From Eubacterium sp. (GTDB lineage: Bacteria > Bacillota > Clostridia > Peptostreptococcales > Anaerovoracaceae): DNA of 64,000 bases. The stretch covers positions 1 to 64,000 of the forward strand of contig JAFWHX010000015.1 of NCBI GenBank assembly GCA_017533915.1, in the 5' to 3' direction. A model generated the notes under the pieces. That model was given only the letters and a program-made list of their open reading frames with translations. It made no database searches and had not been told where the DNA came from. Position numbers and translations under genes: made by a program. Of this stretch, positions 1-64,000 are shown piece after piece. Each line of letters begins with the position of its first letter. Position 1 is the first letter of the stretch.

Positions 1-26
1 GCATACATCATGTATGCCCTTTTTTC
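1..26 (+). terminator. terminator-like hairpin at left edge
   Basis: A 7-bp inverted repeat (GCATACA / TGTATGC, loop TCA) is followed by CC and six T, the form of a rightward intrinsic terminator for a gene left of the window. The rRNA-type promoter at 125-153 reads leftward through it, so it could instead be a hairpin in an rRNA leader. The orientation cannot be decided from this end alone. Confidence 0.4.
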
Positions 27-124
27 TTGACTATCTTGTTTCCTGTCTATGGAATTTTCTAGGTTCTGTGCAGATCTCTCTGCATCAGGCTCTCGCCCGT
101 GTCCGCTCGTCGCGAACAGTTAAT

Positions 125-153
125 ATATTACCATCCCATCTATACCTTGTCAA
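125..153 (-). promoter_or_regulatory. strong rRNA-type promoter reading left
   Basis: On the minus strand there is a perfect -35 TTGACA (148-153), a 17-nt spacer, and -10 TAATAT (125-130). An A/T-rich stretch like an UP element lies upstream (about 154-185). The transcript would pass through a GC-rich start region, then text resembling the leaders before Clostridial rRNA genes (ACCTAGAAAATT, then AGTCAAGAAAAAAGGGC). No gene follows inside the window, so it probably drives an rRNA operon just off the left edge (inference). The rest of 26-298 holds no gene; a weak hairpin at 220-236 may end the folT transcript. Confidence 0.65.
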
Positions 154-298
154 CAACTTTTTAGCCCATTTTTTAAAAGTTTTTTCATTCATTCGAACGC
201 AACTTTATTCATGCCAAATAAGCGCCTTCTGCGCTTCGAACGATCGTTGCTTTATTGACACTTTACGGGGGAAAAATGACCTGCAGACTGCTGTGACT

Positions 299-826
299 TC
301 AGTTCCTGTCCATCAGTTCACGTACTGCAGGGATCCTGAGCATAAGTCCGTTCCATACGAGCGGGACGAGCAGGACTTCCAGCGCATACGTGATCAGGCA
401 CTTAACTATCCTTGACGGAAGCAGCGCTATGAACCCCTGGTTCATCAGGATATGCAGCCAGAATGTGTTCAGAATGAAATCAAGACAGAAAACGATAGGA
501 ATAAAACAGACAGCGCACCTTGGGAAAGTGACTTCCTTTTTATAAAGGAACAGCCCCATCACGACACCGACAAGAAAGCATGTCAATGTAAATCCCGGGA
601 AGTATGCCCCTTCCGGCTTTATGAACCAGGCGAGCACATCCCCTATCGCGTATGCTGTACCGGCCCAGAGCGGCCCATACATAATGGCTATCATCGCAAT
701 TGGAAGAAATCCGAATCCGATCTTTGCTATACCGGCAAAATTAACTGTAAAGAATGTCCCGAGGATCACTTCGAGAGCAAGAAGAAGTGCGACCGTAACA
801 AGCCGCATGTTATTATAATGAGACAT
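299..826 (-). CDS. folT: folate ECF transporter S component
   Basis: This is the substrate-binding membrane subunit of an energy-coupling factor vitamin importer, expected to capture folates and work with a shared EcfA-EcfA'-EcfT module, none of which is in the window. The 175-residue protein is almost wholly hydrophobic with about six membrane segments. It has the NMRLVTVALLLALEVIL start and the GFGFLPIAMIAIMYGPLWAG region typical of the FolT family. I chose the ATG at 826 because CAGGAGTG lies seven bases before it; the open frame starting at 865 runs back into the riboswitch. The THF riboswitch directly upstream independently supports folate as substrate. It appears monocistronic. Confidence 0.88.
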   Translation of the reverse strand: MSHYNNMRLVTVALLLALEVILGTFFTVNFAGIAKIGFGFLPIAMIAIMYGPLWAGTAYAIGDVLAWFIKPEGAYFPGFTLTCFLVGVVMGLFLYKKEVTFPRCAVCFIPIVFCLDFILNTFWLHILMNQGFIALLPSRIVKCLITYALEVLLVPLVWNGLMLRIPAVRELMDRN

Positions 827-837
827 TTTGATCACTC

Positions 838-943
838 CTGCGGATGCAATATTGTATCGCGGCACGGCACCAGCCGGCGCAGCCTTCGTTCATGGGCAAC
901 ATCCCATCCCATGACACTTCACGCACAATACCTACTCTGTGTA
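838..943 (-). promoter_or_regulatory. tetrahydrofolate (THF) riboswitch
   Basis: Read on the minus strand, the leader matches the THF aptamer core in order: GAGTAGG, GCGTGAAGTGTC, GGGATGGGATGTTGCC, ACGAAGG and finally GCATCCGC. The expected helices are visible: TATTGT pairs with ACAATA, and CATGGG pairs with CCCATG around the conserved GATGGGATGTTG. The aptamer ends a few bases before the folT Shine-Dalgarno, so control is probably by closing the ribosome site when folate is plentiful (inference; no terminator is seen). Confidence 0.93.
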
Positions 944-948
944 ACATC

Positions 949-976
949 AATATACCATAAAAGTATATACAGTAAA
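949..976 (-). promoter_or_regulatory. folT promoter
   Basis: On the minus strand, -35 TTTACT (971-976), a 16-nt spacer and -10 TATATT (949-954). Transcription would begin close to 942, exactly at the 5' edge of the THF aptamer, which supports both calls. Confidence 0.65.
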
Positions 977-1080
977 ACATATATTTATTAATATGAATCA
1001 TCAAATCGATGCACATCGGCAGGAATCGCTGTTTCAGACGATCTAAGATCTTCTTAAGCCAACACAAATGATCAGAGCAT

Positions 1081-1105
1081 AAAAAAGGACGGCCGAGGCC
1101 GTCCT
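1081..1105 (-). terminator. hup terminator
   Basis: On the minus strand AGGACGGCC, a two-base loop and GGCCGTCCT form a perfect 9-bp stem followed by a run of T. It lies just after the HU stop codon, so it ends the hup transcript. Confidence 0.92.
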
Positions 1106-1129
1106 GATTTATCAAGCTTTCAATTCAAA

Positions 1130-1408
1130 CTAGTCGTTGATAGCGTCCTTCAGAGCTTTTCCAGCCTTGAATGTAGGTGCCTTTGAAGCAGGGATATCGA
1201 TGATCTCGTCCGGCTTTCTTGGGTTCCTTCCCTGTCTAGCTTTCCTGCTCTTTGTCTCGAATGTTCCAAATCCGATCAGCTGTACTTTCTCTCCCTTTTT
1301 AAGAGCCTTCTCAACTGTCTCGAGGAATGCATTGATGGAAGCCTCTGCATCCTTCTTTGTGGAATTTGTCTTCTCTGCAACTGCAGCAACCAGTTCTGCC
1401 TTGTTCAT
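1130..1408 (-). CDS. hup: HU family DNA-binding protein
   Basis: This is a histone-like nucleoid protein that binds and bends DNA as a dimer. The 92-residue length is standard. It begins [14 protein letters not shown], has the GFGTFE turn followed by the DNA-gripping arm with RNPRKPDEI, and ends with the [11 protein letters not shown] helix. A strong AAGGAGG stands before the ATG at 1408. It has its own promoter and terminator, so it is monocistronic. A stem (CCCGGT/ACCGGG, 1438-1460) lies in its leader between the promoter and the ribosome site. An HU gene downstream of the mfd-yabM block is common in Bacillota. Confidence 0.97.
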
Positions 1409-1492
1409 TATAAAATCCTCCTTAATAATATTTGCAACCCGGTTATACCCAATGACCGGGAGCTTATTCTGACTTATATCTCAACCGTTATC

Positions 1493-1521
1493 ATTGTCGC
1501 ATTTTTCAACGTTTTTGTCAA
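1493..1521 (-). promoter_or_regulatory. hup promoter
   Basis: On the minus strand, -35 TTGACA (1516-1521), a 17-nt spacer and -10 GACAAT (1493-1498). It lies about 85 bases before the hup start and the region upstream is very A/T-rich. Confidence 0.55.
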
Positions 1522-1628
1522 CGTTGTTTTTGCTTTTTCAGCAAGTATTTTGTCATTTTCCCCATATAGTATCGACAGCCGCAGCACATCGATGACCGTG
1601 ACTATAGAGTCAGATCGTTCCGACAATA

Positions 1629-3257
1629 CTATTTCTTTACGAATCTTGAAGCTATCCGCGCCAGCTTATCTCCTGCCGGGAGGTCCTGAAGCTCGTCGAC
1701 ACTGATCGCGTGAATCGCAAAAACTGATATGACGTATACCACAACGGCACACATTACGGCAAGAAGAGTGCACACAGCAGCGGCACCCCTTCCGGATATG
1801 CCGATCAAAACCTCGCCTGCTTTATATACACCTGCTGCTGTGACTGACATAAGCGCTGTAGCTATTGCAGGCTTGACATATGTCTTTACATAATCGATCG
1901 CAACTCCGGTATATTTCTTCACCGACAGCTCATTAAGAAGCATCGCGATGAAGTATGCTGTGAGCGTTCCGATGCAGGCGCCCATGATATTGATCGAATG
2001 CACTCTCAACAGAATATATGTAACGATGAACTTCCCTATACAGCCGATAAACAGATTCCTTACAGGTATCATCTGCTTTCCTACAGCCTGCAGGACGCTC
2101 GTCGATGCCTGCATATTGGATGACAATATGATACTGAACGCCATGACAGCCAGAAGCGGCGCGGCGTCAGCACATTCATCCGGACGGCTCCAGTACAGAA
2201 GCTTAAGTATAGGAAGTGCAAGCACTGCCATGCCGAGAGCACAAGGCATGCCGATTATCATCGTCGTCCTGTATCCCAGCTTTACATGTTCGTGCACTTC
2301 CTCCATATTGCCAAGTCCGTATGCTCTTGATACAGCTGGAACCATACTCACTCCTACAGCCTGCGTGACTATCCACGGAAGAGCGATGAGCGGGCTGCAG
2401 TATCCAAGCAGTCCGAACATGTACTTAGACTCCTCTGGGGTCCATCCGGATTCCTGGAGTATCCTCATTATCATTCCTGAATCTATCAGGTTCATTATAG
2501 GCATCATCTCGCTGCCTATAATAATAGGTATGGAGATCACGAGAAGCTCTTTGGCTATCGTGAGAGAGCTGTCAGTGTTCTGGCTTCCTGAAGCCAGGTC
2601 ATCATACGTAAGCGCTTTGTTGAATGTATAGATGAGCCAGATCACCAGAAGACCTGCGAACGCGCCTGCCGACGCGCCGAATGTAGCTCCGGCTGCGGCG
2701 TATTCCGGTCCCTTAGGCATAAGGAGATATGCCAGCGAGAGACCTGTCGCAACACGGACAAACTGTTCTGACATCTCGGATATCGCCGTCGGCACCATGT
2801 TCTGGCGGCCGTTGAAGTATCCTCTGAACGACGAGAACAACGGTACAAAAACAAGAGCAGGCGCAATTGCCCTTAAGCCGAGCGCCGCCCTGTCGTTCCT
2901 GACGAAGTGCGCGATCAGATCCGCGCCGAAGAAAGTCGGTATGAATGATACAGCGCCGATGATGAGCATCACGATGAGGGATACTCTGAATATCTTATGC
3001 GCATACCTGTATTCCTTCTTTGCCATGTGCTCTGATACCATCCTCGAGATGGCTATCGGGAGCCCTGCTGTGGACATCACAACAAGAGCGCTGTAGACTG
3101 CATAAGCTACATTATAATATGACAGTCCATTTGCGCCGATGAGCCCCGTGAGCGGTATTCGGAACACCGCGCCGAGCACTTTCGTAAAAAGGCCTGCGGC
3201 AGCAAGTACCGCAGCGCCTTTGATGAATTTTCCTCTGCTGTCGTTCGTTTCAGCCAT
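1629..3257 (-). CDS. MurJ/SpoVB-family lipid II flippase-like protein
   Basis: This 542-residue membrane protein belongs to the MOP exporter superfamily, in the group of YabM/SpoVB/MurJ proteins that flip lipid-linked cell-wall precursors or polysaccharide units. It has about fourteen hydrophobic segments. The N-terminus (KFIKGAAVLAAAGLFTKVLG, then FRIPL and GLSYYNVAYAVY) is typical of the SpoVB branch, as is the GLPIAISRMVSE segment. The start at 3257 follows AGGGGA; a longer frame to 3371 would overlap the upstream gene. It follows the amidohydrolase in the prs-pth-mfd chain, the place of yabM in Bacillus. Whether it is the essential flippase or a sporulation paralogue cannot be told from sequence. 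Confidence 0.85.
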   Translation of the reverse strand: MAETNDSRGKFIKGAAVLAAAGLFTKVLGAVFRIPLTGLIGANGLSYYNVAYAVYSALVVMSTAGLPIAISRMVSEHMAKKEYRYAHKIFRVSLIVMLIIGAVSFIPTFFGADLIAHFVRNDRAALGLRAIAPALVFVPLFSSFRGYFNGRQNMVPTAISEMSEQFVRVATGLSLAYLLMPKGPEYAAAGATFGASAGAFAGLLVIWLIYTFNKALTYDDLASGSQNTDSSLTIAKELLVISIPIIIGSEMMPIMNLIDSGMIMRILQESGWTPEESKYMFGLLGYCSPLIALPWIVTQAVGVSMVPAVSRAYGLGNMEEVHEHVKLGYRTTMIIGMPCALGMAVLALPILKLLYWSRPDECADAAPLLAVMAFSIILSSNMQASTSVLQAVGKQMIPVRNLFIGCIGKFIVTYILLRVHSINIMGACIGTLTAYFIAMLLNELSVKKYTGVAIDYVKTYVKPAIATALMSVTAAGVYKAGEVLIGISGRGAAAVCTLLAVMCAVVVYVISVFAIHAISVDELQDLPAGDKLARIASRFVKK

Positions 3258-3291
3258 TGAATCCCCTGAAGTATTGCATTCTTTCCAGTCT

Positions 3292-4584
3292 CTACAGCCT
3301 GTCAAGGATGTCCTGCGTTGCCTTCTCTGTCTCAACGATCGCCTGCTCGATATCGATCGTCTTATATTCACCGTCTCTGTAAAGCACGTTACCGTCGACC
3401 ATCGTCATGACGATGTCGCCTGAGCATGCCGAGTAAACGATATTGTTGAGCATGTTATGTACAGGATGCATGTTTGGAACATCTGTCCTCATTACGATCA
3501 GGTCAGCTTTGAATCCCTGTTTGAGAAGTCCTGTGTCGAGACGTCCCTGAGCGAGCGCGCCGGCTCTCGTTGCCGCGTACATCGCTTCCTTAGGTGTGAT
3601 GACCGTCGGATCGTTTGCCCTCACCTTGGAGATAAGTGCCATTGTCTTGATCTCCTGAAGGAAGTCGAGGCTGTTGTTGCTGCTCACACTGTCTGTTCCG
3701 ATCGCGACGCTGACTCCTTCTTTAAGAAGCCTTGCCACGTCGCAGATTCCGCTGGCGAGCTTGAGATTGCTGCATGGATTCGTAGCGACCGTTACCTGTT
3801 TATCTCTCAGGATCGCGTAATCATCATCCTCAAGCCATACGCAGTGAGCTGCTGTCGTCAGCGGATCCAGAATCCCGCAGTCTGCCAGGTACTGTACCGG
3901 CGTCCTGCCCTCATGGCGCTCTTTGCACTCCTCAGTCTCGGCCTTTGTCTCAGCTACATGCACCTGCATGTTGAGGCCCATCTCTTTTGTGAGATCCGCA
4001 AGCTTTGACGCGACATTCTCACTGGACGTATATTCTGCATGAAGAGACGAGTCTATCTTTATCCTTCCGTCGCCTGCTCCGTTGAACACTCTCGCCGCGA
4101 CCTTTAGCTCCTGTACTGACGGATAATGATCAAAATCTTCACTTCCGTCTATGGAAACGATCGCCCTAGAGAGGTTCGCCTTGCATCCGGAATCAAGTAC
4201 TGCTTTACCCATATCTGTCATAAAGTAGTACATGTCAGATGTTGAGACGATACCAAACTTGAGAGATTCTGCCATGCAGAGAAGTGTTCCCCAGTACACG
4301 GCATTAGATGTCAGCTTAGCCTCGAACGGGAATACGCGCTTGAAGAGCCAGTCCTGAAGCTTCATGTTCTCCGCATATCCTCTCATCAGCGCCATCGGTG
4401 AATGAGCGTGCGCATTGAAGAAACCAGGCATAATGAGCTTTCCTCTTCCGTCATACTCTTCACCGTAGTCGTGAGGCGGTTTCTTCGGACCGATATAATC
4501 GATCTTGCCCTTTTCGACTCCTACATACATATTCTCTTTGTAGTCAAAATTCTCGTCCAGTATGCCAATTTCCTTAAACAGCAT
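3292..4584 (-). CDS. mtaD: amidohydrolase, S-adenosylhomocysteine/methylthioadenosine deaminase-like
   Basis: This is a metal-dependent deaminase of the amidohydrolase superfamily. The MtaD/SahH-deaminase group removes the amino group from the adenine of S-adenosylhomocysteine or 5'-methylthioadenosine. The 430-residue protein has the metal-binding HAH motif in FFNAHAHSPMALMRG (about residues 55-69), an HVAET strand, an AAHCVWL strand, and IGTDSVSSNN carrying the metal-binding Asp. ATG at 4584 follows AAAGGAGAT. It overlaps the end of mfd by 11 bases, so the two are probably translationally coupled. The exact substrate is inferred from the family, since other amidohydrolases such as guanine or chlorohydrolase types share these motifs. 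Confidence 0.82.
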   Translation of the reverse strand: MLFKEIGILDENFDYKENMYVGVEKGKIDYIGPKKPPHDYGEEYDGRGKLIMPGFFNAHAHSPMALMRGYAENMKLQDWLFKRVFPFEAKLTSNAVYWGTLLCMAESLKFGIVSTSDMYYFMTDMGKAVLDSGCKANLSRAIVSIDGSEDFDHYPSVQELKVAARVFNGAGDGRIKIDSSLHAEYTSSENVASKLADLTKEMGLNMQVHVAETKAETEECKERHEGRTPVQYLADCGILDPLTTAAHCVWLEDDDYAILRDKQVTVATNPCSNLKLASGICDVARLLKEGVSVAIGTDSVSSNNSLDFLQEIKTMALISKVRANDPTVITPKEAMYAATRAGALAQGRLDTGLLKQGFKADLIVMRTDVPNMHPVHNMLNNIVYSACSGDIVMTMVDGNVLYRDGEYKTIDIEQAIVETEKATQDILDRL

Positions 4585-7500
4585 CTGTTTTATCTCCTTT
4601 CAGCAAAACCAGGAGCCTGATCGTATCATCCAGTCTTTTATCGGGGCTGACAAAAAGCCTGATGTACGGCTTGTTGCCGCCGTGGATGAATGACCTCACT
4701 CCGAATTCAGCATTAATTGCGATTATACTCTCAGCTGTGACATGGCTGAACTGGTCGAACGACATGATGATGTGCTTGTCCGACTCATATACCCTCTTCA
4801 CCCTGAGATCATCGGCCATTCCCTTGATCCTCGCGATCTTGATCAGATCCCGCGTTTCTCTTGGAACATCACCGAATCTATCCTTTAGCTCTTCTATTAT
4901 ATCAGATTCTTCATCAAATGTCCTTATAAATGATATTCTCTTGTACATATCGAGCTTTACAGCTTCATCTTCTATGTACCAGTCAGGGATATTCGCCGAG
5001 ACACGGATGTCTATCTGAGACTCCGGATGATCCTCGTCGATCTTCTCCCCCTTGAGTTTTCTGATGTGCTCGTCTACCAGCTTGCAATAGAGCTCATAAC
5101 CTATGTTCATCATATGTCCTGACTGCTCTGAGCCGAGAAGGTTTCCTGCGCCGCGAAGCTCAAGATCCCTCATCGCGACCTTGAATCCGCTCCCGAACTC
5201 GGTGAACTCTTTTATCGCACGGAGCCTTTTCTCAGCAAGCTCTGTAAGAACCTTGTCCTTCTCATACATGAAATATGCATAGGCGATCCTGTTCGAGCGT
5301 CCTACTCTTCCCTTGAGCTGATACAGCTGCGCTAGCCCGAATCTGTCCGAGTCCATGACTATAAGAGTGTTCGCGTTCTGTATGTCTATTCCGGATTCGA
5401 TTATCGTCGTAGAGATCAAAACATCCACTTCGTGCTCAACGAAGCTGAGCATGACCTTCTCGAGAGCATGCTCGTTCATCTGACCATGTCCTACAGCTAT
5501 CTTCACCTCCGGAACGATCGCCGCTATGTGTTTCGCCACAACTCCGATGCCCCGTACCCGGTTGAAGACTATGAACACCTGGCCGCCTCTTTCCTTCTCA
5601 CGGAGAACAGCCTCCCGGATCAGCTGGTCATTCTGCTCCATAACGTATGTCTGCACGGGATAGCGCTCCTCAGGAGGCTCTGATATCAGGCTCATATCCT
5701 TGATCCCTGACAGCGACATATTGAGAGTCCTCGGGATAGGAGTAGCAGACAGCGTAAGCACGTCTATGTTCTCTTTTAGCTTTTTGATCTTCTCCTTATG
5801 AGCTACTCCAAACCGCTGTTCCTCGTCAACTACGAGAAGGCCGAGGTCCCTGAACTTCACGTCGTCCGAAAGGAGCCTGTGCGTGCCGACTACTATGTCC
5901 ACTTCACCTTTGGCGATCGCTTCTGCAACTGCCTTGTTCTCGGCATCCGATCTGAACCTGGACATCATCTCTACTCTGACAGGGAGGCTAGCAAACCTGT
6001 CTTTAAGCGTGTAATAATGCTGGTCTGCCAGCAGAGTCGTCGGCACAAGTATCGCAGCCTGCTTTGACGAAAGCACACACTTGCATATTGCTCTCGCGGC
6101 GACCTCAGTCTTTCCGAATCCCACGTCACCCAGCAGGAGCCTGTCCATAGACTCAGGCTTCTCCATATCACGCTTGATCTCTTTAGCGGCTCTCAGCTGA
6201 TCTTCTGTCTCGACGAACGGGAACCTGTCCTCAAATTCTTTCTGCCATACGTCGTCCTTCGCGAACGCAAAGCCTTTCTTCATCTTCCTCTTCGCGTACA
6301 GGTCAACGAGCTCATCCGTCATCTCGGCTATCGCAGCCTTCGCGCGCTCCTTCGTGAGCTTCCACTCGTTTCCGGCGAGCTTGGAAAGCTTAGGCGCGGC
6401 GCCTTCGGATCCTATGTATTTCTGCACCAGGTCGAACCGCTCTACAGGGACATACAGCATATCCGTCCCGGCATATTTGATCTTAAGATAATCTTTCTCT
6501 CTTCCCTCGACAGAAAGCTTCTGTATTCCCAGGAACTTCCCGATCCCCCGGTTCTCATGAACGACGTAGTCTCCTTCAGTAAGATCAGAGTAATCCCGGA
6601 GCACGTCTCCTTCTTTGTGCTTCCGCCTCTTCGCCGCGGCTCTCCTCGTCTCTCCGAAGATGTCGCGGTCGCTTATGAAGCACACCTTGTCGTCGGCGAT
6701 CAAAGCCCCCTCGCTCAGGACTCCCCGCCCTACTTTAACTCCTGAATACAGATCTTCACGGACCAGAAACTCTCTGAGATTCTTCTCCCGCTCCGCAGTA
6801 CTCGCAGCGATCGTGATGTCGTAGCCCTGTTTTCTGTATGACTTTATCTCCTGCGCGAGCACATCCATCTGACCATTGTACGAAGTCATCTGACGGCTCT
6901 CGACATCGCGTATCTCTCTGAAGCTGTCGATCCCTTTAAGCTGCTTTGAGAATGGCGCGAGCACATAGACGTCACGCGACTCGAAGGCATGCATCAGGTC
7001 GTCTTTACCTGTCAGCAGCGCTTCATCGCCGGGAACGACCTCTCCATGATCGAGCATCGTCTGGAAATCCTCATACAGCTCCTGTTCTCTTGCGTCCAGG
7101 AACTCGGTTATTCTGTCTATGTCGTCGATTATGACGGTCCCGTTCTCCATATAGTCCCAGAGGTACTCAGAACTGTCATAGAAGAACCTGACGTAGTTCT
7201 CCAGAAGCTGTATGTTCGTCATGTCCTCAATGTACCCGATGAGCGTGTCGCGTCTTTTTTCAAGCGTCCTCACAGCATCGGTATGGTCGTCTGATCTCGA
7301 CAGCTTTCTGATCTGATCGTCATATTCTTTTTTGATCCTGTCCGACGCCCTGCGGAACACTTCGCGGTCTGATATCAGCTGCTCGCACGGGCCGATCGTG
7401 ATCTCGGTGAGCTGCTCGATGGACCGCTGTGTGTCTATGTCGAATGACCTTATCGATTCGATCTCATCATCAAAGAACTCGACTCTGTACGGATCATCTG

Positions 7501-7993
7501 CTTCCGGTGTGAAGACATCAAAAATATCGCCGCGGATGCTGCAGCTCCCACGGCTCTCTACGACCGGAAGTCTCTCATACCCAAGCCTCTGGAGCGACTC
7601 TTTCAGATCGCCGAGATCCTGGCGCTCCCCTCGCTTGAGGACCACTTTCTCCTGCTCGAAGACGCTGTGCGGCACCGTCTTCTTGACAGCAGCCGAGACC
7701 GGCGCGACTATCACGGCGCCGGCGTCTGTCCTCAGAAAATGGAGGGCGTTCAGCCTCTTCATAAGCTGTTCGTGATCCCTCGCCTCATACCCCAGGAAGA
7801 AGTTGTCCTCGTGCGGGATATACATCGTTTTCCTTCCGGCAAAGTATGAGACATCCTCCGCCATCTCCCGGGCACGGCCCTCACTGGCGGTTATGATGAG
7901 ATATTTCCCCTTATTCTCTTTTATGATCTTCGACGCCTCGTATGCAGATCTGCTCCCCGAGACTCCGAAGACCGCGCTGACATTTTCTGCCAT
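4574..7993 (-). CDS. mfd: transcription-repair coupling factor
   Basis: Mfd is an ATP-dependent DNA translocase that removes RNA polymerase stalled at lesions and recruits UvrA. The 1139 residues are the family's full length. Visible parts in order are the UvrB-homology N-terminal region, an RNA-polymerase-interacting segment ([18 protein letters not shown]), helicase motor domain 1 with Walker [12 protein letters not shown] and box [13 protein letters not shown], motor domain 2 with QLKGRVGRS, and the TRCF C-terminal domain. The start has only a weak ribosome site. It sits between pth and mtaD, as in many Bacillota. Confidence 0.98.
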
Positions 7994-8047
7994 ACTGCTT
8001 CGTCTTCAGCCGGAGCTCTGATTCCCCGGCTCTTCTTTATCAATCAT

Positions 8048-8071
8048 AAGGCGGCTTTTTCAAGCCGCCTT
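8048..8071 (-). other. GNRA-capped hairpin between pth and mfd
   Basis: A perfect 10-bp stem AAGGCGGCTT/AAGCCGCCTT with loop GAAA begins four bases after the pth stop codon. No T run follows, so it is not a clear terminator. It could be a 3' stability element or an RNase processing site that lowers mfd expression relative to pth. A second, weaker inverted repeat (AGCCGG/CCGGCT, near 8007-8030) lies between it and mfd. Confidence 0.55.
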
Positions 8072-8074
8072 AAA

Positions 8075-8719
8075 TCATCTGTTATCAGGACTATCCTGTC
8101 CCTGAACCTCTTTTTCCTCTTCAGGCGCTTCCGCCTTCTTTGGTTTTTTCTGTTTTCTTGCGTTATATCGGTTCATTGCAAGGTCGATACCGTTCTCTGC
8201 CCAGCATATACATGCGTCGCGAGCGAGATCCACCGCATCTTCCATCAGTTTCACTTCATCTTTGCTGAAGCCTCCGAGAACAAAACCGATGAGTTCCCTC
8301 TGCTCCATGTCGGTCTTTCCGGTCCCGATCCTTACCCTTGGAAATCTGTCGCTTCCGAGAAGCCTGACTATCGACCGCATGCCGTTATGCGTTCCAGCAC
8401 TTCCGAACGGCCTGATCCTGACTGATCCCTCAGGAATATCAAAATCATCGTATACCACGATAAGATCTTCAGGATCCAGCTTATAGAAGTCCATAACATC
8501 ATGGACGGCAAGACCGCTGTCGTTCATATAAGTCTCAGGCTTGACGAGCATAACTTTCTCGCCCCGGATCTGTCCTTCCCCCACAGTAGATCTGAACTTG
8601 CTTCTGTTCACATTGATCCCGAGCTTGTCTGCGATCCTGTCTACTGCGATGAAGCCGATATTATGCCTGGTGTTCTCATATTGTCTGCCCGGATTTCCCA
8701 GGCCCACGATCACTTTCAT
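8075..8719 (-). CDS. pth: peptidyl-tRNA hydrolase
   Basis: Pth frees tRNA from prematurely released peptidyl-tRNA in the cytoplasm. The 214-residue protein starts MKVIVGLGNPGRQYENTRHN, with the conserved Asn and catalytic His of the family. It continues with VKPETYMNDSG and the YDDFDIPEGSVRIRPFGS block. The last 25 residues are an extra charged Lys/Glu/Pro-rich tail beyond the usual 185-195 residues, which I cannot assign. It lies between prs and mfd in the conserved order. Confidence 0.97.
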   Translation of the reverse strand: MKVIVGLGNPGRQYENTRHNIGFIAVDRIADKLGINVNRSKFRSTVGEGQIRGEKVMLVKPETYMNDSGLAVHDVMDFYKLDPEDLIVVYDDFDIPEGSVRIRPFGSAGTHNGMRSIVRLLGSDRFPRVRIGTGKTDMEQRELIGFVLGGFSKDEVKLMEDAVDLARDACICWAENGIDLAMNRYNARKQKKPKKAEAPEEEKEVQGQDSPDNR

Positions 8720-8757
8720 ATATGTCTGTTACCTAAAAAGAGAACGCACGCCTATGA

Positions 8758-9708
8758 TTATTTGAACAGATCGCTGATGGAACCATTCGTATGCACTCTC
8801 GTTATCGCCTCAGCAAACAAAGGAGCTACTGAGAGGAACGACATCTTGGAAAGCCTCTTTTCAGGTGCGAGCGGAAGTGTGTCCAGAAGTACGAGCTCTT
8901 TGATAGCTGACTTCTCGATCCTTTCTACTGCAGGGCCTGAAAGGACAGCATGTGTCGCTCCAGCGTATACGTTTCTGGCTCCGAGCTCTTTGATAGCATT
9001 TGCGGCGTTCGTGATCGTTCCTGCTGTATCGATCATATCGTCGATTATGATGCAGTTCTTGTCCTTAATGTCGCCGATGATGTTCATGATCTCGCTCTTG
9101 TTCGGCTCCGGCCTTCTCTTGTCGACTATCGCGATCGGGCAGTCAAGCCTTTCTGCAAGCAGCCTCGCTCTTGGGACACTTCCGTGATCCGGCGACACGA
9201 TGCACAGATTATCAAGATTCTTTTTCTTGAAATATTCAGCCAGGATCGGCATTCCCAGGAGATGGTCCACAGGGATATCGAAATAGCCCTGGATCTGGCT
9301 TGCGTGAAGGTCCATAGTGATGACTCTGTCAGCGCCCGCCTTTGTGATAAGGTCAGCTACGAGCTTAGCCGAGATAGGATCTCTTGCCTTGGCTTTTCTG
9401 TCCTGCCTTGCATATCCGTAATACGGGATCACCGCGTTGATGCGGCCTGCAGACGCTCTCTTCACAGCGTCTATCATGATAAGAAGCTCCATCAGGTTAT
9501 CATTTACCGGGCTGCATGTCGGCTGGATGATGTATACATCTGCGCCTCTGACTTTGTCCCAGATACTGACTGATATCTCACCGTCACTGAATTTGTTGAC
9601 ATCAGACCTGGCCAGTTCACCGCCCATCTCTTTTGCAATCGCTTCAGCAAGCATAGGATGAGCATTTCCGGTAAATAACCTGATGTTGGAAAAAGAGCCG
9701 TTATTCAT
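8758..9708 (-). CDS. prs: ribose-phosphate pyrophosphokinase
   Basis: This enzyme makes phosphoribosyl pyrophosphate from ribose 5-phosphate and ATP for purine, pyrimidine, His and Trp synthesis. The 316-residue length is typical. Recognisable pieces are the N-terminal [16 protein letters not shown], the catalytic flexible loop [20 protein letters not shown], the Mg site in [12 protein letters not shown], and the PRPP-binding loop [12 protein letters not shown]. The ATG at 9708 follows a strong AGGAGG. A small hairpin (CGCCA/TGGCG, 9726-9740) ends two bases before that site. In Bacillus glmU usually precedes prs; here murC does. Confidence 0.98.
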
Positions 9709-9875
9709 TTTGTCGTACCTCCTGACGCCACCTGATGGCGCCTATGTATTTGGTTCTCCCTCTACTCCCCTGGTTTATGTAAACGCCTGAGGCGTTTCAT
9801 ACGTTATGATAGTTCTGACCGTGTCCTGACAACGCACGATTACATATCATGCACCGTTATAGTCTGAACTTATAC

Positions 9876-11249
9876 CTATTTGGCTTTGATAATGTCGCCT
9901 GCCTTGTATATATCGCCTGCGCCCATCGTGATGACGAGATCTCCCTCATCCGCGTTCTCAAGCACGTAGTCCGCGATGCCGTCAAAGCTGTCGATATATC
10001 GTACATCCTTGTCAGGATGAACTCGCTTTATCTCGTCGGCAAGCTTTTCTGAAGATATCTCATATATATTCTTTTCTCTTGCCGCGTAAATATCCGCAAG
10101 TATCAGCACGTCAGCCTTAGCGAAAGCATCCGCGAACTCATGGAACAGCGCCAGCGTCCTCGTATAAGTGTGCGGCTGGAAAAGGCACCACAGCCTGTTG
10201 TGCGGAAGATTAGCCGCTGCGTCGAGCGTCGCCTTGATCTCCGTCGGGTGATGCGCGTAGTCATCAACCAGCTTGAACCCGCGTCCGTACACTCCTTTAA
10301 CATCAAAACGGCGTTCTGTGCCTGTGAAGCGCTCCAGCGTCGTCTTTATCACATCTACAGGAACACCCAGCCTGTGGCAGCAGGCAAATGACGCAGTCGC
10401 ATTCAGAATATTATGTTCTCCCGGAATTGCCAGCTGGATCTTTCCGAAATCCTCGCCGTTGTAGTTCACGTGGAACGACGGCATTCCATCTGAGAATGCG
10501 ACATCTGATATATAATAAGTTGAATTTCTGTTATATCCATAGGTAACGGCATTGGAATGCCCTTTTATCACCTCATTAACGAACGGGTTGGCATCATATG
10601 CGATGATTATCCCGTCGTCCGGAACATAGCTTACGAACTTGCCGAATGACTCGACTATATGCTCTATGTCCTTGAAATAATCAAGATGGTCTGAATCGAT
10701 ATTAAGTATTATCTCAATGTCAGGACGCAGCTTCAGAAAGCTGTCTCTGTACTCACATGCTTCAGCAACAAAATAATCGCCGGTATCCACTTTCACGTTA
10801 CCGCCGATCTCGTCGAGATTGCCGCCGACGAAAATGGTCGGCTTATAATCCGCATGCTCCAGAATAAGAGAGACCATGGAAGTCGTAGTAGTCTTCCCAT
10901 GTGTCCCGCTTACAGCTATGCTCGTCTTGAATTCATCCATCAGGGTGCCAAGCAGCTCTGCCCTGCTCGCAAGCTCGATGCCGAGCTCCATCCCTCTCTT
11001 GATCTCCGGGTTCTCCGGAGCTATGGCTGCTGAATATATGATAAGGTCCGCGCCCTCTACATTTTCTGCGCGGTGTCCGATAAAGACTTTGATCCCGAGC
11101 TTCTCAAGCTCATCCGTCATCTCCGATTCCTTCATGTCAGAACCGGTCACATTGTATCCCCTTGATACCAGAATCTTTGCAAGAGCGGATACCCCTATCC
11201 CGCCTATGCCTATACAATGTATGTTCTTGTGTTTCTTTAGATCGATCAT
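9876..11249 (-). CDS. murC: UDP-N-acetylmuramate--L-alanine ligase
   Basis: MurC adds L-Ala to UDP-MurNAc, the first amino-acid step of peptidoglycan synthesis, in the cytoplasm. The 457 residues include the Rossmann-like HCIGIGGIGVSALAKIL at the N-terminus, the ATP loop SGTHGKTTTTSM, and the C-terminal DDYAHHPTEI motif of Mur ligases. The ATG at 11249 is preceded by GGAGGATCACGG; the longer frame to 11297 has no ribosome site. About 165 non-coding bases separate it from prs, with an inverted repeat AAACGCC/GGCGTTT (9781-9797) that lacks a T run, so the two may or may not be cotranscribed. Confidence 0.98.
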   Translation of the reverse strand: MIDLKKHKNIHCIGIGGIGVSALAKILVSRGYNVTGSDMKESEMTDELEKLGIKVFIGHRAENVEGADLIIYSAAIAPENPEIKRGMELGIELASRAELLGTLMDEFKTSIAVSGTHGKTTTTSMVSLILEHADYKPTIFVGGNLDEIGGNVKVDTGDYFVAEACEYRDSFLKLRPDIEIILNIDSDHLDYFKDIEHIVESFGKFVSYVPDDGIIIAYDANPFVNEVIKGHSNAVTYGYNRNSTYYISDVAFSDGMPSFHVNYNGEDFGKIQLAIPGEHNILNATASFACCHRLGVPVDVIKTTLERFTGTERRFDVKGVYGRGFKLVDDYAHHPTEIKATLDAAANLPHNRLWCLFQPHTYTRTLALFHEFADAFAKADVLILADIYAAREKNIYEISSEKLADEIKRVHPDKDVRYIDSFDGIADYVLENADEGDLVITMGAGDIYKAGDIIKAK

Positions 11250-11419
11250 CCGTGATCCTCCGTGAGCATCATATAGTGCCTCATGCTCAGTGTCCATACA
11301 TCAGAGCATGGTATGGCATATAACCATACATAATCAGTATAACACAACCAGCCATTCAGGGACATACAATTTATTAATATATGGCAGCCTGCCACTACTA
11401 TTCACCGTTTCCAGAGCAA

Positions 11420-11453
11420 AACAAAAGCAGTCCACATCGGCTGTGCACTGCTG
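11420..11453 (-). terminator. spoVG terminator
   Basis: On the minus strand, GCAGTGCACA and TGTGGACTGC pair with one internal mismatch, followed by a T-rich tail (TTTTGTTTTG). It lies about 50 bases after the spoVG stop, which suggests spoVG is monocistronic. Confidence 0.75.
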
Positions 11454-11500
11454 TCAGTAAACTGAGTCTTTCCGTTATTCTGTTTTTATCCTTTGGTCAG

Positions 11501-11782
11501 TTATTCGGAAAAATTTGCCGGGGAGTCTTCCGGAAGCTTTTCATATTCCGCAAGAATCGCATCCCTGATCCTGTTTCTTGTCTCAGACTTAAGAGGATGA
11601 GCGATATCCCTGAAATCTCCTTCACCCATCTTTCTGCTCGGCATTGCAATGAACAGACCGCTCTGACCTTCAATAATCTTGATATCATGTACTACAAACT
11701 CATCGTCAAAGGTAACTGATACAACGGCTTTCATCTTGCTGTCCGCATCCACTTTTCTGATCCTGATGTCAGTAATTTCCAT
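11501..11782 (-). CDS. spoVG: septation regulator SpoVG
   Basis: SpoVG is a small nucleic-acid-binding regulator that affects septation, sporulation or virulence gene expression in Bacillota. The 93-residue protein starts [12 protein letters not shown] and carries the conserved [11 protein letters not shown] and FIAMPSRK blocks, then the [11 protein letters not shown] segment. Its ribosome site (AAAGG) is buried in a hairpin that can refold (11786-11813). It is the first gene of the spoVG-to-flippase chain but has its own terminator. Presence of spoVG does not by itself show that the organism sporulates. Confidence 0.97.
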
Positions 11783-11785
11783 TTC

Positions 11786-11813
11786 TTTTACCTTTCTGAT
11801 AGGTAAAATACCT
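11786..11813 (-). promoter_or_regulatory. two-state hairpin over spoVG ribosome site
   Basis: On the minus strand TTTTACCT and AGGTAAAA form a perfect 8-bp stem (11786-11808) that covers the AAAGG ribosome site of spoVG. The same TACCT can pair instead with AGGTA just upstream (11801-11813). The two stems exclude each other, so the ribosome site could be open or closed. Confidence 0.5.
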
Positions 11814-11885
11814 GTTGCCTGGATGTCTCGAATTAATGAATAAGGCGTCTACCTACATTTCTGGTTATAGTTTTTATATATAATA

Positions 11886-11914
11886 AATATTGCACGATTC
11901 AAGCCATTTGTCAA
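11886..11914 (-). promoter_or_regulatory. spoVG promoter
   Basis: On the minus strand, a perfect TTGACA (11909-11914) stands 17 bases before AATATT (11886-11891), with more A/T-rich -10 options right after it. This looks like a vegetative sigma-A promoter rather than the sigma-H type known for Bacillus spoVG. 11814-12013 otherwise holds only the divergent promoters. Confidence 0.5.
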
Positions 11915-12013
11915 TAAAAAAGTATTATAAGCTGTGACTTTTTTGTATAGATCAATATCTTATCAATATATTAATGTATAAGTGCATATATAATGTTTTT
12001 TCTGCTCTCTTTG

Positions 12014-12043
12014 TTGACAGGTAATGGTGCATGGGAGTATATT
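12014..12043 (+). promoter_or_regulatory. dapA operon promoter
   Basis: Perfect -35 TTGACA (12014-12019), an 18-nt spacer and -10 TATATT (12038-12043). Transcription would start at about 12050, the first base of the lysine aptamer. Confidence 0.75.
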
Positions 12044-12047
12044 GATA

Positions 12048-12228
12048 AATGAGATAGAGGATGCGCCTTATGATCAGTAACCGGGACATGAACAGAGCGC
12101 AGAACTGGTCCCGTTGAAAGGCATGGGCGCCGAAGCCGCTCCCCCTTCTGCAGCAGGAGAAGTGAGCTGGGAATACGGAACAACATCCGTATGACTGTCG
12201 CAAGTATTTGCGGAGCGCTATCCTTGAT
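12048..12228 (+). promoter_or_regulatory. lysine riboswitch (L box)
   Basis: The 180-nt leader matches the L-box core in order: GATAGAGGATGCG, the AGTA element, GTTGAAAGGCATGGGCGCCG followed by AAGC, CTGGGAATACGG, ATGACTGTCGC, and the closing GGAGCGCTATC that pairs with GATAG at the start. It sits directly before dapA, the committed step of lysine synthesis, and is followed by a terminator. Lysine binding is expected to cause early termination. Confidence 0.95.
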
Positions 12229-12286
12229 ATGAACATGTGCCGGATGCGATCGCATCCATTTAATGCATATGTATGAGATTATCAGG

Positions 12287-12317
12287 CAGCTGGTTCCGCA
12301 CCGCTGTTTTTTCTTTT
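12287..12317 (+). terminator. lysine riboswitch terminator
   Basis: CAGC (12287-12290) pairs with GCTG (12303-12306) and GGT with ACC inside it, with one bulged T. An 11-base T-rich run follows at 12307-12317. It stands between the lysine aptamer and the dapA ribosome site, where the riboswitch's expression platform should be. A palindromic stem GGATGC/GCATCC (12242-12257) between them may belong to the switching structure. Confidence 0.8.
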
Positions 12318-12331
12318 ATCAGGAGGTCAAA

Positions 12332-13225
12332 ATGAAGAAAACAATTTTCCAGGGAATCGGTACTGCGATCATCACACCGCTCGACGAGAACGGTGTCAAC
12401 TACGAACAGTTTGGAAGAATGATCGACTGGCAGATCGAAGAAGGCATCAATGCCCTCATCGTCTGCGGAACTACAGGTGAAGGGTCAACACTGACAGACG
12501 AAGAGCACAAGCGCACGATCGCATTCGCATGCGATAAAGTCGCCGGAAGAGTTCCTGTCATCGCAGGTACAGGCTCGAACGACACAGCTTATGGACTGCA
12601 GCTCACTAAGAGTGCCTGTGAATCAGGCGTCGACGGCGTGCTGGTCGTGACCCCTTACTATAACAAGGCTACTCAAAAGGGACTGATCGAGATGTACAAT
12701 CAGTACGCAGACGCCAGCACTGCTCCTGTAGTCATCTACAACATTCCGTCCAGAACAGGTGTGAATATCGAGCCTGCCACATTCGAAGAGCTCGCGAAAA
12801 ACGACAACATCGTCGCTATCAAGGAAGCTAACGGCAACATCTCCAAGATCGTTGACACAATGTCCCGTGTGAACGGAAAGCTCGATCTGTATTCAGGCAA
12901 TGATGACCAGATCGTTCCTCTGCTCTCACTCGGAGCAAAGGGATGCATCTCAGTACTGTCAAATATCATGCCGAGACAGACTGTAGAGATCACTGACAGA
13001 TGGTTCGCAGGCGACGTCCAGGGAGCTGCAGAACTTCAGTTCAAATATAAGAAGATCGTCGGCGCCCTCTTCAGCGAAGTCAATCCTATCCCTGTTAAAG
13101 CTGCATGTGCAGCTCTCGGGATCTGCGATAATTATGTAAGGCTTCCGCTCACACCGATGGAAGGCGAGAACTACGCGAAGCTGATAGCTGCGATGAAGGA
13201 TCTCGGACTGGAGGTCAGGGAATAA
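12332..13225 (+). CDS. dapA: 4-hydroxy-tetrahydrodipicolinate synthase
   Basis: DapA condenses pyruvate with aspartate semialdehyde, the first committed step to diaminopimelate and lysine. The 297-residue TIM-barrel protein has GTAIITPLDENG near the N-terminus, CGTTGEGSTLTDEEH, the VVTPYYNKATQ segment with the active-site Tyr, YNIPSRTGVNI, and the Schiff-base Lys in IVAIKEANG. The ATG at 12332 follows AGGAGG; the longer frame to 12263 runs through the riboswitch terminator. Its stop codon overlaps the dapB start (TAATG), so the two are coupled. Confidence 0.97.
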   Translation: MKKTIFQGIGTAIITPLDENGVNYEQFGRMIDWQIEEGINALIVCGTTGEGSTLTDEEHKRTIAFACDKVAGRVPVIAGTGSNDTAYGLQLTKSACESGVDGVLVVTPYYNKATQKGLIEMYNQYADASTAPVVIYNIPSRTGVNIEPATFEELAKNDNIVAIKEANGNISKIVDTMSRVNGKLDLYSGNDDQIVPLLSLGAKGCISVLSNIMPRQTVEITDRWFAGDVQGAAELQFKYKKIVGALFSEVNPIPVKAACAALGICDNYVRLPLTPMEGENYAKLIAAMKDLGLEVRE

Positions 13226-13965
13226 TGAGCATAAAAGTTTTGATCAATGGAGCCGCAGGCCGGATGGGCCGCAAGCTCACTTCTCTTATAGAAGAGCAGC
13301 AGGATATGGAAGTCTGTGCACGTGTCGATGCATTCGGGAATGAGGACGAAGGGTTCATCAAAAACATCGATGATTTTGATGGGGACTGCGATGTCGCGAT
13401 CGACTTCTCATTCCACACATCGGCGCCGGCTCTGATGGACTACTGTGTTAGGCGCGGCCTTCCGTGCGTTGTCTGCACGACCGGACATACCGATGACGAG
13501 AAAGCCGCCATCATCAAAGCCTCTACGGCGATCCCTGTATTCCAGTCGGCAAACATGTCAGTCGGAATCGCACTTCTCAACCGCCTCGTCAAACAGGCTG
13601 CGCTTATCTTCCCTGAAGCGGAAGTTGAGATCATCGAAGCGCATCACGATCAGAAAGCTGACGCGCCGAGCGGAACTGCTATCATGCTCGCGGATACAGT
13701 AAAAGAGCTGCGTCCGGAAGCAGAGTATAAATACGGAAGATCCGGGCAGTGTAAGAGAACGCCGGAAGAGATCGGCATCCACTCGCTCAGAATGGGTAAT
13801 GTCACAGGCGAGCATGAAGTCATATTCGCTATGCCGAATCAGACTATAACACTAAAGCATGAGGCACATGACCGTGCCCTTTTCGCGGACGGAGCGATCG
13901 CCGCAGCCAGGTTCCTTATCGGAAAAGAGCCTGGATACTATAATATGGAAGATCTGTTGGGGTAA
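13225..13965 (+). CDS. dapB: 4-hydroxy-tetrahydrodipicolinate reductase
   Basis: DapB reduces the DapA product to tetrahydrodipicolinate with NAD(P)H. The 246-residue protein has the nucleotide loop INGAAGRMGRKL, DVAIDFSFH, CTTGHTD, the catalytic EIIEAHHDQKADAPSGTA block and the end segment GAIAAARFLIGK. It starts inside the dapA stop codon. It is the second gene of the lysine-riboswitch operon; the next enzyme is Ddh rather than the succinylase or acetylase route. Confidence 0.97.
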   Translation: MSIKVLINGAAGRMGRKLTSLIEEQQDMEVCARVDAFGNEDEGFIKNIDDFDGDCDVAIDFSFHTSAPALMDYCVRRGLPCVVCTTGHTDDEKAAIIKASTAIPVFQSANMSVGIALLNRLVKQAALIFPEAEVEIIEAHHDQKADAPSGTAIMLADTVKELRPEAEYKYGRSGQCKRTPEEIGIHSLRMGNVTGEHEVIFAMPNQTITLKHEAHDRALFADGAIAAARFLIGKEPGYYNMEDLLG

Positions 13966-13977
13966 CAGTTACGGATC

Positions 13978-14005
13978 ACCGGTACAACCACATATACTTA
14001 CCGGT
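13978..14005 (+). repeat. inverted repeat between dapB and ddh
   Basis: Perfect arms ACCGGTA (13978-13984) and TACCGGT (13999-14005) are separated by 14 bases and end six bases before the ddh ribosome site. There is no T run, so this is not a terminator. It may set the relative expression of dapB and ddh, or be a protein-binding palindrome. Confidence 0.5.
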
Positions 14006-14021
14006 GCAGTCAGGAGGATAT

Positions 14022-15002
14022 ATGAGAATAGGAATAATAGGATATGGAAATCTGGGAAGAGGTGCTGAGGCAGCGATCAGCCATGCAGACGACATGGAGC
14101 TCGTCGCAGTATTCACACGCCGTGACCCGGAAACTCTCAAAATAAGAACTGAAAGTGCAGAAGTCTGCTCATTTGATTCCATCGCTGACTTCGCCGGAAA
14201 GATCGACGTGATGATACTCTGTGCAGGCAGCGCCACCGACCTCCCGGAGATGACTCCGGAAGTCGCGTCAGAATTTAACGTTGTAGACAGTTTTGATACA
14301 CACGCAAGAATACCTGAACATTTCGCCGACGTAGACAGAGCCTGCAAGGCAGCCGGTACCACCGCGCTCATATCAGCAGGATGGGATCCAGGCCTTTTCT
14401 CTATCGCAAGAGTCATCGGAGCATCCGTGCTCCCCGAGGGTAAAGACTATACATTCTGGGGCCGCGGCGTAAGCCAGGGTCACTCAGACGCAGTAAGAAG
14501 GATCAACGGCGTACTCGACGCACGTCAGTATACTAACCCTGTTCCTGAAGCGATGGACCGTGTAAGAGCGGGTGAAGACCCGGAGCTCACGACAAGAGAA
14601 AAACATACACGCGAAGTATACGTAGTCGCTGAAGACGGAGCAGACAAGGCTTTGATCGAAAAAGAGATCAAAGTGATGCCGAACTATTTCTCGGATTATG
14701 ACACGACTGTCACATTCATCACGCAGGAAGAGATGGACCGCGACCATGCAGGCCTTCCTCACGGGGGAAGCGTCATCAGGAGCGGCCGTACCGGCTACGA
14801 CCTCGAGATGCACGACACATATGAATTCAAGCTGGATCTCGACTCAAACCCGATGTTCACAGGAAGCATCCTCGTGGCTTACGCACGCGCGATCAAGAAA
14901 ATGAACGACACCGGGCACACCGGGTGCAAGACAGTACTCGACATACCGCCTGCCCTTCTGTCGCCGCTGAGTTCAGAAGATCTCAGAGCACACATGCTGT
15001 AG
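14022..15002 (+). CDS. ddh: meso-diaminopimelate dehydrogenase
   Basis: Ddh converts tetrahydrodipicolinate and ammonia directly to meso-diaminopimelate with NADPH, bypassing DapD, DapC, DapE and DapF. The 326-residue protein starts MRIGIIGYGNLGRGAEAAI, the Rossmann loop of this family. It has FTRRDPETL, ILCAGSATDLPEM, DSFDTHARIPEH, the ISAGWDPGLFSI segment and WGRGVSQGHSDAVR. The ATG at 14022 follows CAGGAGG. Its place between dapB and lysA completes a short lysine route in one operon. Confidence 0.96.
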   Translation: MRIGIIGYGNLGRGAEAAISHADDMELVAVFTRRDPETLKIRTESAEVCSFDSIADFAGKIDVMILCAGSATDLPEMTPEVASEFNVVDSFDTHARIPEHFADVDRACKAAGTTALISAGWDPGLFSIARVIGASVLPEGKDYTFWGRGVSQGHSDAVRRINGVLDARQYTNPVPEAMDRVRAGEDPELTTREKHTREVYVVAEDGADKALIEKEIKVMPNYFSDYDTTVTFITQEEMDRDHAGLPHGGSVIRSGRTGYDLEMHDTYEFKLDLDSNPMFTGSILVAYARAIKKMNDTGHTGCKTVLDIPPALLSPLSSEDLRAHML

Positions 15003-15089
15003 CTGGCCGGTATGCGACATATATTGCGAATCTGATCCGCTTCAGAAGTACCGGGGCGCAGTTGTATCTTGTAAATAACGGAGTATGAA

Positions 15090-16385
15090 ATGCTATATGA
15101 CAATCTTGGAATAAATGAAAAAGGCCACCTCACTATAGGCGGGATGGACACGGTCGATATCGCTTCCGAGTTCGGCACGGCGCTCTACGTGATGGATGAA
15201 GACAAGCTGAGATCCAATGTCAGGACGTATACCGACGCGATGAAGCTATATCTAGCGCCGGGCAGCATGCCTCTTCTCGCGAGCAAAGCGCTGTGCTTCA
15301 AGAGCATCTACCCTGTGATCGATTCTGAGGGCATGGGCGCCGACCTGGTGTCTCCGGGCGAGATCTATACTGCATGTGCCGCAGGATTCCCGCCAGAGAA
15401 GATGTACTTTCACGGGAACAACAAGACCGACGAAGACATCCGCTTTGCTCTTGAACGCAAAGTCGGCTGGTTCATAATCGACAACTACAACGAGCTTGAG
15501 GCGCTCGACCGCATCGCAGGCGAGATGGGCGTGACACAAAACGCCCTGCTCCGCATTACGCCTGGCATCAACCCTCATACATTCGAAGCGGTGAATACCG
15601 GCAAGATCGACTGCCAGTTCGGCGTTCCGATCGAGACCGGGCAGGCCGCAGAGTTCGTTGGAGCCGCGCTCAAAAAAGAACACATCTGTGTGCACGGCTT
15701 CCACAGCCACATCGGATCTGAGATCTTCGAGCCGGATCCATTCTGCGATGCAGTCGATATACTTATGAGCTTTGCTGTGGAGATGCGGGAGAGATACGGC
15801 TTTACGGCCGACGTTCTCAATCTCGGCGGCGGATTCGCTGTCCGCTACGTTGAGTCCGATCCACAGGTAGACATCGCCGCCAACATCAAAGCCCTGTCTG
15901 AGCACCTTAACGCAAAGTGTAAAGAAGTCGGCTACCCTGTCCCTGCGATCCTGCTCGAGCCCGGAAGAAGCTCAGTTGCGACTGCAGGTCTGACACTCTA
16001 TACCGCTGGCGGCATAAAGACGATCGAAGGATACCGGAGCTATGTAACAGTAGACGGAGGGATGCCTGATAACCCGCGCTACGCGCTGTACAAGGCAAGA
16101 TACACAGTAGTCATGGCGAACAGAATGAATGATCCGTGCGACTTCAAATGCAGCGTATGCGGAAGATGCTGCGAAAGCGGCGACCTTATCCAGGAGAACA
16201 TCATGCTTCCTGAAGCAAAGCGCGGCGACATCATCGCTGTACTCGGTACCGGAGCATACAATTTCTCCATGGCATCAAACTACAACAGGCTCCTGCGCCC
16301 GGGCATCGTATTCATAAAAGACGGCAAAGCCCGCATGGCAGTTCGCCGTCAGACGTACGAAGACCTCATAGACTGCGATCTGTAG
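15090..16385 (+). CDS. lysA: diaminopimelate decarboxylase
   Basis: LysA removes CO2 from meso-diaminopimelate to make lysine, using pyridoxal phosphate. The 431-residue protein has the PLP-lysine strand as ASKALCFKS near residue 65, a HSHIGSEI segment, the glycine-rich LNLGGGFAVRY phosphate loop, the EPGRSSVATAG segment and the CESGDLI active-site motif from the partner subunit. It ends with GTGAYNFSMASNYN. The ribosome site (CGGAG) is modest. It is the last gene of the operon and ends 47 bases before a strong bidirectional terminator. Confidence 0.97.
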   Translation: MLYDNLGINEKGHLTIGGMDTVDIASEFGTALYVMDEDKLRSNVRTYTDAMKLYLAPGSMPLLASKALCFKSIYPVIDSEGMGADLVSPGEIYTACAAGFPPEKMYFHGNNKTDEDIRFALERKVGWFIIDNYNELEALDRIAGEMGVTQNALLRITPGINPHTFEAVNTGKIDCQFGVPIETGQAAEFVGAALKKEHICVHGFHSHIGSEIFEPDPFCDAVDILMSFAVEMRERYGFTADVLNLGGGFAVRYVESDPQVDIAANIKALSEHLNAKCKEVGYPVPAILLEPGRSSVATAGLTLYTAGGIKTIEGYRSYVTVDGGMPDNPRYALYKARYTVVMANRMNDPCDFKCSVCGRCCESGDLIQENIMLPEAKRGDIIAVLGTGAYNFSMASNYNRLLRPGIVFIKDGKARMAVRRQTYEDLIDCDL

Positions 16386-16432
16386 AGCTGTATGCAGCAC
16401 AGAGGATCATAATTGATTCAAGTCTATATACG

Positions 16433-16464
16433 AAAAAATGCAGTGCTTATGCACTGCATTTTTT
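16433..16464. terminator. bidirectional terminator shared by lysA and tRNA cluster
   Basis: TGCAGTGC and GCACTGCA form a near-perfect stem with A6 on the left and T6 on the right, so it works in both directions. The right end touches the encoded CCA of tRNA-Cys, so the tRNA transcript stops at once after its last gene. Confidence 0.93.
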
Positions 16465-16538
16465 GGAGGCGACACCCAGATTCGAACTGGGGCATAGAGG
16501 TTTTGCAGACCTTTGCCTTACCACTTGGCTATGTCGCC
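16464..16538 (-). tRNA. tRNA-Cys (GCA)
   Basis: Acceptor arms GGCGACA and TGTCGCC pair, the T arm is CCCAG TTCGAAT CTGGG, and the anticodon loop CTGCAAA gives GCA. The 3' TCCA is encoded. It is the last gene of the six-tRNA cluster. Confidence 0.97.
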
Positions 16539-16594
16539 ATGGATCTGCTGTTCTCGGTATAAACGGGGCGCGGAGTATCCGCGCCTCGTCATTC

Positions 16595-16669
16595 TGGCTG
16601 GGGTAGCAGGATTCGAACCTGCGACTGACGGAGTCAGAGTCCGTTGCCTTACCGCTTGGCGATACCCCA
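16595..16669 (-). tRNA. tRNA-Gln (CTG)
   Basis: Acceptor arms TGGGGTA and TACCCCA pair, the T arm is GCAGG TTCGAAT CCTGC, and the anticodon loop CTCTGAC reads CTG (codon CAG). GCCA is encoded at the 3' end. The 56-base spacer before tRNA-Cys contains a GCGCGGAGTATCCGCGC palindrome. Confidence 0.95.
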
Positions 16670-16692
16670 ACGATCGTGGAATTTTTAAAAAA

Positions 16693-16769
16693 TGGGGTGG
16701 GTAGTGGGATTCGAACCCACGCATGTAGGAATCACAATCCTATGTCTTAACCGCTTGACGACACCCACC
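16693..16769 (-). tRNA. tRNA-His (GTG)
   Basis: Anticodon stem TAGGA/TCCTA encloses TTGTGAT, giving GTG. An extra G at the 5' end opposite C73 is the hallmark of tRNA-His. The T arm is GTGGG TTCGAAT CCCAC and CCA is encoded. Confidence 0.97.
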
Positions 16770-16820
16770 ATGTCATACATGATTGTATCACACTTGCATA
16801 TCTAATGCAAAGAGAAAAAA

Positions 16821-16897
16821 TGGCGACCAAGACGAGGCTCGAACTCGTGACCTCCAGCGTGACAGGCTGGCATTCTAACCAACTGAACTACTTGGCC
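16821..16897 (-). tRNA. tRNA-Asp (GTC)
   Basis: Acceptor GGCCAAG pairs with CTTGGTC (one G-T pair). The anticodon stem CCAGC/GCTGG encloses CTGTCAC, giving GTC. The 3' GCCA is encoded. Confidence 0.97.
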
Positions 16898-16902
16898 AAA
16901 TG

Positions 16903-16978
16903 TGGTGGGCGTTACAGGGCTCGAACCTGTGACCTCCTGCTTGTAAGGCAGATGCTCTCCCAGCTGAGCTAAACGCCC
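16903..16978 (-). tRNA. tRNA-Val (TAC)
   Basis: Acceptor GGGCGTT pairs with AACGCCC. The anticodon loop CTTACAA gives TAC. The 3' ACCA is encoded. It is five bases from tRNA-Asp. Confidence 0.97.
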
Positions 16979-16985
16979 AAAAAAA

Positions 16986-17062
16986 TGGTAGCGGCGAGTG
17001 GAGTCGAACCACCGACCTTCCGGGTATGAACCGGACGCTCTAACCAACTAAGCTACACCGCC
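16986..17062 (-). tRNA. elongator tRNA-Met (CAT)
   Basis: Acceptor GGCGGTG pairs with CGCCGCT. The anticodon stem TCCGG/CCGGA encloses TTCATAC, giving CAT. The G1-T72 pair and stem sequence fit elongator tRNA-Met of Bacillota rather than initiator (no C1-A72 mismatch). A lysidine-modified tRNA-Ile is less likely. It is the first gene of the cluster. Confidence 0.92.
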
Positions 17063-17066
17063 ACAT

Positions 17067-17121
17067 GCAGTGAAAAAATCACTGCAAGCCTTATACTACC
17101 AAAACAAGGCGCTGATGTCAA
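17067..17121 (-). promoter_or_regulatory. tRNA cluster promoter with start-site hairpin
   Basis: On the minus strand, perfect TTGACA (17116-17121), a 17-nt spacer and TAGTAT (17093-17098). The transcript would begin near 17086, immediately at a 7-bp hairpin GCAGTGA/TCACTGC (17067-17085) that precedes tRNA-Met. 17122-17192 holds no gene and shows no clear terminator for the pilus operon that ends at 17193. Confidence 0.82.
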
Positions 17122-17192
17122 GGAAAATATCCTATTATTTCTCGGTTTTTTGTCTCGCTTTTTCACCAGGATACCTGTAACACGTCATATAC

Positions 17193-19640
17193 TCAGCCGC
17201 ACTTTCTTTTCCTATCGCGCATCGCGGCAAATAAAGCGGTCATGAAGACGGCAACGGCTGTGAATACTGCAAAAGCAACAGTATAAGGCTCCCGTCTGTC
17301 CTTTATCCCTGTCGGGACCGACAGCCCCCTCTCATTCGTGAACAATATGGTGACCATCCCGTCGTCCGGATCTATTCTCTCGTTTTCAGTCCTTATTCGT
17401 CCTCTCTCTGTGCAGGCGAAGGATGCCTTTGATATCACAGGCGCCGCCCCGCTGCCGAAGACATAGTATGAGGCGATGTGGTCGCTGGCTCCTTCCAGCA
17501 CATTATAGTATGCACCGCCCGTGATACTGCTTATTCTCACGAACTGGTCATCTTTCATGTTGATCTCCAGTACAGCCTGGCCAGATGAAGAGGGTCGGAA
17601 CGACCTTGACGACACTTTAGTCCCCGAGCCCCCCATGCCCGAAAAAGTCCCTGTGCTGTCCTGCGTTATCTCGAACACCTCATCTGTCTCAAGCCCCGTC
17701 AATGTGACTGTGAACCTGAACATCTTGGTACGATCCCCAAGAGGTCCCTTCACATTTTTAGCTATCCTGACGTCAAGCGGCTTATGGAACGTAACTTCGA
17801 TCGTATGGTCATACCCGTCTTCGCTTGTCTCTGTAAGCTTGTCGAAAACATATGTCCCGCCGTTCTTGTCAAATGATACACCCTCTCCGTCGACTATGAG
17901 CTCCTTTACTCTGTACCCCTGTGACGGCGTATACGCATATGAGGCAGACATATTTACCGGGTATTTCCGCTCCCCTGCTTTTTCTATGGTCCCGCCGCTC
18001 CCGGATGATGCGAACACATCGACTTCAGGCGTGTCTCCGAACAAAGTCCCCATGGACCCTCCCGGATTCTGCACGCTTGACGGAGTACTGTACGACCCAT
18101 ACCAGTAATATGAGAAGCCTGTGGTACTGACCGGGATATCCACACCGCTCTCCATTCCGTTGTCAGAAGTCCCGCTCCCTCTAAGCTTTGTAACGCTGTC
18201 CCACGTTCCCTGACGTATAAGAGTATTCTCTGACAGGTATACCGGCTCATCGAATCCTGAGATAAGCCCGATCCCTTCTGAATAATGCTTTGCGTAGCGG
18301 TCGACGCCGCTTCCTGTTGCCGATGTATTGTCTACGACGTCAAGATCTCTGAATCCCAGTATATAATACATATCACCTACAGGCTCATCAGACCCCGGCT
18401 CAACGATCTTTATAGTCGTCTTTATCCTTGTAGCAGCCCGGACGCCTTTGATCCTTCCGGAATTCTTTGTGCTCGTCCCGATAGAAGAGTTACAGTACAG
18501 GCACGACCCATCTGGTCTTGAACGTATGATTGGATAGTAATACTTTGATCCTGTAGTACCATTCACGTTCTGTGAAAGGCCAAAATAAAGGTCTGAGAAA
18601 GTGAGCAGAACGTCAGCCGTGCTCCCGTCTGAAAGAGTCGCAGCCTCTCGGAACCTGAGAGTGAAAATATCCCCTGCTATCGTATTAGATCCAAGCTTCG
18701 CGTCAGCCGTTGCCGTAGCGTTCGAAGAACCGAATTTCGGCGCTGTGCTGCTTACCCAGTAAATCGTGGGCACAGTGAGAGCTTCGCCATCCTGATAGAA
18801 CTGAAAATTGCCTTTCTGTATCCTTGAGTCGAGAGAAGTGAACTCTGCTGCGTCAAAATCCAACATGGACAGTGCGACGCTGTTGACCGGCATATCACTG
18901 TAATCATTCGTCACTCCGACCTGCGCATAGGCATCTTCCTGACATGCAGGCATCATGACGAACAAAGATATGATCGCAGCTGCTCCCATCATTCTGATAA
19001 TGTCCGGGCTTATGTACCGGTCTGTCTTTCCTTCCACTTTTGTAAGCTTTATACTCTTCGTTTTCATCATAACTGCGAATCCTGCGCATGACAGCATCAT
19101 CAACATCATCCATGGCAGCGGGCCATTGTCGCCGGTCTTCGGCGCCGTCTTACCATATTCCGGCTTATCAGCCCTGTAGGAATTCCTGAATACAGCCTTA
19201 TCAGTCTTAGCTCCCGTATCTTCAGTTATTACCGCCGTAACGTGCCCCCTGCTGTCAGCCATGAGAGCTGCGCGGTATTTCGTTCTGTCTCGCCTGAATC
19301 CGGACGGTCCTTCGGTAGTTTCCATCAGAGTATAGTAGAAAACATCAGGATGGCTGAATTCTATCATACCGAAGTCGATATTTCCTGAATCCGTCATATG
19401 TACCGTCTTTTCTCCATCTTCAGACCCCTCAGGCATCGGGCTGTCCGGATCGTCCGCACTTAGCGTATACTTATAATCCACATCGAGACTTTCCGGCACA
19501 TCGCTGCTTATCCTGCAAACCGCCGGTATCTCACCGCTGGCAAAATCTTCTGCGTATATCTCCGCGCCGCTGTATATAAAAGGCGCGGTCATGATCATCA
19601 AAACCAATACGATATGCCTTACCTTGTCAGAAGCAGTCAT
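17193..19640 (-). CDS. double surface protein: small LPXTG-like pilin fused to a DUF7601-type pilin
   Basis: This 815-residue frame contains two surface proteins in a row. Residues about 1-192 have a signal peptide, a Spy0128-like pilin domain, the sorting motif APKTGDNG (about 166-173) and a membrane segment. Residues from about 192 start anew with MKTKSIKLTK, a second signal segment (about 218-240), a long beta-rich region, a DUF7601-like isopeptide domain homologous to the end of the neighbouring pilin, the motif SVPTGI and a final membrane segment with a basic tail. An AGGA nine bases before the internal ATG (19067 or 19070) could start the second part separately. The start at 19640 follows GGGAGG. 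It is the last gene of the pilus operon, so both parts are probably pilus or wall proteins. Confidence 0.8.
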   Translation of the reverse strand: MTASDKVRHIVLVLMIMTAPFIYSGAEIYAEDFASGEIPAVCRISSDVPESLDVDYKYTLSADDPDSPMPEGSEDGEKTVHMTDSGNIDFGMIEFSHPDVFYYTLMETTEGPSGFRRDRTKYRAALMADSRGHVTAVITEDTGAKTDKAVFRNSYRADKPEYGKTAPKTGDNGPLPWMMLMMLSCAGFAVMMKTKSIKLTKVEGKTDRYISPDIIRMMGAAAIISLFVMMPACQEDAYAQVGVTNDYSDMPVNSVALSMLDFDAAEFTSLDSRIQKGNFQFYQDGEALTVPTIYWVSSTAPKFGSSNATATADAKLGSNTIAGDIFTLRFREAATLSDGSTADVLLTFSDLYFGLSQNVNGTTGSKYYYPIIRSRPDGSCLYCNSSIGTSTKNSGRIKGVRAATRIKTTIKIVEPGSDEPVGDMYYILGFRDLDVVDNTSATGSGVDRYAKHYSEGIGLISGFDEPVYLSENTLIRQGTWDSVTKLRGSGTSDNGMESGVDIPVSTTGFSYYWYGSYSTPSSVQNPGGSMGTLFGDTPEVDVFASSGSGGTIEKAGERKYPVNMSASYAYTPSQGYRVKELIVDGEGVSFDKNGGTYVFDKLTETSEDGYDHTIEVTFHKPLDVRIAKNVKGPLGDRTKMFRFTVTLTGLETDEVFEITQDSTGTFSGMGGSGTKVSSRSFRPSSSGQAVLEINMKDDQFVRISSITGGAYYNVLEGASDHIASYYVFGSGAAPVISKASFACTERGRIRTENERIDPDDGMVTILFTNERGLSVPTGIKDRREPYTVAFAVFTAVAVFMTALFAAMRDRKRKCG

Positions 19641-19687
19641 ATCAGACACCTCCCTTTATCATTTTCTATGATCAGGATCCCCCTTCT

Positions 19688-20209
19688 TCAAACTGTTCTT
19701 CTCCTGATGAGAAGAAATATAACTCCCCTGATATCTTTCCTCTTTATGCATCCGTAGATCCTGCTGTCTCTGGCATCTTCACGCCTGTCTCCAAGGACAA
19801 AGAATTCATCTTCACCCAGAATGACAGGATATATTACGGCGCTGTTTTTTTCTTTTGTCTCCTCAAATATCCCAAGCCTCTTCTGAACAGGCTGCATGTT
19901 CCCGTTTATCGTGATAATCCCTGAGCCGGTCACATCCACGGTGTCCCCGGGACAAGCTGCTATCCGGCCTGCAGCAGGCCCTTCGGGGCTTTCATATATC
20001 ACTGCATCCTGTTTTCCTATACTACCCAGGCGGAAAAATACCGCAGCATCACCTGCATATATCTGCGGGAACATATCATTTCGCTCAACAGATGTGATAC
20101 CGAATATGAAAGTAAAAACAGCTGCCAGGACTGCAGCTGCCGCGGCAGCCCTGATAACAGCTGAAATGATATGCCGCCTGATGAGTTCTTTTTCTTTATC
20201 TGTTATCAT
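19688..20209 (-). CDS. SipA-like signal peptidase homologue, catalytic residues missing
   Basis: This 173-residue protein has the fold signature of type I signal peptidases: one N-terminal membrane segment, a box B-like NDMFPQIYAGD, a GRIAACPGD box, and LGDRREDARDSR. In active enzymes the first box carries the catalytic Ser before Met-x-Pro and the second carries a Lys before Arg. Here they are Asp45 and Gly81. The same two replacements (Asp and Gly) are known in SipA of the Streptococcus pyogenes pilus locus, which is needed for pilus assembly but is not a normal peptidase. Its ATG overlaps the sortase stop codon (ATGA), so the two are coupled. The role as a pilus assembly chaperone is inferred from that homologue. 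Confidence 0.88.
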   Translation of the reverse strand: MITDKEKELIRRHIISAVIRAAAAAAVLAAVFTFIFGITSVERNDMFPQIYAGDAAVFFRLGSIGKQDAVIYESPEGPAAGRIAACPGDTVDVTGSGIITINGNMQPVQKRLGIFEETKEKNSAVIYPVILGEDEFFVLGDRREDARDSRIYGCIKRKDIRGVIFLLIRRRTV

Positions 20210-21075
20210 GACGTCTCAATATGTTCCCCATTTGTCACATCATCACCGGCATAATGCAGATCCTGATCAGTGACATCATTCTTCTCCGGACACATCAGGC
20301 AGGCTACGATAGTTCTTGAATCATCCATATCACCTGTGCACGTCGAAAGCAGAAGGATCTGCTTATCATCAGATCCCTGCCTTCTGCTCTTTCCGGCTCT
20401 GAGCATGCTCTTCAGTTTTTTTCTTTTTCTGACATGCGATGCTGACCTTAGTATCGCATCGATATGGCCTGCCATCTCCCCGCGGACGTTATACACGTCT
20501 GCATCATACGCGTCAGCAGTTCCTGCCGCGATGACGTCCAGTCTGAAAAGTCCGCGTTCAGTTATCAGTGTCCCGGTGGAGTTCTCTTTAAAGAACTCTT
20601 TCTCAAGAAACAGATCCAGATCGCCGAACATCGCGCCTTCAGACATATGATGACCATGTATGACATTGTATCTATCAGTCAGGTCTTTACTGTTCCCGGT
20701 GTCGAGAAACAGCGTGCCTCCGGCGTAATAGTTCCTGTGGAAGTCAAGATCCAGATATTCAAAGTTATCCTTACCCTGCACGACCGGATTATCTATATGT
20801 GTTCCATCTATTATGAGCCATGCTGCGGTATCAGGATTCATCATCCTGAGCTTGCGGAAATCCCTTTCCTCTACCTGCTCCATCGCTCTGGAATTAAAAC
20901 CTGATATGTCCATAATCGATATGACTGTGAACAACAGGATCAGCATCAGAGCTCCACCGATGATATCCGCAGTCAGATGATCCGCGAGCCTTGCTGCGAA
21001 AACAGCAAGTCCCGCCAGCTTTCTTTTTTGTGCATGCTGGCTGTGCAGGCCGGCATCCCGGGCACTACTCTTCAT
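20206..21075 (-). CDS. class B sortase, pilus-type
   Basis: Sortases join surface proteins to each other or to the cell wall by cutting at a Thr in a sorting motif. This 289-residue protein has one membrane segment near residues 38-57 and the class B layout: NVIHGHHM with the catalytic His, FGDLDLF, and LLLSTCTGDMDDSRTIV with catalytic Cys (about 246) and Arg (about 254). The ATG at 21075 follows GAGGAAG and lies inside the end of the pilin gene (11-base overlap). In the streptococcal FCT-3 pilus a class B sortase polymerises the pilin with help of SipA; the same pair here suggests the same job. Confidence 0.92.
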   Translation of the reverse strand: MKSSARDAGLHSQHAQKRKLAGLAVFAARLADHLTADIIGGALMLILLFTVISIMDISGFNSRAMEQVEERDFRKLRMMNPDTAAWLIIDGTHIDNPVVQGKDNFEYLDLDFHRNYYAGGTLFLDTGNSKDLTDRYNVIHGHHMSEGAMFGDLDLFLEKEFFKENSTGTLITERGLFRLDVIAAGTADAYDADVYNVRGEMAGHIDAILRSASHVRKRKKLKSMLRAGKSRRQGSDDKQILLLSTCTGDMDDSRTIVACLMCPEKNDVTDQDLHYAGDDVTNGEHIETS

Positions 21076-22441
21076 CTGGCGCAGACTTCCTCGTGAACAG
21101 ATAAACAGCCGCGGCGGCAACAAAGACAGCAAGCATCACCATAAGTGCGAGCATGCTCGTTCTTGTGCCCGTCAGCGTCGCAAGATCGCGTGAGTTCTGG
21201 AACGCTACAGTCTGATTGCTGTCTCCTGCATCCACAGTCTCCTGAGAAGTCGCAAGTACCTGCTGCCCTGTCGACCTTGCATCAGCAGCATTTGCTATAA
21301 CAGCACTGCTTCCACCTTCTGCAGTGATCGAATATGAAGGTATATGGTCACTAGCTGCTTCGGAGACGATATATTGTGATGTGGCGTTAAGCGCTTCTAC
21401 AGTTATCTGCTCATCATCTCTGAGCTTGACTGTGAACACCGCCTGTCCTGCCGCATCTGTCGTGATCATATCTGTTGCCTGATCATATGTTCCTGTAGTT
21501 ATGCTGTCCAGTTCTACGTCTCCGGCCAGTTGATACGCCTTGCTGTTCTCAAGTCCGGACAGAGTCACTGTAAATTCAAATTCCTTGCTCCTGTCACCTA
21601 ATGTCCCCTGCACATTATTTGTTATGACAAGATCCGATGTAGTGAACGTGTTCCACATGTTGTCGGCCTTGAGGATGTTCGGGGAATCAGCAGATGAGAT
21701 CCCTACTTTGCCTAGATTACTCTCATTGTTGTCCGAAGCAGCTGTTCCGCTGTTATCTCCTACGTACGCGATGTCTGTAAGCACCGGCTTATATGTGCTG
21801 CTTCCGCTCTCGTTCCTGTATGCAGTCATGCTGTGAACATAGACGCCGTCTATCGTATTGCCGTCTGCATCCATATTGTTGCATACATACACACAGACAA
21901 AGTATTCGTGATCGTCATATGAGACTCCCGGCACAGACGCGGGCGTCGATGAGCTCTCAGTTACTTTATACAGATAGTATCCTGCTTCAGAAAATGTGAT
22001 CGGGACATCTGTGAATCTGTTCTTCACAGTTCCTGTATCAGATACATCTGACCCGCTGAAATTACCTATCGAAACATCTGCGGTATCCCCGCTTACTGTT
22101 ATACTGTGGCTCGCTGTGGAAGACGCCGCAGGCATCGGTATGTCTGTCTTCGCAAGCGTCTGTCCGCTTGAAGAAGCACTCGTATTTGCATTTGCCCAGC
22201 CTGAGACTCTTTCCAGCGTATAGTTAAAATCTGTAATGTCAGGGAAGCTGCCGCTCTGATTGACCGTTAAGGTCTTTCCCATCTTAATGGTCGCTGTCCC
22301 ATCAGACGCATTCTGCCTTGTAAGGTCGACCGCAGCAGAGGCATTCTCCGCTCCTGCCAGTATCATCGAAATCACGAGTACTATCTCCAGTAATATACTT
22401 GCTGAATTATACAATTTTCTATCGAGTTTCATTTTCATCAT
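21065..22441 (-). CDS. pilin with Spy0128-like and DUF7601-type domains
   Basis: This 458-residue secreted protein is the likely shaft subunit. It has a signal peptide ending near AGAENASAAV, a Spy0128/FctA-like domain (about residues 35-200, with FSEAGYYLYKVTE), and a second domain (about 265-385) starting NNVQGTLGDRSKEFEFTVTL. That domain matches the end of the fused protein downstream. The C-terminus has a degenerate sorting motif (LATLTGT) followed by a membrane segment and RKSAPDEE. The ATG at 22441 follows AAAGGTG. Internal isopeptide bonds are expected for these domains but not proven here. It sits between the tip gene and the sortase. Confidence 0.85.
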   Translation of the reverse strand: MMKMKLDRKLYNSASILLEIVLVISMILAGAENASAAVDLTRQNASDGTATIKMGKTLTVNQSGSFPDITDFNYTLERVSGWANANTSASSSGQTLAKTDIPMPAASSTASHSITVSGDTADVSIGNFSGSDVSDTGTVKNRFTDVPITFSEAGYYLYKVTESSSTPASVPGVSYDDHEYFVCVYVCNNMDADGNTIDGVYVHSMTAYRNESGSSTYKPVLTDIAYVGDNSGTAASDNNESNLGKVGISSADSPNILKADNMWNTFTTSDLVITNNVQGTLGDRSKEFEFTVTLSGLENSKAYQLAGDVELDSITTGTYDQATDMITTDAAGQAVFTVKLRDDEQITVEALNATSQYIVSEAASDHIPSYSITAEGGSSAVIANAADARSTGQQVLATSQETVDAGDSNQTVAFQNSRDLATLTGTRTSMLALMVMLAVFVAAAAVYLFTRKSAPDEE

Positions 22442-22460
22442 CTCATTCACCTTTCCCTTT

Positions 22461-24872
22461 TCATTTTCTCTTATTACCATTCTCAGCTCTGATCTTATCC
22501 CTGTATGTCAGCATCATTATCAGCAGGATCACCACTGAAGCAGCGAGCACCGTCACCATCAGAATGAAGATCATGAGCATATCATCACCAGTCTTAGGTA
22601 TCGTTCTCTGCCTGTGCGGCTCCGGCACCTTTTTCCCAGAAGGCTTGTCTAGCTCGTCTTCTGGTTCGTCTTCCGGTTCTTCCTCAGGTTCTTCCTCAGG
22701 TTCTTCGGGAAGCTCCGGATAGCTGACAGTCTGATCCTCATCTGAAAGGTCTTCATGTACCGCGATCGGTTCTACACTTTCTGGCTGTTCATCAAATTCT
22801 CCCTCGTACAGCCGCTCAAAGACTACCACGTCTCTTTCCGAGGCGATCCGTCCGTCGAATTCGAACGTCACTTCACATGTTCCGTTTATATCTTCTGCCG
22901 TAAAAACAGTTGAAGCCGTTATTTCATCCCCTGAAACATCTTTTACAGGCTCTCCGGTATCTTTGAACATCAGTTTACCAAATACTGTATACGGTTTCCC
23001 TGCTTCAAGATTTTCCAGCGTTACAGTATCTGTAATACCTGCATCCTCAACAGTGCTTCCGACATGGCCTCCAGTGTCTTTATCGGCCGCGCTCGTTGCA
23101 ATTGCCGGTTCCGGCATGTTTGTATACTCCTGAGTGACAATAGATGCGACCGTATCAAGCTTAAATACGACAGGCCTGTCCAGCTCTGTCGCAGACTCTG
23201 GACTTATTGCCGCCAGGCTGTATCCCGGAAGTTTGAATCCTTCTGGTGATTCCGTCTCATATATCTCGTACTCACCTGTCTCATCTTTGCCGATCATACT
23301 TATTTCAGCCTCTCCATTTTCGTCTGTAACGAATTCATCAGATCCGCCTATCACAGCCCATCCGGCATCTGGTATAGCTATACCGAATTCCGCAAGTTCT
23401 TTCTCCGGGTCGTCAGATAAAAATGCCTTTACGATCTCATCAGCATCCTCAAAACTCAATTCTTTATTCCCACTATCTTCTTCTGCTCCAGCTGTTCCAC
23501 TGTTATCATCATTACTGTCATCCTGCTCACCAGCTTCGCTATCATCTTCGCCTGAGTCTTCATTGTCTTTATTATTCTCAGCAGCCCCAGGATCGTTATC
23601 AGATTCTTCATCTGCTGTATCGTTGATACTTATTCCCTCTTCATCTGCATCATCCGGGCTGTCACTGTCAAGCTTCATAGACTGCACACTTTCCTCTTCT
23701 GCTTTGTTTCTGCCACCGGTCCCAAGATACTCACACAGGTTCTGGAAAGCACCTTTCCTTTTGAGCCTGAACGTGATCCCTTCCTGTGTTACCGTCTCGC
23801 CCGTCACAGCATCCTTCTTGACGATGGAAGGATGCTCAGAAGAGTCATCCGTATATGACCACTCGACAGCAGAAGTCCCTTTTTTCAGCGTTATCACTTT
23901 GTTTTTCGCAAGCTTCACTATCTCCGGACCTTTAGTCTGATAGATGTAATACTTACCGTTAAAACTGTCGTCAGCAACAGGAAGCTTCTTTGTAGACGCT
24001 TCGCCTTTGCTGTCTGTCGTTACCTCGTCTTTGTATTCAGACGGTATCTTCTTCCACCAAGATGACTTTGATGAATACTTACCGTATTTCTTCGGCCAGA
24101 TCCTGAACACCGCTTTTTCTTCAGGAAGCACATTGCCGTTCACCTGCATCGACTTCCTGATCCTGACAGCCCTTTTTACCTTCTCCGGTTCGATCACACG
24201 CATCACCTGATAGTCGGTAGCGCCCTTTGCGTCAGAATAGATGCTGATCCGTGACTTGATGGTGCCGCCATAATGGATGCCGTCCTTTGAAGTGTTGTGA
24301 TGCAGCTTGCTTGTGATACCATGACTCCCCGAGACTTTCCCGCCTACGATCGCCACGTGCCTCCAGCCTGTCACGCTGGTATAGCCGCGGCTGTCTTTGA
24401 TCGGCGCCTTCGTTACTTTTCCGCTGGAGTTTGTGCCTCTTCTGAAGAAAAAGACTATATCTCCCGGCTTTATCTCGCCGTAGGAATAATACTTGCCGTT
24501 TCCCCCCTGCGCCTTTGCTACGTGGCTGCCATAAGCAACGATCTTATTGCCTTTCTTGATGAAATACTCTCTGAGAGCCCTCGTTGCCGCGTATCCCGGC
24601 ACTTTCACGCCGTATACCGAATTGAGCGCCCATTCTGCATAACCTGTGCAGGCGAACTGATTCACGCCCGGCAGCTTGTAATTGTAACTTTTGCCGTTAT
24701 ATTTATTCAGCTTCGCGTCCGTGATATCTGACCCCCATTTTCTGCTCGTCTTAAGTTCAGCGTATGAGAATTCAACAGCCAAGGCATTTACGATCATGCT
24801 CATGATAAGCATCAAAGCCACCACAGCTGCGGTCTTTGGCCGGGAATTCACCTCGATCCTGACTTTTCCCAT
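22461..24872 (-). CDS. pilus tip protein with NlpC/P60-like domain, VaFE repeat and LPXTG signal
   Basis: This 803-residue wall protein is the first gene of the pilus operon. After a signal peptide (about 10-40) comes an NlpC/P60-like cysteine peptidase or amidase domain: QFACTGYAEWAL with the putative catalytic Cys, KPGDIVFFFRRG, and GWRHVAIVGG with the His. SpaA-like domains follow, interrupted by a very acidic Asp/Glu/Ser stretch (about residues 395-475). Next is a VaFE-type repeat with GITDTVTLENLEAGKPYTVFG and VVVFERLY, a wall-spanning Glu-Pro tract, and the sorting signal IPKTGDD with a membrane segment and basic tail. The ATG at 24872 follows GGAGGAAGGAG. The leader carries a terminator hairpin. 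A place at the pilus tip is inferred from gene order and domains. Confidence 0.85.
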   Translation of the reverse strand: MGKVRIEVNSRPKTAAVVALMLIMSMIVNALAVEFSYAELKTSRKWGSDITDAKLNKYNGKSYNYKLPGVNQFACTGYAEWALNSVYGVKVPGYAATRALREYFIKKGNKIVAYGSHVAKAQGGNGKYYSYGEIKPGDIVFFFRRGTNSSGKVTKAPIKDSRGYTSVTGWRHVAIVGGKVSGSHGITSKLHHNTSKDGIHYGGTIKSRISIYSDAKGATDYQVMRVIEPEKVKRAVRIRKSMQVNGNVLPEEKAVFRIWPKKYGKYSSKSSWWKKIPSEYKDEVTTDSKGEASTKKLPVADDSFNGKYYIYQTKGPEIVKLAKNKVITLKKGTSAVEWSYTDDSSEHPSIVKKDAVTGETVTQEGITFRLKRKGAFQNLCEYLGTGGRNKAEEESVQSMKLDSDSPDDADEEGISINDTADEESDNDPGAAENNKDNEDSGEDDSEAGEQDDSNDDNSGTAGAEEDSGNKELSFEDADEIVKAFLSDDPEKELAEFGIAIPDAGWAVIGGSDEFVTDENGEAEISMIGKDETGEYEIYETESPEGFKLPGYSLAAISPESATELDRPVVFKLDTVASIVTQEYTNMPEPAIATSAADKDTGGHVGSTVEDAGITDTVTLENLEAGKPYTVFGKLMFKDTGEPVKDVSGDEITASTVFTAEDINGTCEVTFEFDGRIASERDVVVFERLYEGEFDEQPESVEPIAVHEDLSDEDQTVSYPELPEEPEEEPEEEPEDEPEDELDKPSGKKVPEPHRQRTIPKTGDDMLMIFILMVTVLAASVVILLIMMLTYRDKIRAENGNKRK

Positions 24873-24893
24873 TTTATCTCCTTCCTCCAATAC

Positions 24894-24961
24894 AAAAGGA
24901 CGTCCTTTCGACGTCCCTGGTGCTTTGCGGACGCCTTCGGGCGTCCTACGATCTGACGCCC
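24894..24961 (-). terminator. pilus operon attenuator: terminator plus competing stems
   Basis: On the minus strand GGACGTC and GACGTCC form a perfect 7-bp stem (24898-24916) followed by TTTTG, just before the tip-gene ribosome site. Upstream, GGACGCC/GGCGTCC makes a second perfect stem (24929-24946). The same bases can pair instead as GGGCGTC/GACGCCC (24939-24945 with 24955-24961). The latter two exclude each other, the usual sign of an attenuator. A seven-codon frame lies upstream. Confidence 0.6.
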
Positions 24962-25023
24962 TGGCAGACTGTGCCGGCATTCAAGCTGCACTTCTACTGA
25001 GAGCGTCACTTTTTTACCGTTAT

Positions 25024-25047
25024 CTACGGTGATCCTTCTCTTTTCAT
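25024..25047 (-). CDS. putative seven-residue leader peptide MKREGSP
   Basis: A GGAGG stands six bases before an ATG that opens only seven codons and then TAG, in the leader of the pilus operon about 60 bases before the competing stems. Such a good ribosome site on so short a frame suggests that its translation matters, not its product. A leader peptide coupled to a terminator is known to govern the pil1 pilus operon of Streptococcus gallolyticus. I see no short tandem repeat in this frame, and no clear sigma-A promoter upstream. Confidence 0.4.
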   Translation of the reverse strand: MKREGSP

Positions 25048-25152
25048 CTCACACCTCCCATATACGACCTCTGTAACCTTTTATCGCCGGCCTTGCGCCA
25101 TCCAGAAGATGACATCATGCCCTTCTTCCCGACCCTCAGTCCGGCATCTATC

Positions 25153-25180
25153 AAAAAAGAGAGCATGAGCATGCTCTCTT
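25153..25180 (-). terminator. ychF terminator
   Basis: On the minus strand AGAGAGCATG and CATGCTCTCT pair around a CT loop and are followed by six T. It lies about 65 bases after the ychF stop and separates lgt-ychF from the pilus operon. 25048-25152 holds no gene. Confidence 0.92.
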
Positions 25181-25245
25181 TCTGTCCGTATCTTACTGTG
25201 CTTCGCCGCGTAATGACGAACACATCAAATATGATCCATCTTATC

Positions 25246-26340
25246 TTATACATTGAACATGAATGTGATTATATCTCCATCCTGTACGACATATTCCTTT
25301 CCCTCATCTCTTACAAGGCCCTTCTCTTTCGCTGCTGCCATGCTTCCTCCACACTCCATGAACTTATCATATGAGATAGTCTGCGCTCTTATGAATCCGC
25401 GCTCAAAGTCAGTATGGATCTTTCCTGCGGCTTGCGGAGCTTTTGTACCCTTCTTGATCGTCCATGCCCGGCACTCGTCTTCTCCTGCTGTGAGGAATGA
25501 GATCAGATCAAGCAGCTTGTATGAGGCTTTTACGAGCTTGTCAAGGCCTGATTCTGCGATGCCCATCGCATCCAGGTAGTCAGCTTTCTCGTCATCAGGA
25601 AGATCTGAGATCTCCTGTTCTATCTCTGCGCAGACAGCAATTGCTTCTGCGCCTTCGCTTGCTGCAAATTCTCTTACTGCGTCGACATAGTCATTCTGCA
25701 TGTCGTCGGCTGCATCATCTTCTCCTACATTCGCGACATAGATTATCGGCTTGTATGAGAGCAGATTCAGGTCATTCATCACGAGCTCTTCTTCTTCATC
25801 AAGATCCATCGCTCTCGCTGACTTGCCTTCGCCGAGGAAGTCATATATCTTTTTCAGAGCTTCCACTTCTCTTACGAGCGACTTGTCGTGCTGTGAAAGC
25901 TTTTCAGACTTCTGAAGGCGCTTCTCAACCACCTCCATATCGGCCAGGATGAGCTCAGTGTTTATAGTCTCTATGTCTGAGACCGGGTCGATCTTCCCGG
26001 AAACGTGCACGATATTGTCATCATCAAAACATCTGACCACATGTACGATCGCGGCAACGTCTCTGATATGGCCGAGGAATTTGTTCCCGAGTCCCTCACC
26101 TTGTGATGCTCCTTTTACAAGGCCTGCGATATCGCTGAACTCTATCGTTGCATATATCGTCCGCTTGGAATTATATATCTCATGAAGCTTCGTGATCCTT
26201 TCATCAGGGACTGTAACGATGCCTACATTCGGCTCGATCGTACAGAACGGATAGTTCGCCACTTCAGCCCCAGCCTTTGTTATCGCGTTGAAAAGTGTGC
26301 TTTTACCGACGTTCGGCAATCCTACGATTCCTAATTTCAT
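25246..26340 (-). CDS. ychF: redox-regulated ATPase/GTPase YchF
   Basis: YchF (OLA1 family) is a conserved P-loop nucleotide hydrolase, usually ATP-preferring, that associates with ribosomes. The 364-residue protein starts MKLGIVGLPNVGKSTLFNAI with Walker A. It has NYPFCTIEPNVGIV, the DIAGLVKGASQGEGLGNKFL switch region, and the C-terminal TGS domain (AWTIKKGTKAPQAAGKIH). The ATG at 26340 follows AGGAGG and overlaps the lgt stop as ATGA. A longer frame to 26595 runs inside lgt and is not real. Confidence 0.98.
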   Translation of the reverse strand: MKLGIVGLPNVGKSTLFNAITKAGAEVANYPFCTIEPNVGIVTVPDERITKLHEIYNSKRTIYATIEFSDIAGLVKGASQGEGLGNKFLGHIRDVAAIVHVVRCFDDDNIVHVSGKIDPVSDIETINTELILADMEVVEKRLQKSEKLSQHDKSLVREVEALKKIYDFLGEGKSARAMDLDEEEELVMNDLNLLSYKPIIYVANVGEDDAADDMQNDYVDAVREFAASEGAEAIAVCAEIEQEISDLPDDEKADYLDAMGIAESGLDKLVKASYKLLDLISFLTAGEDECRAWTIKKGTKAPQAAGKIHTDFERGFIRAQTISYDKFMECGGSMAAAKEKGLVRDEGKEYVVQDGDIITFMFNV

Positions 26341-27104
26341 TTTTTGCCTCCTATATAAGAACTTGTGTTTTGATCTCTCCTCTGAAGCAGAAAATATCCT
26401 GCAAGCGCCACGGTGAATATCAAAGCCGAGATGACCTGTGCCTGACGAAGGCTGCCTATCATAAGGCTGTCTGTCCTGAGTCCCTCGACAAGAAACCGCT
26501 CCAGCGAATAAAGCATTCCGTACAGACACATGATCTGACCACGGAACCTGCGTCTGTCTGACATCCAGATCAGGAACAGGAACAGAAGGAAGCACCAGAT
26601 CGATTCATACAGAAACGTCGGATGCACCATCTTACCGTTGACTTCGATCGCCCATGGAAGGTCAGTCGGACCGCCGTGCGCTTCAGAGTTGAAGAAATTC
26701 CCCCAGCGTCCGATCGCCTGGCCGAGCGCGACTTCCGGAAATGTCAGATCCAGCAGATCAAGAAGTCTGATCTTTCTCACCCTGCAGAATATGACGGCAG
26801 TCAGTACTCCGGCGATTATCCCGCCATGTATCGCAAGACCGCCGGATCTAATAGCGAAGACGCTCATAGGATCACCGGCATACTGATCCCAGCTGAATAT
26901 CACATAGTATGCACGTGCGCCGATTATCGAAAGCGGCATGAGCCAGAGAGCAAAATCCATAACGGTATCTCCTTCGATCCCGAACTTCGGCGCTCTTTTT
27001 ACCGCAAGAAAGATACCGATCATGAAGGCAAATGCGATCAGGATACCATACCATCTTATCTCAGCTCCGAAAATTGTGAATGCGACTGGATCTGGCGCTG
27101 TCAT
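26337..27104 (-). CDS. lgt: prolipoprotein diacylglyceryl transferase
   Basis: Lgt attaches diacylglycerol to the lipobox Cys of prolipoproteins in the cytoplasmic membrane. The 255-residue protein has about seven membrane segments, the IRWYGILIAFAFMIGI start, the IRSGGLAIHGGIIAG motif, and the signature block AIGRWGNFFNSEAHGGPT, then HPTFLYES. The ATG at 27104 follows GAGGAG. Its stop overlaps the ychF start, so the two are one operon and probably coupled. Confidence 0.97.
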   Translation of the reverse strand: MTAPDPVAFTIFGAEIRWYGILIAFAFMIGIFLAVKRAPKFGIEGDTVMDFALWLMPLSIIGARAYYVIFSWDQYAGDPMSVFAIRSGGLAIHGGIIAGVLTAVIFCRVRKIRLLDLLDLTFPEVALGQAIGRWGNFFNSEAHGGPTDLPWAIEVNGKMVHPTFLYESIWCFLLFLFLIWMSDRRRFRGQIMCLYGMLYSLERFLVEGLRTDSLMIGSLRQAQVISALIFTVALAGYFLLQRRDQNTSSYIGGKK

Positions 27105-27230
27105 AGAAACTCCTCTTCTCAAACCGCTGCGGCCCTGCTCAGCGGCAAAATGCCCTGTAGTTGTCATCTATATGTTAACACATATTTCCTTGATTAGCGA
27201 CCGTATTTTAGCCTCTGTGACGCCATGTGT

Positions 27231-27803
27231 TCAGCTGAAGCTGTTCTCTGAGTATGCTATCGTCAGGCACTGCTGCGATGCTTCATAATAGTACAGGCTG
27301 CTGCTCAGCACATCCTTTGGAGCAAGATATTCTTTATTTGAGTATTGAATGTAGTCGTAGATATCTGCCGGATCGACAGCTTCGGGAGCAATGCATATCA
27401 CTTCATGAATGCTGGAAGGCACCACATACATGTCTGATCCGATCAGTTCTGAGACTGACTTCAGCTTATCCGGATACATCATGGCAGTCGCTCCGAACGT
27501 ATGCTGATCATTCGTTATACAATACATCCCGTCAGTCACCAGGCTGATCTCCGCAGGAAACAGTTCCTCCGTGTTTTTCAGAGCTGACTGATACAGCTCT
27601 TCCATATTCGAGATATTCCTGTTCTTAAGATCCCTGTCGAGCAGTGTCCTGAGATCGAGTCCTGCTTCTCCATCATCCTCCCATGATTCCTGTGCGATCA
27701 GATAACATACAGTCATATCCATGAAATCCCTGTTTGGTATCTCATCAAGATGCCTTTTCAGTTCCTTCCACCCTGTAAGCATAAGTACGATGTCTTCATT
27801 CAT
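27231..27803 (-). CDS. DUF5688 family protein, short
   Basis: I recognise a 190-residue DUF5688-type protein of unknown function, a family common in gut Clostridia. It has no signal peptide or membrane segment. Typical pieces are the GLDLRTLLDRDLK-like segment, the FGATAMMYPDKLKSV strand and the VVPSSIHEVICIAP block. Family members are often longer, so this one may lack an N-terminal part. The ATG at 27803 follows AAAGGAGCAGGA. Neighbours give no hint of function. Confidence 0.65.
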   Translation of the reverse strand: MNEDIVLMLTGWKELKRHLDEIPNRDFMDMTVCYLIAQESWEDDGEAGLDLRTLLDRDLKNRNISNMEELYQSALKNTEELFPAEISLVTDGMYCITNDQHTFGATAMMYPDKLKSVSELIGSDMYVVPSSIHEVICIAPEAVDPADIYDYIQYSNKEYLAPKDVLSSSLYYYEASQQCLTIAYSENSFS

Positions 27804-27924
27804 TATCCTGCTCCTTTTCTTTCTGATCCAAGACGTACCGTACGTCATACGCCCTGATATCCTGAAAAAACCTGCTTTCTATATGAAAAGCGGGAGCGTC
27901 TGCAGACTTCCTCTCGCTGATACA

Positions 27925-27956
27925 GAAAAAGGGAATGCTTTTTCAAGCACTCCCTT
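27925..27956 (-). terminator. terminator after the RinA/ArpU-like gene
   Basis: On the minus strand AAGGGAGTGCTT and AAGCATTCCCTT pair (one G-T) around GAAA, followed by TTTTTC. It ends the transcript of the gene at 28089-28496. Confidence 0.8.
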
Positions 27957-27983
27957 GACAATTTTCGGTAATAACAATATATC
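27955..27983 (+). promoter_or_regulatory. orphan plus-strand promoter, possibly antisense
   Basis: TTGACA (27955-27960), a 17-nt spacer and TATATC (27978-27983) form a good sigma-A promoter on the plus strand, yet no plus-strand gene follows. The transcript would run into the 3' end of the minus-strand gene at 28089. T-rich runs at 28013-28026 could end it after about 35 bases. Confidence 0.4.
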
Positions 27984-28088
27984 ACTTGACTCTTTCCCTT
28001 ACAAGTCCCTTTTTGATATTTTTTTACATAATTTCCATTTTTTATCATCTCGATCGCTTCAGAGCTCTGATCGCGCGGAAGCAAAGCT

Positions 28089-28496
28089 TCAGACAAGAAG
28101 GAGATTTTTGGCGACGTTGTACAGAAAGCGCTGCTTCCAGATCCTCCAGAACTTGTTCGGGAAACAGTTATATGATTTCTGAAGTATGATATTATCCAGT
28201 ATGAACTGCCTGTACGCCAGCGGGACTACGTTGAGTGCGTCATTTACCGCCTTCACTCTCCTTTCAAGTGCCGCCTTCTGTATCACTTTGTCCTCAGTCG
28301 GATTCACCTGATCATAATCCGCCTTGATGTCGCTCACCACACTCGTCGTATGAATTGCCCCGTCGTTTATCTCGTTTTCAAGTATCTCAAGCTGCTCCTC
28401 CATCCTGTAAAGATCTCTTACCATCCAGATCGTTTGATAGTATACCGTATCCGGCATAACCAGATCCTTGAATTTCGTCTGCTGCCATTCTCTCAT
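28089..28496 (-). CDS. small RinA/ArpU-like helix-turn-helix protein, function unknown
   Basis: A 135-residue soluble protein, mostly helical. The C-terminal part (AYRQFILDNII, then PNKFWRIWKQRFLYNVAKNL) resembles the sigma-70 region 4-like end of phage late-gene regulators of the RinA/ArpU type, and the first half has the TIWMVRDLYRMEEQLEIL heptad-like helix seen in them. No phage genes surround it, so it may be a domesticated remnant. It has its own promoter and terminator. The family assignment is from pattern only and is uncertain. Confidence 0.5.
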   Translation of the reverse strand: MREWQQTKFKDLVMPDTVYYQTIWMVRDLYRMEEQLEILENEINDGAIHTTSVVSDIKADYDQVNPTEDKVIQKAALERRVKAVNDALNVVPLAYRQFILDNIILQKSYNCFPNKFWRIWKQRFLYNVAKNLLLV

Positions 28497-28574
28497 GACT
28501 GATCACTTCCTTACCCATTTATACATCTCATTAAATATACTCGTAAGAAGAGCGCTCTCTTGAACCGGTATGAC

Positions 28575-28604
28575 ATATAATGCACCAACCTGAAAAAAGG
28601 TCAA
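28575..28604 (-). promoter_or_regulatory. promoter of the RinA/ArpU-like gene
   Basis: On the minus strand TTGACC (28599-28604), an 18-nt spacer and TTATAT (28575-28580), about 75 bases before the start codon. The rest of 28497-28894 has no gene; it holds this promoter, a pair of direct repeats and the racemase promoter. Confidence 0.5.
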
Positions 28605-28785
28605 TATACTTTTTATCGAGTTGTCGAAAATAGTGATTTAAATGTCGTTTTACCGTACGTTTTGGATTCGGGTGTTTTTTGGATATGGTAAAATGATGAT
28701 CCGCCAATGAGATATCGTTCAATCGAAGCAGACTTGAGCACGGCACGTATATCAGGACATACTGTGAGCATGCTCCGTATAGGCA

Positions 28786-28824
28786 GCGGCATATCATGCT
28801 TGTGTCAACAGCGGCACATCATGC
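28786..28824 (+). repeat. pair of 14-base direct repeats before a promoter
   Basis: GCGGCATATCATGC (28786-28799) and GCGGCACATCATGC (28811-28824) differ at one base and start 25 bases apart. The second ends six bases before the -35 of the racemase promoter. The position suits a regulator-binding site. Confidence 0.5.
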
Positions 28825-28830
28825 CCGTTT

Positions 28831-28859
28831 TTGTATTCCGGCGTTATTTATGGTATATT
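28831..28859 (+). promoter_or_regulatory. promoter of the CntK-like racemase gene
   Basis: -35 TTGTAT (28831-28836), a 17-nt spacer and -10 TATATT (28854-28859) with TGG just before it, an extended -10. It lies 35 bases before the start codon. Confidence 0.65.
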
Positions 28860-28894
28860 CTAAATATATGTAAATTGGAGGAATCGATCATATC

Positions 28895-29767
28895 ATGAGC
28901 AAGACTGTTACAAGAAAAATCCTGATCCAGATCGCTGACCCGTCAGGAAATAAGACTGCATTCGTTCTAAGCGGCGCCAGGCCTGAAGATTATAAGGGAA
29001 TCGCCAGATACATCCTGGAGCAGACCGACTACGGCGCAGAACAGGTCGCGTTCGTGAAAAGTACTACAGCGTTCGACATGTCAGGAATGGAATTCTGCGG
29101 TAATGCTGCCAGAGCTTTTGCGCTCCTATCCGCAAAAGGCATGATCGACGGAAAAGCGTCAGAAGACAGCAGAACAGTCCTTGAAGTAAGCATGAGCGGC
29201 GGCAGGAAGCCGATAGTCTGTGGTGTCGACAAAGAGAGCTGTCACGCGAGCGCCTCGATCCCTCTCCCAAAGAGGATCAAGACTCTTAAGCACTGCGAAT
29301 TCAAGCCCGCTGAGGGCAAGACTGTCCTTGTCATGGAAGGCATCGTTCATCTTATCGCAGACGATGTAGAATACAGCGAAGAGAATTTTGATCAGATCCG
29401 CAGAGCCATGCAGGAGCAGTTCGATCCGTCCGCGCTGGGAGTCATGTACCTGAACACAGAAACGCTAGAGATGACCCCTGTAGTATACGTACGCGATGTC
29501 GATTCGACGTACATCGAAGGGAGCTGCGGCTCCGGCTCGGCGTCAGCTGCATACTGGCTGGCGACGCATAGTGCTGAAGAGGATGGCACATATGAATATG
29601 AACTGAAACAGCCGGCAGGAACCATCCATGCCAGCTGTACTATCGACGGCGGTGAGCCGCGCGCTCTTCTTATCGAAGGATTCGTTGAGCTCTCATCTCC
29701 TGTATTTATAAACGTAGAATATGAATCTGGAGAAGACGAGATCGGCGCCATGTCAGATACATGGTGA
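28895..29767 (+). CDS. CntK-like amino-acid racemase (DapF superfamily)
   Basis: This 290-residue protein has the diaminopimelate epimerase fold signature with two catalytic Cys: MEFCGNAARAF (Cys68) and IEGSCGSGSASAAYW (Cys211). It differs from true DapF, which has NADGS and CGNGxRC. Instead its ADPSGNKT start, EQVAFVKST, SGMEFCGNA and KQPAGTI pieces follow the histidine racemase CntK of Staphylococcus aureus as I recall it. Since Ddh makes meso-diaminopimelate directly, DapF is not needed for lysine here. It may racemise histidine or another amino acid. No CntL or CntM partner is near. The ribosome site GGAGG is unusually far (13 bases) from the ATG. It converges on gshA with a 10-base gap. 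Confidence 0.75.
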   Translation: MSKTVTRKILIQIADPSGNKTAFVLSGARPEDYKGIARYILEQTDYGAEQVAFVKSTTAFDMSGMEFCGNAARAFALLSAKGMIDGKASEDSRTVLEVSMSGGRKPIVCGVDKESCHASASIPLPKRIKTLKHCEFKPAEGKTVLVMEGIVHLIADDVEYSEENFDQIRRAMQEQFDPSALGVMYLNTETLEMTPVVYVRDVDSTYIEGSCGSGSASAAYWLATHSAEEDGTYEYELKQPAGTIHASCTIDGGEPRALLIEGFVELSSPVFINVEYESGEDEIGAMSDTW

Positions 29768-29777
29768 TATGTTCTCT

Positions 29778-31133
29778 TTATCCCTGCTGAACTTTCGCAA
29801 GCGCCATGCCCTTCTTCACATAATCATCTCCATACTCTTTCAGTACTTGGTATGCGTACCTGTTCCTGTCATCTTTAAGCTTGTCCTCTTCAAACGCGAT
29901 GATATCTGAGACCTCACAGAGTGCATCATTTCCGAGCATGCTCGTATAGAAAGACTTCATGCTCTCTATTATTCCAAGCGCCGCTTCGCGTATCGTCTCT
30001 GATGATCCGCCCTTTCCGACTATATTCACGCTGTCCAGGTCGTATCCCGCGGCGCGCTTGAAGTTGCAGCATACATTTATCTGGTCCTCTTCTGAAAGGC
30101 CCATTCTGCCGCCTGCTGCAAGATATGCGAGTAGATATCCCGCGAACTTGATATCCCGCACATCGACTCCTTCGGGAACGAGCGGATTCAGATCGAACAT
30201 GCGCAGCTCGATGTGCCCTGCGCCCTCAGATCTCAGCTTTTCGACCGAATACGCACAGTTCGGCTTCAGCCTGACCGGATAATAAAGCTCCGATGATGCC
30301 ATCAGCTCTCCACTCTTCACATACTTTTCGATACTGTCTGCGTATGCATCCAGACTGCTGTAGTCAAACACAGGATCGAAGAAATTCCAGTATCCACGCT
30401 CGCTGCATCTGAGCGACGCCTTTCTCGTATCCACAGTATCATCAAAATCTCCGCCCATGAATGACGCGTCGATCACCGGACTCGCCGCGGTCAGCACCGT
30501 AAGCAGCCATCCACAGTAGGAAGCCTTTTCTGTCAACGCCACATAAAAGTCATCTTTGAACTTTCTGTATGCGACTCTTCCCTTTTCGTCTCCTGCGGCT
30601 GATCTACCGTCCTCAGGCTCAACACAGGCCGTCTTTTCATCGCGGCACTGGAATACACCTCGTATATCCGCCTCTCGTCTGAGCAGTTCCTCACTGAATG
30701 AGTAATTTACATGGATGCCAGAAAATGTCATCTTGTATCTGCCATACACACATGACAGATGCTTTCGGTATTCTGTCTTCCAGGCATCCTCACCATAAAA
30801 CTGAGCAATAGGTATGTCTTCTTCTCCTTTGATATATGGCGGGTTTGAAAAAGGCCAGAGATACTCCCTCTCCGGAAGTTCCTTCAGAAGACCAGTCAGA
30901 TCACGCTCGTGGCGGACGAGCGCGCCGACCGCCTCTTCAGCAGAATCATATGGATCTGTATTGATCTCTGTCTGCCCTTCGCTGAAGTCACGGACTATAT
31001 GGCTGTCTCCCGGCGCCGGATGCGGAGTATGAGAAAGCGAGCCGTCCGTAAGCACGCGGAGATTCTCCTTCTCCAACCCGAACGCACCGTCTAAAATGTG
31101 CTCACGTATGTAATTATCATCAATATGCAGCAT
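29778..31133 (-). CDS. gshA: glutamate--cysteine ligase
   Basis: This enzyme joins glutamate and cysteine to gamma-glutamylcysteine, the first step to glutathione. The 451-residue protein shows FGLEKENLRV at the N-terminus, LSHTPHP, DFSEGQTEINT, LWPFSNPP and GIHVNYSFS, which are hallmarks of the GshA / GshAB N-terminal family. There is no C-terminal ATP-grasp extension, so it is not the bifunctional GshAB, and no gshB is in the window; the cell may use gamma-glutamylcysteine itself. The ATG at 31133 has a weak GGTGG; a TTG at 31154 is the alternative. It has its own promoter. Confidence 0.9.
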   Translation of the reverse strand: MLHIDDNYIREHILDGAFGLEKENLRVLTDGSLSHTPHPAPGDSHIVRDFSEGQTEINTDPYDSAEEAVGALVRHERDLTGLLKELPEREYLWPFSNPPYIKGEEDIPIAQFYGEDAWKTEYRKHLSCVYGRYKMTFSGIHVNYSFSEELLRREADIRGVFQCRDEKTACVEPEDGRSAAGDEKGRVAYRKFKDDFYVALTEKASYCGWLLTVLTAASPVIDASFMGGDFDDTVDTRKASLRCSERGYWNFFDPVFDYSSLDAYADSIEKYVKSGELMASSELYYPVRLKPNCAYSVEKLRSEGAGHIELRMFDLNPLVPEGVDVRDIKFAGYLLAYLAAGGRMGLSEEDQINVCCNFKRAAGYDLDSVNIVGKGGSSETIREAALGIIESMKSFYTSMLGNDALCEVSDIIAFEEDKLKDDRNRYAYQVLKEYGDDYVKKGMALAKVQQG

Positions 31134-31170
31134 CTTTCTACCACCATCGATCAAAGCTTTATTTGTTTCA

Positions 31171-31199
31171 ATTATACTACTGCGCCACTAGGAATAAAA
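31171..31199 (-). promoter_or_regulatory. gshA promoter
   Basis: On the minus strand a perfect -10 TATAAT (31171-31176) with TTTTAT (31194-31199) 17 bases upstream, about 30 bases before the gshA start. Confidence 0.55.
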
Positions 31200-31252
31200 C
31201 AGATTACTTTTGATGGTGTCTTTCCTCTGCACCTGCACTGACGAACAATGGC

Positions 31253-31288
31253 AAAAAAACACCCGACGGCAGTACCGACGGGTGTTTG
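31253..31288 (-). terminator. pyc terminator
   Basis: On the minus strand ACACCCGTCGG and CCGTCGGGTGT pair (one T-T mismatch) and are followed by seven T. It stands about 35 bases after the pyruvate carboxylase stop. Confidence 0.9.
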
Positions 31289-31322
31289 ATACGATCATGC
31301 CACAGATCTGCAGCTGTTGTTC

Positions 31323-34300
31323 TTACTGTTCGATCACAGCGACAAGCTGTCCTGCCTTGACCTGCTGTCCTTCTTTGACGCAGATCTCTTTGATCTGGCC
31401 TTCTGCTGTCGCGATGATGTTCGTCTCCATCTTCATAGCTTCGATGACTGCGATCGGGTCGCCTTCATTGATGTGATCGCCTTCGCCGACGAGCACTTTG
31501 ACGATGTTGCCCGGGATGTTAGCTCCGACTTCATTCGGATCGTCTTCGTTAGCTACACGTGAGGCCTCTGCCTTGACGTTAGCGTTGCGTACGTTGACAT
31601 CCTTGATCTTGATGACTCTTCTGTTGCCGTTGACTTCGAAGTCAAGCTCTCTCATGCCGTCGTCGCCAGGTGAATGGATCTCTGTCAGCTTGATGACCAT
31701 CTTCTTTCCTTCTTCAAGCGTGATCTCGCATGTCTCGCCTTTTTCAAGTCCATGGAAGAAGATATCGGATCCCATGTGGCGGAAGTCGCCGTCTTTCTTG
31801 ATGCTGTTCAGATAGTCCTCATAGACTTTCGGATACATAGCGTAGCTGATGCACTCCTGTGGAGTTCCTTTCAGATCGAAGTACTTGATCAGACCCTGTT
31901 TGATCTTGTCAAAGTCTTCGTCCTCGAGAAGCTCGCCCGGCCTGCATGTTATCGGCTTCTTGTCCTTCAGAACGAGCTTCTGCAGATCCTCTGGGAATCC
32001 TCCTACCGGCTGTCCCATCATTCCTTCGAAGAAGGATACGATGCTGTCAGGGAAGTCCATTCCCTTGCCCTTCTCCATGATATTCTCAGGAGTAAGGTCG
32101 TTCTGTACCATGAAGATCGCCATATCTCCTACAGCCTTTGATGAAGGTGTTACCTTTACGATATCGCCGAGCATCTGGTTGACCTGCTTGTACATTTTCT
32201 TTACATCGTTGATCCTGTGGCCGAGGCCGAAGCTGTCGACCTGTGCCTGCAGATTGGAGTACTGCCCACCAGGGATCTCATACTTGTAGATCTCAGCTGA
32301 AGCTGTCTTCATATCAGACTCGAAGTCCTTGTATACAGGTCTTACGTCACGCCAGTATTCTGAGATCGGCTGGATGCCGTCCGGATCGATCAGAGTGTCT
32401 CTGTCTGAGTTCTGCAATGCCGCAACGATCGAGTTCAGAGCAGGCTGTGATGTGAGTCCTGACATCGAGTTGAAAGCAGCGTCTACGATGTCTACTCCGG
32501 CAGATGCTGCCATCAGAATGGTCGCAACTCCATTTCCTGAAGTATCGTGCGTGTGCAGGTGGATCGGGATATCGATGTTGTCTTTCAGCTCGCTGATCAA
32601 AACCCTCGCAGCCATTGGCTTCAGAAGTCCTGACATGTCTTTGATGCCTAAGATGTGCGATCCCTGTGCCTGCAGCTCTTTAGCCATATTGACATAGTAG
32701 TCAAGTGTATATTTTGTTCTCGTCTCGTCGAGAATATCGCCTGTGTAACACATGCATGCCTCGGCGACTTTGTTCTGGTTGAGCGTCTCGTCCAGAGCTA
32801 CCTCCATGCCGTGGATCCAGTTCAGTGAGTCAAAGATACGGAATACGTCGATGCCGCTTTCTGCCGCGACCTTGACGAATTCACGGATGACGTTGTCCGG
32901 ATAGTTCTTGTATCCTACAGCATTCGCTCCTCTGATCAGCATCTGGAACATGATGTTCGGGATCTTCTTACGGAGTGTCTCAAGTCTCTCCCATGGGGAT
33001 TCCTTCAGGAATCTGTAGGCTGTGTCAAATGTCGCGCCTCCCCACATCTCGAGTGAGAAGAAGTCTTTTCCGTATTTTGCTACCGCAGGTGCGATCTTCT
33101 CCATATCGATCGTTCTCATACGAGTAGCCATAAGTGACTGCTGAGCGTCTCTCATCGTCGTATCTGTGATGAGGAGCTTCTGCTGGTCTCTCGCCCATTT
33201 AGCGACAGCTGCAGGTCCTTCTTCGTCCAGGATCTGCTTTGTACCGCGGAGCTCTGCGATCTCCTCTTCCGGTACGCGCGGATATACAGGAACGTTGAAG
33301 TGAGGCTTCTTGCCCTGTGTCTCGTTTACTACGATGTTTCCGATGTAGCTGAGTACCTTCTGCTCCTTGTCGTCGACCTTGTCGATGTTGACGAGCTGAG
33401 GGTTCGCCGCTATGAATCCTGTATCGCATTCGCCTTTGATGAATGTCGGATGGTTGAGTACGTTCAGAAGGAACGGGATGTTCGTCTTTACGCCGTGGAT
33501 GTGAGTCTCACGCAGCGCCCTGATCGCCTTTCTTCTTGTATCATCAAAAGTTCTTGCGTATGCGGTGATCTTTACGAGCAGGCTGTCATAGAACGGCTGG
33601 ATCTTTGCTCCTTCATAGCCGTTTCCTCCGTCGAGTCTGATTCCGAATCCTGAGCCGTTGGAATACTGGTCGATCGTTCCTGTGTCAGGCATGAATCCGT
33701 TCGCCGGGTCTTCTGTCGTAACACGGCACTGGATAGCATAGCCCCTCTGGGTGATGTCTTCCTGGCCGTTGATCCCGATCACATCGGAGTCAAGTGAATA
33801 ACCCTGAGCGATCTGGATCTGAGCCTGCACGATATCGATGCCTGTAACGAGCTCTGATACTGTGTGCTCTACCTGGATCCTCGGGTTCATCTCGATGAAG
33901 TAGTGGTCTCCGTTCTTATCAAGCAGGAATTCTACTGTTCCTGCGCTTCTGTAGTTTACTGCGCCTGCTATCTTAAGAGCATCAGCGCAGATGCTCTCTC
34001 TCTGCTCATCTGTCAGGCAGAGAGCCGGGGTGAATTCGATTACTTTCTGATGTCTTCTCTGGATGGAGCAGTCACGCTCAAAGAGATGTACCAGATGACC
34101 GTGCTTGTCGCCCAGGATCTGGACCTCGATGTGCTTAGGATCCTCCAGATATTTCTCGATGAAGATCTTGTCGCTTCCGAATGCCTTCATCGACTCAGAT
34201 CTTGCGTTTCTGTATTCATTTACTATATCAGCTTCGTCACGGACGACTCTCATACCACGTCCGCCGCCGCCTTCCGCAGCCTTCAGCATTACAGGATAAC

Positions 34301-34772
34301 CTGCAGCCCTTGCGAATTCGATCGCCTCTTCCTCAGACTCTATAGCCGCGTCCTTACCGGGAACTGTAGGAACACCTACAGAATTCGCGACGAGCTTGGA
34401 CTGGATCTTGTCGCCCAGGCTGTTCATCATTTTAGCCGTAGGGCCAATGAACTCGATACCCTCATCCTCGCACGCCTGCGCGAATACAGGGTTCTCAGCC
34501 AGGAATCCATAACCAGGATGGATAGCGTCTACACCTTTCGCCTTAGCCAGCTTGATGATCTCCGAAATGCTTAAGTAAGCATCCACCGGAGCTTTACCCT
34601 TTCCGATCTGATAGGCCTCATCAGCCATCGTTCTGAAGAGCGCATTCTTGTCCTCCTCAGAGTAGATAGCAACTGTCCTGATTCCGAGCTCACTGCATGC
34701 TCTGAATACTCTGATAGCGATCTCACCACGGTTCGCGACCAGGACCCTCTTGAACTTCTTGATCTTTCCCAT
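31323..34772 (-). CDS. pyc: pyruvate carboxylase
   Basis: This biotin enzyme carboxylates pyruvate to oxaloacetate. The 1149-residue single chain has all parts in order: biotin carboxylase (FKRVLVANRGEIAIRVFRAC, the GGGGRGMR ATP loop, FIEMNPRIQVEHTV), the carboxyltransferase barrel (ITDTTMRDAQQSLMATRMRT, IFDSLNWI, HLHTHDTSGNG), the linking PYC_OADA region and the biotin carrier with AMKM (biotinylated Lys about residue 1114). The start at 34772 follows GTGGAG; a GTG 12 bases upstream is the alternative. It is monocistronic. It supplies oxaloacetate, the source of aspartate for the lysine operon in this window. Confidence 0.98.
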   Translation of the reverse strand: MGKIKKFKRVLVANRGEIAIRVFRACSELGIRTVAIYSEEDKNALFRTMADEAYQIGKGKAPVDAYLSISEIIKLAKAKGVDAIHPGYGFLAENPVFAQACEDEGIEFIGPTAKMMNSLGDKIQSKLVANSVGVPTVPGKDAAIESEEEAIEFARAAGYPVMLKAAEGGGGRGMRVVRDEADIVNEYRNARSESMKAFGSDKIFIEKYLEDPKHIEVQILGDKHGHLVHLFERDCSIQRRHQKVIEFTPALCLTDEQRESICADALKIAGAVNYRSAGTVEFLLDKNGDHYFIEMNPRIQVEHTVSELVTGIDIVQAQIQIAQGYSLDSDVIGINGQEDITQRGYAIQCRVTTEDPANGFMPDTGTIDQYSNGSGFGIRLDGGNGYEGAKIQPFYDSLLVKITAYARTFDDTRRKAIRALRETHIHGVKTNIPFLLNVLNHPTFIKGECDTGFIAANPQLVNIDKVDDKEQKVLSYIGNIVVNETQGKKPHFNVPVYPRVPEEEIAELRGTKQILDEEGPAAVAKWARDQQKLLITDTTMRDAQQSLMATRMRTIDMEKIAPAVAKYGKDFFSLEMWGGATFDTAYRFLKESPWERLETLRKKIPNIMFQMLIRGANAVGYKNYPDNVIREFVKVAAESGIDVFRIFDSLNWIHGMEVALDETLNQNKVAEACMCYTGDILDETRTKYTLDYYVNMAKELQAQGSHILGIKDMSGLLKPMAARVLISELKDNIDIPIHLHTHDTSGNGVATILMAASAGVDIVDAAFNSMSGLTSQPALNSIVAALQNSDRDTLIDPDGIQPISEYWRDVRPVYKDFESDMKTASAEIYKYEIPGGQYSNLQAQVDSFGLGHRINDVKKMYKQVNQMLGDIVKVTPSSKAVGDMAIFMVQNDLTPENIMEKGKGMDFPDSIVSFFEGMMGQPVGGFPEDLQKLVLKDKKPITCRPGELLEDEDFDKIKQGLIKYFDLKGTPQECISYAMYPKVYEDYLNSIKKDGDFRHMGSDIFFHGLEKGETCEITLEEGKKMVIKLTEIHSPGDDGMRELDFEVNGNRRVIKIKDVNVRNANVKAEASRVANEDDPNEVGANIPGNIVKVLVGEGDHINEGDPIAVIEAMKMETNIIATAEGQIKEICVKEGQQVKAGQLVAVIEQ

Positions 34773-34890
34773 TTTCTGCTCCACTTCTCAAAATAAAAAA
34801 GCAATATGTTACAAGCGATAAGAAATAACTGATATATTTACATTCCCTGAGTATATCAGGAATTGTATACGATTGTGTCCCGGATCAGTG

Positions 34891-34919
34891 AAAAAAGCGT
34901 TCAGCAGCTGATCTACGCT
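34891..34919 (-). terminator. terminator after the MscS-like gene
   Basis: On the minus strand AGCGT pairs with ACGCT and CAGC with GCTG inside it, followed by TTTTTC. It begins right at the stop codon of the mechanosensitive channel gene. A weak promoter for pyc (TTCACT, 17 bases, TATACA) may start in its tail. Confidence 0.75.
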
Positions 34920-35738
34920 TTACTTTTCGCTCTCCTGCTCCCCTTCTATCCTCACGTCTACGTGCGGATACGGGATCTCGATACCGTTTTTCTGGAATAC
35001 AGCCTTGACCTGTTCGCCCAGGTAATACTTGGCTTTGAACCTGTTTTCAGTCCGCGTCCAGACCATCATATCCCAGACGATCGCGCTCTCCTCGTAGTCT
35101 CTGACACCGATAACAGGCGCCGGCGAGTCGAGAAGAATATCCCCGTCCTTAACTATATTATTGAGCAAAATCTTTACTTTTTCAAGGTCTGAATTATAGC
35201 TCACCGCGAATTTGCAGTCCACTCTGACAAGGTCATTCTTGGTCCTGTTTATGATGATGGAGTTCACCATTTTGCTGTTCGGGATCGTAATGTCCTGGTT
35301 GCTGAAAGTGTGCATCTTGGTCGTCATGATGTCGATGTAATCAACTATACCGGACACGTCTTCGACCACTATCTCATCCCCTTTTGAGAACGGATGCGTA
35401 AACAGTATGATTATGCCTCCGGCTACGTTGCTGAGGCTGTCTTTCAGCGCCAGTGCAAGTGCGGCTCCTGCAGATGCAAGCACTGCGATGTATGGCGACG
35501 GGTTGATGCCTGCAGCTGTTACCGCTGACAGCCCCACGAGTATCCACAGCAGGATCCTGATCGCTCTTATGATCGCAACGTAAGACGATGGATCCATGCT
35601 CGACTTTATCAGCATCCTGTGGACGATAGTAGTGATGATCCTGATCACTATCGCCCCGATTATCAGAGTGCCGAGTATCGACACTATACCGATCGGTATC
35701 TTGCTATATTTACTGAAATTCTCAAATATCTCATTCAT
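34920..35738 (-). CDS. small-conductance mechanosensitive channel (MscS family)
   Basis: A 272-residue membrane protein that should act as an emergency valve for osmotic shock. It has three N-terminal membrane segments. The third is the pore helix with the Ala/Gly pattern typical of MscS (VLASAGAALALALKDSLSNV). The beta domain follows (FTHPFSKGDEIVVEDVSGIV) and then the alpha/beta C-terminal vestibule. The ATG at 35738 follows AGGGG. It is 30 bases downstream of typA and ends at a terminator, the last gene of the GNAT-to-mscS chain. Confidence 0.93.
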   Translation of the reverse strand: MNEIFENFSKYSKIPIGIVSILGTLIIGAIVIRIITTIVHRMLIKSSMDPSSYVAIIRAIRILLWILVGLSAVTAAGINPSPYIAVLASAGAALALALKDSLSNVAGGIIILFTHPFSKGDEIVVEDVSGIVDYIDIMTTKMHTFSNQDITIPNSKMVNSIIINRTKNDLVRVDCKFAVSYNSDLEKVKILLNNIVKDGDILLDSPAPVIGVRDYEESAIVWDMMVWTRTENRFKAKYYLGEQVKAVFQKNGIEIPYPHVDVRIEGEQESEK

Positions 35739-35768
35739 TTCTCTTTACCCCTGCTGATCCGGCCGGCA

Positions 35769-37640
35769 CTATCTGTCAGCTCTCCTTCTCTCGATCTCAC
35801 GAAGCAGCTTCTTGCGCAGGCGGATGTCATCCGGCGTTACTTCCACGAGCTCGTCATCCGCGATGAATTCGAGCGCTTCTTCCAGAGTGAAATGGCGCGC
35901 AGGCGAAAGGATGATCGCGTCGTCTGAACCTGCGGCTCTCATGTTGCTTACCTTTTTGGCTTTGCACGGGTTGACTTCCATGTCGTCTGAGCGCATGTTC
36001 ATGCCGACGATCATTCCCTCGTACACACGTGTCCCAGGCTCAACGAACATCTGCACACGCTCGCCGATATTGAACAAAGCATAAGGCGTGCATTCGCCTT
36101 CTTCTATCGCGATCGCGACTCCATTCGTCCTGTCAGGGATGAACCCTTTATGCTCCTCGAACGCGAAGAAGCGCCTTTCCATGTGGCCTTCCCCGTGCGT
36201 ATCGTTTATGAATTCAGATCTGTATCCGAGCAGTCCTCTGGTCGGTACATGATATTCTATCTTCTGATAACCGTTCTCGGCGAACATCCTGACCATGAGG
36301 CCCTTCCGCTGATTGAGCTTTGATATAACAGTTCCAGCATACTGATCAGGACATGTCACGATCACCTCTTCTACAGGCTCGAGCTTCCTTCCCTGCTCAT
36401 CTCTATGCATGATGACTTCAGGCTTTGATACCGCAAGCTCATAGCCCTCGCGGCGCATGTTCTCGATAAGGATCGACAGGTGAAGCTCGCCGCGGCCGGA
36501 TACTTTAAAGCAGTCTGTCGTCTCTGTCTCCTCGACGATCAGGCCTACGTTGACCTCCAGCTCTTTGTACAGGCGTTCGCGGATATGGCGCGACGTCACA
36601 TACTTACCTACTTTGCCTGCGAACGGTGATGTGTTGACCATGAAGTTCATGGAAAGTGTCGGTTCTTCGATATGGATCATATCCATAGGATCCGGATTCT
36701 CGATATCTGTTATCGTCTCACCTATCGAGATATCCGCTATACCGGATACCACGACGATATCGCCGCACTCGGCTTCTTTTACAGGAGTACGCTTGAGTCC
36801 GCGGTATACGAAGACCTGATTGATCTTTCTCTGCTCGATCACGCCGTCACCTTTCGCGACTGCAACCGTCTGGGCTTCTTTCAGCGTGCCTTTCGTGATA
36901 CGGCCGATCCCGAGACGTCCGATATAGTCGTCATACGCGAGCGTTGAAACCTGCATCTGGAGCGGCTCTTCGCGAAGATCCGGATACGGCGTGCAATGCT
37001 CGATGATCGTATCGAACAGCGGTGTGATATCAAAGCCTCCAAAGCCTTCAGGTGTATGTCCGAGCTTTCCGCCGTCCGGCGCAAGCAGGACAAGATCTTT
37101 CACTTCTTCAGGATCCCTTACGCAGATCCCCTGACGTGCGATCCCGTACAGGATCGGGAAATCGAGCTGCTCGTCGTTTGCATCGAGATCCATGAAAAGC
37201 TCATACACCTCGTCAACGACTTCGTCGATCCTCGCATCTTTCTTGTCTATCTTATTGATAAGCAGAATAGGATTAAGTCCCTGCTCAAGTGATTTGCTCA
37301 GCACGAACCGTGTCTGCGGCATCGGTCCCTCGCTCGAATCGACGAGAAGGATGACCGTGTCTACAGTCTTCATGATACGCTCAACTTCCGATGAGAAATC
37401 CGCATGTCCCGGCGTGTCGACTATGTTTATCTTCACATCATTATGCATGATAGAACAGTTCTTGGAATAGATGGTGATGCCTCTTTCACGCTCGATCGCA
37501 TCACTGTCCATTACACAGTCCAGCGACTCATCCTCACGGAATACACCACTCTGTTTAAGGAACGCGTCCACCAGCGTCGACTTGCCCGCGTCAACATGCG
37601 CGATAACTGCTATATTTATTATCTTCTGTTTCTCAGCCAT
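35769..37640 (-). CDS. typA: translational GTPase TypA/BipA
   Basis: TypA is a ribosome-binding GTPase of the elongation-factor family, involved in 50S assembly and stress growth. The 623-residue protein has G1 AHVDAGKST, switch RGITIYSKN, DTPGHADFSSEVER, NKIDKKDAR, the EF-G-like domains and the TypA-specific C-terminus (GLLGYRSEFINDTHGEG). The ATG at 37640 follows GCAGGAG. A 36-base gap to the DUF2207 gene and a 30-base gap to mscS suggest one transcript. Confidence 0.98.
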   Translation of the reverse strand: MAEKQKIINIAVIAHVDAGKSTLVDAFLKQSGVFREDESLDCVMDSDAIERERGITIYSKNCSIMHNDVKINIVDTPGHADFSSEVERIMKTVDTVILLVDSSEGPMPQTRFVLSKSLEQGLNPILLINKIDKKDARIDEVVDEVYELFMDLDANDEQLDFPILYGIARQGICVRDPEEVKDLVLLAPDGGKLGHTPEGFGGFDITPLFDTIIEHCTPYPDLREEPLQMQVSTLAYDDYIGRLGIGRITKGTLKEAQTVAVAKGDGVIEQRKINQVFVYRGLKRTPVKEAECGDIVVVSGIADISIGETITDIENPDPMDMIHIEEPTLSMNFMVNTSPFAGKVGKYVTSRHIRERLYKELEVNVGLIVEETETTDCFKVSGRGELHLSILIENMRREGYELAVSKPEVIMHRDEQGRKLEPVEEVIVTCPDQYAGTVISKLNQRKGLMVRMFAENGYQKIEYHVPTRGLLGYRSEFINDTHGEGHMERRFFAFEEHKGFIPDRTNGVAIAIEEGECTPYALFNIGERVQMFVEPGTRVYEGMIVGMNMRSDDMEVNPCKAKKVSNMRAAGSDDAIILSPARHFTLEEALEFIADDELVEVTPDDIRLRKKLLREIERRRADR

Positions 37641-37676
37641 ATAAACTCCTGCTTCTTATAAATACAAATAACAATT

Positions 37677-39773
37677 TTACCAGGCGCCGCCGCCTCCGCC
37701 GCCGAAGCCGCCGCCGCTGAAGCTTCCTCCTCCGAAGCCTCCTCCTGAGAAGCCGCCGCCTCCGGTGAAGAAGCCTCCGGAATCAACTGCATCCGCTATG
37801 TCTGGTATCATCGATGATGCTCTGACAAACTGGTTAGAGCAGCTGTTCATTATATTAGAGTACCAGATCGCCCGGCCAAGGTCAGCGGTCTCTGCGCCTT
37901 CATACCATTCAGGCTGCGGTACTTTCATGTTCTCAAACTTTTTTGCCCATTCTACTGACATGCCCATGACCATAGCATAAGGCATTATGTTATAGTAATA
38001 CTCCGGATTATCACTTGAGAGCGCGACCAGCCTCTGATGCTCTGCAGTCGCGATGAAGTTCCGGAATCCCAGTATCTTACCATACAGCACAGCGTTCTCT
38101 TTCGTGCGGGCCCACATGAATACCTGGAAGAAAATGCCCACAGCAAGCGCGGCAGACGCGACCAGTCCGATAAGCGCTCCGAGCCCCGGATTACTGCCGT
38201 AATATGACGCGGCGCATGAAGCTATTGTGATAAGACCCGCGATGACGCATAAGATAAGTCCTCCAAAGAATTTCCCGATGCTCTCCACTCGTGCCACAGA
38301 GTGGCGGTTGTCATAAGATGACGATATCAGCGCCGTCCCGAACAGAACAAGCAAGAACGGTATCGCAGCGGTGAACAGTCCGAGAAATCTGTAGTTCACA
38401 TAGTTCACGATCAGAATTGGAAGCGGGAGTATCAGCGCGCAGACGAACGCTCCTATGTTCCTCGCTGCTCTTGAGCCGTCTGTGAACATCTTTTTCTTTC
38501 CGTTATCATACATCCCCTGGAGCTCGTCGCGGGCTACACTAACGGCTTCACCAAATTTGTCAGGCAGATCGTCCAGATCTGCGGTCTGCTCAAAGACTTC
38601 TCCTTCTTTTGCGTCCTTTTCGGCTTTGCCAGCGTCCTCATAAGGGAATAGACCGCCGAACAGCCGTACTGCGAACGTCGGCTCTGTGTCAGGGATATCA
38701 CACTTCTTTACGAGCTCGTATTTTTTGCTGCCTCTGGATTTCTCGCGGATCTCCAGATAACCCTTTGATGCGAAATAGATGATCATTGACGACAGATCTT
38801 TGTTGTCGATCCTCCCGTCGACTATATATCCGACTTCTGCCGGAGTGATGTCATCCGGCGGATAGAACTCTACCGGCTTAACTATCGTCGGATCTTTACC
38901 GTTAAGCAGCCAGAGCAGCGCCATCAGAAACGCGAGTATCAATGGGACAAAAAACGCCGTAAAGCCCATCCAGCTTCTGCTGTATACGCCTTTCCAGTAT
39001 CCCTCGGGGAGAGTTGCCTGAAGCGTTATGCCGTAGCCCTGTGGAAGGTCATGTGCTTCGATCTTCATCGTTTTGTAGTCATCACCGAACTCCACTGTAA
39101 AATGCTCAGTATCTGACAGCACATCTATCTGCTCTCCGGCAAGCCCTGTGTACAGCGAGAATGTATTCCAGTCCACCTTCTTTGGGAACGTCACATAGAT
39201 CGTCGAGCTCTCGATCGGGGTATTCCATCCCGTTGGAAGAATATCCGCCGAGACCCAGTCGTAATCATCATCCTCGTCTTTTGTGCACACGAGCTTATAC
39301 TTGATCACATAATCCTTCTCGCCCGTGTAGGTATTATACGGATCGCCGATTCTCAGAATCTGGTTGCCGTATGTACCGTATTCATTCTCACCGGTATAGT
39401 CGAAATCGTCCTCACAGTCTCCTCCGCCTACGCGTATATTTTCGATATTGTAGAACTTTTCCTGTATAGGGATGTAACGGTAGATCCCATGGTGCGGCTC
39501 GAGGAAATCCACGACGATCCTCTCCTCATAGTTCATGACGTGTTTCTCGGTTATATCGATATCCACATCAAAGCTTTTCGTCGTATATGAATCATCGGCT
39601 GCATATACAGCTTCACCGTTTCCGAAAACGGTGCCGCCGCACAGCAATACAGCCAGCAGGATGATCAGAAGCGCCGCAGCGCATCTCTTCATTCTTCCAG
39701 CCATTACAGGAAATGCTCCGGCTGCGCTTGCACGTGCCGGAGCATCGATTGTACATGATCTTACATTAATCAT
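37677..39773 (-). CDS. DUF2207 membrane protein with Gly-rich tail
   Basis: A 698-residue membrane protein of unknown function. It has a signal-like segment (about residues 28-50), an extracellular beta-rich DUF2207 domain (about 60-260, with IYRYIPI and TYTGEKDYVIKYKL), a membrane segment near 270-290, a cytoplasmic region with DITPAEVGYIVDGRID, several further membrane segments, and a C-terminal tail made almost wholly of Gly, Ser and Phe ending in GGGGGGAW. LemA and DUF2207 genes with such tails are found together in many bacteria, and I infer a joint role at the membrane. The start at 39773 follows AGAGG; a Met 23 residues in is possible. Confidence 0.88.
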   Translation of the reverse strand: MINVRSCTIDAPARASAAGAFPVMAGRMKRCAAALLIILLAVLLCGGTVFGNGEAVYAADDSYTTKSFDVDIDITEKHVMNYEERIVVDFLEPHHGIYRYIPIQEKFYNIENIRVGGGDCEDDFDYTGENEYGTYGNQILRIGDPYNTYTGEKDYVIKYKLVCTKDEDDDYDWVSADILPTGWNTPIESSTIYVTFPKKVDWNTFSLYTGLAGEQIDVLSDTEHFTVEFGDDYKTMKIEAHDLPQGYGITLQATLPEGYWKGVYSRSWMGFTAFFVPLILAFLMALLWLLNGKDPTIVKPVEFYPPDDITPAEVGYIVDGRIDNKDLSSMIIYFASKGYLEIREKSRGSKKYELVKKCDIPDTEPTFAVRLFGGLFPYEDAGKAEKDAKEGEVFEQTADLDDLPDKFGEAVSVARDELQGMYDNGKKKMFTDGSRAARNIGAFVCALILPLPILIVNYVNYRFLGLFTAAIPFLLVLFGTALISSSYDNRHSVARVESIGKFFGGLILCVIAGLITIASCAASYYGSNPGLGALIGLVASAALAVGIFFQVFMWARTKENAVLYGKILGFRNFIATAEHQRLVALSSDNPEYYYNIMPYAMVMGMSVEWAKKFENMKVPQPEWYEGAETADLGRAIWYSNIMNSCSNQFVRASSMIPDIADAVDSGGFFTGGGGFSGGGFGGGSFSGGGFGGGGGGAW

Positions 39774-39847
39774 ATATCAGCCTCTTTGACAAAGTGCACA
39801 GGCAGGATCACTAGCCCGCGGCATCTGGCCTGCGGGTCGTGACTCCA

Positions 39848-40402
39848 CTAGAACTGCACCTTTACGTTCTGTCTTTCTTCCTCGCTGTTCACCTCAAACA
39901 TAGGCTTACGGCCAAATCCGAAGAGGTTCGCGATGATGCTGCTCGGGAACATCTCGACTTTATTATTGTATGTCTTGACTGTTGCATTGTAGTATTTACG
40001 TGACTCTGCGATCTCGCCCTCGAGCTTCTGGAGCTGTGACTGGAGATCAAGGAAGTTCGTGTTTGCCTGCAGCTCTGGATATGCTTCAGCGACCGCGAAC
40101 AAAGTCTTCAGTGTCCCGGTGAGCTGATTCTCAGCTTCTGCTCTCTCTTCGACAGTAGTCGCGCTTCCTACCATGCTCCTCGCCTTGACTACCTTCTCGA
40201 AAGTCTCGGACTCGTGCTTTGCGTAGCCCTTTACGGTCTCGACAAGGTTCGGGATGAGGTCGAATCTCTTCTTCAGATAAACGTCCATTGTGGAGTAAGC
40301 TTCTTCACAGTTGTTCTTGGACTTGATGAATCCATTGTAGATCCCGACGAGCCATGCGCCTACGCATATTATCACAGCCAGGATTATCAGTGCTATTACC
40401 AT
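39848..40402 (-). CDS. lemA: LemA family protein
   Basis: A 184-residue protein with one N-terminal membrane segment (VIALIILAVIICVGAWLVGI) and a long helical domain, the LemA form. Recognisable pieces are YNGFIKSKNNCEEAYSTMDV, LKKRFDLIPNLVETVKGYAK, and PELQANTNFLDLQSQL. A strong CAGGAGG precedes the ATG. Its function is unsettled. The 74-base gap to the DUF2207 gene holds a hairpin (CCCGCAGGC/GCCGCGGG) without a T run. Confidence 0.95.
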   Translation of the reverse strand: MVIALIILAVIICVGAWLVGIYNGFIKSKNNCEEAYSTMDVYLKKRFDLIPNLVETVKGYAKHESETFEKVVKARSMVGSATTVEERAEAENQLTGTLKTLFAVAEAYPELQANTNFLDLQSQLQKLEGEIAESRKYYNATVKTYNNKVEMFPSSIIANLFGFGRKPMFEVNSEEERQNVKVQF

Positions 40403-40478
40403 ATCATACCTCCTGTCAGATATTTTTATCTGCCTTATTATACAGATCCGTTCAGCTTCTGGCTTTCGGCCTCTCAGC

Positions 40479-41153
40479 TTACTGGATCCTCCAATCTATC
40501 TCGCCCTCTCCGTTTGCTGAGAGGAATTCATTGGTCCTGGAGAAATAATCTCCTCCGAAGAATCCGTTATATGCGGACAAAGGACTAGGATGCGCGCCTG
40601 TGAGCACCAGATGACGTGAGTTCGTGATCAAAGCCTCCTTGGCTTTTGCCTTTCCTCCCCAGAGTATGAATACCATCGGCTGCTCCCGCTCGTTCAGAAG
40701 CTCTATCACTCTATCTGTGAACTTCTCCCATCCTTTGTTCTGGTGGGAATTAGCTTCGTGAGCACGCACCGTAAGCACCGTATTCAGAAGGAGCACCCCC
40801 TGCTCCGCCCATGGAACCAGATATCCGTTATCCTTAGGCGGCCTCGGTATACCCATATCCTCTTCAAGCTCCTTGAATATGTTCACCAGCGATGGCGGCT
40901 GTTCTACTCCGGGTTTTACCGAGAATGCCATGCCATGTGCCTGTCCCGGCTCGTGGTATGGATCCTGTCCAAGGATCACTGCCCTCACTTTGCTGTAAGA
41001 GGTGTACTTAAGAGCATTGAATATATCATTCATGTCAGGATAGACAGTGCCGTTCCTGTACTCTGTCACAAGAAAAGCTCTAAGCTTCCTGTAGTACTCT
41101 TTATCAAACTCTCCAGCCAGGATATCATCCCAGTCATTACCGATGGTCACCAT
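40479..41153 (-). CDS. ung: uracil-DNA glycosylase
   Basis: Ung removes uracil from DNA and starts base-excision repair. The 224 residues are standard. The water-activating motif [17 protein letters not shown], the uracil-binding strand [29 protein letters not shown] and the minor-groove loop [15 protein letters not shown] are all intact. It lies 35 bases after the GNAT gene and 76 bases before lemA. Confidence 0.98.
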
Positions 41154-41188
41154 GACTTATCTCTCAGTGCTGCACTCCGTTATCAGTC

Positions 41189-41464
41189 CTACTTGACCAT
41201 GATGTCCTTATATTCTGGATGCTCTTTGAACCACTTCTTAGCAACTTCACAAGTGACGATGGCATTCCTGTTGTTCTCTTTCAGGAAGTCATGACATCTG
41301 ATGAGAAGATCCTCTGCGATGCCCTGGTGTCTGTACTCAGGCTCTACATCTACTGAGTGGATATTAAATGTGTGATCTCCTACTTTAGGAAAATCGATGC
41401 TTGCGATCTCAGCCCTGTTGTCATCAATGATCCAGATCCTTGTGTTGTTGTTTAAGATTTCCAT
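41189..41464 (-). CDS. GNAT family N-acetyltransferase, short
   Basis: A 91-residue protein of the small YjdJ-like GNAT group. It has the acetyl-CoA pyrophosphate loop in VEPEYRHQGIAEDLL, and the end VTCEVAKKWFKEHPEY is typical of these minimal acetyltransferases, whose substrates are unknown. The ATG at 41464 follows CAGGAGGG; the longer frame to 41521 has no ribosome site. It is the first gene of the chain that runs to mscS. Confidence 0.88.
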   Translation of the reverse strand: MEILNNNTRIWIIDDNRAEIASIDFPKVGDHTFNIHSVDVEPEYRHQGIAEDLLIRCHDFLKENNRNAIVTCEVAKKWFKEHPEYKDIMVK

Positions 41465-41562
41465 TCTTTTTCCCTCCTGTAAATATATATCTATTCGCCT
41501 GTTTTCAGCTGCCCGGATCACGTCTCAGAGCACTTTGTCAGGCGACATATTTCGACAAATAA

Positions 41563-41591
41563 ATTATATCTTATTTAGCAATGCTCGGCAA
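41563..41591 (-). promoter_or_regulatory. promoter of the GNAT-ung-lemA chain
   Basis: On the minus strand TTGCCG (41586-41591), a 17-nt spacer and a perfect TATAAT (41563-41568). It lies about 100 bases before the GNAT start. Confidence 0.65.
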
Positions 41592-41613
41592 TATGAAAAG
41601 CCTAAAATACACC

Positions 41614-41653
41614 TAAAAAACACATAGACCCCGGAGCCTGAGCCCCGGGGTCT
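41614..41653 (-). terminator. terminator of the prepilin operon
   Basis: On the minus strand AGACCCCGG and CCGGGGTCT form a strong stem with a second short stem (GGCT region) inside, followed after a few bases by TTTTTT. It closes the operon that begins with the giant surface protein. Confidence 0.82.
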
Positions 41654-41717
41654 TCCATTGCTTTAAATGCTGCTCACCGCCTTGCTGCTTATGAACTGCC
41701 CTTCAGAAATATCTCTG

Positions 41718-44138
41718 CTATTTCCTGTTCAGCAGTAATGCTTCTGGAGACGGCCAGTCACCGCGATGGATCTTCGTGAAATAGTCTGCGTTCTCCGGAT
41801 AATCATCGCCGTAAAGCTGTTTAACGGTCTTCAGATTATACTTTCCGCCATAGTATTTCTTAAGCGTGCTGTCATACGGATCTGCAGGCTGCCAGTTACC
41901 TCCAACGAAGTTTTCATATGCCCTGGCAGTGATATCTATCGGCTTGATCCTGGCGTTATCGTCGTCTCCTACAGAGCCGAGATAATGATCCATCATATAC
42001 TTCTTGTTTCCGTTCTGTGTCTCTTCAATACTTACTTCATTGATCGAGCTGAAGTAGTGACACTCTTTACCTTCAGGAACTGTTCCTGTAAATGAGCCTG
42101 CGAACGAACCAGATTTATTATTGACGGTATGATCATCTTTCTTCTTTATCGCTTCTGTCTCCACTGCACCAGTAGCATAACAGTCAGCGATAGTACCGCT
42201 TGCGCTTCCTACAAATCCGCCCGTCAGGTTGCTTCCTGATACAGAGCATGTAGAATAGCTCTTGCTGATGCTTGTTCCTCCTGCAGTTCCGATCAGACCG
42301 CCGACTGTGCTGCCTGTAATATCATATCCGTTATCTTTGATCCATTTGTCATATGATCCATCTTCTGTGTGGCCTCCTGAATAGCAGCCGGTAACTGTTC
42401 CAGTTGAAGTTCCGATCAGTCCGCCAGCTGCGGCAGTACCATTCACCCTTACAGATGCAGAGCTGAACTTGACTGTACCTCCGCTCATGCTGCCGATCAG
42501 CCCTCCAGCATTATTTGCTTTTACAGCTACCTTCTTTTCATTTGCTCTGTTCTCGCTTGCTGAGCTGATGACCGCAACATTGGAGACTTCCATATTTGAC
42601 CCTGTGATCGTCCCTGCAAGTGCTCCGGCATTTGATGTCGCCTCGATCTCAAAATCTATCAGCTTTACATTCTTTGCGACTGAATCTGTCAGGCTGCCGA
42701 ACAGTCCTGCGTTGCCATCGGCATTAGATTTAGCTCTGATTCCGGTGATACTGTATCTGGATCCATCGTATGAATATCCAGACAGTACTGTAGGAAGATA
42801 GTAGCCTGCATCAGTTGAAGCGCTTTCAGAAGAGTACTTATATATCTTCGGGGCGTCACTGCTGTCCTTAAGTGCTTTGATACGAGGAATAAATGCTTTG
42901 CCGGAAGTCGTGCCGTCCCAGAACATATCATCTATCTGAACGCCCTTACTGATCTTTACTATATCACCGTTCACAGATGAGCCGTTATTTGCATTCAGAT
43001 TCGATACTGCCTTATCCAGGTTCTCAAGGTGTCTGATATTCTTGACATATGCAGTATCGACAGTATTATTCACACCACCCTTGCCGTTATCGGCAAATAA
43101 GCTGTTAGTTTTCTCTTCTGCACTGTATTCAATGCTTGTAAACTCGTTCAAGCTGTATGCGACAGCCTGGATCTTGAGATTCTCACCCGGTGTAAAGCTT
43201 TTGCCATTCTCAGCTTCGATCTTTGCAAAGTGCATACCAGCCGTGGTGATATCATCAAGAAGGATCTTATATGTTGATCCGGAATGTGTCACTCTTCCGC
43301 TGCTGTCAGGCATTTCAGTTCCTGCTGCGGAATCTGTAAACAGTACGAACGATTTCTGCGCTCCGCTATTCTCACCTGTAATTATAAGCTTAAGTGAATA
43401 CTTGCCGCTGTTATTATCTGTTACATTAACATACAGCTGTTCTTCATTCTTGACTTCAATATCAGGTGTCTCCAGCTTCTTTGGATTATCCCAGTCATCT
43501 CCGCCATCGCCTCCGTACCAGCCAAGTACAGAATCGTCGACATAGTGACGTCTGGCCTTCATCTTGTCATCGCCGCTGTAATCAGGTACTATCCCTGCAA
43601 CGAAATCACTCTGAGTAAGTGTGTGATTGAATTTAGCCGGAGATCCGCTTGCAGAGCAGTAGAACACATCCATCACGCGGCCTGTCGGTTTATGATATCG
43701 GATTATGTAGCTTCCTCCTGCTCGTACAGTTTCGTCGATAGAACCAAATGGAAGCATCAGGTCCAGAATAGAATCTTTGGCAAGCGAGTATGTGTTAGAA
43801 GAAGGAAACACGAAATAATAAGCTCCGCTTACAGATGAATCCTCTTCACCCACAACATCATCTTTGGTCTCATCTGTCATCGTCTTTTCCAGATCCAGAT
43901 AGCCTTCTCCCCTCGCAGTAGTTAAATGGTTCTGTGCGGCATAAAAAAGCTCTTTCGCGATCTTATCTCGCTCAAATTGTGCCAGATTGCGCTGATGATT
44001 GACCAGGCTGATAAATGCTAGTGCTGCCAGTATCACTATGATCACAACAACGACCAGCAGTTCTGCCATAGTCATTCCGCTTCTGTCTGAAAACTTATTC
44101 CTGACGCTGTTCATTTTTCTGGAAACATATTTATTCAT
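41718..44138 (-). CDS. large prepilin-like protein with GLUG repeats
   Basis: An 806-residue protein with a type IV prepilin N-terminus: a basic leader, then G|MTMAELLVVVVIIVILAAL with Gly at -1 and Glu at +5, a helix of about 25 residues, and RDKIAKELFYAAQNHL. Such proteins are cut by a prepilin peptidase and built into type IV filaments. Unlike ordinary pilins (about 150 residues) it carries a very long C-terminus with five or six GLUG-type repeats (GGLIGSMSGGTV, GGLIGTSTGTV, GGLIGTAGGTS, GGFVGSASGTI; about residues 490-690), a module found in surface and adhesive proteins. The ATG at 44138 has an AAGG before it. It is the last gene of the operon. Confidence 0.85.
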   Translation of the reverse strand: MNKYVSRKMNSVRNKFSDRSGMTMAELLVVVVIIVILAALAFISLVNHQRNLAQFERDKIAKELFYAAQNHLTTARGEGYLDLEKTMTDETKDDVVGEEDSSVSGAYYFVFPSSNTYSLAKDSILDLMLPFGSIDETVRAGGSYIIRYHKPTGRVMDVFYCSASGSPAKFNHTLTQSDFVAGIVPDYSGDDKMKARRHYVDDSVLGWYGGDGGDDWDNPKKLETPDIEVKNEEQLYVNVTDNNSGKYSLKLIITGENSGAQKSFVLFTDSAAGTEMPDSSGRVTHSGSTYKILLDDITTAGMHFAKIEAENGKSFTPGENLKIQAVAYSLNEFTSIEYSAEEKTNSLFADNGKGGVNNTVDTAYVKNIRHLENLDKAVSNLNANNGSSVNGDIVKISKGVQIDDMFWDGTTSGKAFIPRIKALKDSSDAPKIYKYSSESASTDAGYYLPTVLSGYSYDGSRYSITGIRAKSNADGNAGLFGSLTDSVAKNVKLIDFEIEATSNAGALAGTITGSNMEVSNVAVISSASENRANEKKVAVKANNAGGLIGSMSGGTVKFSSASVRVNGTAAAGGLIGTSTGTVTGCYSGGHTEDGSYDKWIKDNGYDITGSTVGGLIGTAGGTSISKSYSTCSVSGSNLTGGFVGSASGTIADCYATGAVETEAIKKKDDHTVNNKSGSFAGSFTGTVPEGKECHYFSSINEVSIEETQNGNKKYMMDHYLGSVGDDDNARIKPIDITARAYENFVGGNWQPADPYDSTLKKYYGGKYNLKTVKQLYGDDYPENADYFTKIHRGDWPSPEALLLNRK

Positions 44139-44190
44139 TTTCCGGACCTTCTTAACCCGTTCTTCAACGATCAACAAAAACTACTGCCTA

Positions 44191-44733
44191 TTATGAAATA
44201 ATCCTTATATATACTTTCGAGCGACTGGTAACCAGCTCGCTGCCATATTTCACTTTGAGCCCATCAAATTCAACTAAAGTCTTTTTGCTGTTGATACTGA
44301 CGGAGTCATAAGTGACTTCAAGCTTGCTTTTTGTACGGAGCGCATCAGAGATGAGAGGCTGCCCTTCTTTTTCTCCTTCTACACTCAGATCAGAGCCGGC
44401 GTTTCTCTTATACATGATCTTACCATCGCTCATATAGATCCTGGACATCATGTTGTTTGACTCGTTATAATACGTAATTGCCGTGTTTCCGGAATTGACT
44501 TCCTGGTCTTTCGATACTCCAAGCTCATTCCTCAACGTTGAGATGGTGGTCGATAACAAAAGCTCAGCATTCGATGCCCGCTCGACCTTCTGATACGCAC
44601 TTATAGCTGCCGGCATACCTGCTGCCACGACAGAGGTGACCATAAGCAGAATAAGAATTGCTATGAGTGTCTCTGCAAGCGTAAATGCTCTGTTATCCTT
44701 CAGTTTTTCTCTGATCTTTATCATGTTGTTCAT
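44191..44733 (-). CDS. prepilin-like minor pilin (GspJ/PilW-like position)
   Basis: A 180-residue protein whose N-terminus RAFTLAETLIAILILLMV is a type III (prepilin) signal with Glu at +5. The residue before the cut is Ala instead of the usual Gly, which may slow processing. The remaining part is polar and beta-rich with no family I can name. It is placed between the 111- and 806-residue prepilins. Comparison with GspJ or PilW rests on order and size only. Confidence 0.8.
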   Translation of the reverse strand: MNNMIKIREKLKDNRAFTLAETLIAILILLMVTSVVAAGMPAAISAYQKVERASNAELLLSTTISTLRNELGVSKDQEVNSGNTAITYYNESNNMMSRIYMSDGKIMYKRNAGSDLSVEGEKEGQPLISDALRTKSKLEVTYDSVSINSKKTLVEFDGLKVKYGSELVTSRSKVYIRIIS

Positions 44734-44778
44734 AAGTCTGATCTTCCCACGATCATACCTCAGTAGATAAGGCTCTGA

Positions 44779-45114
44779 TCACGCTTCTTTATATGCTACT
44801 ACTTTTATTCTCTTGAAAGCATTGTTTTCAACGACAGTAACTGTATAGTCTTTCGTCACGTCGCCTCCGCCTTTTATCGTCACAGTGCCTGATGACGTCG
44901 AACCATCAGGAAACGTCGCCATTTTGTTTGAATTCTCATAATATGCAGCCAGATTCTTCCTGCTTTCCTGGATCATATTAAATGAAAACGCAATAGCACC
45001 GGCAAGCATTGTAAGAGCAAGTGCTGCAATCAGCATCGATATCAATGTCTCAGCGATCGTCTCACCTCGCCTGCTGTGAAGCTTTCTTTTAATCATTTCT
45101 TTTGTAGTTCTCAT
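44779..45114 (-). CDS. prepilin-like minor pilin (GspI/PilV-like position)
   Basis: A 111-residue protein with the prepilin N-terminus RRG|ETIAETLISMLIAALAL: Gly at -1, Glu at +5, but an unusual Glu at +1. A short polar domain follows (KGGGDVTKDYTVTVVEN). It is too small for a main subunit of the usual size and most likely a minor pilin. It lies between the GspK-like gene and the 180-residue prepilin gene. Confidence 0.8.
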   Translation of the reverse strand: MRTTKEMIKRKLHSRRGETIAETLISMLIAALALTMLAGAIAFSFNMIQESRKNLAAYYENSNKMATFPDGSTSSGTVTIKGGGDVTKDYTVTVVENNAFKRIKVVAYKEA

Positions 45115-45138
45115 AAATCCCTCTCATCAAAACATTCT

Positions 45139-45807
45139 TCAGATGATCTTCATGCTCTTAAGGGACCATGTGATCGACCTTGTCCTTATTGATATAGGTG
45201 TAATTGAGCCGTCATCATCTTCTACTTCTTTTGTAGACGTAGAATCTGTTACATCAGCTTTGAATACCACCTCCATAACAAACGGATGTGTGCTGCTTCC
45301 GCTGTATTTTGAAACAGCCATAGTCATCTCCTTTTTACTCGGCTGGAGCACAGTCTCCACTGCAGGCTCAGTTCCGTCTACAGGCCCTGTAATAGTTATT
45401 GAGGGCTGTCCGGGTAAAATATTGTAATACCTGCATGCAATATCGCTTACAATTGAAGATGGCGTATATGTAGTCCCTATCGGCGTGTAACTTGAGTAAT
45501 TGGCTGTCGCTTCGCCGCTTGATACATCCTCGAGAACATAACGGCTTGAAGATCCGCCTTCTGGAGTCACATCGACTACTGTCACCGTTTTATCGCATAT
45601 AAGGTCTTTCAGCAGAATGCTCGCTGACGTAACGCTGTAGTATCTCTGGTCTGTTTCAGCCATATTAGAGATACGGCCAGTGGCCGCTGATGCTGCTGTT
45701 ATTATTATCGAACTGAGGACAGCGCACACAAGAAAGAGCAGTAATGCGAATGTTATAGACGCACCCTTTCCGGAGCGCAGCTTCTTAATCGATCTGTTCA
45801 TTTTCAT
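45139..45807 (-). CDS. GspK/PilX-like prepilin lacking Glu5
   Basis: A 222-residue protein with a basic leader, then KG|ASITFALLLFLVCAVLSSII. The +5 position is Phe, not Glu. Among type II secretion and type IV pili the pseudopilin without Glu5 is GspK, which sits at the very tip. The rest is a polar domain with many Thr and Ser. An AAAGGAG stands before the ATG and the gap to the giant gene is only 17 bases, so they form one operon. The GspK comparison is an inference from this one feature and gene order. Confidence 0.75.
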   Translation of the reverse strand: MKMNRSIKKLRSGKGASITFALLLFLVCAVLSSIIITAASAATGRISNMAETDQRYYSVTSASILLKDLICDKTVTVVDVTPEGGSSSRYVLEDVSSGEATANYSSYTPIGTTYTPSSIVSDIACRYYNILPGQPSITITGPVDGTEPAVETVLQPSKKEMTMAVSKYSGSSTHPFVMEVVFKADVTDSTSTKEVEDDDGSITPISIRTRSITWSLKSMKII

Positions 45808-45824
45808 CCACGCTCCTTTCGCTA

Positions 45825-48800
45825 TCAGCCTGCATGTACGCTGACTTCCTTATCGATCTTCTTCTCGCCGTTTTCAGTATACTCATACCCTACGCCATTT
45901 TCATTTACTGTTACAATGAAGTAATAACCGTTGGCTGGAGTATCGTATCCTGCAGGTGCTTCGATCTCCTTTACATAATATGTTCCGTAATTCAGGTCTC
46001 CTGCAAAGAATACTCCACTTTCTCCGGATACAAGCGGATCTGCAGCGCTCCCAAGCGGATCGCCGTTTGCATCATGCGCGACTCTCGTTCCCTGCCTGTC
46101 AGCATAGATGATGAACTTCGCGCCTGCCAGTGAATCATATGATCCGGCAGCTACTTTCCTGAGTATTACTCTGCGTGTCCCGCGGATACCGTTCCAGCAT
46201 ATGATCTGTACATCTGCACTATCATATTCGCCATACAGCACATCTCCGGTCGCGTTCTCTGTACTTGTATCGTCTCTCGCATTTCTGAATACAGAAGGCT
46301 TATTGCTTCCTGCCTTAACGCCGCTCTTCATCTTTGCGAATGGCATGAACTGCTTATTATGATATTCATTATCAGCCCATACCCAGATATCTGTGCCGCC
46401 AAGGAGACTGCCGGTTATCGTAATGGTCTTAGGCTCATTGTCATCTTCTGTACCGGTCTCTGCGAGATATATATCTACATTTACATTATTGGTACCGTAA
46501 GGCTCACCGCCGTGAAGTTTATCTTCGTAGTTTGACATTTCAACGACGTTGTGAGAGAAGTGCGGCGTGCCTGAGATATTCATATGTGAACCATTGGTGA
46601 GATAAATACCTGCGCCCTGCTCTCCTGCACTGTTGTTCCTGATCGTACCGCCATTCATGGTCAATGTGGTATTCTCTGAAACGTATACGGCTCCGCCTTT
46701 TCCTGTCACCTTTGAATGCTGCAGTGTAGCTCCGGTTCCGATAGTAAGCTGAGCGGACTTATCAACTACCTTAATGATGCCGCCATCGCAGTTGACAGTA
46801 ACTTTGTTATTGCCATCAAGTGTAATGTTGGTCACCGTGAGTGCAGCATGGTTGATTATCATGCTCCTGTCATCAAGATCTGCACCTCTCTTGATCGTAC
46901 AGTAAGTCCCGGAACGTCCCGTGTAAGCATATCCGTCTGTATCATCCGGAGAAGCTGTTGTGAGCGCCACGGTCTTTCCACGAGCAAGCTGTACCTGATT
47001 ATTGAGCTCATAAGAGCCGATCAACATCTTGATCATACGGGCAGTTGCCTTCGTTCCGTCGGCATACTTGAACGTCGTGCTGCTGCTGTTGTTGATATCA
47101 TCAAATGCACCTTCGAGCGAATTGTATACAGCCGGGCTGCCATTAATGTACAGCAGAACCCCATCTCTATCGGTGATCTTGCAGATTACTTCTTCCCACC
47201 TAGCGTACAGGGTCATATCTCCCTTTGAGTATCCTTTACTGATCGTATCAGCGTCATTTCCTCTGAAGAATCTGATCTGCTCTTCATATGCATATTCATC
47301 GTAAACAGCAGAAGTGTCCGGATCAGGTGTGGCCCAGCTCATGAACACATGGCTGTCCCAGGTAGGATTGACTTCATCAATCGTATAGATATGGTATGTT
47401 TCAGTAGTCGTGAAGTTGATCGTATCTGTACGCGGAACATTAAGCTCTCCTCCTGAAAGCTTACCGCCCTTTGGATCATATGTGATCGTCGGCTCGCTGT
47501 CATTGTACAGTTTGAAGATATCACCAACAAATCCTTTTTCATCTCTGTCTTCAGGAATGGCTATATCGATCGTCCTGTTAACATATTGTTCTGTTGATGC
47601 TTTCGTGATCCATACAGCCGAATTATCATTCCCGATAGTTACCTCCCAGTAACCTGCCGGACGTACAGTAGATTCATTGGTAGCCTGTTCTTCAAGTCTG
47701 TATTTGCTTCCAGGCTTGAAGTTTGCCTTGTTGCCGCCTTCAGTCTCTGTTGTCTGACCCCATGGAATGACGACGTTGCCATCCGCATTGCTGCTGCCGG
47801 ACCATACCTGCTTACCATCATCTATATTAGTAAAGGTAAATGTTACTCCATTGAGAGCATCTTTTGTCTGATAGTTCAGTACAGACAGCCTCATAGGCTT
47901 ACCCTGCCACATCACGAAATAGCTGCTCGAAGATATCTGCTCACCATCCATTCCAAGCAGCTCATCATCTCTGTCATTCTTGAACTTGTTAAGTCTTGCT
48001 CCACTGACATTTGATCCATCATATGTTCCGAAGTTTCTGGCAGCGATTCCATGTTTATAATAGATGTCTTCACCATCTGCTACGTAAACGCCGATGTTCG
48101 CTCCAGATCCTAGCCCTGTAGTATGAATGATATCATTGCTGTCATATTCCAGATAAACATTCATCTTCGTTGTGTTATCTGTTGATGTGTTTCCGATGAC
48201 TTTTGCGTTTCCTGAGAACTGTAGTGTACTTTCTTCATCAGAGGCTACTGCACCTGCCGGTGAAACATTACCGCTGATCTCTCCGCCGGACATCGTGAAT
48301 GTATGATCGCTTCCAGCAACGAATACCGCTCCGCCTTTGACAGAAGCATTGTTGCTCTTCATGCTGCCGGCATTCATTGTAAGAGTACCCTGGACATAAG
48401 CAGCACCGCCTGTAGCCGCACTGTTCCCCTCCAGTGATGTAGATCCTGCCAGAGTCACTGCCGCGCCGTCTGTTGTATAGATCGCGCCACCGTTTCCTGT
48501 AACAGTATTATTACTCAGTGTGCTTCCGGAGATCTTCGTTGTTGAGCTTACTGACAGTCCGCCTCCATTAGCAGCAGAGTTTCCTATCACTTTGCTTCCC
48601 TGATACAATGTGCACGCCGCAGTGCCGCCTGTACAGATACCGCCGCCGTTGCCAGCTGCACTGTTGCCTTTGCCGTCTTCTTCTCCACCAACAGTACCTC
48701 TGAGGAATACGCCTGCTTCTGAATAGACAGCTCCGCCGTTGCCAGCCGCCGTATTACCTGTCAGCTCTGTTCCAGCATTGATAGATACACTGCCGCCTGT

Positions 48801-51800
48801 TTCAGCACAGATCGCTCCGCCGTTGCCAGCCGTTGCTCTGCACTCATTGATCACACCTGTCGTGGCGATCGTGGTAAACCCTGAAGCTGCATAGACTCCG
48901 CCGCCTGAATTTGCTTCGCAGTTGTCGATCGTTCCGCTCATTGTAAGTGATGCGCCATTTCCAAGACGGATCGCGCCTCCATTACCTGTGACCTTTGAAT
49001 TCTGAAGTGTAGCTGCACTGTTTACTGTCAGCTTCACTGCGCCAGCCACATCCACGATACCACCATCTGCTGATGCTGTGATCGGTGTTTCTTCTGCTGT
49101 ACTTCCGCCATCCAGAATTATCTTATCGATCGTCAGCACTCCGCTGTCATGAATCATGCTGCCGTGATCGAATCCACGTGTTACTGTTGATATGTTGCCA
49201 TGTCCATCATCCTTACCCTTGTTATATGGGAACAGATCTTCGTCTGTTGTAAGGGCTGTCGTGAGTATCACAGTTTTTCCTGCAACAAGCTCAGCAGGTC
49301 TCTCTGTTGTATGAGCCGGCACGATCATCTCGACACGTAAAGTTCCGGTGACATTACCATCTGTACTCGTTCTTATGTTTCCAATATTGATCTTATCGAA
49401 AGCATCTTCCAGGTGGCTGAACACTGCACGCTGTAATACACCGTTCCCATCTCTGTAGTATAACAGCTCTCTGCTGCGGTTGAGGATCTTGCAGACTATC
49501 TCAAGGAAATTGTTCTTGAATATTATAGTCGAGCTGTAGACCTCCTTGCCCTCTCTTGTTATTACATTATCACCAACTACAGCGTTCAGCAGCTCCTGAG
49601 CTTCTTCATGGCTATCCTTTTTCACTGTTGTACGTACTCTGGCAGACTGAACTTCTGTAAGGTTCTCAACTATATCATATGGCAGATCAGTAGGCAGATC
49701 CTTTATCGTGATCGATTTCAGATTCTTCAGTGCCGGTACATTACTGCCTGTACCTATATGACCTACACCATTTGTAAATGTAATACCATCCGGTATTTCA
49801 TCCCCATTCGAATCAAATGCAGGATAAGCTTTACTGATGGTGGTATCACCGAGAGTTATAGTGAAGTCGAATGAATCGTTAAAATCATCTGGTTCATCGC
49901 TCTCCACTGTCTTTACTATAGTGATCTCTCCCGTTACACGATCATTGATAAACTCAGCATGTGACATGCTGGTGGAATCATCTGAGCCATCGATATTCTC
50001 TCCCAGCCTGCCGCTTACTTCAGTTGTCTGATCTTCAGGTACAGGCTGCTTTACTTCATGTGCCTTTGTAATATAGTCTTCCTGCTGTTCTTCTGTCAGT
50101 TCCTCACTTACTGTGTAGTAAGTATTGTCTATCAGGAATTCATCTGGCAGTGCTGCAGTTTTACTTTCGCCATCTTTCAGAGTTATCTCAGCCGTACCAT
50201 CCGTTTCAAAAGTAATATCTTCAAATGTAGTTCTCCTGTCGAATGTTACAGGGTTTCCTGAATTATCTGTCAGTCTGATCATAAACCTGAAATATGTCGA
50301 TTTATCAGCTGACAGATCACTCTCAACTTTCTTCGATACACGAAGCAGAGGCTGGCCATGCCAGTAGATCAAAATGTTATCCGGATCAGTTTCTGACTTG
50401 AATCCTCTCTGGCTCGGCTCACGGTCGTTGACGAAGCAATATAACTTGTCATCCGCGATACTGCTGTCTCTTGTACCAAATGGCCTTACCTTACCTCCAT
50501 GCTTGCCCCACTGAGAATTTGGATTATCCATATCCCCTGGAACGTAGATTCCTATCTCTGAATCGGCGTTTATGCCGCTCGCATTTATAATGTCGTTGCT
50601 GTCCTGTGCAAGCTCTACATTATTACGGAATGAGCTGCCGCCACTTGTACAAGTGTTTCCGATCACTGTACAGAGTCCTGTTGCTTCTGCATCTCCGTTT
50701 TTACCGAAATGGAGTCTGGCATTTAACCCTCCGACAGCGACAGCACCGCCGGAAGTCGTTGCACTGCATTCTGTGATAGAGCCGCTGTACATGTTGAATG
50801 ATGCGCTGACATCTGCAATATACACTGCTCCGCCATTCTTTGCAGAACAGCCTTTGATAGTACCGTCCTTCATGTTGATCGCAGTGTTAGCAACATCTGT
50901 GAAGATCGCGCCGCCATTTCCATCAGTTCTGCAGTTCTCGATCGTTCCTCCATAGATATTAGCTGTATTGCCGCTTTCGTAAAGAGCGATTGCGCCGCCT
51001 CCGACTTGTGTTGAATAGCCGTTCTTGATCGTAGCATTTTCACCGACAGTGATCGCTCCGCTGCTGCCTTTCACAGCTATGATAGCTCCTCTGTCGACAG
51101 ATGGCTTTTCAGCGCCGTCCAGAATGACATTTTTGAGAGTCAGATCATCGCGGACAGTAATCCATGCATTATCGAACGTACCACCTCTTACGATCGTTGC
51201 GTAAGGATGCTTAGGATCGCCATTATAACTGAATCCCGCTTCATCAGGTTCAGGTGAAGCAGTAGTCAGGGTAATAGTCTTCGCGGTGAAAGTCTGTGGT
51301 GTGCCCATGCGGTTTTCAGTCGTATACTCCTGAACGTACATCTGGATCTGATAAGAGCCGGAATACCTGCTGCCGTCCGCATTGTATAACTCAGGATCTG
51401 CATACATCAGCATTCCATATGCACTTGTCTTATTTGCCTCACCGTTATTTTCCAGTGTGGTATATACCGCAGGATTCTTGTGCGCCGCATCGAGATAGAG
51501 CATATGGCCGCTTCCATCTGTTATCTTGCAGACATATGAAGTCCAGACAACAAGACTTCCGGTGCCTTTTGCACCTGTAAGAGGATGACGGTCATTGCGG
51601 TAGCGGTCAAGATTTGCATCATTAGATCTTGTCGCAAATGGCTTTGTAGCTTCTCCATGTGCCGGATCCTGTTCATCTGAAGCATAAACACCAATGTAAG
51701 CATCCGCACTGAGTGCACTGTTCCTGATCACAGTATTGCTGTTGACGTCAAGATACACATTACACTCTGTTGATGCTCCCATAGTATTATATTGTACTGT

Positions 51801-54800
51801 GAACTTGTTGCCGAAGTTCAGAACAGCTGTTGAACCGCCAACTGCGATACCACCGCCCTCTACGCGGGCATGGTTATATGTGATCTGCGGATCCAGAGCT
51901 GCAGCACCTCCATTATTGAAGCTGGCCGTTGCTCCATCAGCAACGAATACGCCTGCGCCCTTGTCTGCCTTATTGGCGTTTTCTTCAGATCCTCCGATCA
52001 CGCCGCCGGCGATAGTAACGTTGCCTGTACCTCCTGCGTGGTAGATACCGCCGCCTTCATTCTTAGCGTCGCACTTGATTATATTACCTGTCTTATTCGT
52101 ATTACCGCCGTTATTATATGTACCACTTGCATGGTAAACGCCGCCGCCGTTATATGCTTTACAGGAATCTATCCTTCCATCAGCACTGTCAGCGTAGAAA
52201 TTGAATGTACCGCCAGCCTGATATACGCCGCCGCCGAGATTAGACTCGCTGAAGTCTCCGCCATCAAGACTGGATCCCGCAACACAGTTTTCTATGTAAG
52301 CACTTCCATATATTCCAAATGTGCCTGCGCGATGATAAACAGCTCCTCCAGCTTCTTTTGCCAGGCAATCTTCTATCGAAGATGTGTTACGTAATGACAG
52401 GCCGCTGGTATTGTAAATATAGATGCCGCCGCCGTTCTCACTGGCTTCACAGCCTGTGATCACGCCTTTGCTGTTACCGCCGTTCTGACCGAGATCAAGT
52501 GTACTCTGTACAAGATAGATACCGCCGCCGTTCTTCGCCTTGCAGCCTGAGATCTTGCTGTCATCGTCATTTTCAGGTATGTAAATATATACAGCTCCAT
52601 TATTATTGTAGATACCGCCGCCGTTTTCTGTAGCTTCGCAGTCGGTGATACTGCCTCCATTGATAGTCAGATTACCGCCATTCTTGTAGTAACCAGCTCC
52701 AGACGCAGCATTACAATCAGTAATAGATCCGCTGTGGATCGTAACGCCATTCGATGCCGCCCTCTGATAGATACCGCCTCCATTATTGGCGCTGCACCCG
52801 CTTATCGTTCCTTCATAGAAATCGAGCTTTGTTCCGTCAAAATAGATACCGCCGCCAAGTCCGCTGGTATCAAGGACTGTATCATTCGTAAAGTCACAGC
52901 CGCTGATCGTTGCAGTACTCTTTAAATATACTCCGCCGCCTGTAGACTGAGCTGTGCAGTCTTCAAACTTGCCTCCTGTAATATTTATAGTTGTACTTGC
53001 CAGATACGCGCCGCCGCCGCCCTTTCCGGAAGTACATTCTTTAAACTCGACGTTGTTGAGCGTGTCAGATGTGGATGCATGATAGACCGCTCCGCCATCT
53101 TTTGTTGCCGTACATTTATCAAATGTGCAGCCATTGAGCGTCAATGTTTTTGCTGCAGTATAGATAGCTCCAGCCTCACTATTAGTAGAAGAGCATGTTG
53201 TAAACGTACTGTTGTTTGCAGCTGCGCTGGAATCCGTTGCGGTGCTGGTCTGCCATACACCGCCGTATTTCGGAGAAGTGCAGTCAGTAAATTCACAAGG
53301 CGTCCCGCTTACCGTTACAGTTGTGCCGTCAGTCTTGGTATATGTATATTCATCTCCTATTGTCAGTGTTTTTGCCGGCGTGTAGACAGCGCCTGCTTCT
53401 GTTTTACCATTACAGTCTTTAAAAGTCGAAGAATAGATCTCCAGTGTTGAGTTACTTGCGCCCATCCTGACTGCGCCGCCCTGGAATGAGCTCACATTTT
53501 CGAAGCTGGAACTCATGATCTTGACTTCTGCAGTATTAGAAGCCTGGATCGCGCCTCCACGTGAACCTGTCTTCTGAGTCTGGCAGTTCTTAAACGAGCA
53601 GTCATATACTATCAGCTTGCTCCCTGTCAGTGGGCTATAATTACCTGAGTCTTGATATTCGTTATTATGGAGAATATTTATGGCGCCGCCATTCGCAGAG
53701 GCTTTATTAGAATAGCTGCCATCAAATGTGCTGCTCTCGAGATATATCTCCAGAGCATCTGACTCAATCGTTCCGCCAGATCCTCCTTCTGCGTAGCATT
53801 TACTGAAATTGCAGCCATCGATATATGTTTTTGTTCCCTGATAGTAATTATTCGGGTATTTTGCGTAGTTGCTCGGAGCATTATTATATACAGGTTTTCC
53901 ACTCTGCTGGATGTTGTGGAAAACTGCTCCGGCCTGAGATTTAGTCCCAACAGGCTCGCAATCACAATGGTCAAAGTCACAGTCTTTAACTCTTAATACC
54001 TTTGCAGTAGTCCAGATCGCTCCACCACCCGTCTTATCGTTACTATCTCCTGTAACGCAGTTTGAGAACGTGCAGTCTCTGATATCTACACCTCCCCACA
54101 TCACGAATACCGCGCCGCCTCGAGCTGCCTGGTATCCCTTGAATTCACAATCTTTTATTGATACCACATTGTTGATCGTACTTACAGCACCGCCGTTTCC
54201 CTTTTTAGCCAGGGCTTTACCATCGAATGTGATATTGTCCAGCGTGACGAAAGCGTTGCAGGCTTCTGCGGAGGATGTTGCTGTTCCTATATTTACTTCT
54301 GCGATCACAGCTGCACCGTCATTGTCTGAGTCACGGCTTATCGTAGCACGGGTTATGAGGTTTCCTTCATCATCTGTGCCGCCCTTATAGTCCAGTTCGC
54401 CATCTCCTGCCTCCGCAGTCGTCAGTTCAAGATAATATCCATTAGGCTTTTTCACACCAGGCTTAAGGACATCACTTAATGGCTGAAGATAATCGACAAG
54501 CATCTCGATCCTGCCGCCAGGAACATTATTTTTTGTTTCTGTAGTTCCATCGTTCTTCTTATAAGTAACGTCCGTTGTAAGATTATTGTTGACGATATAA
54601 TCCCATGCCTCATTTAATGTCGGGAACGGATGGTAAACTCCATCATTTCCCATTACCTTACAGATCTTTGTCGGCTGGCCGAACAGGATCTCATAAGTGC
54701 CGCCTGCTGTTCCGTTTGTATTACCTGAAAGCGTGAACTTACCATTGCCATCCGTGGATTTTGATGCTTCAGTTCCACCATGTGTACGGTCGAGCGTATA

Positions 54801-57800
54801 GGAGAAGCTTGTATTAGCGACAGGATTACCGTCCGCATCTGTAAAGAGTCCAGTCAGCGACCACGCCTTGCCTACGGCACTAGGGAACAGAAGCTTGATG
54901 GCTTCCCCGTCTTCAAGTGTCAGATCACCCGCTGTCACCGGATTAAGTGTGTCTAATGTTATGTAATTCCTGGCTGTTGAATACCCATAGCCATCAGCGA
55001 CAGCATTCTTTGCCAGTACAGTCATAGGATCAATAGTCAGCTTATTCCCGGAATTATTAACGATCGAGATATAAGCACCCTGAGCATAGTAAACTCTGAG
55101 ACTGGTCGACTGGCTTATCGTATTATCATGCTGCTTTGATTCCCATACCTGGTCTTCAGTGTTCCAATTTACTTCTGTGAGGAATTTTTTGAAATCACCG
55201 GCATTATCGATAAATGAGTAAGCATAGAGGTCATTACCATTAAGCTTATTCTTATAATTGTTCGCAGGTGCATTGGTGTACATTTCCATAACAAGGTTAT
55301 ACATAGCATTTTCCTGGGACTTAGGATAATATGTGAATGACGCGCCGCTTATCGCACTCCCATTTGACCCTGTCGGCAATGTACCATTGCTTACACGATA
55401 TATTGCAACATTGATCGCTTTGCTCCATACGATCTTGTAATTGTTTTCTACCGCAGTGAGACCGCTGTGCCTGTCATTGGTGAACTTGCTCAGGTTGGTG
55501 TTTACAGTATAAGTACCGAATTTACCACATGCATCACTACGTTCATATTCATTATCGTCTTTATTATTATCTGTGGCGTAAATACCGATATTAGCGCTTC
55601 CGCCAAGACCTGCTGTATTTATCACAAGATCTGAATCCTGATCAAGATACACATTGCACTTGCCGCCCTCTGCATCGCTTATATCAGAAGTGTTCCCTGT
55701 AATCACAGCATTTCCGGCAAAGTTCATTGTAGCAGATGTACTGCCCATTCCGACGGCGCCGCCTTCGGTGGCAGTATTGCCGGTGATATTACATCCGTTG
55801 AAGTTCGCTATACCTGCCTGGTCTACATAGACAGCTGCACCGTTCTTTGCGCTGTTGGCACCATTTATAGTGCTCTTCAGATTGACTGTACCTGAAGACT
55901 GGTATACAGCACCTCCAAAACCATTTGGAGCTGTGTTCTGCTGTATCGTTCCTCCGGTTATCGTTACAACGCCTGATCCGGCATAATTGATCGCGCCTCC
56001 GTTTCCATCAGTAGCAGTATTACTTCTAATGGTTCCTCCGGAAATATTAACAGTACCGTTGGTAGCATAAAGCATACCTCCATCAGATGAGGCTGTGTTC
56101 GAACTTACAGAACCATTTGTAATGCCGAGTGTACCTCCTTCGAGATAGAACGCACCACCCTTGACAGCTGAGTTTTCAGTAATATTACTGTTCGAATTAT
56201 TGACGTTTACTGTTCCTCCGGTAACGAACGCAACACCTCCGCTCGTGGCATTGTTATAGTGCACAGTACCGGTTATATTTGCAGTGCCTCCGGTAACATA
56301 GATCACGCCGCCGTTTGTAGCCGTGTTCTGATTCGCTTCATCTCCGATAGTGCCGGACAATGTTACTGTATAATTAGATGAGCCAGATTCCATGTATACT
56401 ACAGCACCATTGGTCGCCTTGTTTCCGGCAACAGCAGAAGTGCTGAATGTTGTAGTACCACCTTTTGTATATACTGCGCCGCCGTTCGTGGCTTCATTTC
56501 CGGTGACCGGACCAGTTATAGTAACAGTACCGCCGTTGACATAAACCGCTCCTCCATTAGCAGCCTTGTTACTATCAAGTGTACCGTTTATGTTTACAGT
56601 ACCATTATTTACGTAGATCGCCCCGCCATTATCGCCGCTGGCATTCTGAAGCACAGCATTCTGATTAACGTTCAATGTAGGGCTGCCGCCGCTGCGGCTG
56701 TTAAGCACCATGGCATCTGTAGCTGTGACATGGTTGCCGTCCAAAGTGACTCTGTCAAGCGTCAGTGTGCTTTCATTTTTCAGCATATGTCCTTCCGTGA
56801 ATGAAGCGCTACGCTTTATAACAGCTGTTGATCCAGGCTCACCCTCATACCACTCTGAACTTGTTGCTGTAGTAATAGTGATATTGTAACCATTCGGGAT
56901 AGTCAGGCTGTCATCTGAAGGCATGGCGTATTCCCCGATCAGCATCTTTATCGTGCCTGTCTTATCTGAATGATTATTTTTGATATACGTGAACGCATCA
57001 TTAAGCGAGTAGAACTTCTCATCGTCTACTCTGCAGATGTATTTCGGCAGGTAGAACAATGTCAGGACAGCTCCTGCAGGAACGTCTGTGAATTCACCAC
57101 TCTCAGTCCTGTATTGCCATTTAGCCTCAGCTCCATCAGCAACATATTTAATAGCATAAACAGGTGTGTCGCCTGATGCGCCGCTGATAGGCTCGCCATC
57201 AGAGCTATACAATGAAGCATGATCGTATGCGTAGTATTTGCCAGCCGGGAACCTGTAGCCAATAGATGCAGCCGCTCTGTCAGCGAATGTGGAATTCATC
57301 ACCGCTGTCTTGTCTTCTCCAGCAGGTATTCCAGTAGCTCCGGTCGGCAATACAGTTTCAGCGCCTTCTTCTGTCTGATCTACTCCAGCTTTTGCTTCCA
57401 GCGGAAGACTGATACGCCTGTGTGTAAAGGCGATGCCATAGTAAGTGTCTATATTATTTATGACACATTCAGTATCACTATCTTCATATGGATCGCCATC
57501 TATCGTTATGACAGTTATATAATCATCATTTGTATTATCCTGAGTTACTGTAAGCTTGGCGCCAGCCGGTACTTTCAGTGTCTCAAGGAATGGAGTGTCA
57601 GACTCCTCATTAGGAAGTGTGAACGTACGAGTTGGTACTCCGTGTTCATCCGGACTGAACCCGTTCTTTTCATATTCATCAAGACCTGTCCCGGTAAGAT
57701 CGAGCTTTGCAGTATATGAGTAGGAAGGTCTTGCCTTCGAATCAACAGGGTCTACGACTGGTGCCGTAACATCAATATCAAGGACAGACAGAATACTGAA

Positions 57801-60800
57801 AGTGCCCTGTTCATAGATCACTGTATAGTTGCCCTGATTCTCTTCTCCTGCTGCGGTGATATTATAATCACCTTCTTCTTCTCCAGGCTCACGATGTAAT
57901 GTAAACGTCAGTATTGTTTTACCGCCTAATTTATAAGTCCATGTTACTGTTCTGGTGGCGGTATCAACAGTCGATGAAGCTTCACTTTCTGCATCATCAA
58001 AAGCCCATCCTGTTACTGATGCAGTGAGTAACGGATCATCCGCAACTCCGACTGCCTTCACAATATGATCTGGAGTTACGGTCAGCTCTTTCGGCACGAT
58101 CGTCAGCGTTCCCGTTTCAGGATAAACGTTGTAGTTGCCCTCGACATAATATGTATTATGATCCTCATCCTCTTTCGCCTCTCCAGTGAAAACAGGCGTG
58201 ATCGTGTATCCGTTTTCGTTCACATCTTCTCCTGCCGCTCTGCTTACTGTGAACGTGAGAAGTGCAACAGATGTACCATCTTTAACTACAGTATAAGTAT
58301 ATGTACGGATACCTGTATCCACATCCAGCTGAGATGTAAGCGTGCCGCCTTCATCGCTTCCCTGAAGCCCATCAAGCGTTACGTTCCACTCGGGATCATC
58401 ATCTCCATATACTTTCTCATCGTCTTCAACTTTAACCACCAGGGAAGCACCGCTTATAGTGAATGTCGCATTTTCACTATACACATCATAATTCCCCTGG
58501 ACATAATAAGTCTTGCCATCGTCGTCCGTCTGTGGATCACCATCAAACTTCACTGCAATGGCATATTCGCCTATACTTTCACCCTCGTCACGTACAAGAT
58601 CAAAACTTATGACAGTTGGTGCGTCGCCAAGCTTCAGACCTTCAACATCTGCATGGAGCTCAGGATCATCTTCACCATATTGTTTAGATGCATCTTCAGC
58701 TTTTACAGTCGCCTTAGCCCTGTTGATAACATATTTTATTTCCTTGCCTTCACCATCTGTACGTACATAAACAACAGTATAATTGCCCTGATCTGTATCT
58801 CCTTCCAGAGTTATCTTATACTCGCCTGCATCCTCACCTTCTTCACGGGATACTTTGTACTTTACAGTATCTGCATCGCTGGTTCCTGCAGTATCGTCAT
58901 ATTTGAGTCCTTCAACAGTTACCAGAGTCTCCTCTCCCTCATCGCCGTATGTCTTGCTGCCGCCTGCAGTGATCGTAACTGTTGCTTTGGTAATAGTTAA
59001 TGTTCCGGTCTCATAGAGAACACGGTACCCTTCCTGAAGAGGATCTCCTGCTGGAGTGATCGTATGCTCACCGACATCTATGCTTTCTTCACGGGATACT
59101 GTGAAAGATATATCACGTGTCGTTTCATCTTCTCTTGTTACAGTAGCAGTATAGCTGCCATCAGCATCCGGTCCAGAAACAGCAACTGTAGAACCTTCTT
59201 CCATTACAGTCGCGTTAAATGTGTATGGTGGGATTTCTTCTCCATACTCAGCAGAAATATCATTCACCTTGATCGTTACTGTGCTCGGTGTCTGTGTATT
59301 CTTTATTATTATACTTCTCGGATCCGAACCCGATGCAGGTGTGATGTTGTATGTATCTTCCTGGTTATCCGGAACAGGCGATTCGATCACAAAGTAGTAA
59401 TATGGATTCCCGTTTTTGTCGGTCGCCTCCAGAGAATCGATCGTCTCTGTCCAGCTGGTATTATTGACAAATCCGGATTTGACTACACTGGAGCTGCCAA
59501 TAAGAGCAAGGACCTCGTCATGTGTAAGATCATGATCTAAAGATGCTTCACTTGTCGTCCTATATAGATCAAATCTCACGGAAGGTTTCCGTGTCGTATC
59601 GCTTATCGGTGTCGTCCCGTTGAGATCAAACCACTGTTTGCTGATCCTGACACTGACAGCACCCTGGTTGTTGATAACATACCATCCGGTACCGCTGATA
59701 TGGAACTTATATGCATAACGGGAAATAATGTTTGAACCCGCCCCATCATACACGGCTTCTTCCTGAAGCGAATAATCAATGATGTTGTCATCATCATCTG
59801 TAGCAGGAAGTCCTTTAAAGCTTGTAGTGTCATAGTACTGATCTTTGCTCAATTCGATAGTCATCGGCACTCCGCTTTTATTCTTTACAGGTTCCGGTGT
59901 GCTTCCGTTAACAGACTGATAGAGTCCGACCACGATATGATCAACCTCATCAGGCCATGGGTCTGATTCGTCGAGTCCCCAAGTTGCAGTCACAGGGATG
60001 TCAACTGTTTTATTTGTATTTGCTATCGTTACCGTATTATAGCTATGTTTCAGATCTGTAGCTGTCGCGCCAGAAGGAAGACCCTGAGGTACAGAACTGC
60101 TGTTTTCCGGGTAATAGAAATATACTTTTTCCGGATCTTTTGGCAGTACATAATTCTCTGGCTCCCCAGTCTCTTTTGCATAGTAAAGCGTGTCAGCCTT
60201 GTAGTCAGCTCCGCTGTCGCTAAAGCGGATCGTAACAGGTTTGACAACTTCTTTCTGCTCGCCATCTTCTTCAATTATTTCAGTTTCTGTTCTGTAAACA
60301 GCTCCTGGTACCGGGGTGTCATCAAGCGCTTTGTATACCGTGAACTCAGCACCAGGCAGGGTTTCGCCGGTGTTTTCATCCAACTTGACGATAGTCAGCT
60401 TATGGTCTACATATTCGTTCGTAAATAACAGGTTATAGCTGTGCGAATCGTGATCCGGATCGACGAGGAACTCATTCGTATCCTCTTCGACTGGTCTGCC
60501 ATCGACCTGATATGAAAGAGTGGCGCTATCATTCAGTTCTATCTTGTCTTTTATCTCATCCGGCAGTGCGTTCTCTTCAATGACCCTGTAAGTGGATCCT
60601 TCTTCAAGATGCTTTCCTGCTTCAAAACTGAAAGATCCATAAGTAAATTCACTATAAAGGTGGCTCTCCTCATCTACCCAGCCTGATGCTGTGTCAAGAG
60701 CTTCTCTCTGCAGTGTGAACTTGATAGCATTCTTCTGTTCATCCGTCAGTTCGTAGTTGCCGCTGAAACGCTTTGTTACGTTTACACCGCTTGATATCGG

Positions 60801-63800
60801 ATAGCAGCGTACTTTCAGAACGTCGCCGTTGAAGAAGCTGTAGATCCCGCCATAGGTATAATCCGGGTCATCTGTTATCAGGAAACTATAGAGAGTATTG
60901 TCTTTCTGATAGTAAATATCCTCTCCATCTTTATGCTCATAAGGAGCAGTGATCATCTCCAGATAATAAGCTGTGTTCTTATGTATGGAAACTCCGTCAG
61001 TAGCCTCATCAAGCTGTATCGTTACATAACCTTTTCTGCTGCCGGTTCCTGTCTCGAAGGTTATTTCCTCACCTGCATGCGGACCGGCTTTGTAAGTCAT
61101 TGGCTGTTCATTGGAATCGAGCAGACGGAATACAGCACCGTTCAATCCGTCTTCCATATGGCCTTCAGCATAAACGAACAGATCGATTGTATACACTCCG
61201 CCGGTACCGGAAATATCTGACCCGGTCGGTGATATAGTCTCTGTTTCCTCTACTGTTGCACTATCGATTCCTACGAATGAACTGCCGCTCATATCGCCGA
61301 TCTCTGCTGTATTATTTACACTTACATCCTGACCGGCATTACCTTTTACTCTCGTACGATATGTAACTGTTACAACAGATTCATCCGGTATAATAAATGT
61401 TCCGGTATAGCCATAGTAATCATATGAGACCTCAGTTGATGGGCTGCCGTTAACAAGTACAGTGATAGAACCATAATTGATCGACTGGTTATCACTGAAT
61501 GTATCCTGAAGAGTAATGTAATCACCGGTTCCGATGTCTGCACCTTCAGGATTCACAGTTATCATGTATTTTGCTATATCACCTGTGAATTCCGTCAGCT
61601 CTTTTTTAATCAGCTTCGCTTCACCGTCAACGATAACAAGACGCCCGTTAATAGTTTCAGCAACCACATAATTACCGGTCGTATCTCTGGTCTCATCTAC
61701 TGTGACGCCGGTAAATGTTACATCATAGCTGCCTATATCTGTCCCTTTTCCGGAAGCTTCGACTCCTGTAAATTCCAAACCTGAAACGCTGCAAGTATAT
61801 CCGGAAACAGTCTGCTCCTCATTGTTAAATTGTTTGGTCGCACTGTTCGCTATAAGTGTTACACCCTTCGGAACAATGATCAGCTTGCCAGTTCTGTATT
61901 CGACTGTATATTTGCTTGTTACGTCATCACCTTCCGCATTAACGATCACGGCATCAGAAGCGGTTATATCATATTCCCCTACATTGATACTTCCATCCGG
62001 CACCGTGGTGTTGACCGATTCAACATGGTCTCCGTCCGCCAGAAGTGTTTCATCATACGAATACTTATTATCTGTGAGTGACTGACCATCATATTCCTTC
62101 TCGACATCATCAGCCTTGATGGTGATTTTACCGTCGAGTACTGTCAGTGTTCCATTTTCATATGTGATCTCATAGCTTCCTGTGACATCTTCATTACTGG
62201 AATTCTTGATCACAGCATCACTTGGAACATTGGCGCTTGTTCCTACATCTGTCTGCGATCCAGTGATCGTTACACTCTCAACGCTGTCGCCTCCAGCAAG
62301 TTCTGTATTGGTGAAGCTGTCTTTCGTAAGTGCTGTTCCATCTGATACTTTTGACGCGCTGTCTGCACGTATAGTGATCGATCTCGGAGTGACTTCCAGT
62401 TCACCATTTTCATATGTGATCTCGTAATTATCTGTAACATCCTGATTCTGTGAGTTCTTGATCACAGCATTACTCGGCACATTGGCACTTTTACCTACAA
62501 CAGTCTGAGAACCAGTGATCGTCAGTGAATCAATATAGTCACCATCTGCAAGGTCTGTATTATCATAAGTATTACAGGTCAGCGGCGTACCATCATAAAG
62601 CTTGATATCATTATCAGCAGTTATCGTGAGCGGGATCTTGTCCCCACCCTTCGCATCTCCGTCGCCATTAAGCGTAAATGCACCGGCTAGTCCACCAGCA
62701 AGAACATATACTGAAAATCCATCTGTACTGAACTTCACAGTATCATCCTTAGAAGTCACATCCATGATCTCAGGTGTTTTGTCCTTTGCATCTTCAAAGT
62801 GGACGACACTGAGAGCTGTGTCTTCATCTATTTCTTCATCAGTCAATCTAATACTGACTTTCACCTTGCTGTCCGGCTGGAATTCTTCTTTTGTTTCCGG
62901 ATCGATCAGCTTGATGTCGAAAGCACGAGCAAATAACAGCTCATCTGCGTCTTCATCAAGAGCGTCGGCAGTCTTCTCCACATAGTCCGTGTATGCTTTG
63001 CTCTTCTGTCCGATCTCTTCCGCCTGAAGAGTAACTGATTCAGCAAAATTGCCTGTAACAGTTATGATCGTCTTACCGGCCCTGGCTTCAAGTGTACGCG
63101 AAGCCATCTGTGATGTAACTACAAGAGAAAGAGTGCTGACAGGGTTCTGATTCTCTGCGCTCTCTGCCTTCTTCTGATAGTTATATTTAAACGTAACCGA
63201 ATCCTTAGCCTGATCCAGGCCGGCTTTTTTGTTTGTGAACCTTACGGCATCTTCGCCGTCTTTATAAGCCTTATCTTTGTCGTATGCTTTGTAGTAAAGA
63301 AGCTTTTTGTCAACGTCCTCTGACCTGTATACTGAAGCGTCCGCCGCGTAAGTATTCTTATCTAATTTCTTTGTATATTCTTCTGATCTCAGTGCTGCTT
63401 CTTCATATGAATAAGCGATCAGCGCGTTTTTATCGCTGATCTCCTTGTCAATAACAGCACCTTTCACAGTGATCTCTACAGGTTCTTCCGGAATATATAC
63501 TTTCCCGTTCTTATCAAAAAGTGTGATGTCGAGCGAGAAGAGGCCCTTCTCTTTATAGGTCTCCCCATCTTTTAATGAGATATATCCTGCTTCTGCTGTA
63601 GTTCCTTCCGGAAGCTTTCCGCTCACTGTGACTTCAAGGTCGATATCATCACCTTCTGAGTCAGCTTTTCTTCCTGTGAGAGATTTCCAGAAAGAATTAA
63701 CCCTCTTATACTCTTTAGTCTTCTTCTGTTCTTTATTATCTTTATAGAGCTCTTCTTTGATGAGCGTGGCTTTGATAACGCTCTTCTTCAGCTGCTCATC

Positions 63801-64000
63801 TTCTGTTTTGGTGGATGTATCGTCTTTCTTTTTCGGGGTTTTTGCATCTGAAGAACCGCCATCGGTCTTATCCTCTGGCGTTTTAGCGGTCTCATCTTTC
63901 TTTTCAGGTTTCTCGTCTTTGGCATCCTCTTTTTCTTCGGAAGGCTGCTCAGACTGAGGTTCGTCAGGAGCCGTCTCCTGTGCGCTCTCCTCTACCTGAT
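45825..64000 (-). CDS. giant modular surface protein, 5' end beyond window
   Basis: The frame is open from the right edge to a TGA at 45825, at least 6058 codons; a GTG at 63626 is not a real start, because the frame continues upstream without stop through a Lys/Glu/Pro-rich linker. Modules from N to C: the linker and a beta domain (to about 62.64 kb), four Ig-like/YDG-type repeats (62.64-61.63), SpaA and Cna-B-like domains (61.63-59.29), five MBG-like repeats (59.29-57.79), then five parallel beta-helix units with Gly-Gly-Ala rungs like chlamydial Pmp proteins, separated by isopeptide-type domains, and one last SpaA domain (46.17-45.83). There is no sorting motif or membrane segment at the C-terminus. 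Four prepilin genes follow at once, so I infer an adhesin attached to a type IV filament. Confidence 0.9.
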   Translation of the reverse strand, partial: QVEESAQETAPDEPQSEQPSEEKEDAKDEKPEKKDETAKTPEDKTDGGSSDAKTPKKKDDTSTKTEDEQLKKSVIKATLIKEELYKDNKEQKKTKEYKRVNSFWKSLTGRKADSEGDDIDLEVTVSGKLPEGTTAEAGYISLKDGETYKEKGLFSLDITLFDKNGKVYIPEEPVEITVKGAVIDKEISDKNALIAYSYEEAALRSEEYTKKLDKNTYAADASVYRSEDVDKKLLYYKAYDKDKAYKDGEDAVRFTNKKAGLDQAKDSVTFKYNYQKKAESAENQNPVSTLSLVVTSQMASRTLEARAGKTIITVTGNFAESVTLQAEEIGQKSKAYTDYVEKTADALDEDADELLFARAFDIKLIDPETKEEFQPDSKVKVSIRLTDEEIDEDTALSVVHFEDAKDKTPEIMDVTSKDDTVKFSTDGFSVYVLAGGLAGAFTLNGDGDAKGGDKIPLTITADNDIKLYDGTPLTCNTYDNTDLADGDYIDSLTITGSQTVVGKSANVPSNAVIKNSQNQDVTDNYEITYENGELEVTPRSITIRADSASKVSDGTALTKDSFTNTELAGGDSVESVTITGSQTDVGTSANVPSDAVIKNSSNEDVTGSYEITYENGTLTVLDGKITIKADDVEKEYDGQSLTDNKYSYDETLLADGDHVESVNTTVPDGSINVGEYDITASDAVIVNAEGDDVTSKYTVEYRTGKLIIVPKGVTLIANSATKQFNNEEQTVSGYTCSVSGLEFTGVEASGKGTDIGSYDVTFTGVTVDETRDTTGNYVVAETINGRLVIVDGEAKLIKKELTEFTGDIAKYMITVNPEGADIGTGDYITLQDTFSDNQSINYGSITVLVNGSPSTEVSYDYYGYTGTFIIPDESVVTVTYRTRVKGNAGQDVSVNNTAEIGDMSGSSFVGIDSATVEETETISPTGSDISGTGGVYTIDLFVYAEGHMEDGLNGAVFRLLDSNEQPMTYKAGPHAGEEITFETGTGSRKGYVTIQLDEATDGVSIHKNTAYYLEMITAPYEHKDGEDIYYQKDNTLYSFLITDDPDYTYGGIYSFFNGDVLKVRCYPISSGVNVTKRFSGNYELTDEQKNAIKFTLQREALDTASGWVDEESHLYSEFTYGSFSFEAGKHLEEGSTYRVIEENALPDEIKDKIELNDSATLSYQVDGRPVEEDTNEFLVDPDHDSHSYNLLFTNEYVDHKLTIVKLDENTGETLPGAEFTVYKALDDTPVPGAVYRTETEIIEEDGEQKEVVKPVTIRFSDSGADYKADTLYYAKETGEPENYVLPKDPEKVYFYYPENSSSVPQGLPSGATATDLKHSYNTVTIANTNKTVDIPVTATWGLDESDPWPDEVDHIVVGLYQSVNGSTPEPVKNKSGVPMTIELSKDQYYDTTSFKGLPATDDDDNIIDYSLQEEAVYDGAGSNIISRYAYKFHISGTGWYVINNQGAVSVRISKQWFDLNGTTPISDTTRKPSVRFDLYRTTSEASLDHDLTHDEVLALIGSSSVVKSGFVNNTSWTETIDSLEATDKNGNPYYYFVIESPVPDNQEDTYNITPASGSDPRSIIIKNTQTPSTVTIKVNDISAEYGEEIPPYTFNATVMEEGSTVAVSGPDADGSYTATVTREDETTRDISFTVSREESIDVGEHTITPAGDPLQEGYRVLYETGTLTITKATVTITAGGSKTYGDEGEETLVTVEGLKYDDTAGTSDADTVKYKVSREEGEDAGEYKITLEGDTDQGNYTVVYVRTDGEGKEIKYVINRAKATVKAEDASKQYGEDDPELHADVEGLKLGDAPTVISFDLVRDEGESIGEYAIAVKFDGDPQTDDDGKTYYVQGNYDVYSENATFTISGASLVVKVEDDEKVYGDDDPEWNVTLDGLQGSDEGGTLTSQLDVDTGIRTYTYTVVKDGTSVALLTFTVSRAAGEDVNENGYTITPVFTGEAKEDEDHNTYYVEGNYNVYPETGTLTIVPKELTVTPDHIVKAVGVADDPLLTASVTGWAFDDAESEASSTVDTATRTVTWTYKLGGKTILTFTLHREPGEEEGDYNITAAGEENQGNYTVIYEQGTFSILSVLDIDVTAPVVDPVDSKARPSYSYTAKLDLTGTGLDEYEKNGFSPDEHGVPTRTFTLPNEESDTPFLETLKVPAGAKLTVTQDNTNDDYITVITIDGDPYEDSDTECVINNIDTYYGIAFTHRRISLPLEAKAGVDQTEEGAETVLPTGATGIPAGEDKTAVMNSTFADRAAASIGYRFPAGKYYAYDHASLYSSDGEPISGASGDTPVYAIKYVADGAEAKWQYRTESGEFTDVPAGAVLTLFYLPKYICRVDDEKFYSLNDAFTYIKNNHSDKTGTIKMLIGEYAMPSDDSLTIPNGYNITITTATSSEWYEGEPGSTAVIKRSASFTEGHMLKNESTLTLDRVTLDGNHVTATDAMVLNSRSGGSPTLNVNQNAVLQNASGDNGGAIYVNNGTVNINGTLDSNKAANGGAVYVNGGTVTITGPVTGNEATNGGAVYTKGGTTTFSTSAVAGNKATNGAVVYMESGSSNYTVTLSGTIGDEANQNTATNGGVIYVTGGTANITGTVHYNNATSGGVAFVTGGTVNVNNSNSNITENSAVKGGAFYLEGGTLGITNGSVSSNTASSDGGMLYATNGTVNISGGTIRSNTATDGNGGAINYAGSGVVTITGGTIQQNTAPNGFGGAVYQSSGTVNLKSTINGANSAKNGAAVYVDQAGIANFNGCNITGNTATEGGAVGMGSTSATMNFAGNAVITGNTSDISDAEGGKCNVYLDQDSDLVINTAGLGGSANIGIYATDNNKDDNEYERSDACGKFGTYTVNTNLSKFTNDRHSGLTAVENNYKIVWSKAINVAIYRVSNGTLPTGSNGSAISGASFTYYPKSQENAMYNLVMEMYTNAPANNYKNKLNGNDLYAYSFIDNAGDFKKFLTEVNWNTEDQVWESKQHDNTISQSTSLRVYYAQGAYISIVNNSGNKLTIDPMTVLAKNAVADGYGYSTARNYITLDTLNPVTAGDLTLEDGEAIKLLFPSAVGKAWSLTGLFTDADGNPVANTSFSYTLDRTHGGTEASKSTDGNGKFTLSGNTNGTAGGTYEILFGQPTKICKVMGNDGVYHPFPTLNEAWDYIVNNNLTTDVTYKKNDGTTETKNNVPGGRIEMLVDYLQPLSDVLKPGVKKPNGYYLELTTAEAGDGELDYKGGTDDEGNLITRATISRDSDNDGAAVIAEVNIGTATSSAEACNAFVTLDNITFDGKALAKKGNGGAVSTINNVVSIKDCEFKGYQAARGGAVFVMWGGVDIRDCTFSNCVTGDSNDKTGGGAIWTTAKVLRVKDCDFDHCDCEPVGTKSQAGAVFHNIQQSGKPVYNNAPSNYAKYPNNYYQGTKTYIDGCNFSKCYAEGGSGGTIESDALEIYLESSTFDGSYSNKASANGGAINILHNNEYQDSGNYSPLTGSKLIVYDCSFKNCQTQKTGSRGGAIQASNTAEVKIMSSSFENVSSFQGGAVRMGASNSTLEIYSSTFKDCNGKTEAGAVYTPAKTLTIGDEYTYTKTDGTTVTVSGTPCEFTDCTSPKYGGVWQTSTATDSSAAANNSTFTTCSSTNSEAGAIYTAAKTLTLNGCTFDKCTATKDGGAVYHASTSDTLNNVEFKECTSGKGGGGAYLASTTINITGGKFEDCTAQSTGGGVYLKSTATISGCDFTNDTVLDTSGLGGGIYFDGTKLDFYEGTISGCSANNGGGIYQRAASNGVTIHSGSITDCNAASGAGYYKNGGNLTINGGSITDCEATENGGGIYNNNGAVYIYIPENDDDSKISGCKAKNGGGIYLVQSTLDLGQNGGNSKGVITGCEASENGGGIYIYNTSGLSLRNTSSIEDCLAKEAGGAVYHRAGTFGIYGSAYIENCVAGSSLDGGDFSESNLGGGVYQAGGTFNFYADSADGRIDSCKAYNGGGVYHASGTYNNGGNTNKTGNIIKCDAKNEGGGIYHAGGTGNVTIAGGVIGGSEENANKADKGAGVFVADGATASFNNGGAAALDPQITYNHARVEGGGIAVGGSTAVLNFGNKFTVQYNTMGASTECNVYLDVNSNTVIRNSALSADAYIGVYASDEQDPAHGEATKPFATRSNDANLDRYRNDRHPLTGAKGTGSLVVWTSYVCKITDGSGHMLYLDAAHKNPAVYTTLENNGEANKTSAYGMLMYADPELYNADGSRYSGSYQIQMYVQEYTTENRMGTPQTFTAKTITLTTASPEPDEAGFSYNGDPKHPYATIVRGGTFDNAWITVRDDLTLKNVILDGAEKPSVDRGAIIAVKGSSGAITVGENATIKNGYSTQVGGGAIALYESGNTANIYGGTIENCRTDGNGGAIFTDVANTAINMKDGTIKGCSAKNGGAVYIADVSASFNMYSGSITECSATTSGGAVAVGGLNARLHFGKNGDAEATGLCTVIGNTCTSGGSSFRNNVELAQDSNDIINASGINADSEIGIYVPGDMDNPNSQWGKHGGKVRPFGTRDSSIADDKLYCFVNDREPSQRGFKSETDPDNILIYWHGQPLLRVSKKVESDLSADKSTYFRFMIRLTDNSGNPVTFDRRTTFEDITFETDGTAEITLKDGESKTAALPDEFLIDNTYYTVSEELTEEQQEDYITKAHEVKQPVPEDQTTEVSGRLGENIDGSDDSTSMSHAEFINDRVTGEITIVKTVESDEPDDFNDSFDFTITLGDTTISKAYPAFDSNGDEIPDGITFTNGVGHIGTGSNVPALKNLKSITIKDLPTDLPYDIVENLTEVQSARVRTTVKKDSHEEAQELLNAVVGDNVITREGKEVYSSTIIFKNNFLEIVCKILNRSRELLYYRDGNGVLQRAVFSHLEDAFDKINIGNIRTSTDGNVTGTLRVEMIVPAHTTERPAELVAGKTVILTTALTTDEDLFPYNKGKDDGHGNISTVTRGFDHGSMIHDSGVLTIDKIILDGGSTAEETPITASADGGIVDVAGAVKLTVNSAATLQNSKVTGNGGAIRLGNGASLTMSGTIDNCEANSGGGVYAASGFTTIATTGVINECRATAGNGGAICAETGGSVSINAGTELTGNTAAGNGGAVYSEAGVFLRGTVGGEEDGKGNSAAGNGGGICTGGTAACTLYQGSKVIGNSAANGGGLSVSSTTKISGSTLSNNTVTGNGGAIYTTDGAAVTLAGSTSLEGNSAATGGAAYVQGTLTMNAGSMKSNNASVKGGAVFVAGSDHTFTMSGGEISGNVSPAGAVASDEESTLQFSGNAKVIGNTSTDNTTKMNVYLEYDSNDIIHTTGLGSGANIGVYVADGEDIYYKHGIAARNFGTYDGSNVSGARLNKFKNDRDDELLGMDGEQISSSSYFVMWQGKPMRLSVLNYQTKDALNGVTFTFTNIDDGKQVWSGSSNADGNVVIPWGQTTETEGGNKANFKPGSKYRLEEQATNESTVRPAGYWEVTIGNDNSAVWITKASTEQYVNRTIDIAIPEDRDEKGFVGDIFKLYNDSEPTITYDPKGGKLSGGELNVPRTDTINFTTTETYHIYTIDEVNPTWDSHVFMSWATPDPDTSAVYDEYAYEEQIRFFRGNDADTISKGYSKGDMTLYARWEEVICKITDRDGVLLYINGSPAVYNSLEGAFDDINNSSSTTFKYADGTKATARMIKMLIGSYELNNQVQLARGKTVALTTASPDDTDGYAYTGRSGTYCTIKRGADLDDRSMIINHAALTVTNITLDGNNKVTVNCDGGIIKVVDKSAQLTIGTGATLQHSKVTGKGGAVYVSENTTLTMNGGTIRNNSAGEQGAGIYLTNGSHMNISGTPHFSHNVVEMSNYEDKLHGGEPYGTNNVNVDIYLAETGTEDDNEPKTITITGSLLGGTDIWVWADNEYHNKQFMPFAKMKSGVKAGSNKPSVFRNARDDTSTENATGDVLYGEYDSADVQIICWNGIRGTRRVILRKVAAGSYDSLAGAKFIIYADRQGTRVAHDANGDPLGSAADPLVSGESGVFFAGDLNYGTYYVKEIEAPAGYDTPANGYYFIVTVNENGVGYEYTENGEKKIDKEVSVHAG
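46180..47190 (-). repeat. beta-helix unit 5 of the giant protein, short
   Basis: Header ICKITDRDGVLLYING, then KMLIGSYELNNQVQLARGKT and only a few rungs (VTGKGGAVYVS, REQGAGIYL-like). The cap is degenerate (VDIYLAETGTED, FRNARDD). It is followed directly by the final SpaA domain. Confidence 0.78.
47910..49500 (-). repeat. beta-helix unit 4 of the giant protein
   Basis: Header VCKILNRSRELLYYRD, then VEMIVPAHTT and rungs of mixed Asn and Cys type (IDNCEANSGGGVY, IGNSAANGGGLS). The cap is NVYLEYDSNDIIHTTGLGS with FKNDRDDE. A Cna-B-like domain and a stretch with TYDPKGGKLSGG follow. Confidence 0.82.
50350..51540 (-). repeat. beta-helix unit 3 of the giant protein
   Basis: Header VCKITDGSGHMLYLD, a short helix with both Gly-Gly-Ala and Cys rungs (IENCRTDGNGGAIF, IKGCSAKNGGAVY), and the cap NVELAQDSNDIINASGI with FVNDREPS. 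Two isopeptide-type domains follow it (50.35-49.51 kb). Confidence 0.82.
51545..54670 (-). repeat. beta-helix unit 2 of the giant protein, Cys-rich
   Basis: The largest unit. Header ICKVMGNDGVYHPFPTL, then about 25 rungs in which the position that is Asn in unit 1 is usually Cys (FDKCTATKDGGAVY, FKECTSGKGGGG, FEDCTAQSTGGG, ITDCEATENGGG). It ends in the cap NVYLDVNSNTVIRNSALS and YRNDRHPL. Confidence 0.85.
55420..57050 (-). repeat. beta-helix unit 1 of the giant protein
   Basis: It starts with the header ICRVDDEKFYSLNDAF, then GTIKMLIGEY, a Thr-rich strand, and about fifteen rungs with NGGAVYVNGG. The rung position before the Gly-Gly turn is mostly Asn (SNKAANGG, GNEATNGG). It ends in the cap NVYLDQDSDLVINTAGLGG and FTNDRHSG. 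Confidence 0.85.

Follow-up and report, generated by a model that had tools for sequence, protein, structure and literature searches.

We analysed a window of 64,000 nucleotides, comprising bases 1-64000 of contig 3 in a 2.19-Mb genome (G000) whose organism, as judged from coinciding match places, belongs to one family with the MAGs RUG11951 and RUG13917, and found a gene for a giant protein lying between the core genes of a type IV pilus and a cassette of four prepilin-like proteins. Based on its sequence and gene surroundings, the giant is probably secreted and carried by the type IV pilus as an adhesin in place of wall anchoring. We favour, as reasonably probable, the proposal that in this monoderm it serves a type IVa pilus as its non-pilin effector, as an analogue of PilY1/PilC; by analogy with these proteins, it may be located at the pilus tip.

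Features of the window are given below with coordinates and strand.
45825..64000, continuing to contig position 64109, minus strand: gene for the giant, predicted to be secreted, with a signal-peptide-like start, MBG_2, SpaA, Cna_B and DUF7601 domains, GGAxY blocks and a terminal SpaA-like domain
45828..46181, minus strand: C-terminal SpaA-like domain of the giant, common to pilus-linked giants, without sorting motif, with an invariant Lys and Glu
45139..45807, minus strand: prepilin K, 222 aa, opening the minor-pilin cassette, with Phe for Glu at mature position 5
44779..45114, minus strand: prepilin I, 111 aa, named from its position, with relatives in other loci
44191..44733, minus strand: prepilin J, 180 aa, Pfam N_methyl match, ComGE/ComGF below cut-off in NCBIfam
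41718..44138, minus strand: prepilin X, modular, about 806 aa counted from a start codon picked by eye, with a GLUG repeat and a prepilin N-terminus
41626..41653, minus strand: intrinsic terminator, 12-pair stem and T-rich tail, closing the gene row
12047-12228, plus strand: lysine riboswitch
836-941, minus strand: THF riboswitch
16467-17062, minus strand: six-tRNA cluster

Extent and domains of the giant protein

The frame of the giant spans 45825 to contig position 64118 on the minus strand, crossing the window edge at 64000, and has no internal stop; counting from the ATG at contig position 64109 gives a protein of 6,094 aa. An earlier note on this DNA had put the protein at more than 6000 residues, which is correct; the range stated in that note, 41614..64000, ends inside the gene. 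The same note had named an N-terminal anchor, or a genome devoid of type IV filament genes, as findings that would speak against a pilus-borne giant, and neither was encountered to the right of 64000: pil genes are present, and the protein begins not with an anchor but with a signal-peptide-like stretch (MKRLKQILSLLLITMMVFSGS..., judged from hydropathy and by eye, with no dedicated predictor). LPxTG and a membrane segment are both missing from the C-terminus (...KKIDKEVSVHAG), in agreement with the earlier description. A class III prepilin N-terminus is absent from the giant and is found instead in X and in seven large proteins upstream of K elsewhere.

In a Pfam search at E 0.01, for which the giant was divided into three pieces, the only matches are to MBG_2 (five stretches), SpaA, Cna_B and DUF7601, and the giant therefore carries no known wall-binding or PilY1 domain. 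The PilY1 domain PF05567 is not among these matches, and a PF05567 search of the genomes returned zero matches, as did its control, which also matched in no genome.

A GGAxY-like motif occurs in 36 copies in the giant versus a mean of 1.6 over 200 shuffles. Of the 35 spacings between copies, 22 are at most 40 residues, and 20 of these 22 fall within 24-31 residues, a spacing that resembles beta-solenoid surface proteins. Since the motif is periodic and one repeat block has a sub-threshold match to Chlam_PMP, the repeat blocks are likely to form a beta-helix; the beta-helix proposed in the earlier note is supported by these two observations. A PDB search with residues about 3,370-4,090, which lie in the repeat region, gave no match at E 0.01.

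Type IV pilus genes and gene order

Directly upstream of the giant, on the same strand, lie pilB, pilT, pilC, pilD, pilM, pilN and pilO (contig 64253-71453), so that genes for the Gram-positive type IV filament postulated earlier are indeed present in the genome. PF00437 and PF00482 are matched at 67.4-70.9 kb of contig 3, and PilM_2, A24 peptidase and N_methyl are further Pfam matches among the pil genes; PilN has no Pfam match and PilO a sub-threshold match to T2SSM, both being named via position and similarity in relatives. The combination of PilB, PilT, PilC, PilD, PilM-N-O and prepilins is that by which a type IVa pilus system is recognised, and one is accordingly predicted in this monoderm. 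No promoter- or terminator-like site was seen in the gap between pilO and the giant, and pilB-T-C-D-M-N-O-giant-K-I-J-X reads as a single gene row ended by the predicted terminator.

No known RNA, riboswitches included, was detected upstream of the giant at gathering thresholds; matches there at E up to 10 belong to eukaryotic or archaeal-type small RNA families and were discarded as chance-level. Elsewhere in the genome (G000:C9:148658-151368), T2SSE and T2SSF are matched a second time, possibly by a Tad/Flp-type system.

The prepilin cassette

The first prepilin, K, follows the giant after 17 bases (45808-45824), as originally read, and the strong terminator recognised at the far end of the cassette has a 12-pair stem and T-rich tail (41653-41626, minus strand). 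Prepilin-like N-termini were identified by eye in all four downstream frames, in support of the four prepilin-like proteins claimed earlier, but the fourth, X, is not a small pilin: it has about 800 aa, is of the modular kind and is kept in relatives. J lies just above the Pfam N_methyl cut-off and X above the NCBIfam domain cut-off; K and I have no N_methyl match in Pfam and no prepilin match in NCBIfam.

K has Phe at mature position 5, confirming that the first prepilin lacks Glu5, and Glu is absent from this position in all 39 readable cases among 40 K loci, those of L054, L067 and L069 being taken from their printed N-termini (GASITF motif). The comparison with GspK that the earlier note built on this trait holds for the missing Glu5 and for the position in the set but not for sequence, as K showed no relation to GspK or PilX by Pfam, PDB or profile search. 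The likeness of K to GspK is therefore an analogy of position and missing Glu5.

Distribution of the giant and prepilin genes

Using PilM as query, 35 named loci were obtained, by their titles mostly from rumen and gut Clostridia, and those reaching far enough usually have the order K-I-J-X-pilB-T-C-D-M-N-O-pilin. Thirty-one of these loci were carried into a genome search (L013, L031, L038 and L039 were left out), in which a profile of six K proteins matched in 24 of the 31 genomes, and all 26 places with matches at E below 1e-20 were fetched. Among 393 genomes drawn from the window's order, the K profile matched in 30, comprising 14 that were fetched, the window's own genome, two that duplicate named genomes (G392 and G412) and 13 weaker, unfetched ones. 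The fetched K loci with upstream DNA number 40 and correspond to 39 genes, L057 and L067 being two ends of one K gene.

In 16 of these 40 loci, which derive mostly from mutually related metagenome-assembled genomes (MAGs) sampled by PilM or K similarity, the first gene recognised upstream of K encodes a giant predicted to be secreted, or a C-terminal piece of one (gap at most 0.9 kb), and one further locus has the order giant-X-K; the gene pair that the earlier note proposed to survey thus recurs in other genomes. Three of the 16 deserve qualification: L056 is a C-terminal fragment only, L058 is a C-terminal part only, at a contig end and separated from K by 507 bases, and L051 has a low-complexity frame of 308 aa within the 0.9 kb between giant and K. 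Seven loci have a large prepilin upstream of K, ten have neither giant nor large prepilin beside K, five are at a contig end and one (L078) is unclear. L068 (Butyrivibrio MAG) and L073 share the gene order of the window, in which the giant comes after pilO. Thirteen giants, the window's included, have an apparent start; they measure 1,159-9,143 aa, and a signal-like segment is found in all but L059 (12/13). In a class-level draw of 391 genomes, K was detected at E 1e-10 in four, the window's among them, and the terminal domain of the giant at E 1e-16 in the window's own only, which marks the module as narrow.

Several of these loci have features of their own. The large modular prepilins upstream of K (L049, L077, L080, L082, L083, L084 and L085) have 777-2,568 aa, and six of the seven exceed 860 residues, the length, with 12 domain copies, of the most extreme multi-domain modular pilin named in the accessible passages of PMC8179133. 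The giant of 9,143 residues is pilus-linked (L061 with L092, G128:C14), and on a different contig of its genome a second giant, of 7,364 aa, is accompanied by a separate K-I-J-X set. L102 (G421, 3933-12758), taken with L074, has a second giant (2,941 aa) with the same type of terminal domain directly after X, giving the order giant-K-I-J-X-giant. GGDEF-type genes occur beside the pilus loci L005 (13767-14927, by eye), L012, L102 and L103 (the latter three by similarity to that of L005), hinting at c-di-GMP control of these loci.

The terminal SpaA-like domain

The giant ends in a domain of about 115 residues whose relatives in the PDB are SpaA/CnaB adhesin domains and for which a profile (A2) was built from 16 rows. 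Seven columns of the domain are invariant, including one Lys and one Glu. The roles of an isopeptide Lys and a catalytic Glu in CnaB-type domains are stated in the abstract of PMC3132780, and we equate the invariant Lys and Glu with these two residues as their predicted counterparts.

LPxTG was found in none of 26 pilus-linked rows, the window's giant included, versus 8 of 10 lower-scoring rows, where the lower-scoring side consists of the nine next-best loci of the family search (one gave two proteins and one was unreadable) and L124 rather than every lower match. The other two lower-scoring rows have membrane-tail-like ends. The set of 26 omits L118 (G144; cut at the contig end), L056 (fragment) and L122 (duplicate) and includes L117, a weak match of 63 bits with a stop reported in its frame; L113, with its C-terminus outside the fetched stretch, was omitted from the lower-scoring side. 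By eye, an Asn-bearing strand directly precedes the motif in 8 of 8 LPxTG-bearing rows, whereas a clear acceptor in the last strand was seen in 2 of 26 pilus-linked rows (L051 and L055), is doubtful in L059, L061, L071, L102 and L103, and belongs to a strand that is missing or altered in the others. An automatic acceptor pattern was rejected as an over-count, since six of the nine pilus-linked rows that it flagged (9/26) owe this to the VxVN of an earlier strand; it also flagged 5 of the 8 LPxTG-bearing rows, one of them two residues early. An N or D located 4-5 residues ahead of the terminal domain in 16 of 16 rows (by eye) is likely to be the acceptor of the preceding SpaA domain in most rows, and is uninformative in G000 and L073, where the preceding part is a repeat region.

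A family search of 349 genomes yielded nine terminal-domain matches of at least 76 bits, four of them in proteins that had contributed to the profile. LPxTG is absent from all nine, and pil genes lie directly beside seven, with K after in five, X before in one and pilB after in one; the remaining two are G026:C213, with no recognised pil gene following, and G392, near a contig end. Lack of a sortase does not account for the missing sorting motif of the window's giant, since a sortase-type locus of the window (17193-24980, minus strand) encodes a sortase and a SpaA protein of 839 aa ending in IPKTGD and a membrane tail. Two other surface-type proteins and a signal-peptidase-like protein, the last named by eye, are also encoded in this locus.

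Because the Lys and Glu typical of isopeptide formation are kept and the acceptor Asn strand is mostly lost, the terminal domain could be a natural catcher in which a strand from a minor pilin completes the fold and locks the giant covalently to the pilus tip. We regard this as rather unlikely; no donor strand separating giant-bearing from giant-free loci is evident by eye in the C-termini of K, I and J. A covalent lock, if true, would combine a retractable type IV pilus with isopeptide chemistry.

Co-occurrence of the giant with K

In a tree of 42 K rows, all 19 giant-bearing rows fall into one clade with support 98/98, which totals 30 rows (19 giant-bearing, 7 giant-free and 4 contig-end), and the 12 rows outside this clade have zero secreted giants. 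The association between clade and giant has a Fisher p of 8e-5 over 36 non-edge rows, uncorrected for kinship and drawn from related genomes picked by PilM or K similarity rather than independently. Seven of the ten giant-free K loci fall in the clade, and three of these seven genomes (G141, G142 and G146) are without the terminal domain at E 1e-12. The giant label changes 11 times on the K tree versus a shuffled mean of 14.2, a value as low being reached in 28 of 500 shuffles, which indicates weak clustering; with this many changes, the trait comes and goes inside the clade.

At E 1e-12, 19 of 24 named genomes with K carry the terminal domain versus 0 of 7 without K (p 3e-4, again over related genomes that are not independent draws), 12 of the 19 having supplied rows of the terminal-domain profile; without these 12, the comparison is 7 of 12 versus 0 of 7 (p 0.017). 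K-bearing genomes that have no terminal domain at this threshold are G119, G141, G142, G145 and G146, and in G121, G124, G137, G138 and G144, which are giant-free or contig-end K genomes, the domain lies away from K.

Proposed mechanism and alternative explanations

In the mechanism that we propose, the giant would be secreted N-terminus first, and its last-made terminal domain would stay near the membrane and dock on the complex of minor pilins from which the filament begins. A dock at this end is plausible because the C-terminus would leave the Sec channel last, beside the membrane-held minor pilins. K, lacking Glu5, would be placed at the top of the complex, which PilB would push outward together with the giant as the pilus tip. 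The long beta-rich body, made up of MBG, SpaA/CnaB and beta-helix-like blocks, could then bind a surface or partner cell, towards which PilT retraction would draw the cell.

Alternatively, the giant may be a substrate that the pilus helps to export by pseudopilus-like action, as in the T2SS, and then be released or left in the matrix instead of being borne at a tip. The same gene linkage would be expected, the giant has no anchor, and HIJK minor pilins of the T2SS interact directly with secreted effectors according to passages of PMC10191384. However, no outer membrane stands in the way in a monoderm, and a signal-peptide-like start is part of the giant itself; the presence of pilT, for retraction, fits a type IVa pilus, and the conserved C-terminal domain suggests retention, which leaves export an unlikely explanation. 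Attachment of the giant to the cell wall or to a wall polymer without help from the pilus, whose genes would only share its regulation, would accommodate G121, G137 and G138, in which a giant lies at a distance from K and has unrelated genes after it, as well as the ten of 40 loci with no giant beside K. We consider this quite improbable given the lack of any known wall-binding Pfam domain at E 0.01, the genome-level co-occurrence with K and the confinement to one K clade. Finally, the named relatives are nearly all MAGs, and the adjacency of giant and prepilins might be accidental or an assembly effect, but many distinct assemblies show the same orientation and a similar order, to one or the other side of the pil core genes, and there are long contigs such as the window's (239 kb), making this extremely improbable.

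The reading of the giant as a pilus-borne, non-pilin effector, which we prefer, points to giant pilus adhesins among rumen and gut Clostridia. It also offers a small testable unit, the terminal domain of about 115 residues versus the four pilins, for studying what keeps a non-pilin attached to a filament that retracts.

Comparison with known systems

Adhesion by the model monoderm pilus has been explained by modular pilins. Passages of PMC10191384 place the non-pilin tip effector PilC/PilY1 in diderms and describe outer-membrane-associated components as missing in monoderms, and those of PMC9934059, from 2023, call PilC/PilY1 absent there. A text search of a survey of Gram-positive type IV pili (PMC3244431) turned up none of the terms adhesin, PilY1, SpaA and GspK. 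A module of a giant and four prepilins is not described in the titles and abstract openings covered by our literature search, a coverage outside which subscription journals and preprints lie.

Like GspK and PilX, which top the HIJK complex, K lacks Glu5 and heads a four-prepilin set, although it shows no sequence relation to them. The modular pilins PilB and PilC of Streptococcus sanguinis, as portrayed in parts of PMC8179133 and PMC9934059, likewise present adhesive modules on a monoderm type IV pilus and are proposed to act at the tip. X of the window's cassette resembles these proteins, whereas the giant differs from them in that their module is fused to a pilin; having no prepilin N-terminus, the giant must dock by another contact. 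With sortase-anchored SpaA/CnaB adhesins the giant shares similar domain types and a terminal domain related to solved ones, but it is without LPxTG and membrane tail, and the giants mostly have no acceptor strand after the last domain.

The closest parallel is with PilY1/PilC. According to passages of PMC7541494, PilY1 of M. xanthus has a type I signal peptide and a poorly conserved N-terminus, clusters with four minor pilins, among which PilX lacks Glu5, and contacts the minor pilins through its conserved C-terminal domain. Compared with what parts of PMC7541494 and PMC10191384 report of PilY1/PilC, the giant is likewise a non-pilin with a predicted signal peptide, its gene stands with those of four minor pilins, one of them devoid of Glu5, and giants too combine a variable N-terminal part with a conserved C-terminal domain, so that all these PilY1 traits have a counterpart except the domain family and the minor-pilin contact itself. 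Unlike PilY1/PilC, the giant has no PilY1 domain by Pfam, ends in a SpaA-like domain, belongs to a monoderm host and is far larger than the M. xanthus protein of about 160 kDa. The diderm PilY1 layout would thus be repeated in a monoderm with an unrelated terminal domain and, if this is true, the PilY1 solution arose again, perhaps in a lineage of sortase adhesins that traded its wall anchor for a pilus dock.
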